From NCBI GenBank assembly GCA_002812745.2, contig NCSJ02000156.1, positions 32,775 through 96,774 of the forward strand: DNA of 64,000 bases. Direction: 5' to 3'. Of this stretch, positions 1-64,000 are shown one piece after another. The notes under the pieces are model-generated. The model was given only the letters and a program-made list of their open reading frames with translations. It was not told the DNA's origin and searched no databases. The position numbers and the translations under genes were made by a program. Positions within the stretch are counted from its first letter, which is position 1. Each line of letters starts with the position of its first letter. The DNA is from Scytalidium lignicola (taxonomy: Eukaryota > Ascomycota > Leotiomycetes).

Positions 1-1053
1 AAATTGGTTGAATCAAACTATGGATAGATTCTGCCGGTACAACCATATCTTTGTCAATTCAGAGCCAAACGTGCTTCAATAGTCGGCCCATAGATCTACT
101 TCTGCATATTTTGACGAGTAAAATACTTGGATCCATAAGCTTTTATTTTAATCCGGCTCAGAAGCAGAGCTTCATTTTTTCGTACACATCGGGCATTTCG
201 GCAGTAAGCAGTCTCCACACTGAGTAAGCTTAACGACCCAATTCCGGGATTAGAAGCAAACGATGGAGCTTTCGAGAATTTTTACAACTCCTAGCATACT
301 TCGNTTTTTTTGCTTGTTGAAGCTGGAATTCCTATTTCTCTAGTAGCAGAAAGCGCAGAAAGGCCTTACCTTTTCGGGATCTTCTAGAGATCTGTGCAGA
401 CAGAAAAGCATGAGCTGTTTTGGGTGCAAACAAAGCATTTCATGTGATCCGCCGAATCGGGGGAGTAAGAGTAAGCTTGCATCGTGCCATGTACAGAGGA
501 AGGCACGCGAGTGGTCACTATTTTTCCTCGCCGTGGCTCCGACGTGGATGGGTACCTACCTGGGCTGGCGAGCTCGCGAAACAGCTTCGTAACAGCAGGT
601 ATTAGTCATTTGGCTCACCATTTTAACTTGATTGAAGTTTGTGAAATGCAAATTATTTGCTATAATGCGTCAGCCTACAGTGACGGCAAACCAGGCGACT
701 CCGATGCCTATGGGATCTTGTTACCGTCGGTTAGCATCTCGCGATGGCTAAGGTGATTGTCGAACCTATTCTTACGTGGATCTCACTAAGTGTCATGATT
801 GTAGGAAATTACTAGGAGCTTGTATGAAACTTTCTCCCAGTAAATCTAATTCACTAAAACTAAGACGTAACTTCAAGGCTGCTAGATTCTTCGAAATACT
901 CTGAATATTTTCTGAAATCCGAGGTGACCACCTGTGTTGCAGCCATTTTGTAAATCTTTTTGCACATCAAATCCTGTGAAATATCCAGTTGATATAATTG
1001 GTGTTTACTCACAAATTTTCGCTCCTTTCTGATATTGGAAGCAATTATTTGAA
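1..1053. promoter_or_regulatory. Upstream region of the FAS beta gene
   Basis: No convincing gene lies here. Three overlapping small reading frames at 410-756 have no recognisable domain. The stretch is the 5' flank of the FAS beta gene. It holds GGCTCCGA at 535-542 and GGCGACTCCGAT at 694-705, and the latter 12-mer recurs exactly upstream of FAS alpha. One N sits at 304 beside a T run. Whether another gene begins left of the window cannot be seen. Confidence 0.5.
694..705 (+). promoter_or_regulatory. Candidate cluster motif GGCGACTCCGAT (FAS beta promoter)
   Basis: The 12-mer GGCGACTCCGAT lies about 350 bp before the FAS beta start codon. The same 12 bases occur at 41629-41640, about 145 bp before the FAS alpha start. 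Shorter ACTCCGA or GCTCCGA forms lie at 535-542 and, on the other strand, at 13822-13830, 13887-13893 and 14119-14132. Co-regulation of two subunits of one enzyme would fit a shared transcription-factor site. This is inference from sequence only. Confidence 0.35.
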
Positions 1054-4000
1054 ATGGAGACCCCTTACGTGTTGACTGATGACGAAGCTGCCGGCCCCTC
1101 GTCAATGCGGCATCTAGAACTCACCTACGGTTCACTATGTTATTGCTTCACAATTCCGGGTCATCTTTACAGCTGTGGGTCAAAATCTGTTCAACGGTTT
1201 TCTGTTGTCCTGGCAAATCAGACAACGGAGGAGCTACAGAGGACAGAGCCGGATTCTGTCATTAGTCTTATGATCCAATACCTTGTGTTTCTCGCGACAG
1301 AAATTCAGAAGGATAATCAGGGCCAGGAATTTCGGAACTACTTGCAAGTAATCCTTCTCGAGTTTGACCAGGAATTCCTTCGAGATGATATTCATTCCTT
1401 TGCAGCCACGCTCCCCGAGGAGCATGAAAGGTTTTCCTTGATTAGATCGTACTGTCTATTGAAGGTGGCCACCAACTACGCGTTTAGTCTATACGAGTCT
1501 CAATTGTTTAAAGCCGCTGGTAATGAGAAGGCAACAATCTTTACGATATTTGGCGGACAAGGAAACAACGAACATTACTTTGAGGAGGTGCGAGAAGTGT
1601 ATCAGCTTTATTATCCATTCATCGGAGACTTTATCGATTCCTGGAGTAAACTTTTAATAAAACTCTCTCAGGATAGTCGCACAGGGGAGCTATACACCAC
1701 AGCGTTAGATGTTACTGGTTGGTTACAAAACCCTGAGACGACGCCGGACGACAGTTATCTCATCTCGTGTGCCGTTAGCTTTCCAGTTATTGGTATAATC
1801 CAACTTGCAAACTATGCAGTGATGTGTAAACTGCTAGGGGCAACCCCAGGAGAAGTACTGAAATATATAAGTGGCACAACTGGTCACTCTCAGGGGGTTG
1901 TGGTAGCCGCGGCTCTTGCTTCTGTGGATTCTTGGCAGTCCTTTGCTATAGCTGCAGAAAATGCACTTACAATACTTTTCTGGATAGGATGCCGAAGTCA
2001 ACAATCCTGTCCACAAATAGTCTTGGATCCGAATAGCATAAAACAGTCAATCGATAATGGCGAAGGAACACCTACACCCATGTTGAGCATTACAGACCTT
2101 CCACGGTCCCAACTGCTACAACATGTCGATGAAGTAAATTCCTATCTCCCTGCGAATAAGCAAATAGATATTGCACTCAAAAATGATGATCGAAACACTG
2201 TTCTTGCTGGTCCTGCGTCATCTTTGTGTGGATTAAACAACAAGATTCGAGAGCACAAGTGCCCTGCTAGCTTGGATCAAACACGAGTCCCATTTTCAAA
2301 AAGAAAGATCCAATTTAAAAATAGGTTTCTTCCAATTACAGCTCCTTTCCACAGCAGGCACCTTGTTTCAGTCTCAGACATTATCAGAAAAGATCTCGAG
2401 AGTATTACCCTTCACAGCTCTAGTCTTCGCATACCAGTCTTCGGGACAGAGAGTGGCGAGGATCTGAGGAAGCTAGATACAACAAACCTCATTCCACTGC
2501 TTGTTAGCATGGTTATAGATGCTCCAGTGGATTGGCGGAGAGCTACGGATTTCCCAGGTGTAACGCATATTCTCGATTTTGGACCCGGCGGAACGTCAGG
2601 AATTGGCACATTTACCCACCGAGCCAAACAAGGGATGGGGGTAAGGGTAATACTAGCAACAGTTTTATCTAGTTCAAATCTAGATATTGGAGCTAAATAT
2701 GACATATACAGCACAAAACACTCCCTGAAATATGGCACAAATTGGCTTAAACTTTACGGCCCTAAATTGGTGAAAGCTATTGGGGGGACCACGTTTATTG
2801 AAACTAAAATGAGTCAGCTCCTAGGCCAACCACCAATTATGGTGGCTGGAATGACTCCTACGACAACCCGGTGGGAATTTGTAGTAGCCACAATGAACTC
2901 CGGCTACCACATTGAATTGGCTGGAGGAGGATTTTCCAACTCTAAAGTGATGACAGAAGCTATTCATAACATCCAACGCAGGATACCTCCAGGACGTGGC
3001 TTGACGATCAACTTAATCTATGCTAGCCCACGTTCCATACAATGGCAACTTTCCCTTATTCGGCAACTACGTCAAGATGGTACTCCAATCCACGGTCTGA
3101 CCATTGGAGCCGGTGTGCCATCTCTGGATGTCGCAAATGAATATATCAAAGAACTAGGTCTCAGCCATATCGCTTTTAAACCTGGATCTACGGAAGCTAT
3201 TAATGCAGTTTTGAAAATTGCGAAGGCCAATCCTGACTTTCCGATCATGTTGCAATGGACAGGGGGACGTGGAGGAGGTCACCACTCGTTTGAGGATTTT
3301 CATGCGCCGATTTTAAACATGTATGGCACAATTCGGGCATGCAATAATATAATTCTTGTCGCAGGCAGCGGGTTTGGAGAAGGATCTGATATATATCCTT
3401 ATATCTCTGGATCTTGGTCCCAGAAGTTTGGATATGCTCCAATGCCATTCGATGGATGCCTTTTTGGAAGTCGGGTGATGGTTGCTAAAGAGGCATATAC
3501 AAGTGGAGCCGTTAAAAGAACCATTGCTGAGACTAAAGGTGTGGATAATGATCAATGGGAGAAAACCTACGACACTGTTACTGGAGGTATTATAACAGTT
3601 AAGTCTGAGATGGGAGAGCCAATACACATGATTGCTACGCGCGGTGTATTGCTCTGGGTTGAAATGGACCGGAATATATTCTCCCTAGATAAAGGCAAAC
3701 GAATTGCAGCGCTAGAAAAGTATCGAGCTTCCATAATACGGAGATTAAACGATGATTTCCAAAAAGTATGGTTCGGCTGTTCAAATGGCAAAGCTGTGGA
3801 CTTAGAAGATATGACTTATGCCGAGGTCTTATATCGATTAGTTGAACTACTATATATTAAACGCACAGCAAAATGGATCGACGTTTCCTACCAGAGGATT
3901 ATTCTGGATTTTATCCGACGTCTTGAAGAACGCTTCATGCACTCAGACACAGCACTATCTATTTTTCAAGATAGCTCTGAACTTCTAGATCCTTATACTG

Positions 4001-7000
4001 CAATCGAAAATGTTTTAAACACCTACCCAGAAGCACAAAACCAGCTCATGAATATTGCAGATATGAATTACTTTCTTCACGTTTGTCAGCGACCGGGTCA
4101 AAAGCCTGTAACATTTGTTCCAGCGCTGGACGAAAACTTTGAGACCTGGTTCAAGAAGGATTCTCTATGGCAATCGGAGAATCTTGAGGCAGTGGTCGGT
4201 CAAGATTCAGACAGATGTTGCATTTTACAGGGTCCTGTAGCAGTTAAGCATACCAAAATAGTCGACGAACCGATCAAACAGATCCTGGATGGTATTAATA
4301 AGACATTGATTACCTTGCTTACTGGTAACCTTTCCCAAACCGACTTCCAGAAGGGGGACCAAACAGTTGCTACTTTAGGCGACGCTGGAATTGGCAGTAC
4401 GGTGGCTACAGAGCTAGATGGCATCACGGGAGTTCTCGGCAAAGATGAGATTGAGTATCGTCTGTCATCTTCCAACCCTCCAAATCCTGAAACATGGTTT
4501 GCATTTCTTGCGGGAAGATGCAATACATGGCGGCATGCATTATTTATGACAGAAAATATCGTTCAAGACCGGAAATTGCTAAGCAACCCGATTAGACGCA
4601 TTTTCAAACCTGCGGGTAATGTCCATGTCAGAATTGCCTACCCTGATATACCAAGCCGCACGATAATTACGTTATTTGAGACAACTGCAACCGATTGTCT
4701 AGTTTCTAGAGTTGACATCCAGCTAGGCAACGAGAATATGGTTTACGTTAATATGTTTGCTTACAAAACTGCAAACGGCACCCCTGCAATCCTGAGTCTG
4801 AAATATAATTTCCTTCCGCAGACCAGGTGTTCTCCTTTGCATGAAGTAATGGAAGGCCGACAATCTCGCATTAAGTCTTTCTATTACCAGCTTTGGTTTG
4901 GTAACACAGACTTCAAGAGCGAAGATTTACTAGCAACTCATTCCCGATCCAGAAGCTTCGTTATAAGCAGGAAAATGATCAAAGAATTTGTCAATGCAGT
5001 AGGGATTTCTGGAGAAGATTTTCTTGAGCATCCTGGGAAACTAATGAGCGCCCCAATGGATCTTGCGATGGCTATCTCTTGGAAAGGACTGATTGAGCCC
5101 CTCTTCTCTGTTGACGCTGACCTTAGCCTACTTGTCCATCTTTCCAATGAGTTCAAAGTTTTGCCCGGCCAAGAATCGTTAAGAGAAGGTGATAGTGTAG
5201 AGAGTACAGCTTCTGTTACCGCTATCCTCAATCAGGATTCCGGCAAGCTGGTCGAGGTTACGGCTACTATCACGCGCGAGTGTATACCGGTCATTGAAGT
5301 CATATCGAAATTCTTATATCGAGGGACTTATTCTGATTACGAAGATAACTTTCAGAGAACTGAAACATCAACAATATTGACTATTTGCTCTGGCACAGAT
5401 CTGGCTGTGCTCAGATCCAAAGCTTGGCTTCGCTTTCAAGATTCTGGAGATGGCTATGGTACTGATCTTGTCGGACGCACACTTATTTTTAAAACACAAA
5501 GTTTAGTACAATTAAGTGGCAAGGCAGTATATCGAAACATCGAAACTACTGGTAAAGTCTTTCTTAAGATGCCGATTCATGGAGATGTTCAGATTGGGAT
5601 CGTGAACTACCAATCATCTGTCGCGCAGGGTAATCCAGTTACAGATTATTTACGGAGACATGGCTCACCTCTTACCCAACATGTTTCTCTCAAGAACCCA
5701 ATTTCCATTAAAACGGAAGCACCGATTCTCCTGAAGATAGCTTCGGCAAATTGGAAATATGCCGAAGCATCTGGTGACTATAATCCGATCCATACATCTC
5801 TCATCTTTTCCAGACTTGCAAACCTCCCTGGAACTATCACCCACGGCATGTATTCTAGCGCTGCGGTGCGTAACTTAGTAGAAAGATGGGTTTATAAAAA
5901 TGAAGTGGGATGTATGCGGCGTTTTTATGCTTCTTTTGTGGGAATGGTCCTTCCAAAGGCTGAGCTGGAGGTGTGTATAACGCATACTGGTATGATTGAT
6001 GGCTGCAAAATTGTTAGCATCGAGGCTAGCAATGCGGACACAAAGGAGAAAGTTCTGATAGGAGAAGCTGAAATAGAACTGCCCACTACGGTGTACTTAT
6101 TTACTGGCCAGGGGAGCCAAGAGAAGAATATGGGCATGGATCTCTATGCTCAAAGCCCAGCTGCAAAGGCAATTTGGGATAAAGCCGATGATTTCTTTTT
6201 TGATAACTATGGTAAGCAAAGATATCAAAGGATGTTGGTCTAGATTACACTAATTAGAGTCAGGTATCTCACTTCTCGAAATTGTCCGGAAAAATCCCAA
6301 AGAACTTACTGTCTTTTTTGGCGGACCTCGTGGACAAGCTATTCGCCAGAACTACATGAACATGGTGCATGAGGTTTTTGAACCTGATGGATCTCCTAAA
6401 ACCGAGAAGATTTTCAAGGAAATAAATGAGTACAGTTTGTCATATACTCACAGAGCACCAAATGGCCTCCTTTCGGCTACCCAGTTTACTCAGCCTGCAC
6501 TGACAATTATGGAGATGGCTAGTTTGGCAGATATGCGGTCAAAGGGGTTAGTTTCGCCAAATTGCATGTTCGCTGGTCATTCCTTGGGGGAATACTCTGC
6601 CCTTGCCGCTCTTGCCAATATAATGCCTCTCGAAAAATGGCTCTCAATTGTCTTTTACCGCGGTCTCACTATGCAAGCCGCTGTCAAGCGGGATGCAGCT
6701 GGCCGCTCGGATTATTCTATGGTAGCCGTCGACCCTAGCAGAATATCTAAGAGTGAGTAAGATCCTACAAGCTTTTGATACGAAATTCTCACACTTGCAA
6801 AGGTTTTAACGAGACTTCTCTAAGATACATGGTAGAGAGAATTGCTGATGAGACCAATTTATTGCTTGAGATCGTTAACTTCAACATCGAAAGCATGCAA
6901 TACGTATGTGCAGGGAGTCTTCAAGCATTAGATTGTTTAACAAATCTAGCAAATCTTGTAAAGGCTACCGAGTTTGACATGACCGTTGAACTATCCTCTA

Positions 7001-7404
7001 GCAATGGGCAGTCTCGCTTCTCGCAACTGCTGCAGGAGAGTCTGCACAAGACAAAGAAAGGGTCTCAGCCTCTAGTGTTGAGACGTGGGGTTGCTACGGT
7101 CCCGCTGAATAGTATTGATGTGCCATTCCATTCAAGTTTTCTCTATCCCAATCTGGCCTCGTTTAGGGATGTTTTACTACAGAACATTAGCCTAGCTTCC
7201 ATCGATCCAAAGACTCTCATTGGGAGGTACGTTCCAAACGTCACCGCACTCCCATTCGATATTACAAGAGAATATTTTCAGAAGGTTCACTATATTACTA
7301 GGTCGCCAGTTATCGAGAAGGTTCTGGCTGGTTGGGATCCGGATTACAATTCATCTCCAAGTACACCTGGCACGGCAAGTACAGAATGGGAGGTTGTGGC
7401 ATGA
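1054..7404 (+). CDS. Fatty acid synthase beta subunit (secondary-metabolism type)
   Basis: The product is a fungal type I FAS beta subunit, which partners the FAS alpha encoded at 41784-47084. Three exons (1054-6211, 6264-6752, 6803-7404) are joined by GT-AG introns of 52 and 50 bp, giving about 2082 residues, a full length for the family. Seen in order: acetyltransferase with GHSQG near residue 280; FMN enoyl reductase with [10 protein letters not shown] near 597 and a [16 protein letters not shown] segment near 735; hotdog dehydratase with YNPIH near 1575; malonyl/palmitoyl transferase starting at LFTGQGSQ, with GHSLGE near 1825. The ATG at 1054 gives a normal N-terminus. The gene looks intact. 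Its place beside NRPS genes, with its own alpha partner, suggests it makes a dedicated acyl starter rather than bulk lipid, like HexB or TOXC. The chain length cannot be read from sequence. Confidence 0.95.
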
Positions 7405-8333
7405 TCTAGTGTCGAGATCTGCCATAGTATGTGCCATAGGTTGAACTACTTTCAATATCAACAACGACGGGATCAACAGCAGAAACTGAAATAATTTTTC
7501 TCTTTCGAAAAAGTATGAGGTAGAGCTTATGCGTTTTTCAGTCATTTCAGGTACTACAGAAAGTAACAATAATAATCAGGGATTTTCGGGACACACCAGA
7601 ACATCACAGCTTCAAATATATATAATTTCGTATTACTAAATAAGCTAGAAACTGGATGGCTGATAACAAAATCCTCCAGATCAGCCGATCAGCCATTTTG
7701 GTCTAGACACTCGTAGTATTCCTCAATATATTTGTGCTATACATGTCTGAACCGCTTATTGTAACCAGAATCGTAACATTTACCTTCCCACATTAGAGTC
7801 GAGTTATCATCATCACAGTTGATAATCTTAACGAAGAAATTTCCCGTATTATTCTTAGCAGCATTCTAGTACAGCGGCCCTAATTCAGAATCTGTACCTA
7901 CCGCAGCAATCTCAGTGCAAAAAATAAACTCGTCCAAGTAGTCACTGTAGGAGGGAACGAAGGCATTTGGAACGTTTTACCAGAGCAATATTGTCTAGCC
8001 CGTCAAGCAGATTCTTGATAGTGTCCTGGGTGAGATTTGTATAACATCTGCATTTCTTTCATTGTATCCAGCGGATGGTGAAGGCTGCACAAAACGACGA
8101 AAGCTGTTATATTCTGAAATGTAAACTGGAAGGCTTCGATGTGCGGTATAGTAGAATCACTAAAACTTTCAAGTATCACGTGTAATTCTTGTATATTATA
8201 TTTAATTATTTAATTATTTATAATTCATTAAATAGGTATCAGATAAACAACTTATGAAATAAATTTTAATTGTAAAATTTTGGGTTGTCATGTGAAATTG
8301 ATAGGAGTACGTAATCCTAAAAGTTTTACCTGC
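7405..8333. other. Convergent intergenic region, FAS beta / ABC transporter
   Basis: This is the shared 3' flank of FAS beta (+) and the ABC transporter (-). It becomes AT-rich after about 8150. The only protein-like signal is the broken minus-strand fragment listed separately at about 7685-8055. Confidence 0.5.
7685..8055 (-). pseudogene. Degenerate fragment of an unidentified protein gene
   Basis: Read on the minus strand, this stretch gives protein-like segments such as NLTQDTIKNLLDGL, then in another frame YLDEFIFCTEIAAVGTDSE, NNTGNFFVKIINCDDDNST and MWEGKCYDSGYNKRF. The second frame is broken by TAG codons at 7866-7868 and 7737-7739. In both, tryptophan (TGG) would fit the surrounding residues, as expected from G-to-A change. 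I do not recognise the family. It is probably an old gene remnant between two cluster genes. Chance similarity to protein remains possible. Confidence 0.4.
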
Positions 8334-11300
8334 TCAATTCAAATTCTTCTGTAGAATCTTGTATTGATCGTCATCTTCATCTGTCAAACTTCGATACAAA
8401 TCTCTAAATGCAGACTGCTGAGAGAGAAGAACGGTCGGATTTTCGTATTCCAAGAGACGTCCCTTATCAATGACTGCTACTTTGTCGAAATCAAGAATTG
8501 TTTTTAGTCTGTGCGCAATCGCAATTATGGTGTACTCCTTAAAATCCTCCCGGATGATTTGTTGCATAACTTCCTCAGTCTTCTTATCAACACTTCGAAA
8601 GCCAATTTGTTAGCATAAAAGTATCTTTTGAAATTAGAGTAGCAAGTCTCACCTGCTAGTTGCTTCATCTAGGACAAGAATCTTGCCTTTGCGCAACAAT
8701 GATCTTGCTAGACTCATAAGTTGCCTCTGACCATGAGAGAATGTACCCTCATCTATCATTATATCAAGACCTCCTTTCTCGTTAACCATTGTCCAGAGCC
8801 CCACTTTTCGGAGGGCTCCAATAACATCCTCTTCACTCGCAGTCTGGAAGGGATCAACGTTCAGTCTAACAGTCCCGTATAAAAGGTAAGGATCCTGGGG
8901 AATTGCGATTAATCTGGAACGTATCGCATCTCGGGGTAGTGTAGATATATCAATGCCATCAATGGTTATGGAGCCTGATTCAATATCGAGTAGTCGAAAA
9001 ATTGTTGAAACGAGAGAGCTTTTACCACTACCTCAAGGTTAACAGCCGAACACTCTTAGTGGTTAGAAAGAAGAGATACCTTCCACTCCTTCCACACACT
9101 GCAATCTTCTCTCCGGCCTTGATCGACAACGTAACAGTTTGGAGAACTGGGTCGGTTCCTGTACTACATCTGTGTTAGGACAAGAAAGAAACGATAGCCT
9201 AGCTTAGTTTACGGATCTCTTACCTATAAGAAGCAGATATATCCTGTATAAGAATGCTGCCTTCCGTAGGCCAGTCAGAAGGTGGATTTGTTTTTTCTGT
9301 TGGAAGATTTTCGGACTCAGTCACGGTGGCGAAGGTTCTTATTCTCGAAACAGCCCCGATGGAGGTCTCCAGGCTAGTCCAGTATGTAATAAGATCCTTA
9401 ATACTAGTGTTGAAATTTACCACATTAACTAGCGCAACGCCTACAAAGCCTCCACTCAGCTTTCCTTGAGTAGCAACGACAATCGTGACCAAGAGAACGG
9501 CGAGGCCGGCAAAAGTCAAGTCGAGCACGATATTTAGCCAACGCTGAACGCAGTACAATAGATAGAATGGCTTCTGTGACTGGTTAAGAAGCTCCCGATT
9601 TCGATGTTTCAGATTGTCTTCCCAGCATAAAGCTCTGATTACGGCGAGGCCGTTGAGTGTCTCGAGGAAATGAGAAAAGAGAGGAGACCTTGCTTCGATA
9701 TCCAACAATCGAAGCTGTCTGGAAGTACGAAGATAGAACTTCTGTATAGCATAGAAAATGGTAATGCAAAGAGGGATAACTGCGGCGATGTATCTTGCTG
9801 AGACAGATACAAAAATCATTTGGGCAGAGCATAACATTCCAGCTGGGAAAATATGTTAGTGACTTCAAACAGATCCTATCACCGTGTGGAATTACCTAAC
9901 GCTGTGTTGAGAAGAGCTATTGGAAGCTCCATATCAACGAGCTGGAGATCTTGGCTGAATCTGAATACAAGTTTAGTAAATCTTATGACTAGTTATTTAC
10001 TCCACTAACCTATTCAAAGTGATTCCCGTGTCCGTATTGGCGAAGAAAGACATTGGAGCGCTTCATTGAGTCAGTCTATGCCGTACATATCATTAATAGC
10101 TAAGGGATTCTCACCTTAATGTTGTTTTTAGGATTATCTCGTGGAGAGTCCCAGAGGTTCTAGGCACCAGGTTGACCATCAAGAACCTCGAAACATTTAG
10201 CATATATTCACATTTATCGTAGAAATTAACTTACCAGCAAAGGCAAACTATTCCTAAAATCGCCAATACTCCGAAGGCCAGATAAACCCCGAGATATAAT
10301 GCAATGTGTTGATTTGGGTGAGACTCGTTTGACTGTGCCCACAACATTACCCACTCGGCTAGATTCACAAGTTAGCCCCGAGAGATATTTTATGGGATCC
10401 CAGAATATATTACAGGGAAATGAAAGACAAAACACTGGCCAGACTGCCAGCACCATAAACGCTGTCAAGACTTTCCACCCGATGATAGAGGCATAGTATT
10501 TATAGACCTGAATATCACCTACTCTCCGAGCATCGTCATCATTGCTAAGTGTAGACATAGCCCTCATAGAAGAATGAGGTTTTGAAAAAGATGCAGTTGA
10601 TTCCTTGGGAGTTTTGGGCTCACGACGCGTGATAGTGAGACTCTGAACGTAGCCGTTGGTGGTATTGAGCTCTTCAAAAGTTCCTTGTTGTACGAGTCTC
10701 CCATCATTACCCAAGGCAATTATATGATCCGCATAAACGAGTTGATCGACTAGTTATGTAAGAGACTTCCTTGCGAGGAGATATGCTGATTTGACTTCTA
10801 CCTACCTAAATTAGTTGCAAATATGACCGTAGTTTTTGCCCTGCGGAAGAGGCCATTCGGGCCAAAGACTTCACTAAAGACATGTTCTCCAGTAGTAGCA
10901 TCTAAGCCACTAAGAATGTCGTCTACAATTACGACGTTCGCTCTTGAATACAGGGCTCGTGCCAATGCCTAAAACTCCAGATTAGAGTTGTTAATCTACA
11001 TTAAATGAAAAGCAATAACTTACCAAGCGTTGTTTCTGCCCACCAGAAAGAGTCATACCGTTACTGCCGACTTGGGTTTGGTCTCCCAGTGGAAAGTGAT
11101 AGAGATCTTGTTCCAATGCACAGGCACGAACAACAGTGTCATACCAAGGTTTGTCAAACTTTGATATGCCTAGAATATTTTCTTGCACTGTCCCATTAGT
11201 TATCCAGGGCGTTTGCCCACAGAATGCAGCTCGCGAAAACGAAGTCTCTAGAGATCCGTCAAAGTACGTAATCTCTCCTAGCATAGTATGGAGTAGAGTT

Positions 11301-13573
11301 GATTTTCCTGAACCAACCGGTCCGATGATCATTACCAAGTCCGAATCGTAGATTTGAAAATCAAGGTCGCAGATGACAGTATCTTGTCCCCTGGCCCACC
11401 AGGAACTTCCACCGTGAACGCATACCATAGCCTTGCGGTTGTTAGGGCGTTGGGAAATAGTGTCTTGAGAAGGTAAACTCGTCATTGCTATTCCCCCCTC
11501 TTCAGTTTCTGGATCTGCCATATTTAGTGGAGGTGGTCTCCTATGCTCTTCTCGGTTTTCAATAACAAGGTATTTTCTAATCCGTTCTATGCATCCTATA
11601 GCAGCCATTGTGTTTGTGCCTGATTCTACTAAGGTGCTGAGAGGAGAGGACAGGAGAGCAAACAGCGTCAGTGCTGTAAATGCGGTCACAGTGTCCAAAG
11701 TTCCACTACCACGGTGTCTATCAATCAAGACAAAGATACCAAATGCGATTGGTGGTGACATTGCGTTGCCGGTATAGGCTGTTTCAAATTCGGTCAACGA
11801 AATCACAACACAGGAGGACCTGGATATGCTCACCTAAACCCAAGACAATAATCAGAAGCTCTCGAAATTTCCTTGAAGCATTTATTTCAGCAGTTCTAAG
11901 GCCAAGAATATTTGATAAGAGCCGAGAAGTAAGACCAGACATTTTAACACCCTTAATGCTGCCGAGCATTGCGGCGGTTGCGGCAACTCTGATTTGTATT
12001 GCTTCAATCCACGCCTTTTGGCGGGGTGCAGCAGCTCCAGCTATCTTCAGAGCCACGAGTGTGCAAACTAAATCCATCCGGTTAGCAATAGATCACGGCT
12101 GATCTTATGAATATTGGAGAAATACTTGATGTTATAACAATTGGTGTTATAGTTGCTACACCTAGTTCGAGCCAGAGCAAACTGAGACACAGAATGATTT
12201 CAATAATTGACCCCCAGGTATCGTGGATATATATCAAGCCTGAAGATATTCTCTCTACATCTGTGCTCATCATAGTAACAGCTGCAGAATCTGCTACAGC
12301 GTCCATACTTAATGACAGCGTCTTGTTATACACTAGCGGGATCAAATTCCCCCGCAATAAGGTGATGACTCGATAAGTCATATGCTGGTAACGCGCTGTT
12401 GAGATCTTGAAGACATTATTAGTAAAGATCCTCTCTAGTTAAGAGGTACAAATTACAGACAGCAATTCCAATATACACAAGAGCATAAGCCCCGACCAGA
12501 CCCCACCCAATATTATTCGAGTTAGCACTCATCGGTGCAGACGCATAGCTCACAACTCTCTTCACTAAAAAAGGCTGCGAGAATCGAAATCCAATCAATG
12601 CCAGCCGTGGTGGGATTCCGGATATCAGGCGCCATCTAAACTGGTGGACTGCAGCCCAAAGCAAGGAATTCTTGGACAGCTGATTTGGCACTAAAAGATC
12701 AACATAAGTTTGGAAACAATTTGGGGTTGTTAGATGGGGCATCCTACATGTGTTCCACCGATGCACCAGTTGAAAATTTGACAATAATTCTGGATCAATC
12801 GAGGGAAGATCGTCTAGAGACAAGGTCTTCTTGAAACCTTTGCCAAGGAGTGGATTCAGCCACCAGAACAGGCATCTATCGAAGACATTCGAGACAGCTT
12901 CCATTGCGTAATCTGCGTACTTCTCTTTCAAAACACTTCGTTTGCTAATTGATTCTAGGACAACTATCACACCTTTCGTAGCAGTTGCTGCTGTAAACAT
13001 TGCCGCCGAGACGCTATTGTTGGGCATTGACCATAATGTTCTAAGTTGAGCTATATCAAAAAGGCAAGAAAATGCGAAGAAGACAATCAACACAGAAGAG
13101 GGCTTGATACTGCGTGTATGCTCGAGATAAGAGAGCAGGAGAGAGCAGAGAGCACCAGCCACTGCGAAGCCATTTGATACAATCGATAATTGGGTCTTGG
13201 GTATGCTTGGAAAAGTCCGGACAATCAAGAACACGAGCTGTAGTATTGCAAGAATACTTAGGCCGACCTGTGAATTCTCTGAGCTGGTATCCAAGATGTA
13301 GAAGGATCTGTCACTAAGTGCAGACAAGCAGATGGTTTGGACTCTACTTACTAGTTTGGAGATACATAATGTACCGCCATTCGCCACCCTGTCATTTCTC
13401 CGCAGCTGTGATACTCGTAGAGAAAATAGCAGTAGAAACAGTGCTAGCGGCGCAATCGTCAAGATGCTCTCCTCGAAGAGCAGCGTAAAGTCGAAATTTT
13501 CTCTACACCCGTGGACTTGCGGACCCCAGGCAGCCTCCACCGCAATAGAGCACGACGCGGTGGTGTTGGACAT
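8334..13573 (-). CDS. ABC-C (MRP-type) multidrug transporter
   Basis: This is a full ABC-C exporter with many introns. The start chosen is the ATG at 13573, which gives MSNTTASCSIAVEAAWGP and matches the usual fungal ABC-C N-terminus; an ATG 39 codons upstream is less likely. Seen in order: TMD0 helices (LFLLLFSL region); TMD1; NBD1 with Walker A GPVGSGKST, signature LSGGQKQR and Walker B VVIVDDILSGLD; TMD2; NBD2 with Walker A GRSGSGKSS (split by an intron), the degenerate signature FSHGQRQL, Walker B ILVLDEATS and H-loop AHRL. Every junction I tested (8.6, 9.05, 10.1-10.4 and 12.4 kb) splices in frame, so the gene looks functional. It likely sits in the plasma or vacuolar membrane and exports or sequesters the cluster product, a role filled in HC-toxin by the MFS pump TOXA. 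Confidence 0.9.
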
Positions 13574-14570
13574 TGTTGCATTGATGAGCGACGAGTAAGG
13601 GATGTTTCGCACTGGTAGTACTGAGGATGATCTGGATGGAGAGGAGGTAAATAGGGAAATACAATGAACAAGTCCTAAAGTCCTCCTCAATTTGAGGGCC
13701 TGTTCACAGGGCTGATTCTAAATTAACTCGGACACGTTCAAACAACTCCGTGAGTGTCCCCAGCGAGGCACACCGTACGTTGAACACGGTCATCCTTCTA
13801 ACATTATGGGATCCACCCAACATCGGAGCCATATAGTACAGTAAGGGTCAGTTATCTCCAAGGGCACAACCTGATTGGGCGAAGTCTCGGAGTAGGCTGG
13901 GAGGCGGAGTAGCCGACATTAACAGACACTAGTGATGGCGCTGTACAGCGACATCTTCTAACCTCGTATTTCCTAATATTTGCACTCCGAAATGCTTGAA
14001 TGCAGGCCTTGAAGATAGAAGTTCGATTGAAGTCCGCTGACTGCACATATTTGCGGAGCTCGCTTAGTCCCAACTCCGGATGCACGCTGACGAAGTTACT
14101 TTTGCGAAGCGCCCAACCTCGGAGTCGGAGTTGCGACTGCGCCACAAAACTTCTCCTGCAGTTACCCAGCGATGCTATGCAAGACTCAAGAAATACCCAT
14201 GTCCTCGAGACCTGGTGCGCAACCAACTACCATGCAATATTCAATCATGCAAGGCCAACTAGCTGCATTGGATGCAAGAGAGCTATTGCAGTGGTAACAT
14301 TGAATACCTTATGAGGTGCATGCAGCTCCCAAGACCTTCGGCGTGCCCTAGATGCTTGAATAATAATATTTTTTATAATAAACACAAAAATGAAACAAAT
14401 AAAATATATTACAAGTCATAAAATCTAATGATCCACCCGGAGATCTACATTGGTTTAATTACGATTTCATGTAGAATATCCACGTAGAACCAAAATTTAG
14501 TGGGTAACAAGTCTCAATTTAGTAATCTATAGGTTTTCTCTACCTTAAGTTTACTTTTCTATACGACATT
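13574..14570. promoter_or_regulatory. ABC transporter promoter region with repeated TCGGAG motifs
   Basis: No gene is supported. This is the 5' flank of the ABC-C gene and the 3' flank of the hotdog gene. Between 13822 and 14132 the motif TCGGAG (ACTCCGA on the other strand) recurs: ATCGGAGCC at 13822-13830, TCGGAGT at 13887-13893 and a tandem TCGGAGTCGGAG at 14119-14130. Related GCGGAGT at 13905-13910 and ACTCCGGA at 14073-14080 also occur. The part after 14350 is AT-rich and featureless. Small reading frames at 13852-14314 overlap on both strands and look like chance. Confidence 0.4.
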
Positions 14571-15569
14571 CTACTTCATCTGCAGCGGCGTTTCCGAGAG
14601 TGCGAGACTACTGTTGAATACCTGGTGTAGGCTGGCAAGTTCAGCGAAATGCTGCGCTATCTTCAGCCCTTGGCGGTTGTGCTCTTCAACTTGTACCAGG
14701 GTCCACTTGCAGTTCGTGAGCTTGTTGGAAGCATCACTCTGGCCATCCAGTGGGGCATAAACTTCACCACCGGTACCAGATTGTGGCGGTAGGAAGGACA
14801 TCTGTTCTCCCATGGCTGACTGCGCACTGGGCAGTAAGCCCGAGAGCTCGAACGCATTGCGAGGAGCTACCGTCATTCGTCCGCGCTTGAAGACATACTT
14901 AGCTATCGACGAGGCAAAAATGATATTCCGTGGATTGTTATCCAAGCTGTTCAGCTCATTTTCGAGTTTCCCACTTCCACTGCTTGGCTGTGACCTGACT
15001 ACGCCCGGCTTCACAAAATGGCTGATCAAGTATAGCCATTTCTGATCCCAGCACAGAACTCTTGTCCAAACTTCGTACTTTTCGTACGGCTTGATCTCCT
15101 TGTTAAATGTACAAGCTGTCCCTCCAAGAGCCATCTTGAGGCTTCCCATCTTCTTGCTTGTGCCAGTTTTATTCCGAGACGGGGATAGAATGCTCTTGAA
15201 TAGTTTGCAGATCAGGCTAGTATGGTTAAGATCCAGGTCTGTAAAATAGGTGCTATTAGACTTGTGGAGGTTGTAATCGCACTCAAATGCCGGGCTGCGT
15301 GAGGAAGTCACTACGGGCGCGAATATTGCCTGAAATCCATCCCTAGAGACATCCACTCGCCGTGAGCGATGTAAACCAAAATGATGATACATTATGCTAA
15401 AAATGCGGAGCTGAATTGTCAAGTCACATGAGCTGTCGGAAGGCAAAAGGTGATTCCAGTTGCAGAGGCTTACATGCCACACTCCCCACAAACTTTTAAA
15501 ATTCGCCGACAGAAACACCACCACACCCACCCAGACTGTATAATTCAAAATTATGACCATCATTCTCAA
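14571..15569 (-). CDS. THEM6-like hotdog-fold (thioesterase superfamily) protein
   Basis: The 332-codon frame has a hydrophobic N-terminal anchor (residues about 5-25), then the block characteristic of fungal and animal THEM6-like 4HBT proteins: DYNLHKSNSTYFTDLD, then FNKEIKPYEKYEVWTR and WDQKWLYLISHFV, then a FASSIAKYVFKRGR segment. Hotdog proteins usually act on acyl-CoA or acyl-carrier thioesters, but the reaction of this subfamily is poorly defined. In the cluster it could hydrolyse or channel the FAS acyl chain, or help release the peptide; that is inference. The ATG at 15569 gives a plausible membrane-anchored N-terminus, though an extra upstream exon cannot be excluded. The C-terminal 60 residues are less typical. 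It is read in the same direction as the ABC gene. Confidence 0.75.
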   Translation of the reverse strand: MRMMVIILNYTVWVGVVVFLSANFKSLWGVWHVSLCNWNHLLPSDSSCDLTIQLRIFSIMYHHFGLHRSRRVDVSRDGFQAIFAPVVTSSRSPAFECDYNLHKSNSTYFTDLDLNHTSLICKLFKSILSPSRNKTGTSKKMGSLKMALGGTACTFNKEIKPYEKYEVWTRVLCWDQKWLYLISHFVKPGVVRSQPSSGSGKLENELNSLDNNPRNIIFASSIAKYVFKRGRMTVAPRNAFELSGLLPSAQSAMGEQMSFLPPQSGTGGEVYAPLDGQSDASNKLTNCKWTLVQVEEHNRQGLKIAQHFAELASLHQVFNSSLALSETPLQMK

Positions 15570-16142
15570 TACATAACGCTTCTGAAGATTGGATGAAGGA
15601 AGGGTAGAACAGAAAGTCTGCGGTAGAAGTTCTCAACGGAGCCAAAGGATGGAATCCCACATTCTGGACCTTATATGTCACGTAAAGGCTATAAAAATTA
15701 AATAAGGTTCATGAATGAATAGCTAGAGGGGAAAATTGTACCTCTGCTAGTACTGCAGGCTGACTATCGTTGAATGACAGCCATCGCTATCCGAAAACCT
15801 TCCTAAACTTTAGCCCAATAAACCCGCTACCATTACACTAACCTATTTTCTGCTCTATGTAAGCGATCATCTCCTATTGATTTAGTTTTGCCATAGATTT
15901 GCTGTAGTCCCGTTTTGCACTCGTTCTTCGCAAAAGCGTAAGCTCTCAGTAAGCTCGCGTCGAGTGACACCAGTGCGGCAATATACTGCACTCTGAAACT
16001 GATAGACTAGTTAAAGTACTCTGAGCTATAAATATAGACTTCACTCTTGTGTTAATGTAGAAGATATAACTACATCATTACACAATATTTTGTCCGCCCA
16101 AAACTTTCGTACAGTTCAGACTTCATATAATCAATAAAGTTC
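15570..16142. promoter_or_regulatory. Divergent promoter, hotdog gene / aminotransferase
   Basis: This 573-bp gap separates the starts of the minus-strand hotdog gene and the plus-strand aminotransferase, so it probably drives both. No ORF with recognisable content is present. I see no clear ACTCCGA copy here. Confidence 0.4.
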
Positions 16143-17602
16143 ATGATGTACCCAAAACCTACTCCTCCGGAGACAATTAGTATGTCTGGATGTTTTTTGA
16201 AACCAATATTAGCTCTTTTGTATATACTGACTGTATGGGAAGATTGGAGCAAATTTTCTCCTGCGGCAATAACTGGTGAGCTTGGATAACATAAGTGGTC
16301 TTAGGGACTATAAACATATACTTATCAACCTGGCAAAAGTTAATGGACACTGTGAATCACACTACAGCCATAAGACAGGAAAATGGACCCAGCCAGAATT
16401 CGTACAAGATCCTTTCTTGAAGGTTCATGGTCTTGCTTCGGGCCTCAACTACGGTATAGACATCACCATTAGAACAAAAACAGAAAATAGAAGTCAGGCT
16501 GAACAATTATGCTAGGCCAGCAAGCATTTGAAGGGATGAAAGGTATCTAATTCTCTCTCAAGGTTGACTTCAGCAACTTGAAGTTTCTCCTAATACCTTT
16601 ACAGCCTTCCGCCATCCCAACAACGACATCTACATTTTTCGTCCGATTCAACATGGCCTTCGTATGGCCCACTCAGCATGTGTCATCTCCATCCCCCCTC
16701 CTCCAATTTCTCTATTCCTTCGCTGTGTGAGACTTGCTGTCTCTCAAAACGCTGCCTACGTTCCTCCTCATGGCACTCCTAATTCTTTTATGTATATTCG
16801 TCCGCTACTCTTTGGCTCAAGTCCACAAATAAGCCTTGTGCCACCCGATGAATACACACTTTGCGTATATGTCACACCTGCGCAGTCTTATCACGGCAGC
16901 CAACCGTTAGATGCCGTCATTTTGGAGGAATTCGACCGCGCTGCACCACGAGGCACTGGAGCGGCAAAGGTAGGAGGTAATTACGCTCCAGTAATGCGCT
17001 GGAGTGATCGTGCCCGCAGCGAGGGCTACCATCTCACGCTACATCTTGATAGCAAGACGCATACTGAAATTGACGAGTTCTCCACCTCGGCTTTTCTTGG
17101 AATCAAGACGCAAGCAGGGGAACAACCAGTTCTTGTTGTTCCAGATAGCGCAGCTATCATTGCGAGTGTAACAAGCCAAAGCTGCCAAGTTTTGGCTGAA
17201 GCTTTTGGCTGGAAAGTCGAAAAAAGGGCTGTATGTCTTCAATCCAACGAATTTATAAAAACAAATACTCGGTCTTGATTTATATGTCTAACTTATTGCC
17301 AGATTAAACTCGATGAGCTTTCATCTTTCTCTGAAGTCATTGCTGCAGGTACTGCAGCAACTCTTGTCCCTGTTCGTTCTATTACATCTAAGTCCACGGA
17401 GCAAAAATTCTCTTTCAATTGTAGCGATCTGGCTCCCGGACCAATGTGTATGATGTTGTTGGATGCAATCCAGAAGATCCAGCAGGGTGATGCCGTAGAT
17501 TTCTTTAATTGGTGCGATCCAGTGGAAGGCAGGAAACCTGCAGCCCTACCTGTGAAATCAGTATTGACGGGCCTAGAGAAGCACGTGAAAATTAGTGTGT
17601 GA
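16143..17602 (+). CDS. Branched-chain-type (class IV) aminotransferase
   Basis: This is a PLP-dependent fold-IV aminotransferase of the BCAT family, which interconverts 2-oxo acids and 2-amino acids with glutamate. Six exons (16143-16179, 16243-16275, 16340-16453, 16516-16542, 16605-17230, 17303-17602) total 1137 bases, 378 residues, close to family length. Motifs: VNGHCESHY, GLNYGQQAFEGMKAF, the PLP lysine (about K192) in GTGAAKVGGNYAP, EIDEFSTSAFLGI, then GTAATLVPV. The start at 16143 (or the next codon, 16146) is chosen because it splices in frame to the conserved N-terminal NWSKF segment; later in-frame codons fall in introns. Homologues in related clusters (TOXF of HC-toxin, the apicidin aminotransferase) are thought to aminate a fatty 2-oxo acid. 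A similar job, making a 2-amino fatty acid from the FAS product, is the best inference here. Confidence 0.9.
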
Positions 17603-18295
17603 TATTTGTGTATAGTTAGTTCTAAATGTTTAATTCGTGGCAAAAAGTTACATAATAAAGTTATTACAGTATTAAATTAATATAGGTGTTAATGACTAAT
17701 ACAAGTTAAAGGCTTGCTAATCACATCCTCATCTCTACTAAATATTAGATGAAACCAAGTAGAAGGCCAATAGGGTACTTCGGACTAGTTACAAGGGGTG
17801 TGCCAGAAAAACCTATTGCTCTTTTAGACCCTTAATTAATCTCCCAACGGTTAGAAGATCATCTTTTCTTTAATCGGAACAATGAAGATTGCGCTTATTC
17901 ACTGATACTCTAATGGCTAGCCGGATGAAATACGTTTGTAGTGTTGGTTGTCTGCTTAAACCAGTTAATATTGCTATTCTATGGAAGTTGAATATCTTAT
18001 TGTAACTTCTATTCTATATCGTTATTGCTGTTATTTATATAATCATCTGCTGATTAGACGCTAGCACTAAGAAAAAGGAAAGAAGTGAAAAAAAAAAAAA
18101 AAAACCAAGACAAGAGATACAGGCCAAAATAGTTTAATCATAACAAAGATATAAATCATGTCGTCATGCTTCCCTCTCCAGGTACCGGCATATCCGTATA
18201 TCATTGTTGCTGCACGTAACTTGCAATATGACTGTCGATCGCACTATTTCTATAATCAGCCTTTGTTACTTTAAAGAAATCTTTTAGGCAAATAT
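17603..18295. other. Convergent intergenic region, aminotransferase / asparagine synthetase
   Basis: This holds the two 3' ends. It is AT-rich and contains a run of 17 A at 18088-18104. No protein-like reading was found on either strand. Confidence 0.5.
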
Positions 18296-20382
18296 TTACC
18301 GCCCGCTAGGATCTGTTTGATTAGACCATGTTGGAACCCACCGATTAACTGTCTCAGCGCAGGAAGGTGGGAAGTGCTCATCAAACATTTTCCTATACCA
18401 GTATCTGAAATGTAGAAACAAATATTAGCATATAATCCACGCACTGGAGATGTAAATTTACATACGCTTCTTTCGTGTCTGGAATATCCTTTCCCCAGTT
18501 CGCTGGTGGATTTCTCATATCATCATCTGTAACGGCAAGCTCCGCATTGTCTTTAAGAGCATCGATCCAACCATAGCCTACTCCATCGCTGAACTGCTCC
18601 TTTTGTCTCCAGAGAATACTCTCTGGAAGGTATGGCTGTGTGCCATCCTCATCGGAAGTATCGAAAGCCTTACGAAGGATATACTTCTCAATCCGATCTT
18701 CGGTGATCAGTTTTTCGAATGGGTCAATATTCATCGCAACTTGGAGAAACTGCAGACAAACGATTAGTATATCAATGGTTTAGTATAAAAATGGCGTGCT
18801 CACTTGAGTATCTAAGAAAGGCACTCGTGCCTCAACACCCCAAGCCATCGTTGACTTATTAGCTCGGAGACAATCAGAGAGGTGTAAGTTTTTAACCCGT
18901 CGCACAGTTTCCTTTTGAAATTCCTGCTTATTCGGTGCCCCTTTGAAATAGAGATATCCACCAAAGATCTCATCACTTCCTTCACCACTTAAGACCATTT
19001 TAAAACCTAAGGCCTTGATTTTGCGACTAAGAAGAAACATAGGTGTGGAGGCACGAATAGTAGTGACATCAAAAGTTTCTAAATGATAAATCACATCAGA
19101 TAGTGCATTGAGGCCTTCTTCGATAGTGAATGTTAAGCTGAGATGGTTTGTACCCAGAAACTTCGCAACCTCAAGTGCTGCTTTTGAATCTGGAGCTCCT
19201 GGCAGTCCAATTGAAAAGGTGGTAATCTGTGGCATTTGTACTAGATTATCCAAAACTGTTCCATTGGTCTTGGGCATTTCCGTGATCGCTGTTCTGGCTG
19301 CAGACCAGAGCCTGAATCTTTCACGCTGGGCAATGGAAGCCACAAGACTTGAATCTAAACCGCCGGAAAGCAGAACTGCGAAAGGTACGTCTGTCATCAG
19401 ACGCTTTCTTACAGAATTCTCTAGGGTTGCTCGGAGGAGTCGGTAATCAATAGGATTTGTTGGCATTCGCGAAATCTCTAGCCAGGCCGGGTTGAAATAT
19501 CTAGTTGTTTCGCCTGTCAGAGAATCGTAGACATGTCCAGGAGGAAATGTTATGATCCTGTCAGCGATAGGGGAAAGTGCCTTCAACTCAGAAGCGAAGA
19601 GGACAGTCCCAGTCAGCTCGCTTGACCATCCTTGATAAAAGCTGGTTATACCTATCGGATCGCGAGCGGCGATGGTTCTATTGAGTCTCTTGTCATGTAA
19701 AACGAATGAGAACATGCCATCGAGATGCTCTGCAACGTTGACACCATACGTCATATACTATAGGCAGTTAGGTCAAAATTGCTGTTACTCTCGACGTTAA
19801 CATACCAGCGGTATGATCACTTCGCAATCAGATGAGGTCTTGAAGGGATACGCCTTTTTAAATTGTTTGCGAATAACTCGATGGTTATAAATTTCTCCGT
19901 TGGCAATCAGAGCGATTGAGTTATCGCTGTTTGTGAGAGGCTGTGCTCCATTTTCTTTAAATATTTTAGAAGTTGACCTATTTTCTGATCGATAGCGGTA
20001 ACTCACCAACACCAACGATACTTAGCCGTTCATGAGCCAAGACTGAACACTCAAAGGTTAATATCCGTAGTTTATCTAGTGATGCTTTTAGATAATGTAC
20101 TAGTATTATTTACTGTTAAATTGCCACCTAGAGTCATGTTAGTAATATGTTACCTACAACAGAAGTGACTTACTCCAGTCCGGACCGCGATGACGAATGC
20201 TATTATTCTATGTTAACCACATATTTTCATAATAAATGTGCTGATTTCCTACCATTTTGCAAGTCGCAGTGCGCTTGGCTTGAAGGCTTGGACGTCGGGA
20301 TGACTAGAAATATCATGTCAAGGTTGAACACTGAAGCAGTAGGGAAGGGCTTTTACTTGTGACACGCAAAGATTCCGCACAT
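18296..20382 (-). CDS. Asparagine synthetase (glutamine-hydrolysing)
   Basis: This is an AsnB-type enzyme: glutamine plus aspartate plus ATP give asparagine. The start at 20382 yields MCGIFACH, placing the catalytic Cys2 right after the initiator. Short exons then give a HPDVQ segment, RHRGPDWS and [10 protein letters not shown], followed by GAQPLTN and NGEIYNH of the glutaminase domain. The synthetase domain has LLSGGLDSS (ATP pyrophosphatase loop), [12 protein letters not shown] and [10 protein letters not shown]. The last exon, reached through an intron at about 18.41-18.47 kb, ends at a stop at 18296-18298 after [10 protein letters not shown]. All junctions checked are in frame and all key residues are present, so it should be active. 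It lies between the aminotransferase and the NRPS. It may supply asparagine as an NRPS substrate, or amidate an intermediate. A displaced housekeeping gene is also possible. Confidence 0.92.
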
Positions 20383-21240
20383 TTTTGCTGATTGAAAGCT
20401 GTGATTTCGCGCTTGACCCTCTGCTGTAAACACAGATATTTATTTCATTACTACTTCGTCTACTATCTCTCCATGTAGTAATACTAGGTCCCACCCACCC
20501 GCTTTACGGTTGCCGATGGATCTAGATACACGTATGCCGTAAGCGTAATGTAGTTAACGTAAGTCCTAGTCCATCAGTTATCCCAGCTTACCAGTTTTCC
20601 TTCCCTACCAATCATTAATTCTAACACAATTCCTTTCAATTAACTAATTGATTATTATAAAAATTTTCGTATAGATATTTCAATCAGATTATTGCATTTT
20701 TTTAATTAAAAAAAAAAAGAAACCATTNAAAAAAAATTGTTTAACAGGAAATTGTATAACACCTGCAAAAATACTATTTCCAATGGTAACTAGTACTGGG
20801 GTAACCTGTCATCTGGGAATTACATTACAGTAATCCTACAGCGTAAGCGCACATTAGCTTTATCTAAAGGTCTCACCCGAAGCCTTTTCTTACGTGTATA
20901 AACATGGCTTATATTTCTAAGTAAGCTGCCTTTATCTTTGGTGTTCAAACATTTGATCCTCATCAGCTAGTTTATGAGACCGTAGTCCTTAAATTCATAG
21001 ATATCATACATACTCAGGTTGCCTCCATACAGAATAACGATAAAATCCCTTGAGCTTCATTAATACGTCGACCTTGGATATATAAAAACTTAATAGATAA
21101 TAGATTTTGTAGCGATTNAAAAAGATCTTGAACTTCATAGAATATTGAAACAAACATGAATAATGAAGTTTGATAAATGGTAGAGGCATCCGTTTAATCT
21201 TAACCAGATTCAGGTTGTTTATTATAATAAGAGAAACATA
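20383..21240. other. Upstream region of asparagine synthetase, AT-rich
   Basis: This is the promoter side of the asparagine synthetase gene, bordered by the Tc1-type element. It is AT-rich with Ns at 20728 and 21118 in A-run contexts. TTACGGTTGCC near 20.51 kb also occurs reversed near 47.38 kb. No gene is supported. Confidence 0.4.
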
Positions 21241-21267
21241 TAGTGGGTGGACACAAGTCTAAGCGAA
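21241..21267 (+). repeat. Left terminal inverted repeat of the Tc1-type element
   Basis: This 27-bp end pairs with 22599-22625. The differences are at positions 1, 5 and 6 of the repeat. Confidence 0.9.
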
Positions 21268-21421
21268 TGCGATTCTTTGGCNTTTTTTATGCATGCAACC
21301 ACCACACTTCATATTGCAATTAACAAATCAATTCAAAACCAATTAGAAAACAGATTTTTGATTTGGAATCAGCACTAGCTAAAGATCATATAGCTATACA
21401 ACTAGCTATTACAACCCTTGT

Positions 21422-22585
21422 TTAATATTTTGTATACCATCCTTCAGCTGCAATAACTGCATCTACTTTCTTTGGTATCTTATCCATTAGACTATTCAAT
21501 AATTCCACATCCAAAGCTTCCCATGCTTCTTTTGTGGCCCTAATTAATAATTTTTTAATCGTTTCATTATCCTTCAAATATTCAAGCTTAGGATATAACT
21601 CAATAATCTTTTGTTTGAGTAATTTCTAGACGTTTTCAATGGGATTCATATCTGGAGAATAAGGTGGCCAATCTTCCACTGTTATAGCCATTTCCTCAAA
21701 CCAGTCACGAATAATATGAGCTGTATGAATAGGTGCGTTATCTTGCATGAATATAGAATCACTATCAAGGACTGTAGGCAGGTATTGCTCGAATATTTCA
21801 AGATATCGCCGAGCAATCACTTCTCCATGTTCTGAATCAGGGTCTCCTCGCATAACCACAAGATCTGTACGACAATTATGACCAAAACAGCCCCAAAACA
21901 TAATTGTTTGACCTCTTGAAGGTTTGCCTTGAACTGCTTATGATTGTAAGGTTTCACCTGTTGTTTTGGTTGAGTAATTGTAAGTCAAATAAAGGTAGTT
22001 AAACTGACCTCGTTTCCTATAAACAAAATCCCATTTGCCTCCCTTTCTACGCTCAATTGAACACTCATCTGACCATATCCAACGTCTCCAAAAGGCTACA
22101 CTTTGACTATTGTTTCTAAAGGCCCAAATTAATTGTTTACCTGCTAATTTATCATTCAAAAGTGGCCGTTTTGAGCATCTCCATTTTTGTATACTAGATT
22201 TCTTCAAAAAGCGATATATAGTCTTTTTGGAGACAGGTATAGGCAATTCACGAGCTAATTGAGCTGCAGTAATTTTGGGTTTGGCTTGTATGAGCCTGAA
22301 AATTGATCTTTGATCGCGTAAGCTCAATAAAGAAGGTGTTCTAGCACGTGGTTTGGAGATGTAAGAAACTTGGTGGGAAGCGTTGTTGAGAACTGAACGT
22401 ATAGTTGAGTTACTATAGCCTTCATTCTGTGTAATTTCGGATATTTTAACTCCATTATCGCGTGCCCCAACAATTCGAGACCTTGAATTTGGGGACAGCT
22501 CAGCTAAGGGAGGTCTAGAGGTTCCTGGAGTCCGTGGCATTGATTTGTATGGAAGGTGTGGTGGGGGAGGATGGCGCGGATTCAC
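21422..22585 (-). pseudogene. Tc1/mariner transposase with two nonsense mutations
   Basis: The N-terminal helix-turn-helix reads LSPNSRSRIVGARDNGVKIS. The DDE catalytic domain follows, with WSDECSIE (first Asp), FMQDNAPIHTA (second Asp) and WPPYSPDMNPIEN (third acidic residue). A TAA at 21938-21940 replaces what is most likely a glutamine codon, and a TAG at 21626-21628 replaces the tryptophan that normally follows PIEN-V. The frame otherwise continues to a TAA at 21422-21424. Both changes are C-to-T or G-to-A, the RIP type. The start may be at 22585 or at the in-frame ATG about 15 codons later. Confidence 0.88.
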
Positions 22586-22598
22586 GCGTTTTCGCGTT

Positions 22599-22625
22599 TT
22601 CGCTTAGACTTGTGTCCACATACTG
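22599..22625 (-). repeat. Right terminal inverted repeat of the Tc1-type element
   Basis: This is the reverse-complement partner of 21241-21267 and is followed by the TA target duplication. Confidence 0.9.
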
Positions 22626-23035
22626 TAACGAGAGGCTGTGAGTGAAAACGTACGATTCTGCATTTAATAGGATTGAACGTAAACTGAAGCCATTACAATT
22701 CACATAATCAACCAATCTTTACCTTATTTAGTGATTTTGTTTTTTATCTAATTTAATAATTCCTCATTCATGATAATGTTAGAATATAATATTATGTATC
22801 ATGACAACACATCCACTTATCACTCTCACAGTGCATCCGAGATGATTGAAATACGATTAATTATAAGACAAAGGTGATGTTTATTTCAGCTATTTATACA
22901 ATTGAAGTTTGAAAATCATATTTTTCTGGTGGAACAAAAGAAAATTCCTAATATTGGAAAGAGACGAACAACGACAATTAAGTAAACTAGAGCTAACAAT
23001 TCCACCTCAGCTCTACTATTAAACTGCCATTCATA
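22626..23035. other. NRPS 3' flank, AT-rich
   Basis: This is the short gap between the transposon end and the NRPS stop codon. No extension of the NRPS (C, TE or R domain) is readable here on the minus strand. Confidence 0.5.
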
Positions 23036-26000
23036 TTAAGCACCCACAGCAAGAGGCTTCTCCCCTGTACTAGATCTCACATTAGCTCTTGATTCTTCTA
23101 CAATGCTCTTTCTTCTAATCCGCACTAATTGCTCAGAGGCACTCGCAATTGTTCTCTCAAACTCTCCAATCCAAAGTTTAATCTTGTCTTGATGCTTCAT
23201 GCGCGTATTGTAAGCAAAACAAAAGTTTAAGCAATCATTTTCCAATGTCACAGTGATGTGGAGTAGTGACCACCGTTTCACATTGTGCCCACTAGCCCCA
23301 AAGCCACCATCAAATCCATTGTGTAGTTCAAGGCGGGTGCCACTTCTGGTAACTTGCTGGTACGCACCGAGGTAATTGATCATCATCTCCATTGGTACAT
23401 GATCCTTGAACGCATCCTTGCAATTTGGAGCTAGGTATCGCGATGCGAAATATGGTGCGCCATTTCTAGGAATTGCTCTACGAGTTTCCGTGGTTCGCAC
23501 GAGTGTATCGATGATGCCATCACCGTCCTTGACAGGTACATATACCGGGCACAAAGTGGTGAACCATCCGACAGTTCTAGATGCGTCAATTGCCGGATCC
23601 CATGAGTCTCGGCCATGACTGAAGTTGAAGATTGTTGGCGTTTTGCGATCCTGAAAGACTGCATGGAAAGAGTGGAGTAGTGTTGAAATGAAAATATCTA
23701 TAGGTTCGGTTTTGAGAGCTGTATTGAAGCTACCAATGAGTAGCGCCGTTAAATTAGAATTGACACTGACCACTTGTTCAACGGTATCCTGAAGTGTGTT
23801 GGTGCGGTCTTTCATATTCCAGTATTCAAAATTTGCAGGTGCNAAAGTCAACCGGTAGGATGGAAGAGGGCTCAGAATTCTGGACGTGCTCCTTTTGGAG
23901 GCGGCACCAAGTCTGGAACGACAGAGGCTTTGCTGTTGACAGAATACCAAGGTCGAGATATTCTTCTAGATCCTGTAGGACAACGCTCCATGAAACAATG
24001 TCGATAACAAGGTGGTGAGCGACCACGAAGACGAATTGCTGTTTTGGGTTGATGTTCACAAGATCAACAGCCAAGAGTGGTCCGCTCTCGATATCAAGAC
24101 TTGTTCGGCTAATCTCGAGAGATGTCTTGACAGATTCTAGACTCACTGCTTCATGTACTGTGTATCGATATGATCCTGAAATATCTCTAGTGATCGACTG
24201 AATCCAATTTCCCTTTTCATCTCTGCTAAAACGAGAGCGTAACATGGAATGATGACTGATAACTGCTTCGAATGCCCGTGCTAGGTCTCCCTCAGAAGTT
24301 TCTTTTGTTAGACGCAAGCAGAAACTGAAATTATAGTTCTTATTGGTGCTCCGAGAAAGCTCATCGTCCCCTAATGCGTAGTCGGCATAGAACTGCTGAA
24401 TGGGCGACAGGCTGAAGGGTACATCTACTTCCTCCTCTGGAAGTTCAGAAGATGTAGCAGTAGGCCTAGCACTCATCGCTAGCTGTGAGATGGTTGAACA
24501 ACGAAGAATATCTTGAGTCGACACGTCGATCTGATTAGCTTGGCAACGACTGGCCACCTGCATTGCAGAGATAGAATCACCACCTAGGGTAAGGAATGCT
24601 CGTCTGAGTCCGACCTCACTGAGTGGAAGATGAAGGACTGAACTCCATATCTGTTGAATTTTCCTTTCCATTTCCGTCGATGGTGCCTCAGTCGTCCTTG
24701 TCTTTCCAAAGTTGGAGATTCGCTCATATGTCGACTGATCCATGTCTTGCAACCATGAACCAATCTTCTTGCGGTTTATTTTCCCTGATGTCAGCAGAGG
24801 AATATCCATCACGACAACCCAAAAGGTGGGAAGCATATAGGATGGTAGCTGTTGAGATAGGGAGTCGGCTATTTCTGAGATTCTTAAGTCGATTATCTCG
24901 GAATGTGTCTCGGATACAATTTCTAGCTCAGAGTTGGGTACCACTGAGATGTCTTGCAAGGACAACACAGCTGTCAATCGCTCTTTACAAAGCCCAGAGG
25001 ACGGTAGTAATACAGCACAGTGTCGCACACGTGCCTCAATAGCGAGATGATGCTCGATCTCGCCCAATTCTACACGTTGACCGCGTACTTTAACTTGCGT
25101 ATCTTTTCGGCCAACAAAGTTGACCGTTCCATCGGTATTATATCGTACCAGATCTCCTGTTTTGTAGAATCTCCTTGGAAGATCTGAGTTAAAGTCCCGC
25201 GACCATTCAGGGTCCTCGATGAATACCGCTGCTGTCTTTTCGGGCTCTTTGAGATACCCGCGTGCTACGATAGGTCCTTCCACTAAAAGTTCCCCAGTAG
25301 CGCCAATTGGAACAAGGCGATTGTGGTCATTTGCATCCACAACCCAAGTAACTCCACCGATAGCATGGCCGATGTTAGCTGGGTCATCAGTAGGCTTCAC
25401 ATTGGAATTACAGGTTGCCGCGACAGAAGTTTCGCTCGGTCCGTACCCATTCACCAACTGTAGATGCTCCGACCAAGTCTCTACATCAAGTTTAGAGAGA
25501 GCTTCACCTCCAAGAACCATAGTCTTGATGCTAGGAACCTGTTGTGGTGTGATCAGTTTTACCACCGAAGGTGTGAGGAAAACCCATGAAATTTGCATAT
25601 CTCTGATCACTTTTGCGATTCCCTGGTCCCTTGCTTCTGCACTCGGGATGCAAATGCAGGCTCCGTGTAATAAGCCGGTCACTATCTCTAATATACTAAC
25701 ATCGAAAGTATACGATGCAAACTGAAGAATGCGGGAGTTCGGAGTACAACGAGACTCTCTCGCCTGGTGTACGGCTCCGCTCAGCATCGAAACATGCTCG
25801 ACAACGCAACCTTTTGGTTTTCCCGTGCTACCTGATGTGAATATCACGTATAGAACGTTTTCTGGCCGGACGTTGGAATGTCGTGGGTTTTTGACTGGTG
25901 TAAGATCGTCAATAGTCTCACGGGTGATGGTCATGGTCGCCATGCGATCTTCCCAAAGCGAAGCATTCTTTTGCGATGTGAGAACTAGGGTTGCCTCCAC

Positions 26001-29000
26001 TTGGCCAGTAATTTCTTCGAGTCGAGATATGGGATAGGATGGGTCCAAGAATACAAATCCACCACCGGCCTTGACCACTGCTAGCATACTCACGATAGCC
26101 CAAGCTGATTTTTCAAAGCAGAGGGGGACGATGATCTCTGGACCAATTCCAATGTCCATTAGATGCTGGGCCAGCCGCTCCGAGAGAGTGTCCAGCTCTT
26201 TATATGTAAGTTTTCCATCCCAAGAATCTATAGCCATTGAGTTTGGTTGCATCTGGGTGCGACGACTAAAGACATGCTGCACGCAGTCATTGATTTTGTC
26301 TGGATAATCCCTGTTCCACCTTCGGATCTCATTTTTGTCATAGGAACCCATTAAATCCATGCGATCAACAGAAACAGAAGTATCAAACTCAAGTCTTATC
26401 ATCTGTTGAATGATGTGTTCAAACCGATGAACAATTCTCCACGCTTGCTCTTTTGGAACCAAAGCGGTATCAAACCCCGCGGTCATGCTGATATTGCTAG
26501 CATCCAAGGTACACTCCATGACTAAAGCAAAACTAAGAAAATCAAGTGCTGGGGTCTTTACTTCGTCAAGACCCAGTTCTTCAATTCCACCAGTCTTGGT
26601 GCCAGGTTGTATGACCAGCAAGTTATGAAAGCTGCAAGCTTCATTACACTCTGTACTAAGCTTCTTAATGTGCTGCAGGCCGGCGTGCTCAAATGGAATC
26701 ATTTCAGTTGCCTCGTTTTGAATATCTAAGAGGAATTGAGCGACGGGCTTTGTTTTATCCAACCTTATTCTCACTGGAACTGTAGCTATTGTCGGTCCAG
26801 CAATCTCCATGATGCCTGGTACGGGAACGTTTCGACCCGATTGAGTAACTCCAAACACAACATCTGCAGAATCCGAATACTGACCGATTACCATTCCCCA
26901 TGCTGCTCGAATGATGGTAGCCGTTGTAATACCGCTGTGCCCCTTGCGAGATATAGCGAAAGTATAATCCAAAGAGTCCTTTATATGTGGACGATAATCT
27001 AGAGAGGGAAATTGAGGGTATTTCGCTACAGTTGAATTTGCAAGGTAGGTTCGCCAAAAGCGGTCTGAATCGCTTGAATTGATATCTCCAAGATGTTTGA
27101 TGAATCTGGTGAACGGGGGAGACACTTCCAATTGGCCACCTAGATAAGCAAGCTTAACCTTTTGAAGAATCATTGAACGAGTCCACCCATCGTAGATGGA
27201 ATGATGTGCAGTCCAGACAAAAAAGTAGTTGGTATCTTTCCCAACGATGGCAAATCGAGTAAGTGGGGTTCCATATTTAACAGGTATTTGTTTGTCCTCA
27301 TTGATATAAGTCTCCAGGTTTTCAGCGAGTTTCCAGTTGATATTCTCCTCAAGAATCACCTGGAATGATCCAAGAGCTTCTGATAAGTGAAGTCTCGTTC
27401 GCAAGATTGTGGCGTTTTGAAATACGTCCTCCCAAGCTGCTTGAAAACGTCCGAGATCCATCCCGTTGGGCAGTTTGAATATTTCCCGCGAAACATACGT
27501 CGATGGCTTCTGCATTGTTAATGCCATAAGACCCTCTGAGTAACCTCCATATTAGCATCGATAATTTAAAGTATATATCAGGAGAAACAAACCTTGAAGT
27601 GGGGTACAAGGATAGATATCCTGTACAGAATCAGGCTTAATGTTCCAGTCTGAAATCTCTTGGATTATAATCCTGGAGATTCTTGAGTTTTTGAGTAAAG
27701 TGAATGGCTTTGCATCAGAAATGACAGCCTTTTCCACAGGCCTCGCGATCAGAGCCATTTTTGATAAGACAGGGGCATGGAAAATATCGGCGACATCTAG
27801 GTGAATCTTCGCATGGCGAGCTGAAGCAGCCAGACGGATTGCTGAAACAGAGTCTCCACCAAGGCGGAAAAAGCTATCATCCACTCCAATCACCTCAGAT
27901 TTGATATTCAGGACCTTACACCAAAGCATTTGTAATTTCTGTTCCAAGTCAGTCGTAGGAGGACATTTGGTTGTCTGGATAAGCGAATAGAAAGCCAGCT
28001 CCTCTTCGTTCATGACCTGCACCATTGCACGCAAAGCTTTTCGATCCATTTTCCCGGAACTATTCGTTATAAGCTGAGCTCCTGGAAAGTACAAGGAAGG
28101 TATCATGTAGGATGGGAGAGATTCAGTCAGTAACTGCTCTAGCTTCATGATTAAACTCTTTAACTCATCTGGCATTTTCGATCCGTCCATGCTTATTGTA
28201 TGCAAAGGATGAGTTGTAGGAAAGTTGAAGAAAGCAGCTAAGACCTGCCTCTCATTTTGCTGTGGTAAATTGATGATCTCCACGGCAGACTTTGTGCCTT
28301 CAGGTAAGTGCTGTTTGAGGTGATGTTCAACTTCGCCAAGCTCCAGTCTCTGGCCATGCAGCTTAACTTGGGAATCCTTCCGACCAACGAAGTTCATTGT
28401 GCCATCCGGATTGTATCGTACCAAGTCTCCAGTCTTGTATAATCGCCTTCGGCTAGGCTCTCCATGATTATCAAGAAATGTCCTTGGCAACCATGCGGGA
28501 TTCTCAATAAACGATGCGGAAGTTTTTATGGGATCATTTAAGTAACCTCGAGCAAGAGTTGGTCCTTGAATCAAGAGCTCTCCTATTGCACCAAGTGGAG
28601 CTAGCTTGTTGCTATCATGGATGTCGACTATCCAAAGGATAGCACCTTCTAGAGCATGACCGAAGTTTTGGGGCTCGCACTCGATTCCAGAAAGCTCTCC
28701 AACGGCGCAACAAACAGAGCACTCCGCAGGACCGTATGAGTTCAATAATCGAACAGAATCAACCCAGGTGTCAATATTTTCTCTCACGATAGCCTCACCA
28801 CCAAGAGTGAGTGTTCTCAGTCCCGGAACTTCTTCTGGAGTGAGTAGTTTTGCCACTGTCGGTGTCAAGAACGTCCAATTAACATTCATTCTGTTAATTG
28901 CGCCAGCAAGGTTGTTCAACTTTTCCGTCTCCGAGGGTACGCAAACGCAACCTCCCCTCAACAAAGTAGTAAATATATCCTGAATACTAACATCAAAAGT

Positions 29001-32000
29001 ATATGCTGCAAACTGCAAAACCCGCGATTCAGGACCGAGTTGCATAATCTTTGCGTGAGCCATGTGACTAGTGCAGAATGAACGGTGCTCTATGATAATT
29101 CCTTTAGGCTTACCAGTAGAACCGCTAGTAAATACAACAAAAGATGGGTTGTGTGGTTGTGGCTTGGTTGTAAGTGATGGTGTTGATACCGAAGTCAACG
29201 ACTCGATATATTCCGAATTCACAGGAACGATATTATTGACTTTTCCGCTAAATAGTGTAGCAAATTGAGGGGCTACAAGTACTACTTTCGCTGAGATATC
29301 GTCTAATATGGATTTAATTCGAGTTGCTGGGTAGGCTGGATCTATGGCAACTGTTGCACCACCAGCTTTCAAAATTGCCATCATCGCTACTATTGTCCAG
29401 GCTGACTTTTCAAAGCAGAAAGGTACCATGACCTCTGGACCAACGCCTAGAGTTATGAGGTGTTGAGAAAGCTTTGTTGATAACTCATTCAGCTCTTGAT
29501 AAGTAAGGTTCATATCCCATGAGCATACAGCTAGTGCGTCTGGTTGTTTGCTGGCCTGTTCCTCAAAGATTTGGTGGACGCAACTATCTATGACATCTGG
29601 GTATTTGGAATTCCACGCTAGAACCTGCTCTCTGTCTTGAGGACTAAATATACTGAGGTCAGCCACAGTTTGACTTGCAGGTTCTTGACTTAGTTGCTGA
29701 ATTAGATGTTGGAATTGGAAAGATAAATTTCGGACAACATCTTTGGATACTAATTTTTCGTCGTACTGAAATCGTATGTCAATAAGATTCTCTCCTAGGC
29801 TGCACTCAACTACCAGTCCATAAGTATTGAAAGCTTCATTTCCCGATGCAAGTCTTTTCAATCCTAGGAAGTTCTCATCTTGTACTTCAGTTGATGATTG
29901 TTGGATGACAAGTAAATTTTGGAAATTGCAGGCATTCTTGCAGTCGTTGCTTAATCGCTGAATATTTTGAAGGCCTACGTGTTCGTAAGGAACCATGGCT
30001 GTAGCTTGTTCTTGAACAGTAGATAAAAAGCTCTGGACATTTTCCGTTCTGTCCAGCTTAATTCTAACAGGAACAGTGGTAATTGTGGGTCCTATCATGC
30101 TTTCAATGACCGGTACAGGAGCATTTCGTCCAGTCAAGGTCACTCCAAAAACAACGTCATCTGAATCTGAGTACTCAGCAATGATCATTCCCCAGGCAAC
30201 CCTGATCAGAGTAGAAGTTGTGACATCACTTTGGAGTTTCCTAGAGAATTCCATTTGGTGTTTGAGAGTTGCAGAAACATGCGGATGGTATGTTGTAGAT
30301 GGTAGCGGCGGGAAAACTCCAACCAGAGCATCTTCAAGTTGTTTTGACCAGAAAGATTGAGATGCTTCTGCATCAATCTCCTTGAGGTGATGGATAAATC
30401 TGTTGAAGGGAGGAGAGTTTGGCAGTGTTCCTTTGGATCGAGTTTCATATGCAGAAAGCACCCTTTCGAGAATCAAAGGGTATGACCAACCATCATACAC
30501 GGCATGATGTGCAGTCCAAATAAAGTATTGTTCGTTTGTGATGGCATTTTTGACAATAGCGTATCTTGTCAGCGGAGTGCCATAACCGAAGTGCGCTTGA
30601 GCATCCTTTTTCATGTATACATCTAAATTGTCTGAACTGAACCACTGGAAGTCGTTACTGACTACTACTTGGCACATTCCAAATTCATTTGTGTTGGCAA
30701 TTCTTGTTCGTAAGATTGGGGTATCATAGATGACACTTTCCCAAGCCGCTCTGAACCGGTCGAGATTAACAGTTGACGGAATCGAAAATACATCTCGATT
30801 GATGTACGATCCAGGCGTCTTCAAGCTAAGTGCAATTAGCCCCTCTTGCAATGGTGTTGTAGGATATATGTCTTCGATGTGACTTCTATCCATATGCCAT
30901 TCAGCAGCAAGATCTTGCACTACTTGCTTAATGTTTTCGAGGCCTCCAAGTAGTTCATATGGTTTGATGTCTAGCTCAGTTTGTGTGTTGTTTTTAGCCT
31001 TAGCTTGCAAGGCTATGTCGCATAACCTAGGGTATTGGAAGACATCCATAACTGCAAGTATGATTCCAGCTTGACGTGCGTTGGCTACAAGTCGCATAGC
31101 TAAAATCGAATCGCCGCCTAAGCGGAAGAAACTGTCATCTGCACCTATCGCATCACCGCTTACTTTTAAAACTTGAATCCAAAGTTGTTGTATCGTGATT
31201 TCCATAGTGCTTGAAAGTGGTCTCTTTTTACCAGCAGAGAACGAGCATAGAGCGAGTTCATCTTCTGTCATATTCTGCCCGAAAAGACGCAAAGCCTTTC
31301 GATCTGTCTTGCCTGAAGTATTAGTAGGTATCAGGTTGAGTGGAATGTATAATGCAGGGACCATATAGGATGGTAAAGAGCTGCTGAGAGAAGATTCTAG
31401 ATGCCGTATAGTCTCCTGAATTTCTGTGGAAACTTCTGATAACATTGAATCCTGACGGTCTCCGATGCTATGTCTATAAGACTCGCTTTCAACGAAACAA
31501 AGAAATGCCGCTAGGACTTGTCGACCTCCTTGGCATACCGGCCGTACCAACTCAACTACAGCTTGCACTTTGTTTACTGAAGCAAGTTTCATATGATGCT
31601 CAATCTCACCAAGTTCAATGCGCTGACCGTGTAACTTCACCTGAGTGTCTTTGCGACCAAGACAATTGATAGTTCCATCCGGATTATATCTTGCCAAGTC
31701 ACCGGTTTTGTAAAAGCGACGTTTCTTTCCAGAAATATCATCTCTTGCCCAAACAGGGTCTTCAATGAAAACAGCATCCGTTTTTTCCTTTTCATTTAAG
31801 TATCCACGAGCAACAATAGGGCCTTCAATGACAAGCTCTCCAATACAGCCAATAGGACTGAGTAGGTCATGATTGGACGCTTCAACAATCCACATTAAAG
31901 CTCCGACCCCTATTCCAATATTGGATGGATGTGTGTGTTTCTGTTGCCCGCAGAATAACGTAGACCAGATTGTGCATTCAGCGGGTCCGTAGGCATTAAT

Positions 32001-35000
32001 TAAAAAGACGCTCTCAGCCCACAAATTTAAGACTTCCAAGGTAACAGCCTCACCGACCAAAGAGAGAACCTTTAATTCAGGAGTATCGCTGGGTTTGAGA
32101 AGACAAGAAACCGTGGGTGTAAGGAATGCCCAGGTGACTCTCATTCTATTCATGACGCCGGCCAAATCATTCATGCGATCGTGCTCTGAAGGGACACAAA
32201 CACATCCGCCGCGCATCAAAGTTGTGAATGTTTCTCCTACTGCTACATCGAAAGTATAAGCAGCAAATTGCAAGACTCTAGACTCTTTGCTAATTTTCAT
32301 TGCAGTCCCATGTGCTCTCGCGCTCGAACATACTGCAACGTGCTCTAAGACTATCCCTTTTGGTGTTCCCGTTGAACCAGAAGTGAACACAATAAAGGCT
32401 GAGTTAGTAGGTTTCACAGTTGTACATATTGCGCCTGAGATTTTGGTGGTCTCTTTTGACAGTGACGAATTGACAGCAATAACAGAATCAGCCATGCCAT
32501 CAAAAAGGTAAACGTATTCTGGAGCTGCTACAACGACCGTAGCTTTGGTCGTCTGAATAATGGTCTCCAACCTACTGATTGGATGTGCTGGGTTTAGTGC
32601 AACACACCCACCCCCAGCTTTGAGGACTGCAAGCATGGCCACTACCATCCAGCCTGACTTGTCGAAGCACAGTGGCACAAGAACTTCCGGTCCAACTCCC
32701 AAGTCTACCAACTTGCGTGCCAAAAGGGAGGAATATCTGTCCAGTTCAGAGTAAGTGAAATTCACATCCCAAGCCTCGACAGCTGAAGCTTGCGGTTGGG
32801 TAAGAACTTGACGAGTTACCAAGTCGTGGACGCACTCCTCAATAACCTCCGGGTAAGAGCTATTCCAGTCCTGAATGGTCCTTTTATCATAAGGACTGCA
32901 CAAGTCAACATCACCAACTGTCTGTGTTTCAAGGCAGGAATTAAGTTGGCTTATGACATGCTCAAACTGAAAGAGGATTCTCTGCATTTGCTCCTCAGAT
33001 ACCAACTGGTCATCGAATTGAGCACTGACATGGATCTGGCCATCTGATAGGGAACATTCCATCAGCAAAGGGCACGTATGTGTTTCCATTGTGGTCAAAA
33101 TTGACTTTTTCCACCCTAACGTAGAGTCTCTTGCTGCTTGCTCAGGGGCTGGTTGCACCACTAGGATTGTACGGAAATCACAGGCATTCCAACTACTGCT
33201 ATTAGATTGTCGGAGAGCTTCCTTGATGCGCTGAATTCCGAAATGCTCAAATGGTATCATATCTGTGGTTTGATTCTGCAGCGAGAGAAGAAATTCCAGA
33301 ACAGATTTTGTGTAGTCAATCTGCACCCGAACCGGTACGGTTGCCATGGTCGGCCCTGCAATTTCAGTAATCTGGGGCCAGGAAACGTCACGACCAGTCT
33401 GAGTTACTCCAAAAACTACATCCTTTGAATCAGAGTAACTGGAGAGAACCATTGCCCAAGCTGCTTTTATAACATTTGAGATGGTTACAACCGTGCCAGG
33501 TCTTGAATATATGGAGATACTGTGCTCCAAGCGGGCTTTAGTAAGTGGCAGATAAGATGGAGGAAGTCTTGGAAATTCTACCAATGTCGATCCATCAAGC
33601 TGTGATTGCCAATAGGCATTAGATTCATCCTCGTTATAATCAATCAGGTACTTGATGTACCTATTAAACGAGGCTTGGGAAGTAGCTGGGAGAGCGTCGT
33701 AGGCACGTTCCACAGCTTTAAGGATTATTGCTCTACTCCAGGCGTCATATACTGAATGATGTGCTCTCCATACAAAATATTGAGCATTCTGGTTACAGAT
33801 AATTGCAAATCGATTGAGTGGTTGTCCATATTGGAAAATCCTGCCTCTTTCTCGTTCCTCGTAAGTCGCGAGGTCGTCTGCTTGGTCGAAGTCAATAGTT
33901 GTGTCTAGCACAACTTGGCACGTGCCGTATTTCTCAGTGGGTACAATGACTGTCCGTAAGATGGCGGTGTCTTTGACGGTTATGCTCCATGCCTCCTTAA
34001 ATCTCTCCATGTCGATAGAAAGTGGAAGCTCAAATACAATTTGAGAGAAATAAGCCTCTGGTTGCCGCATGGTTAGAGCCATAAGACTTTCCTGGAGAGC
34101 AGTGCATGGATACGCATCCTGGATACGACTACCATCCACATGTAATTCATCCTGCAGATATTTTCGGAGCTCATCAGTAGAATCAGCATCAATGAGCAGA
34201 GTGAAAGGTTCCAGATCTGGCAGAGACTCCGACAGTGGGGAAACCGACATATCAGTAGCAGCAAGAGCCATGTCAGAGAGCATTGGGTTACGGAAAATAT
34301 CAGCAACAGTTAGAGATATTCCTACATCTCGAGCCGCAGAGATGAGAAGCATGGCCGAGATGGAGTCACCCCCAAGCCCGAAGAAATTATCGGCCGGACT
34401 AATTGCGGTCAATTGGAGATTCAGCTCTTTAGTCCAAAGCGCTTGCAATTTCTTTTCCATTTCCGTATAAACACCTTTGTTGTCAACCGCATCCGATGCC
34501 ATCAAAGAATACACTGTATGGTCTTCTGCAAGCTCCTGGACAACCTTGCGTAGAGATTTTCGATCTATTTTCCCCGACGAATTCATAGGAATATATGACA
34601 AGGGAATATACAACGATGGTATCATGTAAGACGGCAAGGAAGAAGGGAGTGAGTCTTGTATTCCGACTAGGATCGATCTGATGTCATCGGATAGGTCTAA
34701 GGCTCTTAGTCCGGTCCCCCTCGTAGTTAAGTCACCAGCATTTCTTACAAAACCGAAGAAGGCAGTTAGGATCTGTCTTCCTTTCCGCACAACGACGTCC
34801 ACTACCACTTGGGTCTCTTTTGAGAGTTTTTCCCGTATAGTATGCTCGATTTCACCCATTTCAATACGTTGGCCACGCAATTTGACTTGGGTATCCTTTC
34901 GGCCAACAAAACTCATGGTCCCATTAGTGTTGTACTTGACCAAATCTCCTGTCTTATACAGTCGAGCAGGACTTCCGAACATCTGCATCCATCTTGGACT

Positions 35001-36883
35001 ATCTATGAAAGCAGCAGCTGTCTTTGCCGGGTCTTTGAGATAGCCTCGTGCAAGTGTAGGACCCTGGATTAGAAGCTCACCAACAGCCCCTATAGGTGTT
35101 AAAATATCACTATTATCCGCATCTACAATCCAGAGTGTAGCACCCTCTAGGGAATGGCCAAAATTTGCCGGCTCGCATTTGCCATCTAGTAGCCCCACTG
35201 CGCAGCAGACAGAGCATTCAGCTGGTCCGTATGAGTTGAGCAGGCGAACCGAGTTAGCCCAGGTATTCGTGTTCTCAACGGTGATTGCCTCCCCTCCCAA
35301 TGTCAAAGTCTTAAGTCCTGGGGCGTCTCTTGGTGATAGAAGCTTCGCGACGGTTGGTGTCAAAAATGTCCAGTTAACATTCATACGATTAATAGCACCA
35401 ATGAGATCACTCAGTCTTTCCTCTTCAGATGGGACGCATACGCAGCCTCCTTGCATCAGGGTAGTAAAAATATCCTGAATACTAACATCAAATGTGTATG
35501 ACGCAAATTGTAGGACACGAGAATCCGGACCAAGCTGCATGACTTTACTATGCGCACGAGAACTGGTACAAATAGAACGATGTTCTATAACAATGCCTTT
35601 AGGTTTCCCCGTAGATCCAGATGTAAAGCAAACAAATGCAACATTGTGTGGCTCGGAACGATGGCCAATTGTGATATTTTTTGACGCAGGTAAAAGCGAG
35701 ATGGTTTCCCGGTCCACCGGCACAACATTGGGGACTATGCCGCCAAACAAGCCCTGGAGCGAAGGAGCTACAACCACCACCCTGGCATCCGTATCATCTA
35801 TAATATTCTGAATACGGGTGGGCGGGTATGTGGGGTCTATAGCTACAGTTGCTCCACCAGCCTTAAGGATAGCAAGCATAGCAACAATAGTCCATGCGGA
35901 TTTGTGGAAGCAAAATGGCACTAGAACCTCTGGACCAACACCTAGGCTGACCAGGTGGCTTGCCAAGGTGTTTGATAGTTCATTTAACTCCCCAAATGTA
36001 AAGCTCCCATCCCAGGAAGTTACAGCTGGGGAGTCCGGTTGAGTAATTGCATGGTGCTCGATGCGTTCGTGGACGCAGCTGTTCAAAACTTCGGGGCAAT
36101 GCGAGTTCCAATTCTGAACTTGCGCTCGGTGGTGCTCGCTGAAAAGATCCAAGTCCTGGATAAGAGTGAAGGAATTGTCTAAGATGCCAGATATGGCCTT
36201 ATCAAACGTGGAAGCAATGTTGGCGGCCAGAGCCTCGGAGATGAGTGTTAGCGAGTATTCCAGGGTTACAGTGATGCTATTCGAGTCTGGAATATTGACG
36301 TGTAGAAAGATCATAGAATTCTGAAATGTTTGTTAGACCAAACCTATGCCTCACGATAGGAGAAAGCCCTTACTTGAGTCACATTGGATACGTCTTGGGT
36401 GCCTTCTGGCATGTAATCGAAAACGACAGCAGTATTAAAAAGCAGCTTCTCATCGCCTTTTCTCGGAGTTTGGATCCCTTCCCAGGAAGTCTCATGATGA
36501 GAAAGCCCATTGGGAATATCCGCTTCGATATTATTCACGATATCGAGTACCAGAGAGCTCACGTTGAGCTCCGACTTGCAGACGGAGAGGGTGAGACCTG
36601 CCCCATCACTCACCATTGATCCGAATACTACGGCTTCAGAGCCCGTAAAACGGCCAAGGGTTAGCGCCCAAGCCGCCTGAAAAATGGCTGGGAGCGAAAC
36701 ATCAAACACCATGCTAAATCGGTCCAGATCGGATCCATCAGATCCTAGAACCACAAGTGATTTCCCATAACCAAGGCCTTCCTTGCCAGCAGTCGTGCAA
36801 GGAAAATAGCACGGATCGACATTCGCCAGATACATATTCCAGTAATTTGCAGAAGGCGATTCGGGATCACGAGCTGTTGACAT
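23036..36883 (-). CDS. Four-module non-ribosomal peptide synthetase ending in an epimerization domain
   Basis: Exons 36883-36374, 36320-27593 and 27535-23036 total 13737 coding bases once the N at 23843 is left out, giving 4578 residues. Introns are 53 and 57 bp. The order by eye is: partial C (C-terminal lobe only, 1-215); A1; T1 (GLGGDSIS, about 818); C2 (HHSVYDAW); A2; T2 (RLGGDSIL, about 1905); C3 (HHAVYDGW); A3; T3 (RLGGDSVS, about 2990); C4 (HHSIYDGW); A4; T4 (TLGGDSIS, about 4066); E (HHLVIDIVSW, then SRTVGWFT). No C, thioesterase or reductase domain follows E. By GrsA numbering the A1 and A3 codes are both DVQFTGSVC; A2 is DVGFSVAIW and A4 is DVLFVGGVA. I do not assign substrates. The ATG at 36883 fits the fungal truncated-C start. 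The product would be a tetrapeptide whose last residue is D-configured. Confidence 0.93.
23843..23843. other. N inside the NRPS E domain causing an apparent frameshift
   Basis: The single N lies before AAA inside the E domain. Counted as a base it breaks the reading frame; left out, the E domain reads through and the total exon length is divisible by three. It looks like a homopolymer or gap placeholder and not a mutation. Confidence 0.8.
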
Positions 36884-37559
36884 TTTGTACCGTTGCTAGT
36901 TAAAGCCTCGCTCGTGGATTATGTTGTAGTGATCTTGTTGCAACCGTGAAGGTTCCGTTGAGACTATCCAGTCAAGCCTACCCTCTTGAGATTGGATCGA
37001 ATTTGAAATCCGGGTGCCAAAAACTTTAGAATTAAATTCAAGGTCGTTTACCAGAAGCGTAGAGATGTCGAGCGGGGTAGCACACGGTACAACAAACATG
37101 GGTGGAAGGAGATGAGGTCGACAGTAGACAGAGTTCCCAAAGCTGAAGGACCTTTCTTCGAGAGAGGAAGGCGTAGTGTAATATGGGGACTAGAGATTGC
37201 AGGTGCTACTCCCTCAGATTGGAAACTTGTGCGACCCATTGTAGCGGTCGACGTAGATCTACGCAAGGGCTCCACATACTTGCCTGGTGAAGGTCATTCA
37301 TCTACAAAATAACTTGGGTCTGTAGTAAGCAGTCGTGAGGTTCGCTGTCCTCGGCGGCACAGGGCGACGACCGATAGCGTAATACTGCATTGGCGAGCGA
37401 CTCTCAATCTCATCGCAATTTCAGAGAGTGGTGCCATTGGCTCTGCTGATGAGCTCACCTCCGAAAAAAAAAAGGGCTTCAAAATATCCCAGTCTACGGC
37501 TACTGATTGTAATTGGTACGTACGCAAGCAATAGTATGGATTTCAACTATCATAACAAC
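36884..37559. promoter_or_regulatory. NRPS upstream region
   Basis: This is the promoter side of the NRPS. A minus-strand frame at 36896-37099 ends in a stop just upstream of the chosen start and carries no condensation-domain motif, so I leave it out of the gene. One CCTCCGAAAA occurs near 37.46 kb. A LINE remnant begins just beyond. Confidence 0.4.
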
Positions 37560-38890
37560 TAGCTGATAACAGCTACAGCTAAAGACATCTGCAAAAAAAC
37601 GCAAAATTGGCGGAATCCTTCAACGCGGATACGAACGCGTTTGCTCTCGCAGCTCTAGAAAAACATACAGATCATATAACTCGGATGTTTTCAAATTGTA
37701 TCATTGAAAAACAATTTAAGTGGACAACTTACCGTTTAACTAATATCCCGCGGACCGTAAATACTTTTGATGGATTCGGTACAATCGTTAACAACTAAAG
37801 CACAAAAGAAATAATATCCAAGTCAAACTCGCGATTTAATCAACCAGCTCCCGGTTCATATTACAGAAACNAAAAGAAAATATACAAAATAATTACGTCA
37901 ATACAAACTAACTACTAAGTTTTAACACAAAACACACCAATTTTTACCAAGAACCTTACGGATCTTAAAAACATTCGTAAACGTGTCCCTGGTCAAACCA
38001 AGACATAAAATCATTTAGTATATTAAATGCTATCAATGGCATAATGCCCGTACTTGCACCCACACCCAGTGTTGCCAAATCTGCAGGTTTCACAAGCACT
38101 CTGAAGATTCCCACTCAACCCGCTGCGCAACTGTAAGCCCACGCATCTGTCCTGCAAGATGTTTGCATTGCGGAGGCCCTCATCCAGCGGATGATATAGG
38201 CTGTCCCTTGCGGCCAAATAGCTCCTACTATTACACCAGCCACCCGTTTCTTCACAGCAGAAATTGCAAACCGATTTATTTTATTATTTCTAGATATATA
38301 ATTTAAGCCAGCATCCAGCAAAACCTCTATTTATCCTATAAACTAATGTAAACAAAGGAGCTACACCACACGAACTTGCATTTTCTCTCGCGAACAATTC
38401 TTTTATTGATATTATTTTAATTCAAAAACCATATATTTTTGCGGACCATTCTCACGGAATTACCAAATCTCATCCAATGTATGAAATATTTATTTTATTT
38501 GACAACTGGACAATTTGTCCACGGATTATATTTTATATTCGTAAAACTTCAGGTATCTGTACAAACTAAATACGGCCCGTTACAACCCGCGATGCTACCC
38601 TTCTCCAACTCCAATCACAGAATTTACTATTTCTTACTATTATTAATATATATAATGTGTCTCCCGGAGTTGCCAATACTGGCGAATCTATTAATACTTT
38701 ATCAACCTTTCCGGACAGCCTTCTTAAATTTGCATTTCTTGCAGGTGATTTTAATTTATATTATCCAAAATGAGATTTTAATATTACACAACTTTCTGCC
38801 AATGCAAATCTTTTCGTCATTTGGCTAGATCATAATGGATTAGTATTTACATCTAAAAGAGGTATGTATACAGATTGATCGTAAAAAACG
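37560..38890 (+). mobile_element. Degenerate non-LTR (LINE, Tad1-like) retrotransposon remnant
   Basis: Plus-strand fragments match a fungal LINE in the correct order. At 37607-37798 there is an ORF1 gag-like stretch containing WTTYRLTNIPRTVNTFDGFG. At 38076-38225 there is a Cys/His zinc-knuckle segment with CLHCGGPHPADDIGCPLRP. At 38425-38880 there is an ORF2 apurinic-type endonuclease segment with ADHSHGITKSHP, LTIINIYNVSPG and LAGDFNLYYP (38738-38767). Stops and frame changes separate the parts, and no reverse transcriptase follows, so the copy is 3'-truncated or deleted. It lies between the NRPS promoter and the P450 3' end. Confidence 0.78.
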
Positions 38891-39030
38891 TATGAGCTAA
38901 TGCACTATGTAATTTCAATTGTTCTAATCTAGAAAGCTGGAGCAAAGACTCAAATACACAACCCGGATGCTACTCTACCCTGTTCTACTCTACTCAACTG
39001 TGTAAGTTTATGTTGTCGGCTATACCTGAA

Positions 39031-39058
39031 CGAGCACATCTGAATGCAGATGTGCTCG
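39031..39058. repeat. Perfect 12-bp hairpin downstream of the P450
   Basis: CGAGCACATCTG (39031-39042) and CAGATGTGCTCG (39047-39058) are exact inverted repeats with a 4-base AATG loop. The centre is about 60 bp past the P450 stop codon, so it would probably be part of the P450 3' UTR. Its function is unknown. Confidence 0.85.
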
Positions 39059-39104
39059 ACTCGGGTTAGGGATCATGATTTTCACGTTGACTCTATTTTG
39101 GGGA

Positions 39105-40975
39105 TCAAGCCGCGGTACGCTCGCGGAACTGGAGCAGTGGTCCCCTTTTGGCACCTGTTATGTGGTCATATAGTTGAAGCTCCTTCTCCCTTCGTCTCCA
39201 CGGCGAGGCGGATGAACTGGTTCCTTCCCCTGCACGACCATCTGGACCCGGTGCAACCCGGAAATCCAATTTCCAAAGCACCGTCGCCATCGCGAGCTGT
39301 AGCTCTACCAGTGCAAACCCTTTACCAATACAGCCTCGGGGACCGAGGGAGAAAGGAGTGTATGCGGATTGTGCAAGCTTAGCACCATCCCCTAGCCATC
39401 TCTCGGGGAGAAAAGTGAAAGGATCGGGGTAGTACGATGCGTTGTGGTGAATGCTGTAGATTGGCGTGCCAACATCGCAGCCAGCTGGAATAAAGTGGCC
39501 ATCAACAACAGCACCTCCAGGGCGGACTTCACGCCACAGAGCAGAGCCAACCGGTGGAGAAAGACGCAGTACCTCGTCAATACAAGCACGGAGGTAGGTG
39601 CAGGAAGTGAGCTTGGAGCCCAGGGATATTTCGTCAACAGATGAGAAAGTCATCCGCACTTCTTCAGTGACTTTCGCATACACTTCAGGATATCTAGTGA
39701 GATAAAAGAACAGCCCAGCCAGTGTAGTTGAAGAAGTATCTGACCCTACGCACCGTAAAGTTAGCCTTGGTTGTATTTGCTTTCTCTGAAACCTTTATTA
39801 ACGTACCGGCGACCATTAAAGTAGTACTCTCCGAACCGATTTCTGCAAGGCGGAAACCTTCTCCGGTCTGTGGGTCTTTTGCTGTAATGAGGATGGAAAA
39901 GACATCTTTGGTCCCTGATCCAGACTGACTCATGCGTTCGCGCAAGAAACGATTTACAAATTTGATAAACAGATTTCGGGCTTTGATGGCATCACGGAAA
40001 AGCCATTTATCTAGTCGGAAGATACTGATTTCGGGCGCTTGGATAAGCACTCCAACACGGACATTTGAATTTTCGATTGCTTCTACCACGAAACGATTAC
40101 TGGAATCATCTAACAGGTTATACTTTTGCCCAAGGATTACATCGGCCATGATGTCAAAGGCGAGATAGTTATCTTTAGTTTGACGTGTCAGCTGGGCAAG
40201 ATCTTTGAAAGGATGGCTGCAGACATACTCCATCTAGCCATATTCTTAGGCGAGGACCATTCCGATCCTTTGGAATCTGCCTTACTCGAATCATTTTGAC
40301 ACAGGCAAGAACAAAACTTCATAACATGAGTCATGATTGCACCTTGATATTGTCGGAGCGCGGCATCCGAAAAGCCTTGGCTGATAAGGCGACGGCGTCG
40401 TCCATGCTCCTTCTTATCAAACATGGTGAGAGTGTTGTGAGATCGATGAACCATTGCGTTGTATCCTTTACTCTTCTTTACATTCTTTTCATGCGTATAG
40501 ATGTCTAAAAGGAGTTAGCGGAAGCTGTTTCTTGCACTCTCGGCCTCCTGTTATTCCTGTACCATGTAAGCCGGTGGCAGTATTGACAGCCAGACGATTA
40601 GGGGAATAACGAACAAAGTCCCCTAGGTGCAGTTAGTTGATTGTTGTACATTTGTGAGATTTCGGAGGAAGTCGCTGAACCGTATATTTGGTGACAGTTC
40701 CACATATCGAGATGGATGTCACCTCTCCAGGCGTAGTAGCCCGCGCGTAGATTCGTTAATTTAGCTAATATGGGACCTGGATACTTTGCCAATGGATGGA
40801 AAAATAACCGGTACAAACAGATCATGATAACCTTTTTTTTATTATGTCAGTAAATTACAATCTCAATCGTCTACATGTGCCACAGGCTAAGCTGCTAGAT
40901 CATACATACATAGGATAAAAGGGATGTCAATAAGAACATGAGTCCAACTCTGCTGAATATGGTAGCAAAGAACAT
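39105..40975 (-). CDS. Cytochrome P450 monooxygenase
   Basis: This is a membrane-anchored microsomal P450 needing a reductase partner. The start at 40975 gives a hydrophobic anchor (residues 7-30) and splices (intron 40832-40909) into [13 protein letters not shown], the usual post-anchor proline segment. Four further introns are readable, including 40173-40228 and 39746-39806. Motifs: [17 protein letters not shown] (C-helix region), [13 protein letters not shown], the I-helix AGSDTSST (joined across the 39746-39806 intron), the K-helix [16 protein letters not shown], and the heme loop [11 protein letters not shown] with its cysteine. The gene looks intact. It is divergent from FAS alpha. A role in oxidising the acyl chain or the amino fatty acid is inferred from HC-toxin and apicidin clusters; the substrate cannot be read from sequence. 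Confidence 0.93.
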
Positions 40976-41783
40976 TGTGATGGACTTGTCTGATTGGAAG
41001 AAGTTTTACTTGACCAGTAAATACAAATGAATCTGTTAGCAGAAGGTGACGGGGGTGTCATACTGAGTTCTGGGAGCCGGTTCACTTATTATCAAAGCAC
41101 AGAGCCATCAATATGCAAGACGTCAGGTGATCTCTAATGGAAGTAGCTAACTCTTAATTTACATCAGACCACTCAGCATCTGATCCTTCAAACTTTTGAT
41201 TCTCTCCCACACCNTTTTTTTTACGTGCAAAACCTATCAATGTCCACAATTTCAGACTAAATCAACCAGCTAACCCTGGTGTTGGCAAATCTGATGCTTT
41301 TTTTTTTTGGAGTCAATTGACAGGCATCTGCCGCAGAATAGACGCAGGCAATTAATTGGCTGACTAACGCGTTGCGCGATATTGTATCCCCTCAGGCCCC
41401 AGAGGCTTTAAAAGCCTTTTTTAGCGCAGTTGCCTTAGTCCACAGATTGTTATTCTGATTTTGAGTGGTGAAGTACGAGGTTTGAGTGGACAGTACTCCT
41501 TGATTCAGTTACTGCCTGACGAGCTCTACCGAGTGGTGCCCCAGGGGATACATTCTGAAATGTAGTAATGCTGACTCCATAAACAAATATTCAGTCAGCC
41601 CGCATCCCGACTAAGCGCAGCTAAGCGTGGCGACTCCGATACACCACACCGTATCAACCACTTCGTGCAATGAACGGTGTAGTACAAAAGAATACCAAAG
41701 AACTAGTAGTTCGAAATAGTACGCTATGTCCTCCATCGAGATTGCATCGCTAGGTATTCGCCTTGTATCATATCATAGAAAAG
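40976..41783. promoter_or_regulatory. Bidirectional promoter, P450 / FAS alpha
   Basis: This 808-bp gap lies between two divergent starts. It contains GGCGACTCCGAT at 41629-41640 (listed separately), a near-palindrome AGGCTTT-A-AAAGCCT at 41403-41417, and an N near 41214 beside a T run. No gene is supported inside it. Confidence 0.6.
41629..41640 (+). promoter_or_regulatory. Candidate cluster motif GGCGACTCCGAT (FAS alpha promoter)
   Basis: This is an exact 12-base copy of the motif at 694-705 before FAS beta. It lies 144 bp before the FAS alpha start codon and could also serve the divergent P450. Confidence 0.35.
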
Positions 41784-44700
41784 ATGCATCTCACAACTCC
41801 GACTAACGATGCCCAAAGGCTCTCATACATTCTTTTGGTGGAATTGCTTGCGTAGGTCCTCTTCATGAAATTAGGACAGATAATCACTAACTTTCTCCTG
41901 CTATAGGCACCAATTCTGCTTTCCTGTAAAATGGTATAACTAGAAATATTGGCCAATATCTAAATTCAAATGACTCCCTAAAGCTGACAAAACTCATAGG
42001 ATCGATACGCAAGATGTGGTACTAGGGCAGTTCATGGCCGAACGCATCATAGAGATTGGGCCGTCAAACACGTTGCTAAATATGGTCAAGCGGACGTTGG
42101 TATTGAAATACAAGACTCACGACGCGGTCTATTCGATGCGAAGGCAGCTTCTTTCTTACACAAAGGATGCCAAAACCATATACTTCGAAGAAGATTCTAC
42201 TGAAGAGGAATCGGTGGTAACAGCTGAAAAGCCCCCAGTAGAATCTCAGCCTCCACCACTCATTATAGCTTCAGCATCCCCTGCACCACCTCCTGCAGCA
42301 GGTAGTTTACAAGTCACTGACTGTGCTGTCACAGCAGTGGAGATTATAAAGACTCTTATATCACATAGTCTCAAAAGACCTGTAGATCAGGTGGCAGGGA
42401 GTAGTTCTATCAAATCTCTTGCGGGAGGTTCGTTATATCTCAGAATAACGTAGCCTTAAATTTGGACTTACGTGTTTTAGGAAGATCTACGCTCCAGAAT
42501 GAAATCATCGGAGATCTTAACAATGAATTTGGGTCGCTGCCTGAGAGCCTAGAAGACCTCTCGATTGAGGAACTAGGTAGCACGATACAAAGTTCCTTTG
42601 GTGGACGACTAGGGAAGCAGTCCATGTCTCTGATAGGAAAGGTAATATCTTCCAAGATGCCTGGAGGATTCAACCTTGCTGCTGTGCGACGGTACCTTGA
42701 AGAACGCTGGGGGTTTGCAGCTGGCCGTCAAAATTCAATTTTGCTCCTTGCTGTCGCCCAACAACCAAACACAAGATTCTTAGGCGATAGCGATGCTAAA
42801 TCATTTTTTGACGGATTGGTAAAAATCCATGCGTTGATCTCCGGCTTGGATCTTGGATCAAAGCAAGGTGCTACACCAGTTAGCTCTGGCGCCCCTACTG
42901 TGGTTGATAGTGCTGTGCTGAATCAGCTTCAAGAAGATCAACTTCAATTTGATCGCAAGATTTTGGAACTCTATGCCAAAAAGCTTGATGTGAATATTAA
43001 TCCTGAAAGTACAATTGCAAATGGGAAAGACGAACTTCAGGCTGAACTAGACGCGTTAACTGGGGAGCTGGGAGAAGTATACACAACTGGAATCAAGCCC
43101 CAGTTTACGCCTTTGAAAGCTAGGGTTTATGATTCGTACTGGAATTGGGCCCAACAAGATTTACTGGCCCTGTTTTATGACATTACCAATACCGGTACCC
43201 AGATATCCGATGAGGAGGTCATAGATCGGGTCAACCAGCTTACGAATAGATCGAGTCCGAGATTGCTCCAGTCAATGCAATATCTAGCCAGCCAATTTTC
43301 AAAATCTGATGACGATAGGCACATTGCAGCTAAGAAATTCATTAATTCGCTCATTGACAAAACTACCGACAGCTTAAACTTGGACCCCGCTGTACTAGAT
43401 GATTCGGCTGTCTCTAGTCCTCAAACCGCCATCGACCAAAATGGAAATATCCGGTTTTTCGAAGTTCCAAAAATAACGATATTGGACGCGNAAAACTTCT
43501 CCGATGTCTAAAACTTCGAGATCAAAATTTTGTGTATGTTCCGAGGCTGTTGAGGGGTCACCATCTCCTACGTGTAGGAACTGCGTCAAGTTTTCTGAAA
43601 ATTTAATACTTCATATTCGAACCAAACAACAAAACGCATGGACGTATAATCAGCAGCTAACTGATCTGTACTTGGAACATTTGGATTTTGCCTCGTCGCA
43701 CGGGATATCTTTTACCAAAAAATCCGTACTGATCACTGGAGCTGGAGCTGGTTCTATTGGGGAGAAATTGGTACAAGGATTGCTCATCGGTGGAGCTCAG
43801 GTGGTAGTTACCAGTAGCTCCTACTCCTCAAAGGTTACAAAACATTACCAGAATATATACACGCATTATGGTGCCAAGGGCTCACGTCTCGTTGTCCTGC
43901 CATTCAACCAAGGGAGTCGTCAGGACATTAAGAACTTAGTTGATTATATCTATGATGAAAAGGTTGGACTGGGCTGGGACCTTGACCACATTATTCCTTT
44001 CGCTGCTATTTCTGAAAATGGTCGAGAGATCGATTGTATTGATTCGAAATCTGAACTCGCTCATCGTATTATGCTCACGAATACACTTAGATTGATCGGC
44101 GAGGTAAAGAGACGCAAGAGCGAACGAAACATTAGAACTCGTCCAGCGCAAGTTATCCTACCATTATCTCCAAACCACGGGACTTTTGGCAATGATGGGT
44201 TGTACTCCGAGTCTAAACTTGGGCTGGAAGCCTTGTTTAACAAGTGGTATTCTGAAAGCTGGGGTGAATATCTTTCTATCTGCGGAGTAACTATTGGTTG
44301 GACCAGAGGTACTGGATTGATGTCGGACAATGATATAGTTTGTGAAGGGATCGAAAAGCTGGGTGTTAGGACATTTTCTCAGAGCAACATGGCTTTCAAC
44401 ATTCTCGGTCTCATGACATCGTCTTTATTATGCGCCTGCCAGCTAGAACCGCTTTTTGCCGACCTGAGCGGCGGTATGGAAACTATCCCCAATCTCAAAG
44501 AAGTCACTAGTCGACTGCGGAAAGAGATCGTTGAAACTAGTAGAACTCAGAAAGCTGTTCTAGAAGAAACCCTCATTGATAGTCAAGTCGAAGGGAAGAA
44601 TGTGCATGAAGCAGTGCCGAAGCCGCCAATCATTACACGCCGTGCGAACATAAAACTTGATTTTCCACAGCTGCCTGATCACGAAGAAATAGAGCGACTT

Positions 44701-47084
44701 AAAAAGGATCTACTTGGAATGGTAGATCTTGAAAGTGTGGTCGTCATCGCTGGATTTTCAGAAATTGGTCCATACGGCAATTCACGGACGAGATGGGAAA
44801 TGGAAGCATTTGGCAAATTTTCCTTAGAAGGGTGTATCCAATTGGCGTGGATGATGGGACTCATAAAGCACAACAACGCTAAGTTTAACGGCAAAGAATA
44901 TCCAGGATGGATAGATGTTGAGAGTGGTAACCCTATCACGGATATGGAAGTTAAGAGCAAGTACGAGGCTCATATTCTTGCACATACCGGTATTCGAGTT
45001 ATCGAGCCGAAGGTACTGGATGGTGCTAACCCGAATAAGAAACTGTTCCTTCATGAAGTAGTCATCCAGCACGACTTGGAACCTTTCGAAACCACAAAAG
45101 AGACCGCACTTGATTTTGAACGGGAACACGGAGATAAAGTCGACATTACTGAGATACCAGAGAGTGGTGAATATTACGTGAAGATCAAGAAAGGTGCAAC
45201 ACTCATGATTCCTAAAGCATTAGGATTCAATCATGCTGTCGGTGGACAAATCCCTACTGGGTGGGATCCTCGTGTCTATGGAATTTCAGACGATATTATC
45301 TCACAAGTTGATGTTACCGCACTCTATGCCCTAATATGCACTGTAGAAGCGTTTCTTGCGGCTGGAATCACAGATGTTTACGAACTATATAATTACATCC
45401 ATGTGTCCGAACTTGGAAATTGTGTCGGATCTGGTATTGGCGGTATGACAGCTTTACAGAAAATGTTCAAGCAAAGGTTCATGGACAAACCAGTACAGAA
45501 GGACATATTAGCGGAGACATTCATTAGTACGATTGGAGCTTGGGTTAACATGCTTCTCCTTTCTTCTTCTGGTCCAACAAGTTCGCCGGTAGGAGCTTGC
45601 GCAACAGCAATTGAGTATGTATGCTTTCCGAATTTTTTTATTTTCTAGACGGATGGAACGCAGATACAATCTTGTGGACTCGCATCCTGTCTTTGTTTTC
45701 AATATATTTTCTTGATTGAGCAATGCTGACTAAAAACCCTCGGCAGGTCACTGGATGTTGCATGCAATATGATCTCGAATGGCAAGGCAAAGGCATGCCT
45801 TGTCGGAGGAGTCGATGATCTAACCCAAGACATATCTTATGAATTCGCAAATATGAAAGCAACCATCAACGCTACAGATGATTTTGCTAGAGGACGAGAT
45901 GCAAAGGAAATGTCCCGCCCAGCCACTACCACCAGGAACGGCTTTGTAGAGGCTGAAGGTGCTGGTATCCAGCTTATCACAACAGCAAAACTCGCGCTCG
46001 ACATGGGTCTACCGATCTACGGTATCGTTGCTTTGACACAGACAGCTATGGATAAAATCAGCCGTTCAGTCCCTGCTCCTGGGAAGGGTATTTTGACCAT
46101 TGTACGGGAAGCCCCCTCTCAATATCCAGCCCCAATTCTTAACCTTAAGTATCGAAAGAGAAATCTGGATTTACGCCTTAGTCAAATTGACGAAAGCAAG
46201 AAAGACGAATTACGCTACTTACACGAAGAGGTTGGAAAGTTCAAGAACAGCTCTCAAAGAAATCTCCAATTAGTCGAATACGAAGGACAAAGGAAAAGGA
46301 ATATTGAATTGGAAGCTGATCGGCAGCGAAGGGAAGCCTTGAGAATATATGGAAACCAGTTTTGGCATGGTGATCATCGTATCTCTCCTCTTCGTGGGGC
46401 TCTCGCTGTGTGGGGTCTCACAATTGACGATCTTGGTGTTGCGTCATTCCATGGCACTTCGACAAAGCTCAGCGAAAAAAATGAGTCGGAGCTCATACAT
46501 CGGGAGCTAGCTCAATGTAAGACGAACCCTCCTCTATCTCTGATCAAATACCATGGCTGTTACTGACGAACATGATATCTCTAGTGGGCCGCACAGCCGG
46601 TAATGAAATCCTTTGTATCTTTCAAAAACACCTCACTGGACATCCTAAGGGTGCAGCAGGGGCTTGGATGATCAATGGTGGTCTCCAAACCCTTTCTACT
46701 GGGCTGGTACCTGGCAATTCTAACGCTGATAATATCGACTCTACGCTGCGTCAATTCTCCCACCTCATCTTTCCAAGTCGCACTCTTAAGACCAATGGGA
46801 TTAAGGCCTTTTCCGTTACATCATTTGGATTTGGGCAGAAAGGCGGACAAGCCATTATTGTCCATCCAATGTATTTGTTTGCAACTATTGACGAGCAAAC
46901 ATATCATGTATACAAGCAAAAGCGACAAGCAAGGCAGATCAAGGGAGAACGGCACTATGTAAATGCCTTGATGACAAATAGTTTGTGTGTAGTAAAAGAA
47001 CGACCACCCTACGGAGACGGAGAAGCTGGGTTAAACTTTATTATGAATCCTAATGCAAGGGTGGAAACAAGTATGAATATATAA
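41784..47084 (+). CDS. Fatty acid synthase alpha subunit lacking the PPT domain
   Basis: This partners the FAS beta at 1054-7404. Exons 41784-41851, 41907-41933, 42000-42427, 42481-45614, 45747-46516 and 46585-47084 total 4926 coding bases with the N at 43491 left out, giving 1641 residues. Seen in order: N-terminal MPT tail (AERIIEIGP), ACP whose [10 protein letters not shown] holds the phosphopantetheine serine, ketoreductase ([13 protein letters not shown]), and ketosynthase with GACATAIE (active Cys, split by the 45615-45746 intron), [17 protein letters not shown] and SFGFGQKGG. The chain stops soon after [11 protein letters not shown]. Primary FAS alpha runs on for roughly 200 residues into a phosphopantetheinyl transferase domain, which is absent, as I recall for HexA-type subunits. 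The ACP would then need a separate PPTase. The start is set by the conserved YILLVELLA segment. Confidence 0.93.
43491..43491. other. N inside FAS alpha causing an apparent frameshift
   Basis: The N precedes AAAA in the longest exon, before the ketoreductase domain. With it left out, the frame continues and the six exons sum to exactly 1642 codons including the stop. Confidence 0.75.
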
Positions 47085-47692
47085 TCCTACTCTATTTCTT
47101 TTATATAATATGGTTCTTTAGTTATATTATAAATTAAGGTTTTTATAAAAATAAAAATATTTCAACTTGATGTTGACTGGAAACGCAGGAATACAGAACC
47201 ACTATTGTATTGATTGCTTAAGGAGTTTACAACTACAGCAGATTCTATATATACAGAGAGTTACGGCCGTAAAACCGTTATGGTCAACAGTTACGGTCGT
47301 ACAGGCACCCTACGGGTGCCTATAGTTGCCTACAGTGGTAGCCTACCGTAAACCCTATCCGTAAGCCCTAGCATAGGCAACCGTAAGAACACTGTGAAGT
47401 GGCATCCGTAAACTCCAAATATTGCAACATGTATATTAAATCAATAATAGTCTTTAAATGGAGTATACTTATAAAAGTTACACATATACTAATGATTAAC
47501 TTTAAAAGATTATCTACTTATTTTTTATTTATTAATTAAACTTATTTGTTAATAATTAGTCATATAAAAGTGTAATTAGTCATATGTATACTAGTCTTAA
47601 CTAAGTAGTAAAGAGTTATAACTTTAAGTTATAACTTTACATTATTACTTTTTAAATAATAATAAATTAATTATAATTAAATTAAATGTTAA
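47085..47692. other. Cluster edge with an islet of palindromes and CCGTAA repeats
   Basis: This is the FAS alpha 3' flank. Within AT-rich DNA, 47250-47415 is less AT-rich and packed with TTACGG/CCGTAA: the palindrome TTACGGCCGTAA at 47261-47272, TTACGGTCGTA at 47291-47301, and CCGTAA near 47346, 47359, 47381 and 47405. A perfect hairpin AGGCACCC-TAC-GGGTGCCT lies at 47303-47321. The pattern resembles subterminal repeats of a DNA transposon end. No coding part is visible. Confidence 0.45.
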
Positions 47693-47886
47693 TGTTAGTT
47701 TACTTGTAACACGAAGTACAGTATGTAATTATACGTAATATACTCATTGTGCTATTTTATAATTGTTCTACAATTAAGGGTAAGAAAGCAAAACTGTAAA
47801 AGCTTCGCTCATTCCTACTACCTAATCAGGACTAGCTTACAAGGGCATGTGAATATCACGTGTACATAACCACTATTCTACCAACA
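47693..47886 (-). repeat. Copia-type LTR, copy A
   Basis: The 194-bp repeat begins TGTTAG and ends CAACA on the plus strand. Read on the minus strand it begins TGTTGGTAGAATAGTGG, typical of fungal copia LTRs. It matches copies B (48795-48988) and C (54808-55000), with differences that are mostly C/T and G/A. Confidence 0.8.
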
Positions 47887-48216
47887 CTAGAACCACTTTA
47901 AAAATGACCGTACATTGTAACTCCTAAAATGCTCAAATCTGTAGAGTTTTCCTAATCACATACTAATTGCCTAATTAAGAATAGCTCCAAATCCTTCCTC
48001 TGTACAATTCTCCATTCTACCACTTATACTGTTACATTTTACCCATTTTACCACTTCCAATTGTACTTTATTCATATCCAATAGCTGTTTCAAAGTATTA
48101 GATAACTTTTCTTTGGACATAGAATCAGTTGGATTTGTGGTTCCTTCAATCCATTATACCTTAATGATCTAACGTCGTTTGTACACTTAACAAAGGTATA
48201 TTATGTTAATTATAAA

Positions 48217-48417
48217 CTACTTTTCTTGTGTAATTCCTAACTTGACAAGGCAATTATACAATGACCTTGAATTTGTACATATGACTAGTAAGAGGTTGAT
48301 TTCAAGAATTCCTTTGATAATTAACTTAATTGTAACTCTTATATCAAACCTATAAGTTATTCTATATAATTCTAAGGTCAAAACATTATATATAACCCTC
48401 TTGTACTTGATTAACAT
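48217..48417 (-). pseudogene. Fossil copia RNase H segment, copy A
   Basis: The minus-strand translation contains LLVICTNSRSLYNCLVKLG, which resembles the RNase H end of fungal copia polyproteins. It lies about 330 bp inside LTR A, where RNase H should be in a minus-strand element. The rest of the polyprotein is not readable. Confidence 0.6.
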
Positions 48418-48794
48418 TTAGTATAATGTATTTGTGTTTCTCTTCTAGTCTACAAGTATTATAATATAACTTATTTATAATGATAAGTCTTTATTATTTG
48501 CAAATAAAGTGTTTGTAAAGATTAATAATTATAACATTTCCTTTTCAAGCTTAATAAATTATATTCCTTTAATAATGTTCTGAATTTATTATTATAAACG
48601 TTTATTCAATAATTTTACATCTTCTTAATTAAGATTGATAGCCTAAGTAATTACTAATAAGTTATATAATGCTTTTAGTTAATAAACTAAAGTTATATAT
48701 ACTCTTTAAGTATACTATATGATATATTACTCTTTAGTAATAAGGTTTTAATGTACAATTCTCTGTAAGCTTATTATAATAGTTAGTTTCTTAG

Positions 48795-48988
48795 TGTTGG
48801 TTTACTTGTAACATGAAGTACAGTATGCAATTATACATAATATACTCATTGTGCTATTCTATGGTTATTGTATGATTAGGGGTAGGAGAGCGAAGTTGTA
48901 AGAGCTTCACTCACTCCTACTACCTAATTGGGACTAGCTTACAAGGGCACATGAATATCATGTGTATGTAACTACTATTCTACTGACA
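48795..48988 (-). repeat. Copia-type LTR, copy B (3' LTR of the 6.2-kb element)
   Basis: This 194-bp copy begins TGTTGG and ends TGACA on the plus strand. Homology with copy A continues past the LTR for about 900 bp. Confidence 0.8.
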
Positions 48989-49327
48989 TTAGAACTACTT
49001 TAAAAATGGCTGTACATTGTAACTCTTAAAACGCTTAAATCTGTAGAGTTTTCCCAATCATATGCTAATTGCCTAATTGGGAATAGCTCCAAATCCTTCC
49101 TCTATAAGATCTTTTGTTCTGTTACTTATGTTGTCATGTTCTACTTATTCTACTACTTCCAATTACACCTTATTCATATCTAACAGTTGTTTCAAAGTGT
49201 TAGATAGCTTTTCTTTGGTCATGGAATCAGCTGGATTTGTGGTTCCTTCAATCTATCGTACCTCAGCAATCTAACGTTGTTCATACGCTTAGTAAAGGTA
49301 TATTATGTTGATTATAAGCTACTTTTC

Positions 49328-49516
49328 CTATGTAGTTCTTAACTTGATAAGATAATTGTACAATGACCTAGAATCTATATATATAACCAGTGAGAGGTTG
49401 ATTTTAAGGATTCCTTTGATAGTTGACTTAATTGTAACTTCTATATTAAACTTATAAGTTATTCTATACAGTTTTAAGGTTAAAACACTATGTATAACCT
49501 TCTTGTACTTGATCAA
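49328..49516 (-). pseudogene. Fossil copia RNase H segment, copy B
   Basis: The minus-strand translation contains LSLVIYIDSRSLYNYLIKL, the same segment as at 48217-48417 with transition-type changes. It sits at the same distance from LTR B as the first copy does from LTR A. Confidence 0.55.
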
Positions 49517-52500
49517 TGTCCAATGTAATATATTTACATTTCCTTTCTAGTTTATGAATACTATGATATAACTAATTTATAATGATAAGTCTTTGTTATT
49601 CATAAATGAGGTGTTTATAAAGATTAATAGTTGTAATGTTTCCTTATCAAGCTTGACAAATTGTATTCTCTTGATAACATTTTAGATTTGCTATTATAAG
49701 TGTTTATTCAATGATTTCATGTCTTCCTAGCTAGGATTGATAGTTTAAGTAGTTATTAATAGGTTGTATAATGCTTCTGGTTAGTAAACTAAAGTTATAT
49801 AAGCTTTTTGAGTATATTATACAATATATTGCTCCTTGGTAATAAGGTTTTAGTATATAATTCCTTATAAGCTTGTTATAATAGCTGATTTCCTGGTTAT
49901 AAGTTGTAGATTAATATACTAATGCTCTTGAGTAAGTGAAATTCTAATATTATTTAATTGTATAATATTCTCATTGAACTTAATTCCCTTGTTGATAGTT
50001 AATGTTTTATATTCTTTTGCTAGAAAATTAGCCTTTTTCAACTGTTTTTGCTTAAGTTTAGCAAATTAAATATCTTTAACAAACAAAATATTATTAGTTT
50101 AGAGCTTTATAATATTAAAAGGTTCAGTATTATACAATAAGCAAAGGTTATATGTTGATGGTTTCATAATAAGCACCTTGACATAATAAGAGTAGTAGGT
50201 CTGGAACTAGTAGTTTCCAACTTCAAAGACTTTGTAAAGTAGTTTTACAACTTGTAAAATTGAACCTTCATGGAGACTAAGTTGTTTTATAAGCTTTAGA
50301 AGTAATTATATGTAGAAATCCTGATTTAGCAAAGTGGTAGACTATACATATACTTATAAAATGTCTTGTAAGTATAAGCTTATGTCTTTGTACTTTATAG
50401 TAATGATATAAAGAATAATATACTGGTTAACATGTTGAATAATAAGTGATTAAGTCAAAACAAGTTTCTTCTTATTATTCTTATAAGCTTATACTACAAA
50501 GTATAACTTTTTAAAAGCTTTTTTAGTTCTTTTATTTTTGATTTCGTTTACAAACTTAATATTAAATATATATATATTGTTAAGTATATTTTGAGGGTCT
50601 ATAGTCTTGAAAACGCCNTTTTTCGAGTAATCTTAATATTTCAACTTGATATAAAGTTGCAAATTGAGGTTTTAGTTCCTTCTCTTATAAGAAAGTAATG
50701 ATTTTGAGATATTTATAAGGTTTTCTACATTTATACTTTACTGGTAATACTAGTAGTAGAGCAATGGTTATAGTTGACTTGTTAAGCTCTTCTTAGTGCT
50801 CTTTAGTGTTTGTAGTTTTTGGTTCTAGTTTTGATAACTTGATTTTATCAATTCCTTTTGTAAGCATAAGGTATGGTTTTACAATTGTTGACCTGAATAG
50901 TATATTCTTATATGGTAATGCTAATATATATGTTTCTTTGTTTATACTTACAAGTTTGTATAACCTTTCTTAACTTTTGTTCTAACCTGTATTTCTTACT
51001 CTCTACATGAGAACATCTGAATTCAATGGTAAGTTATGAATAATGTTTATATTAAGGTTATTGTATATGTTGATTATGTTTTGTACTTGTTGTTTTGCTT
51101 TGATTTTATTAATTTTCTCCATAGCCTTCTTGATTATTATAGCTTTTTAGTTAATAATTAAGGTTAAAATGTTAAGTTTTGATATGTATAAGTAAGTGTT
51201 ATAAACTAATAATGTAAGGATAAGTCTGTCAAGTCTTACAAAATCATTAACAGCTTTGAACACTATTTATAAAGTTATATTCTTGTTAAGATTATGGATT
51301 TCAATTATAATTATCTAGTAAGTATATTGTATAAGTATATAATATTGTTTAACATAGCTAATTGAGTTGTAAGCTTTTATTAAGACTACTTTTAAGGTTA
51401 TTCTCATAGTTGTAATACTTTATTAAAACTTTTTATTAACGAAGTTCNTTTTTAATGTTAGTTATAATCTAGTCTGGAAGTCCTAGGTAAATGTCAATCT
51501 AATAAGCTTGTAAGGTGTTTTAAGTGTACTTTATATTGATATTTTAAAGTTATTTACCAGCTTAATAATATATTCCTTTATTAATGATGTAAAGTACAAG
51601 TTTGTTATCAATGTAGAAGATGTTAATGATAATAGAGTAGTTAAAGTTAATGTTGTCTTATAAGTTAAATCTGAACTTTCTTAGAGACTTCTTATGGTGT
51701 TGGCAATAAACATAAAACTTGGTAAGGTATTTTAATATGTTCTTATTGACATTATAGTCTGTACAGTCTAATATACATTGTAATTTAGCTATTAACAAGT
51801 GGTCAAAATGTTGGTATAAATGTTATAATTCTATGTTAGTCAAGAAACAAGGGTTTTTCTTTAGTAAATCAAAAATAAGAGTATGTAAAGATATGTCTTA
51901 AAGTAGAAAGTTGTAGCTGAATTGTTATATGACTAGAACACTTTCTCATGAAGTAACAAGTAAGTTTATAAGGTTGTTGAAATATATGCTCAATTAGTCT
52001 ATATCTGTTAAGTATAGCAAAAAGGGAGTAGTCAATTTAACTATATAGAATTCAATTTGCTTAATTAATGTATTCATTAATATAGAACTTATTGAAGTTA
52101 TGCTCTTAATTCTGAATTGTATTGTTATTATGCCTTTAGTTATAGTATTCAGTGTTATAGTTTGGTCTACTCATTATAAAGCTTCAAATTGACTATAACT
52201 GACTATAAAGTGCTTTATAGCTTTTATATTAATTAAGATTTTATAAAATTATCTTAAATTATACTTTATTAAGCTTTTTGTGCTGTATACTTTTGTTATG
52301 GTTATTGTAAAAGNTTTTTAAGTTAAATTCTTAAAAATAATTCTCAGTTGTTAACACTTTAATAGTTAATTAATATAAGAAAATGTTATTAACTAGTTCT
52401 ATAATAATTAATATAGCTAATTCTACTAGGAAACNTTTTATATGAAATAAAGAATATAGTTATAGTAAAGAATGTAGTTTTAAGTTAATTAAGTTCCTTA

Positions 52501-54518
52501 GAATTTATTTTTATATTATCATAAGCAAATAAATTCTTAAAAGTAAGGTTTAATTTATCTTTTTCAAAGTTACTTCCTTTACAATTAATAATATATTGTT
52601 TGAACTATTTATTAAAATATTATTTAGAATTATAAATACTAAAGCTAAATTTACTTATATTTTTAGCTTTAAAATGTGTTTTCTTTATATTTTACTCTTC
52701 TTACAAGTGTTTTTTATGATTAATATCTTTTCCTTTTGTATATAAAGTATTTTCCTTATGTTTAAGAGTATAAAGGAGTATATTTGAAGTTTTGTAAATT
52801 GAATTGTTAACTTGTTCTACAATTAGTATAATAATAATAGTTTATAAAGTAAATTTCACTATAGTATTTTTTACTTTTTTTTTTCTTTTTTGTACAATAT
52901 GATAAACAGGAAAGGTTTGTTGATAAGTTGTTTTAAGTCTTCTAATAAGTCTAAAATAGTATATTTATACATTAAAGATTTTTAATAAGTGATAATTAAC
53001 TTTTTGTAAAGAATATTAATTGTTTTATAAGTTAGTTAAAGGTTATATTAAAGCTTTTAAAGCTTGTTAATAAGCAATTATATGTTCTTAAACATTAATT
53101 TTCTAAAGTTTATAGTTATAATCAAAGTTAATGTTATGTTTTCTTATTTAGTATAGATTTAATAATAATATATAAGTTTTTTGTAAAAGTTGTATAAGTA
53201 AGTATATACTTCTTTAAACATGCATTTAACAAGGTTGTTAACAATAAAATAACCTTTTACTAGCTTTGTTAATATAGTAAAGAACACTTTAATATAGAAT
53301 TCTTCTAGTAATTTTATTTATTTATAATAACTCTTAAAGATTATTAACTTGTATTTAAAGCTACTAGTTGTTTTATTATACTTTTAATCTTCTGTGTACA
53401 TTTTAATAATATTAAAAACTTATTTTATGTATATAAGCTAAGTTAAAAGTAATAATAATAAGTTAAGTTTATAATTAAAGTTGTGATTTTGTTATAACTT
53501 GTAGAATTATTGATAATTGTTTTAAAAAGTTATAAAAGTCAAAAAAGTACTTGATTTTTAGTTTATATATATTAAACTATAAACTTTAAAGCTAATTTAA
53601 GCGTTTATAAAGTAGATAACTATAGGAAATGTAATAATTATAAAGGTAATAAGTCTTTTTTAAAGGTTTTAAGAAGTATATTAAAAGTTTTCTTCATTTT
53701 ATAAGTATTATTCNTTTTTTTAAATAATGTTCACAAAAGTTTGAACAATTGTAATAGTTTTAATATTGTACATTATATGTATATTATTATAATAAAAGCA
53801 ATTTTGTAAACTTTGTATCTTTTTTTAAATAATAACCTTAAAAGTATCAACTGTAAAGTTCTTAAAATCTTCTTAGAATAAGTTTTATAAGTTTATATTA
53901 TTAGTTTTATTAAGATAATACTTATAAACTTTAATAGTTAAGTATTCTTGTATATCATTTATAATAATATTCTTAAAGTTTATTCTTTATTCTTATTTCT
54001 TGATTAATACTATTTAATTTATTTTTATAATGTTTTTCATTACCCTTATAATAGTTTCTAGTTTATTTTCCTTTATATTTTCTATTATGTCTTTTATTTT
54101 TATTATGTTTCTTGTTATTCCTAAACTTTACATTACTGTTTACTAGTATTAACATAAATGTTTGAGCAGTTAAAAAGTAAAGCTAATTATACTTAAGTAC
54201 AAAAAGTATTTATTTGTAAGTAATAAACTTTATAGTCTTAAAAGCTTAAATAAATATCTTTAAAAGTATAATAGCTTTTTAGTTTTCCTGATTATTACAA
54301 TTCTGTAAACTCTTAAATTCTTTTGTATACTTGTAAAAGTTTATAGTTTTGTAATAAAAGTAAAAGTAAGATAAAAGATTATAATTCTAATATGTTGTTT
54401 TTAGTTTATAAAAAGAATAATAAAGAATGTAAGTAGTTTTTGAATAGAAATTAACAAAAATGAATAATNAAAAAAATAGTTTTTCGAATAAAATTAATCA
54501 ATTAGCTAATTATACAAC

Positions 54519-54773
54519 TTTATAAGTAGACTACTTAATATTTAACTAAATATATTATTTTTAGCAAAAACAAGTTTAACAACAATAATTATAAAAGTAA
54601 ACTGTTAAACATCTAACTAATCAAGTTATAATTTGATAAATAACTGTTTTCCCTTTTAACTAAGTGGATTTCAGCTTTATAAGTAAACTGTTAAACGTTT
54701 AACTGAACAGAAGTTGTAATCTCTTAAGATTTAGCTTTAAAAGTAAACTGCTTAATATTCAACTGATTAAACA
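54519..54773. repeat. Four degenerate 30-bp repeats beside LTR C
   Basis: Units near 54519, 54590, 54677 and 54736 share AAGTAAACTGTTAAAC followed by an AACTGA-like tail. They are spaced about 60-87 bp apart and lie in what would be the 5' leader of the copia element on the minus strand. Confidence 0.6.
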
Positions 54774-54807
54774 ATAATCTCCTGATTTATATGTATAAAC
54801 TGATCAA

Positions 54808-55000
54808 TATCAGTTTACCTGTAGTATATAATATAGTACATAATATACATAATATACTATTGTACTATTTTATAGTTTATTTTATGATTAAGAGTAAAAA
54901 AGCAAAGTTATTAAAGTTTTACTCATTCTTACTACTTAATCAGGACTAGCTTACAAGGGCATGTGAATATCACGTGTACATAACCACTATTCTACTAACA
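54808..55000 (-). repeat. Copia-type LTR, copy C (5' LTR of the 6.2-kb element)
   Basis: This is the most decayed of the three copies over its first half. The second half keeps the AGGACTAGCTTACAAGGGCA block and ends TACTAACA. Confidence 0.75.
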
Positions 55001-55375
55001 ATTACTTTGTTTATCTTATGTTTAATAATATACTTATTAATAAAAATATAATTTAAAAAGTTTAAAAGCTTTTAATCCTTTTGTTTAAAATATTAAATAA
55101 GCTTTTTTGTTATTATTTTATTTATAAGATATAATTATCTTTTATATCTTTAATATTAGATTTTTATATTGTTTAAAATACAAATGATTACTTTGTTGAA
55201 TATTTTAACTTTTATATACTTTTAAATTTTCTTGACTATAAATAATTTAAGCTTTTTCTGCATAAAAGCTATAAGCTTACACTTAAATTACTTTGAATAT
55301 TTATCTAGTTTACTAAACTTTAAATTAGATTTGTTATCAGTGTACAATTACTCTTTTTTTNATAATATTTTAAAC

Positions 55376-55640
55376 TGTTGAATTTAACACATTTAACTCT
55401 TTTACAATATAAGCTATTTTTTTGCCTTCTTCAGCTTTTCCAATGATTTTACCTTTGATATATAGAGAAAGATCTTTATAAGGAATAATATTATTATCAA
55501 TATAACTTAAAGGACATCATAGTGTAGCCATTGAATTGAGTTGAAGTTGTTATAGAAGATGAAGGAGAACGTGGATTATTAAGCACACCCACTGTATTCT
55601 CCATTATTTCCTAAATCCGCTGCATTGTTCTTGGTAATCT
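55376..55640 (-). pseudogene. N-terminal stub of a second Tc1/mariner transposase
   Basis: On the minus strand the stretch reads a Met-initiated Ser/Thr-rich segment, then, after a break, DLSLYIKGKIIGKAEEGK and IAYIVKELNVLNSTV. This resembles the helix-turn-helix of Tc1-type transposases (compare LSPNSRSRIVGARDNG in the copy at 22 kb). The reading ends at a stop near 55376 and the DDE domain is not readable further left. It differs from the 21-kb element and has no visible terminal repeats. Confidence 0.5.
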
Positions 55641-56248
55641 GTTATTCTAAGGTAAACATGGTTAAAGCTAGCTTATGCTTAAGCTAAATTGTTGTTTAAA
55701 CATTAACGAGAGTAAGTGTAATTTAAAGTCTGAGTAATGTATAAAAAATTAAGATAAAGTAATCGTTTCATATTATAATTGTATAACATATATACATATG
55801 TATATAATTAGCTATCTCAGGGATTACATTTCATTTATGAAATTTGTCCTCAGTGTGACGATGTTGCAAAGTGTTCAAGTAATTGTAAATCGTTGTAATT
55901 TCGTTATAACTCAATCTTAGCTCCTCGGAATGGTAAGTTTATAGCGCTCACCGCGTACAGGTGTTGAGTCTCGAGGGCCCAAATGGAATAGGAAGGGGGC
56001 GGGATAGAATATATTATCCCATCGCCACGGAAAATACTCTTGTAGTAACACGACAATCATCGGACACATAGTATCATGCTGGTTGTAAAAATATCTAACG
56101 TCCATGTGTTGGATACATCAGCAATCCAGGCTACATCAGTCAATTCAATAATAGCTAATTCAAGTACTTCACGGTCATGTATTGTACCACCTTGAATTTT
56201 TGATCAATACCTTATCATTTACTCAAATTCTACTACATATCAGACTTT
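55641..56248. other. AT-rich edge of the repeat block
   Basis: AT content falls off through this stretch. A short minus-strand frame at 55917-56105 has no recognisable content. Otherwise this is the 3' flank of the oxidoreductase gene. Confidence 0.4.
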
Positions 56249-57244
56249 TCACGGTATGACTACTACTACTTTTGCGCCACCCTCATACTCCATGAATCGA
56301 TGTGCCTCGATAATATCCTCTATATCGAACGTCTTAATAGGCAACTTCATCTTACCGTCCTCAAACAGCTTTGCGATGTCTTCGAGAGGCGTTGCCAGCA
56401 GATCGTCGCTGCTCCCGCCGTACGTCGTCAGGTAACAGCCCTTGGGGATCGTAGGCAACGGGCTGAAGGAATCAAGCACCCACTTGCCCCCTGCAATGCC
56501 GGTCATGCACTGGATGCCACCGGGCTTGAGGGTTTTGAGCGAATCTGCCATGGTGACAACGCCGATAAGTTCGAGCACCTTGTCGATGCCTTCAGGATAC
56601 CGTCTTCGGATCTCATCAACAATAGAGCCGGTGTCAATCACGACATCGTCGGCACCCTGCTCTCGCAGCAGAGCCTCTCGCTCCGACTTGCGAGAGGTGG
56701 ACACAACGAATGCGCCGTGCTGCTTAGCCAGGGCAGCTGCAGCGAGACCGATGGTCGTAGTGCCGCCGCGGATGAGAAGACGGTCGCCGGGCTGGAGCTT
56801 CAGAGGGCCAAACAAGCTTCCCCAAGCCGTCTGCATGGTTTCTGGTAGCGCGCCTAGGACGCTCCATGGCAGGGTAGTGTTAATGGGCTTGACTTGCGTT
56901 GCCTTGACGCACGTGAACTCAGCGTATCCCCCATCATACATACGGCCCATATCACCCATGGCCGTAACCACCGTCTGGCCCTTGGCGAATTCGTTGGAGG
57001 GAGCTTCTTCAACGATGCCGGTTGCCTCTATTCCGAGGATGCGTGGGAAGACAACCCCAGGCGAGTAGCCCTGTCTAGTGAACATCTCGGCCCTGTTGAG
57101 GCCAAAGGCCTTGACCCGGATCAGGACTTCACCAACCTTGGGCACTGGCCGCGGGTAGTTGTGATGGATCTTCAAAACCTCGGGTCCGCCCTTCTCGTGG
57201 ACGACTATGGCGCGCATGGTCTGCGTGGGCACTCTGGCTGACAT
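56249..57244 (-). CDS. Quinone oxidoreductase-like MDR family enzyme
   Basis: This is an NAD(P)H-dependent reductase of the medium-chain dehydrogenase/reductase superfamily, quinone oxidoreductase branch, about 331 residues. Motifs: MRAIVVHEKGGPEVL at the N-terminus, PKVGEVLIRVKAFGLNRAE, the GROES-fold segment PRILGIEATGIV, the cofactor-binding stretch LLIRGGTTTIGLAAAALA, and GADDVVID. Zinc-ligand cysteines are not evident. The start at 57244 (MSARVPTQTMRAIV) is preferred; an in-frame ATG 40 codons upstream adds an atypical Cys-rich stretch. The gene has no introns and is clearly GC-rich (36 of 60 bases G or C in one sampled line, against about 26 of 60 in FAS beta). Together with the repeat block in between, this argues against membership of the cluster. 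Confidence 0.88.
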   Translation of the reverse strand: MSARVPTQTMRAIVVHEKGGPEVLKIHHNYPRPVPKVGEVLIRVKAFGLNRAEMFTRQGYSPGVVFPRILGIEATGIVEEAPSNEFAKGQTVVTAMGDMGRMYDGGYAEFTCVKATQVKPINTTLPWSVLGALPETMQTAWGSLFGPLKLQPGDRLLIRGGTTTIGLAAAALAKQHGAFVVSTSRKSEREALLREQGADDVVIDTGSIVDEIRRRYPEGIDKVLELIGVVTMADSLKTLKPGGIQCMTGIAGGKWVLDSFSPLPTIPKGCYLTTYGGSSDDLLATPLEDIAKLFEDGKMKLPIKTFDIEDIIEAHRFMEYEGGAKVVVVIP

Positions 57245-60180
57245 GCTGTGGTCAATAGAAATTGGCGAGGAGCACAGGGATCCACAGAGCGGTACAGGAA
57301 AGTAACAAGACGTAAGATAACACTGACAATGATGTGCGGTAGCTAGAACCATAGACTTGCCCACGGATCAACGGTTTTCGAAGGCTGGGTAGCTGGTTGT
57401 GTCGTTGACCAGTATGCAAATAAACGTCAAGATATGGTGAAGTTTGGATTGCTACGGTATCGGGGAGAGGAGATGTTTTGAAATGAGTTAGTTATGAACA
57501 GTTGTGAATTACTAAGCATCAGGTGGTGCCACGAAACGCAACTCCCAGACCAACAAATAGCGGCCCGTTACAGTACAGTACGTCATCCGTAACACCACTC
57601 CAACTGCTTCTTCCAAGAAGAAATTCAAAGCTCAATTTTCCACGACACCTGCAACTATATACAAAATGTCAATTACTAGGGCGATCTAGACATTGGTTTA
57701 TCTTGTAACCTCAACTTTGCACTTACTACATTTTAAACGGCCTCCTTTTGGCGTTGTATCGCGTGGAATTCCCGGTGGTTATATGTAGCCTCTGTGCGAT
57801 CTTGATAAGCTGACCTTAAGCCTGCACAAGCCTTTGAGTCTCTTCTCTTCTAAATTTTGTCTTGTGAGCTATCTTTGATCCTTGGTCATCTATTTTCGGT
57901 AGTTTTATGCTTAATTTAGCCTCGTAGTTGAGAGGTTCCTTTGCAATACGTGTATTTAGTGCTAATTCACATATTACGGACCATCCGACTAATAGCTCGA
58001 TTGCCGGCTATGAAAGGCTTCGAAGCATCTGCTGAAGTAGAGATTTAACTACAGTGGCCTAGGTCAATAGATATTTAGAACGTTAATTAAGAAGTCTATA
58101 AGAATTCTACGAACCTCCTGCTCTCATTTTGTTGCTAAGCCATTAAACGTGCAACGCTACATTTTCAGGCACAACTGCATCGGGGAACCCAGACTTTACC
58201 GTAAGAAATGTCGATCGTATCAAAAACAGAATAAAATAATATTATCTCCTAGTTAACTGAGAGATTGTAACAAAGTCTGCAGCACACAGGGCTCGAGTGA
58301 CTAAATATTTTTATGTTAATGTTGGACTCGAATCAGCAGCAGCTGGATTGAATTGCTGCACAGAAGACAAGCGCGAGGTCAACTACACTCTTCCGTCAAA
58401 GAGTGACAGGCAAATACAGGCACCTAACAGAGAACACCAATCTTCTAGCGGACCAGGACAGCACACTAGAAGCACATTCATATGTCCCTACCTTCCGCTT
58501 CCGCTCCCGCTGCTAGAACAGCCGGGGGCGTCGCTGGTTGACGCAGTTGGAGCCGTAGGCGATAGCTAGGCTCTGCCAAGCTCCTCCTAGGGCCCCTCTT
58601 TAGCAGACTAACCCTCTTATCGCACATACTCCACTTTGTGCTAATACTATAGCGACTTTAGAGTTCTATGTTGCATGCTTTACAAGTAAGTGGCACTCGC
58701 CACAGCAGTCGAGCATACCTATAAGATAAAACCGAGAAAGGGGAGGGGAGAGTACAATAGCACCAGCAAAGCTCTAGGTCGCATCTAGTTCTGATCAAGT
58801 GCTATCTGACTAGATTTGGGGGTACTCTGGGCTCATGTTGCTGAGCAGGCCATTCCCTTAGGCTTCGTTAGTTATCATGATGCCGTTATTATTAAGAGTG
58901 AGATTCACTGCATTCATTCACATTGCTCTCGCCGTGCTTAAATCTCGCCAGTCTCCAGAGTCTCCTCAATGCCTATCTTCAGTGAGTTTTCGCATATTTT
59001 CAGCCATTCGAACTGGCACCTCCGTAGGAGCAATGGTTGCTTTACAGTCCTGTTAGTTAAGATTCATCGAGTGTGATGCCTTGGTAGTGCATCTGTTATA
59101 TCTATGGGAGATCTGTAGAGAAATTTCTCGTCACCGGTCCGGCTCCAGCTTCGCCCATACTCTTCCACTACACATAAAAATTTCTCATCATCTTCGGGCT
59201 TTCACTTGCTGCATATCACGGTAGGGCTCAGAGAATGGTGCCAGTACTTTGCAAACTATAATAAACGTTAGCATGCAGTAGGAGTTCGAGGAGATACAGG
59301 GAGTATACGATCAGTATGCCGTGTCTATATTTCCTGTGCAACTTCCGCCCAGCTGTGGCAATGTTAAATATGGTCCAGTTGTATTTCATTCGGAGTGTCG
59401 AAGAGGGCATAGCATGCTAGAGACCATGTCTTTGACTGCGGTCCAAAGTCTCTTGTCCTCTGCTACATCACAGGCGCCCTTCTTCACGTTGATACTGATC
59501 TTTGCCCACCACTCACTTACTAACCTCATATCGCTACGGTACGCATTCAACCACATAACCCGATAGCACACCCACATTAATTATCATTTAGTTTTAAGCA
59601 ATATTAAAGTTGTCTTTTACGAACTTAAAGTTAATACTCATGATGTTAGCACTTGTATTACATTATTCATTTCTTTATTTTCAATGTCTTAGTATACGAT
59701 TCTGTATAACGTTTACGCTCATTTTTTATTAGCTTTTTAAATTACAATAACAGAAAGGTATGTTAAAATATCTTAGTTTATTATTACTTTATATATATTA
59801 TATTACAACCATATAACTTCATATATTAGTGGTTTAGTTTATAACTGAGTTACACTTACTTAATTCATTTATTGTTTTCTTCATGTATTATTTCTGTAAA
59901 AGTGAAATAAAAATAAAAAGATATAAAATAATACTTCTAAGTTATATGATTATTGTATATCATGCACTTTCAAATTAATTTTGTATAAAGAGTTATCTTG
60001 ATTATACTGTAATCAGGAGTGTATAACGTTAGTAAATCTTCAAAGTATTCCAAATAAAACTAATTATTATCTTTTCCTGAATTAACCACGTTTGTGTTAA
60101 CAAAAATGGAGGAAGAAGGTTAATGGCACTCGTTTATGAATGGTTAAAAGTTAACGTGGATTTTTCATGTTTTATGTTTC
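57245..60180. other. Gene-poor intergenic region
   Basis: Nearly 3 kb without a supportable gene. Frames at 57523-57708, 58297-58569 (no ATG), 59228-59410 and 59321-59577 overlap on both strands and have no recognised domain. The part 57.3-59.6 kb has ordinary composition, and 59.6-60.18 kb is AT-rich. No tRNA or rRNA pattern was seen. Confidence 0.4.
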
Positions 60181-61820
60181 TTAATTCTTTACGGTTTCAA
60201 GAGAATACTTCTTCCGCAAGATATCGTCATATCTAAGAACTGCACCTAGGATTGTCTGGGCTCCAACACTGCAATTCTCTGGGCTAGCATACTCAAGAGG
60301 CGAATGGGAAATACCATCTCTGCAAGGTGTGAAGACCATGGCAGTCGGGCAAACTAGACGGGTGTAAATCGAGTCATGACCTAGATCATCAACAATAGAA
60401 CATATAAAGATAACAGGAGCCACCCACCAGTATGACTACACAGTTTATCATAGTTATACCCCATATCCTTTGCAGCCTCTTCAACACAGTTGACGGCTGT
60501 TTTATCGAATACACCTGGATCAAAGCTCCAAATATTTTGATAGTTGGTAACGTCGAGACCAGAAGCTGCGGCCGTCTCATAGATAAACTTCTCAATTTGT
60601 TTCTCCATGTCCGTCAGGGTCGATAGATCGGTATGCTGCATACTAAATGAGAAGTCAACAACTGACGGAATGTTACAAAAGTTTTGTGGCGAGCTCTTGA
60701 ATAGTGATACGGTTGCCATTCCAGTCTTAGAATCTCGTCCAATTCGTTCTACCTCGAGTACCATTTTGGATGCTCCTACGAGAGCGTCTTGGCGATTCTA
60801 GGAATTTTTTCAGTTATTGTGACGGACAAAATGAGTGTGACTCACATCCATGTAGGTCGTATCGGTATGCCTAGTGAATCCCCGAAGGCTAACATCGTAC
60901 CAACGCATGCCCTGAATGCTGTCCACAACCCCAACATCAGAACCCGACTTCTCCAGTCGATTCCCTTGCTCAATATGCTATGCCGAGGTTAACAACTGGC
61001 CTCTCAAAGCCAAGCCGAGTTATCCAACTCACCACTTCAAAATGTGCTGATAGAGGGTTTGTCTTATAAGACACCTCTTTGGATCCTAGGTATCCAATCC
61101 TTTTCAGTTCATCCTTGATAGTAATTGAGCGATCCATGGTGTCGGTACATTTATGGGCATAGTCAAGATCCAATTGCTCCGACCAAACTGCCGATGACAT
61201 GCAACCTGGTGGAAATCGAGCACCTTCTTCATTTGTCCAATTGATGACAGTGAAAGGTGCATAGGTTTTCTTCCCGCTCTCACGAAGCACCTTCATGACT
61301 TCGAGGCCCGTAAATACCTCAACATCTCGTCAGATTGAAATTTGATAGCGCGTGCAAAGGAGAATCATACACCCAAAGGTCCGTCAAATTTCCCTCCAGT
61401 TTGGACACTGTCAAGATGAGACCCAACTCCAATGGGCGGGATGTCATTGTCGGTTCCCTCAATGGTAGCCCATTGGGTGCCCATTGCATCAATAGTGTAG
61501 GAGGCACCTAGCTTCCTCACCTCATCTGCGAACCAGTCACGCGCTATCTTGTCATTATCATCACAGGAAAGCCGGGAAAGGCCCCTATCTTTCGCTCCTG
61601 CTATTTTGCATGTTGATTGAAGAGTGTCCCTGGTATTTTACAGTTAGCTAAACTTTAAGACTAGATATCACCGCCTAAATCGATGGTTGAAAGCAACTTA
61701 CCAGATCCTATCTTGTGATACTTTGAGGCCATGAAACGACGAATTGTGACGTACAATTACTTTAGGTACCGCGAACTGGTAACCTGACTTTCTTGTAAAC
61801 GCAGCACGCAGGATAGACAT
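60181..61820 (-). CDS. M20-family N-carbamoyl amino-acid hydrolase / beta-ureidopropionase-like amidohydrolase
   Basis: The family cleaves N-carbamoyl amino acids (or related ureido substrates) using two metal ions. The start at 61820 gives an Arg/Ser-rich N-terminus (MSILRAAFTRKSG) that may be a mitochondrial presequence. Exons then give GLSRLSCDDNDK, GVGSHLDSVQTGGKFDGPLG (metal-binding His and Asp), TVINWTNEEGARFP (metal-binding Glu pair), NPLSAHFE, GVVDSIQGMRWYDVSLRG, RHTDTTYMD and a C-terminal TGHDSIYTRL ... GISHSPLEYASPE segment. Introns at about 61.33, 61.0, 60.8 and 60.4 kb splice in frame, so it looks intact. It diverges from the MFS gene. I see no direct link to the cluster. Confidence 0.85.
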
Positions 61821-62608
61821 TCTGGGATGGGCAAAGGAATATTAAGATCGAGGGCTTTGGTGAATGTAGGAGATAACGGAAGAAGCAAAGGCTCACTGGG
61901 GACAATTCTAAAGCTTCAATACAATACTAAAAAGTCTCACTTAAGCAACGAATCTAAATGATCCATTTGTCTAAGTGTCTGCGTACCTGAAAGTGGGATG
62001 GAATTGTTGACAAAGACGAAGAGCTTGCATTAACTTACACGTGTATAGAAGAATAAGCAGAGATTAATAGAACACTCAGGACACTAATGGTTTCAACTTT
62101 CCACACCATTCAACCATGGGCGATAAGAAATCCTCGCAAGATAAACGCGGAGATTGCATTTATCTGATAAATTCTGTTGAAGAAATAGGAAAAGATCAAC
62201 AATGGGGGTTCGTTATCTACGCTGGATCCCCTTTCAGAAGCGAGCTCAGTAATCTTCTTCTCTGCCGTTCCTTGATAAGCATTCACCCGTTACAGGCATT
62301 CTACATGAGACCTAGTTCTGTGAAGCTTTTTAAGTGAAACTCATTCTATCTGGTTGGGCGAACGGGCGAACTGGGCGATCAAGGGTTAATCTGGCGGTCA
62401 CTCACTTTTGTTAGTAGTCAGAATCAAAATCTGATGCTAGATTTGCCTTTTACCTCAGAGATGAGTTATCCATCAGAAGTGGGATTCGAATGGTACATCT
62501 TAGTATCTTCCTTTTTCCCACAACCTGATATCTGCATCTTCTTTCCTACCTTCGAACTTTTTCTTTTTCAGCCGTGTAGTCCTATTTCCTCCAGGCATCA
62601 ATCTAATT
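61821..62608. promoter_or_regulatory. Divergent promoter, amidohydrolase / MFS transporter
   Basis: This 788-bp gap separates two divergent starts, so the genes may be co-expressed. Frames at 62116-62337 and 62434-62625 have no recognisable content. Confidence 0.45.
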
Positions 62609-64000
62609 ATGGCGACACGTTATGAAGATGTCGTTCCTGGTACAGTTCACCTCGTGGACCTTGGTGGCGATATGCATACACGACATCTAGACGAGAACAA
62701 AGACATTGTCCTGGTGCCCAAACCAAGCACCGATCCTGAAGATCCTTTAAATTGGAGTCGAAAGAGGAAGCTACTTGCCATTAACATGTGTTACGTGTAT
62801 ACTATAGGAGTTGGGATATCAACTGCAGTTCAATATTCAAGTACCTCGGCCAAGCATTTTCATGATTCTTAGACTAATTGCCGTCAGTTCTTGTGAACAT
62901 TGCTGATGATACTGGTATCACAGTTGCGCAGCTCAATCTGGGAACTGGCTTGATGTTCTTGTTCCTAGGTTGGGCATGCCTGCTGTGGCAACCTTTGGCA
63001 TTGGTCTATGGGCGTCGTGGCGTCTATATCATTTCATCGTTCCTGTGCGTCTTTCCAGTTCTATGGTCAGCATACAGTACTTCAAAGGGTGAATGGTACG
63101 CTCATCGAATTATTCTTGGTATTGTTGCCTCGCCCATTGAGTCTTTACCAGTTCGTATTTTGACATCTCGAGCTCTAATTAAGGCTAATATGTTTGTAGG
63201 AAGTCACGGTACCTGACTTGTTTTTTGCTCATGATCGAGGTACATACATGGGAATCTACGCATTTTTGTTATTTGGCTCCAACTTCCTGGCCCCGTAAGT
63301 CAAACTCTTAGAAGTCATCTGATAACAGCTAATTCAAGTAGCTTCTTTGCTGGTTGGATCAATGTCGCTGCTGGATGGCGATGGGTCATGTGGTTTGGTG
63401 CTATCTTCCAAGCAGTTGCCACTATCATCATCTACTTTTTCATGGAAGAAACGATGTATTTCAGAGGTACAGTAGAAGGTGTAGACTCGGAAGATGTCAG
63501 CAATGGGACGTCAACACCTGTAGACGCAGGAATTGCTACCACTGAAACCGACGAGAAAATCGAAATGGCGGGAATTCCAATCACGGTGATAACGCGGAAC
63601 AATACTACCACTATCCCCAAACGAACCTACTGGAAGAAGCTGCAACTCTTCATAAAGATGCCCGGTCGTCCATCTCTCAAGCAGCTGTGGACAATGATGT
63701 ACCGCCCTCTTCTCATCATGTATTATTTCCCCTGTGTCACATGGGCCGGCTTGTAAGCATACTTCCCCCTATAGTGAACTCCAGATCCTAAGCTTTCCAG
63801 CGTCTACGGAACTTGTCTATCCTGGTACAACGTCCTCAACGCAACCGCCAGCTCCGTCCTCTCCACCGTGCCCTACAACTTCTCCTCGGGGCTGGTCGGG
63901 ACCGCATACCTCTCGCCCGTTGTCGGCGCGGGTCTCGGCGCCCTCTGGAGTGGATGGTCGGCGGACAAGCTCGCGATCCGGCTCGCGCGCCGCAACAATG
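62609..64000 (+). CDS. MFS transporter (12-TM type), 5' part, cut by window end
   Basis: The fungal MFS N-terminus is clear: DPEDPLNWSRKRK before the first helix, GWACLLWQPLALVYGRRGVY (loop 2-3 motif with GRR), and PDLFFAHDRGTYMGIY. Four introns (62841-62887, 63151-63199, 63297-63341, 63753-63800) splice in frame. A long hydrophilic central loop follows helix 6 (63.45-63.6 kb). The reading continues to the window end without a stop. The substrate is unknown. After the last intron G+C rises from about 47% to about 65% (131 of 200 bases), an abrupt change inside one gene. Confidence 0.88.

Follow-up and report, generated by a model that had tools for sequence, protein, structure and literature searches.

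The stretch of Scytalidium lignicola DNA analysed here, 64,000 nucleotides long and referred to as the window, probably holds a conserved gene cluster of secondary metabolism, whose product would be a small lipopeptide with one or more 2-amino-alkanoic residues. S. lignicola is a fungus of wood and litter. Between positions 1,054 and 47,084 lie genes for the beta and alpha subunits of a fatty acid synthase (FAS), an ABC-C pump, a 4HBT_2 hotdog protein, a BCAT-type aminotransferase, an asparagine synthetase (AsnS), a four-module nonribosomal peptide synthetase (NRPS) and a cytochrome P450, together with a transposon:

1054..7404, + strand: FAS beta, three open frames (Pfam; 100% identical to P0121, B7463_g7700)
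8334..13573, − strand, ends approximate: ABC-C (MRP-type) transporter, several exons (ABC_membrane, ABC_tran, TMD0_ABC)
14571..15566, − strand, start approximate: 4HBT_2 hotdog (thioesterase-like) protein (weak Pfam match, E 1.1e-6)
16350..17602, + strand, start approximate, main frame 16568-17278: BCAT-type (fold IV) aminotransferase (Aminotran_4, E 1.1e-16)
18201..20382, − strand: glutamine-dependent AsnS, ten exons, 566 amino acids (exon model with GT-AG borders)
21249..22622, − strand, ends approximate: Tc1-type transposon (HTH_Tnp_Tc3_2, open frames, inverted ends seen)
23036..36883, − strand: four-module NRPS (Pfam, motif positions, tblastn of the Coleophoma protein P0002, E-domain motifs), with a frame change at N 23843
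39105..40846, − strand, ends approximate: cytochrome P450, several exons (Pfam p450)
41974..47084, + strand, a further 5' exon being likely: FAS alpha (Pfam), with a frame change at N 43491

Gene content and conservation of the locus

The gene calls of the earlier note are borne out, every gene that it named having been recovered with Pfam in the open frames of the window. A Tc1-type transposase at 21.6-22.6 kb, absent from that note, separates AsnS from the NRPS and belongs to a transposon that lies outside the pathway. A threonine ammonia-lyase-like gene adjoins the cluster. Two changes of reading frame coincide with single ambiguous bases (N), one at 23,843 in the epimerization (E) domain of the NRPS and the other at 43,491 in FAS alpha. 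These changes are likely to reflect sequencing ambiguity, because all 15 of the 15 Ns in the window adjoin runs of at least three equal bases and the S. lignicola assembly is based on Ion Torrent data (PMC6256649). Bases were neither inserted nor deleted at the N sites.

Regarding the accessory genes, one ABC frame has its best match in TIGR00957 (MRP), at 115.5 bits, which is under the cut-off of 1470 set for whole proteins. The hotdog protein gave no NCBIfam match, and the AlphaFold model of this protein alone (mean pLDDT 30.6) was not used. Among the Pfam-scanned frames, shorter or split ones being partly covered, there was no pathway-specific transcription factor of the TOXE or APF2 bANK type.

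The locus looks like a conserved unit when its sequences are compared with Coleophoma cylindrospora, since the best relatives of the NRPS (P0002, BP6252_13184; 64% identity), FAS beta (59%) and AsnS (76%) in that fungus are each listed on a contig of 1,160,198 bases; this co-location concerns three genes and is read from the same contig size, not from the distance between genes. The other FAS beta of Coleophoma is on a different contig. It is thus very improbable that these are neighbouring genes brought together by chance and without a joint pathway: an AsnS by itself would be ordinary, and the transposon and AT-rich DNA are close by, but against this stand the three genes on an equal-sized Coleophoma contig and the dedicated clades in which AsnS and FAS beta each fall.

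Architecture of the peptide synthetase

The NRPS has the domain order partial C-A1-T1-C2-A2-T2-C3-A3-T3-C4-A4-T4-E, with Pfam matches to AMP-binding, Condensation and PP-binding and with four A and four T motifs in the motif scan, and P0002 aligns along the whole gene at 42-65% identity (tblastn). The Coleophoma protein, which is uncharacterised, shares both the domain order and the A-domain codes. T1 is followed by a condensation (C) domain with the motif HHSVYD, no E domain being found after module 1; the sole E domain is the last domain of the protein in S. lignicola and Coleophoma alike. The gene ends 179 residues past the E motif TVGWF (183 in the Coleophoma counterpart), and no C_T match for a terminal condensation domain was found downstream of E. 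Among the 120 NRPS relatives listed, a terminal E domain is present in 13 by a strict motif and in 19 by domain label, and a literature search on terminal epimerization domains in fungi found no paper.

A cut made in the NRPS by the transposon is ruled out as the origin of the terminal E domain, because the Coleophoma NRPS ends in the same way. A circular permutation, by which the N-terminal C fragment would be the lost terminal C domain, is also unsupported, given that this fragment, after Coleophoma, finds its best matches in C domains of other NRPSs that are variously terminal, post-E or N-terminal, and that such a fragment is not peculiar to the S. lignicola gene. The fragment is devoid of the HHxxxD half in both fungi, so that a starter C domain that would take an N-acyl chain is not apparent.

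A1 and A3 have one identical nine-residue code, DVQFTGSVC, which suggests that equal residues would be placed at positions 1 and 3. This code is found exactly in 2 of 436 A domains from the 120 listed relatives, and both are those of the Coleophoma protein, A1 and A3. The codes give no residue name here and were used for code comparison; in some relatives the motif-based reading and the one from a multiple alignment disagree on the final residue of the code (the A2 code of P0002 ends in IW by motif and in IS by alignment).

Putative building-block genes and asparagine synthetase

FAS beta contains the Pfam domains FAS_N, SAT, helical, meander, MaoC and Acyl_transf, and its MPT/AT frame aligns with solved fungal FAS beta. 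It is 69% identical to P0122 and 59% and 52% identical to P0123 and P0136 of Coleophoma, respectively, and forms with P0122 and P0123 a clade (SH-aLRT 100) apart from the housekeeping copies, which the S. lignicola genome also has; in this tree the copy from C64, another locus of the same genome, has a very long branch and an unsure placement. FAS alpha shows ACP, helical, KR-like and KS domains in Pfam, and solved FAS alpha chains of fungi align with its frames across ACP, KR and KS. The alignments stop at residue 1706 of the 1878 of the solved chain; no C-terminal PPT domain is visible, and the 900 bases past the stop codon hold short frames only.

The aminotransferase and the P450 belong to broad families and neither reaches a curated cut-off (the former matches PRK13357 at 169 bits, below its cut-off of 307). 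The Lys of GTGAAKVGGNY in the aminotransferase aligns with a Lys of a solved BCAT, which we take to be the catalytic one, and the P450 is 49% and 41% identical to the C-terminal exons of two P450s of C64. The C64 locus contains FAS, two BCATs and two histone deacetylases. The recurrence there of BCAT, P450, FAS alpha and FAS beta, without AsnS, points to a shared building-block set of four genes.

Judged by its sequence, the AsnS of the cluster is an intact, co-inherited extra copy, to which Pfam assigns Asn_synthase and GATase. The exon model is 99% identical to the annotated B7463_g7704 (P0241) and 76% identical to Coleophoma P0242, and its residues 12-562 align with E. coli AsnB (1ct9). It carries the motifs MCGI, in which the Cys after Met1 is presumably that of the glutaminase, and SGGLDSS, the presumed synthetase loop (SGGxDSS), and 291 of 310 near-invariant columns are kept. 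An alteration for another substrate is unsupported, as the motifs are canonical. The window copy and P0242 form a clade of their own (SH-aLRT 100) apart from housekeeping copies, that of S. lignicola being located on C270.

The supply of asparagine is the likelier role of this copy when compared with self-resistance, in which the peptide would inhibit asparagine synthetase; the latter is unlikely, although it is otherwise compatible with the preferred reading of the cluster. It is favoured by the intact state of the gene, its dedicated clade, the separate housekeeping copy and its retention in Coleophoma, and by five near-invariant residues that are replaced alike in both cluster copies (C168A, A225T, G230A, S283T and Y332F), the replaced Gly and Tyr (G230A, Y332F) being kept in the aligned E. 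coli and human enzymes. A supply role, however, accounts for the same facts, the five common changes may be due to drift or ancestry, and Phe at 332 is also present in at least one ordinary sequence, P0306. The more specific proposal, that an alkyl tetrapeptide inhibits AsnS and that the shared replacements near the synthetase loop of the extra copy protect the producer, is quite unlikely. If self-resistance were true, the cluster would lead, by way of its genes, to a natural inhibitor of asparagine synthetase. The co-inherited AsnS offers a handle to tell precursor supply from target-based self-resistance.

Proposed route and related clusters

In the route proposed for this cluster, the dedicated FAS alpha/beta pair would produce a saturated acid, presumably of medium chain length, which the single P450 would oxidise at C2 to the 2-hydroxy and 2-oxo acid, on the assumption that one P450 carries out both steps. 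The BCAT-type aminotransferase would then yield the 2-amino-alkanoic acid, and the NRPS, with an A domain that loads the alkyl residue, would activate it together with other amino acids and link four residues into a tetrapeptide in which positions 1 and 3 carry the same residue. The terminal E domain would convert residue 4 to the D form, and release, with no TE, R or terminal C domain in the NRPS itself to effect it, would fall to water or to another enzyme, for which the hotdog protein is a possible candidate. AsnS may supply asparagine as a residue or as an amide source, and the ABC-C pump would export the product. If this is right, a peptide with a 2-amino fatty acid is made here by a conserved and so far uncharacterised route, and the NRPS ends unusually, in an E domain and without a release domain of its own; therefore the question of how products are released from E-terminated fungal NRPSs, including the relatives that end likewise, becomes testable.

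N-acyl chains are common among fungal lipopeptides, and the FAS chain could accordingly serve to acylate the N-terminus of a lipopeptide of the ordinary kind, the BCAT making another unusual amino acid. The probability of this is low: in both fungi the N-terminal C domain is missing the catalytic first half, and the Pfam-scanned frames of the window showed neither an acyl-CoA ligase nor an acyltransferase.

The earlier note had likened the cluster to the HC-toxin and apicidin pathways, and this holds for the building block (FAS, P450 and BCAT) and fails for the synthetase. The synthetases of HC-toxin and apicidin, four-module enzymes like the present one, have a terminal condensation domain for ring closure. 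In published work, the origin proposed for the 2-amino fatty acid in apicidin F and in HC-toxin follows this logic of FAS, P450, BCAT and NRPS (PMC4109984; PMC3729494), a dedicated FAS subunit and a BCAT-type aminotransferase being present in both clusters. These sources describe TOX2 of Cochliobolus carbonum and Alternaria jesenskae with a four-module NRPS, FAS beta TOXC, FAS alpha TOXH and BCAT TOXF, and the apicidin and apicidin F clusters of Fusarium with an NRPS, FAS alpha, P450s and an aminotransferase of the BCAT type as the genes behind the 2-amino fatty acid. They place the E domain of HTS1 between modules 1 and 2, and they list no FAS beta subunit for the apicidin cluster (PMC3729494), whereas FAS beta is present here. 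TOX2 has the MFS pump TOXA, the racemase TOXG and the factor TOXE; here there is an ABC-C pump and an added AsnS, and a racemase was not seen. The apicidin cluster further includes a second P450, an FAD monooxygenase, an O-methyltransferase and a pyrroline carboxylate reductase, and its pump differs.

The domain order of the NRPS is the main departure from both systems, and with the sole E domain last and no condensation domain after it in either fungus, the cyclic tetrapeptide of the earlier note is not supported. A histone deacetylase inhibitor of this type is a distinctly improbable product, despite the FAS, BCAT, P450 and four-module NRPS that this cluster has in common with both pathways: E is not placed after module 1, only one P450 and no FAD monooxygenase are seen (against two P450s and an FAD monooxygenase for apicidin F), and the histone deacetylase copies lie beside the FAS/BCAT genes on C64, not at the NRPS locus.

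The author of the same note knew of no cluster with this set of genes. Literature searches brought up no fungal cluster of NRPS and FAS genes that includes an asparagine synthetase: the one paper listed was unrelated by its title, and asparagine synthesis combined with fungal NRPS lipopeptide clusters returned bacterial studies or general reviews only, judged by title. By gene types, the aspercryptin cluster of Aspergillus nidulans appears to be a near known parallel, with an NRPS, FAS alpha and beta, BCAT for 2-aminoalkanoic residues and a lipopeptide product. The aspercryptin (atn) cluster has FAS alpha and beta genes, and aspercryptin has six residues, assembled by six modules. To our knowledge there is no AsnS in that cluster. 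Its NRPS is atnA, and its two BCAT genes, atnH and atnJ, are thought to make 2-aminocaprylic, 2-aminodecanoic and 2-aminododecanoic acid; here there are one BCAT match (on C62) and four modules. A literature search for aspercryptin with fatty acid synthase and aminotransferase found no paper. Within S. lignicola itself, two FAS/BCAT loci can be compared in one genome, the present one with AsnS and that on C64 with histone deacetylase copies.

Gene content and surroundings

All the genes that the earlier note had assigned to the cluster (NRPS, FAS alpha and beta, aminotransferase, P450, asparagine synthetase, hotdog protein and ABC-C transporter) are present in the frames of the window, which covers positions 32,775–96,774 of contig C62 (96,774 bases; genome of 46.85 Mb).

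Gene order in the window, left to right, with strand
FAS beta (+)
ABC-C transporter (-)
4HBT_2 hotdog protein (-)
BCAT-type aminotransferase (+)
Asparagine synthetase, AsnS (-)
Tc1-type transposon
NRPS (-)
P450 (-)
FAS alpha (+)

In a protein search the FAS beta was identical to the annotated B7463_g7700. Each of the 15 single Ns in the window adjoins a run of at least three equal bases, which fits the Ion Torrent sequencing of the saprotrophic, occasionally opportunistic S. lignicola strain DSM 105466 (PMC6256649); the frame changes at two of them, 23,843 (NRPS) and 43,491 (FAS alpha), and the sequence was left unmended.

On its left side, FAS beta adjoins a minus-strand gene of threonine ammonia-lyase-like type (C62:31568-32832; L020:3568-4832), which extends to window base 58. 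At the position aligned to the SFK lysine of solved enzymes, which has the PLP role, it has Arg; its product may be a pseudoenzyme, or the gene may have been repurposed within the cluster. On the right, an AT-rich block (48000–56000, 18–27% GC) that resembles a mutated repeat region separates FAS alpha from genes for a quinone oxidoreductase-like protein and an MFS protein.

Architecture and codes of the synthetase

The NRPS of Coleophoma cylindrospora (P0002, BP6252_13184; 4,591 aa) covers the whole NRPS gene end to end by tblastn (residues 3–164 at 42%, 167–4326 at 65% and 4284–4573 at 58% identity), and the motifs give the order partial C-A1-T1-C2-A2-T2-C3-A3-T3-C4-A4-T4-E. The first half of the N-terminal C domain is absent; neither terminal nor internal C domain queries matched it upstream. 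The last C-superfamily domain has HHLVIDIVSW and SRTVGWFT, and a motif of the latter kind serves as an epimerase mark for HTS1 and APF1 (PMC4109984). The stop follows about 180 residues past the E motif in both fungi (179 in the window, 183 in Coleophoma). Among the best 120 of the 6,788 relatives above threshold, E is the last domain in 13 by strict motif and 19 by domain label, and five more have 540–607 residues after E, with a weak C-like domain in three (P0004, P0006 and P0007). Since a terminal E is also present in Coleophoma and in several other listed relatives, it is a recurring form and no artefact of the transposon. Strict-motif examples of approximately 4,300–4,940 aa, from several fungal orders, are P0017, P0042, P0045, P0059, P0078, P0084, P0101, P0107, P0111, P0114, P0119 and P0120.

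The A domains were read at nine pocket positions each, placed according to GrsA. The codes are DVQFTGSVC (A1 and A3), DVGFSVAIW (A2) and DVLFVGGVA (A4), and those of P0002 are equal. Among the A domains of the 120 listed relatives (436 read of 440 found), the A1/A3 code occurs exactly solely in A1 and A3 of P0002, and 15 come within two changes of the A4 code, several of them from the fourth module of other NRPSs with a terminal E. The equal codes suggest the same residue at positions 1 and 3. Window and Coleophoma A domains match one to one at 67–72%; window A1 and A3 share 60%, so that the duplication is older than the split.

By gene logic, the closest systems are the aspercryptin, HC-toxin and apicidin clusters. 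The earlier proposal of an HC-toxin/apicidin logic holds for the building-block genes (FAS, BCAT, P450) but not for the synthetase, in which the HTS1 layout fails at two tested points, the position of E and the missing terminal C domain. The cluster would thus work like the three systems for its building block and is not a member of the HTS1/APS1 family. While the overall kind is already known, two conserved points are unusual: the terminal E without a release domain and the dedicated AsnS.

Proposed building block and related loci

It has been proposed for apicidin F that an FAS chain is oxidised by a P450 to a 2-oxo acid and then transaminated by a BCAT-type enzyme (PMC4109984); HC-toxin requires FAS and TOXF (PMC3729494). 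By analogy, the same steps would operate here. A plain 2-aminoalkanoic residue seems likelier than the oxidised residues of apicidin and HC-toxin, because one P450 and no FAD monooxygenase were seen in the window. The product class, a peptide with 2-amino-alkanoic residue(s), is well supported; its finer details are not.

FAS alpha can be aligned with solved fungal alpha subunits across ACP, KR and KS, and its catalytic KS cysteine and histidine motifs are intact. Housekeeping FAS alpha has a C-terminal PPT domain; here the last frame aligns up to residue 1706 of a solved 1878-residue chain, where it stops, and only short frames follow, so that no PPT domain was seen.

FAS alpha, FAS beta, BCAT and P450 are found again on another contig of the genome, C64, among different neighbours; compared with their window counterparts, FAS beta is 37% identical, the BCATs 58% and 50%, and the P450s 49% and 41%. 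This second FAS locus (C64:1-36500; L034, L021, L022, L023, L024) combines both FAS subunits with two BCAT-like genes (57% and 53% to that of the window in a separate comparison), two P450s, two class I histone deacetylase-like genes (two of eight such places in the genome), and 2-isopropylmalate synthase-like and isopropylmalate dehydrogenase-like genes; no condensation-domain match was found on C64. Its genes suggest a cluster for a histone deacetylase inhibitor, in which the deacetylase copies would confer resistance and 2-oxo acids would arise by chain extension. An NRPS match on the 45,998-base contig C252 extends to C252:45991, 7 bases short of the contig end, and may be part of a locus that lies on a different contig, for instance C64. 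At C643:97068-97700 (L037) there is a third BCAT-like gene (63% identity to that of the window), with an adenylation-type match (C643:108662-109246) approximately 11 kb away.

Asparagine synthetase and relatives in Coleophoma

The listed motifs of both AsnS halves, glutaminase and synthetase, are all present; the protein aligns with E. coli AsnB over residues 12–562 and keeps 291 of the 310 columns that are near-invariant against 118 other listed matches. Five replacements (C168A, A225T, G230A, S283T and Y332F) are identical in both cluster copies, those of the window and Coleophoma. A dedicated, co-inherited and intact cluster copy of a housekeeping enzyme can mean either precursor supply or self-resistance; supply seems the likelier because nothing found requires an asparagine synthetase inhibitor. 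The literature within reach, which mostly excluded subscription journals, yielded no paper that names an asparagine synthetase in a fungal cluster of this kind.

For the three of the eight cluster genes compared, the best named relative is from Coleophoma cylindrospora: NRPS P0002 (64%), FAS beta P0123 (59%) and AsnS P0242 (76%). All three are listed with a longest contig of 1,160,198 bases, which points to one contig, without distances between the genes; P0136, another FAS beta of this species, is listed with 2,727,470 bases. In trees of hand-picked rows (27 of the 120 AsnS matches and 25 of the 120 FAS beta matches), built by a quick method with SH-aLRT as the sole support measure and rooted at the midpoint, the window and Coleophoma AsnS pair at 100, opposite 27 others that include the only further AsnS match place in the genome, on C270. 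The window FAS beta groups at 100 with P0123 and a further relative, P0122; the C64 copy has a very long branch and an unsure placement, and the copy on C66 groups with Xylogone P0161, among housekeeping copies.
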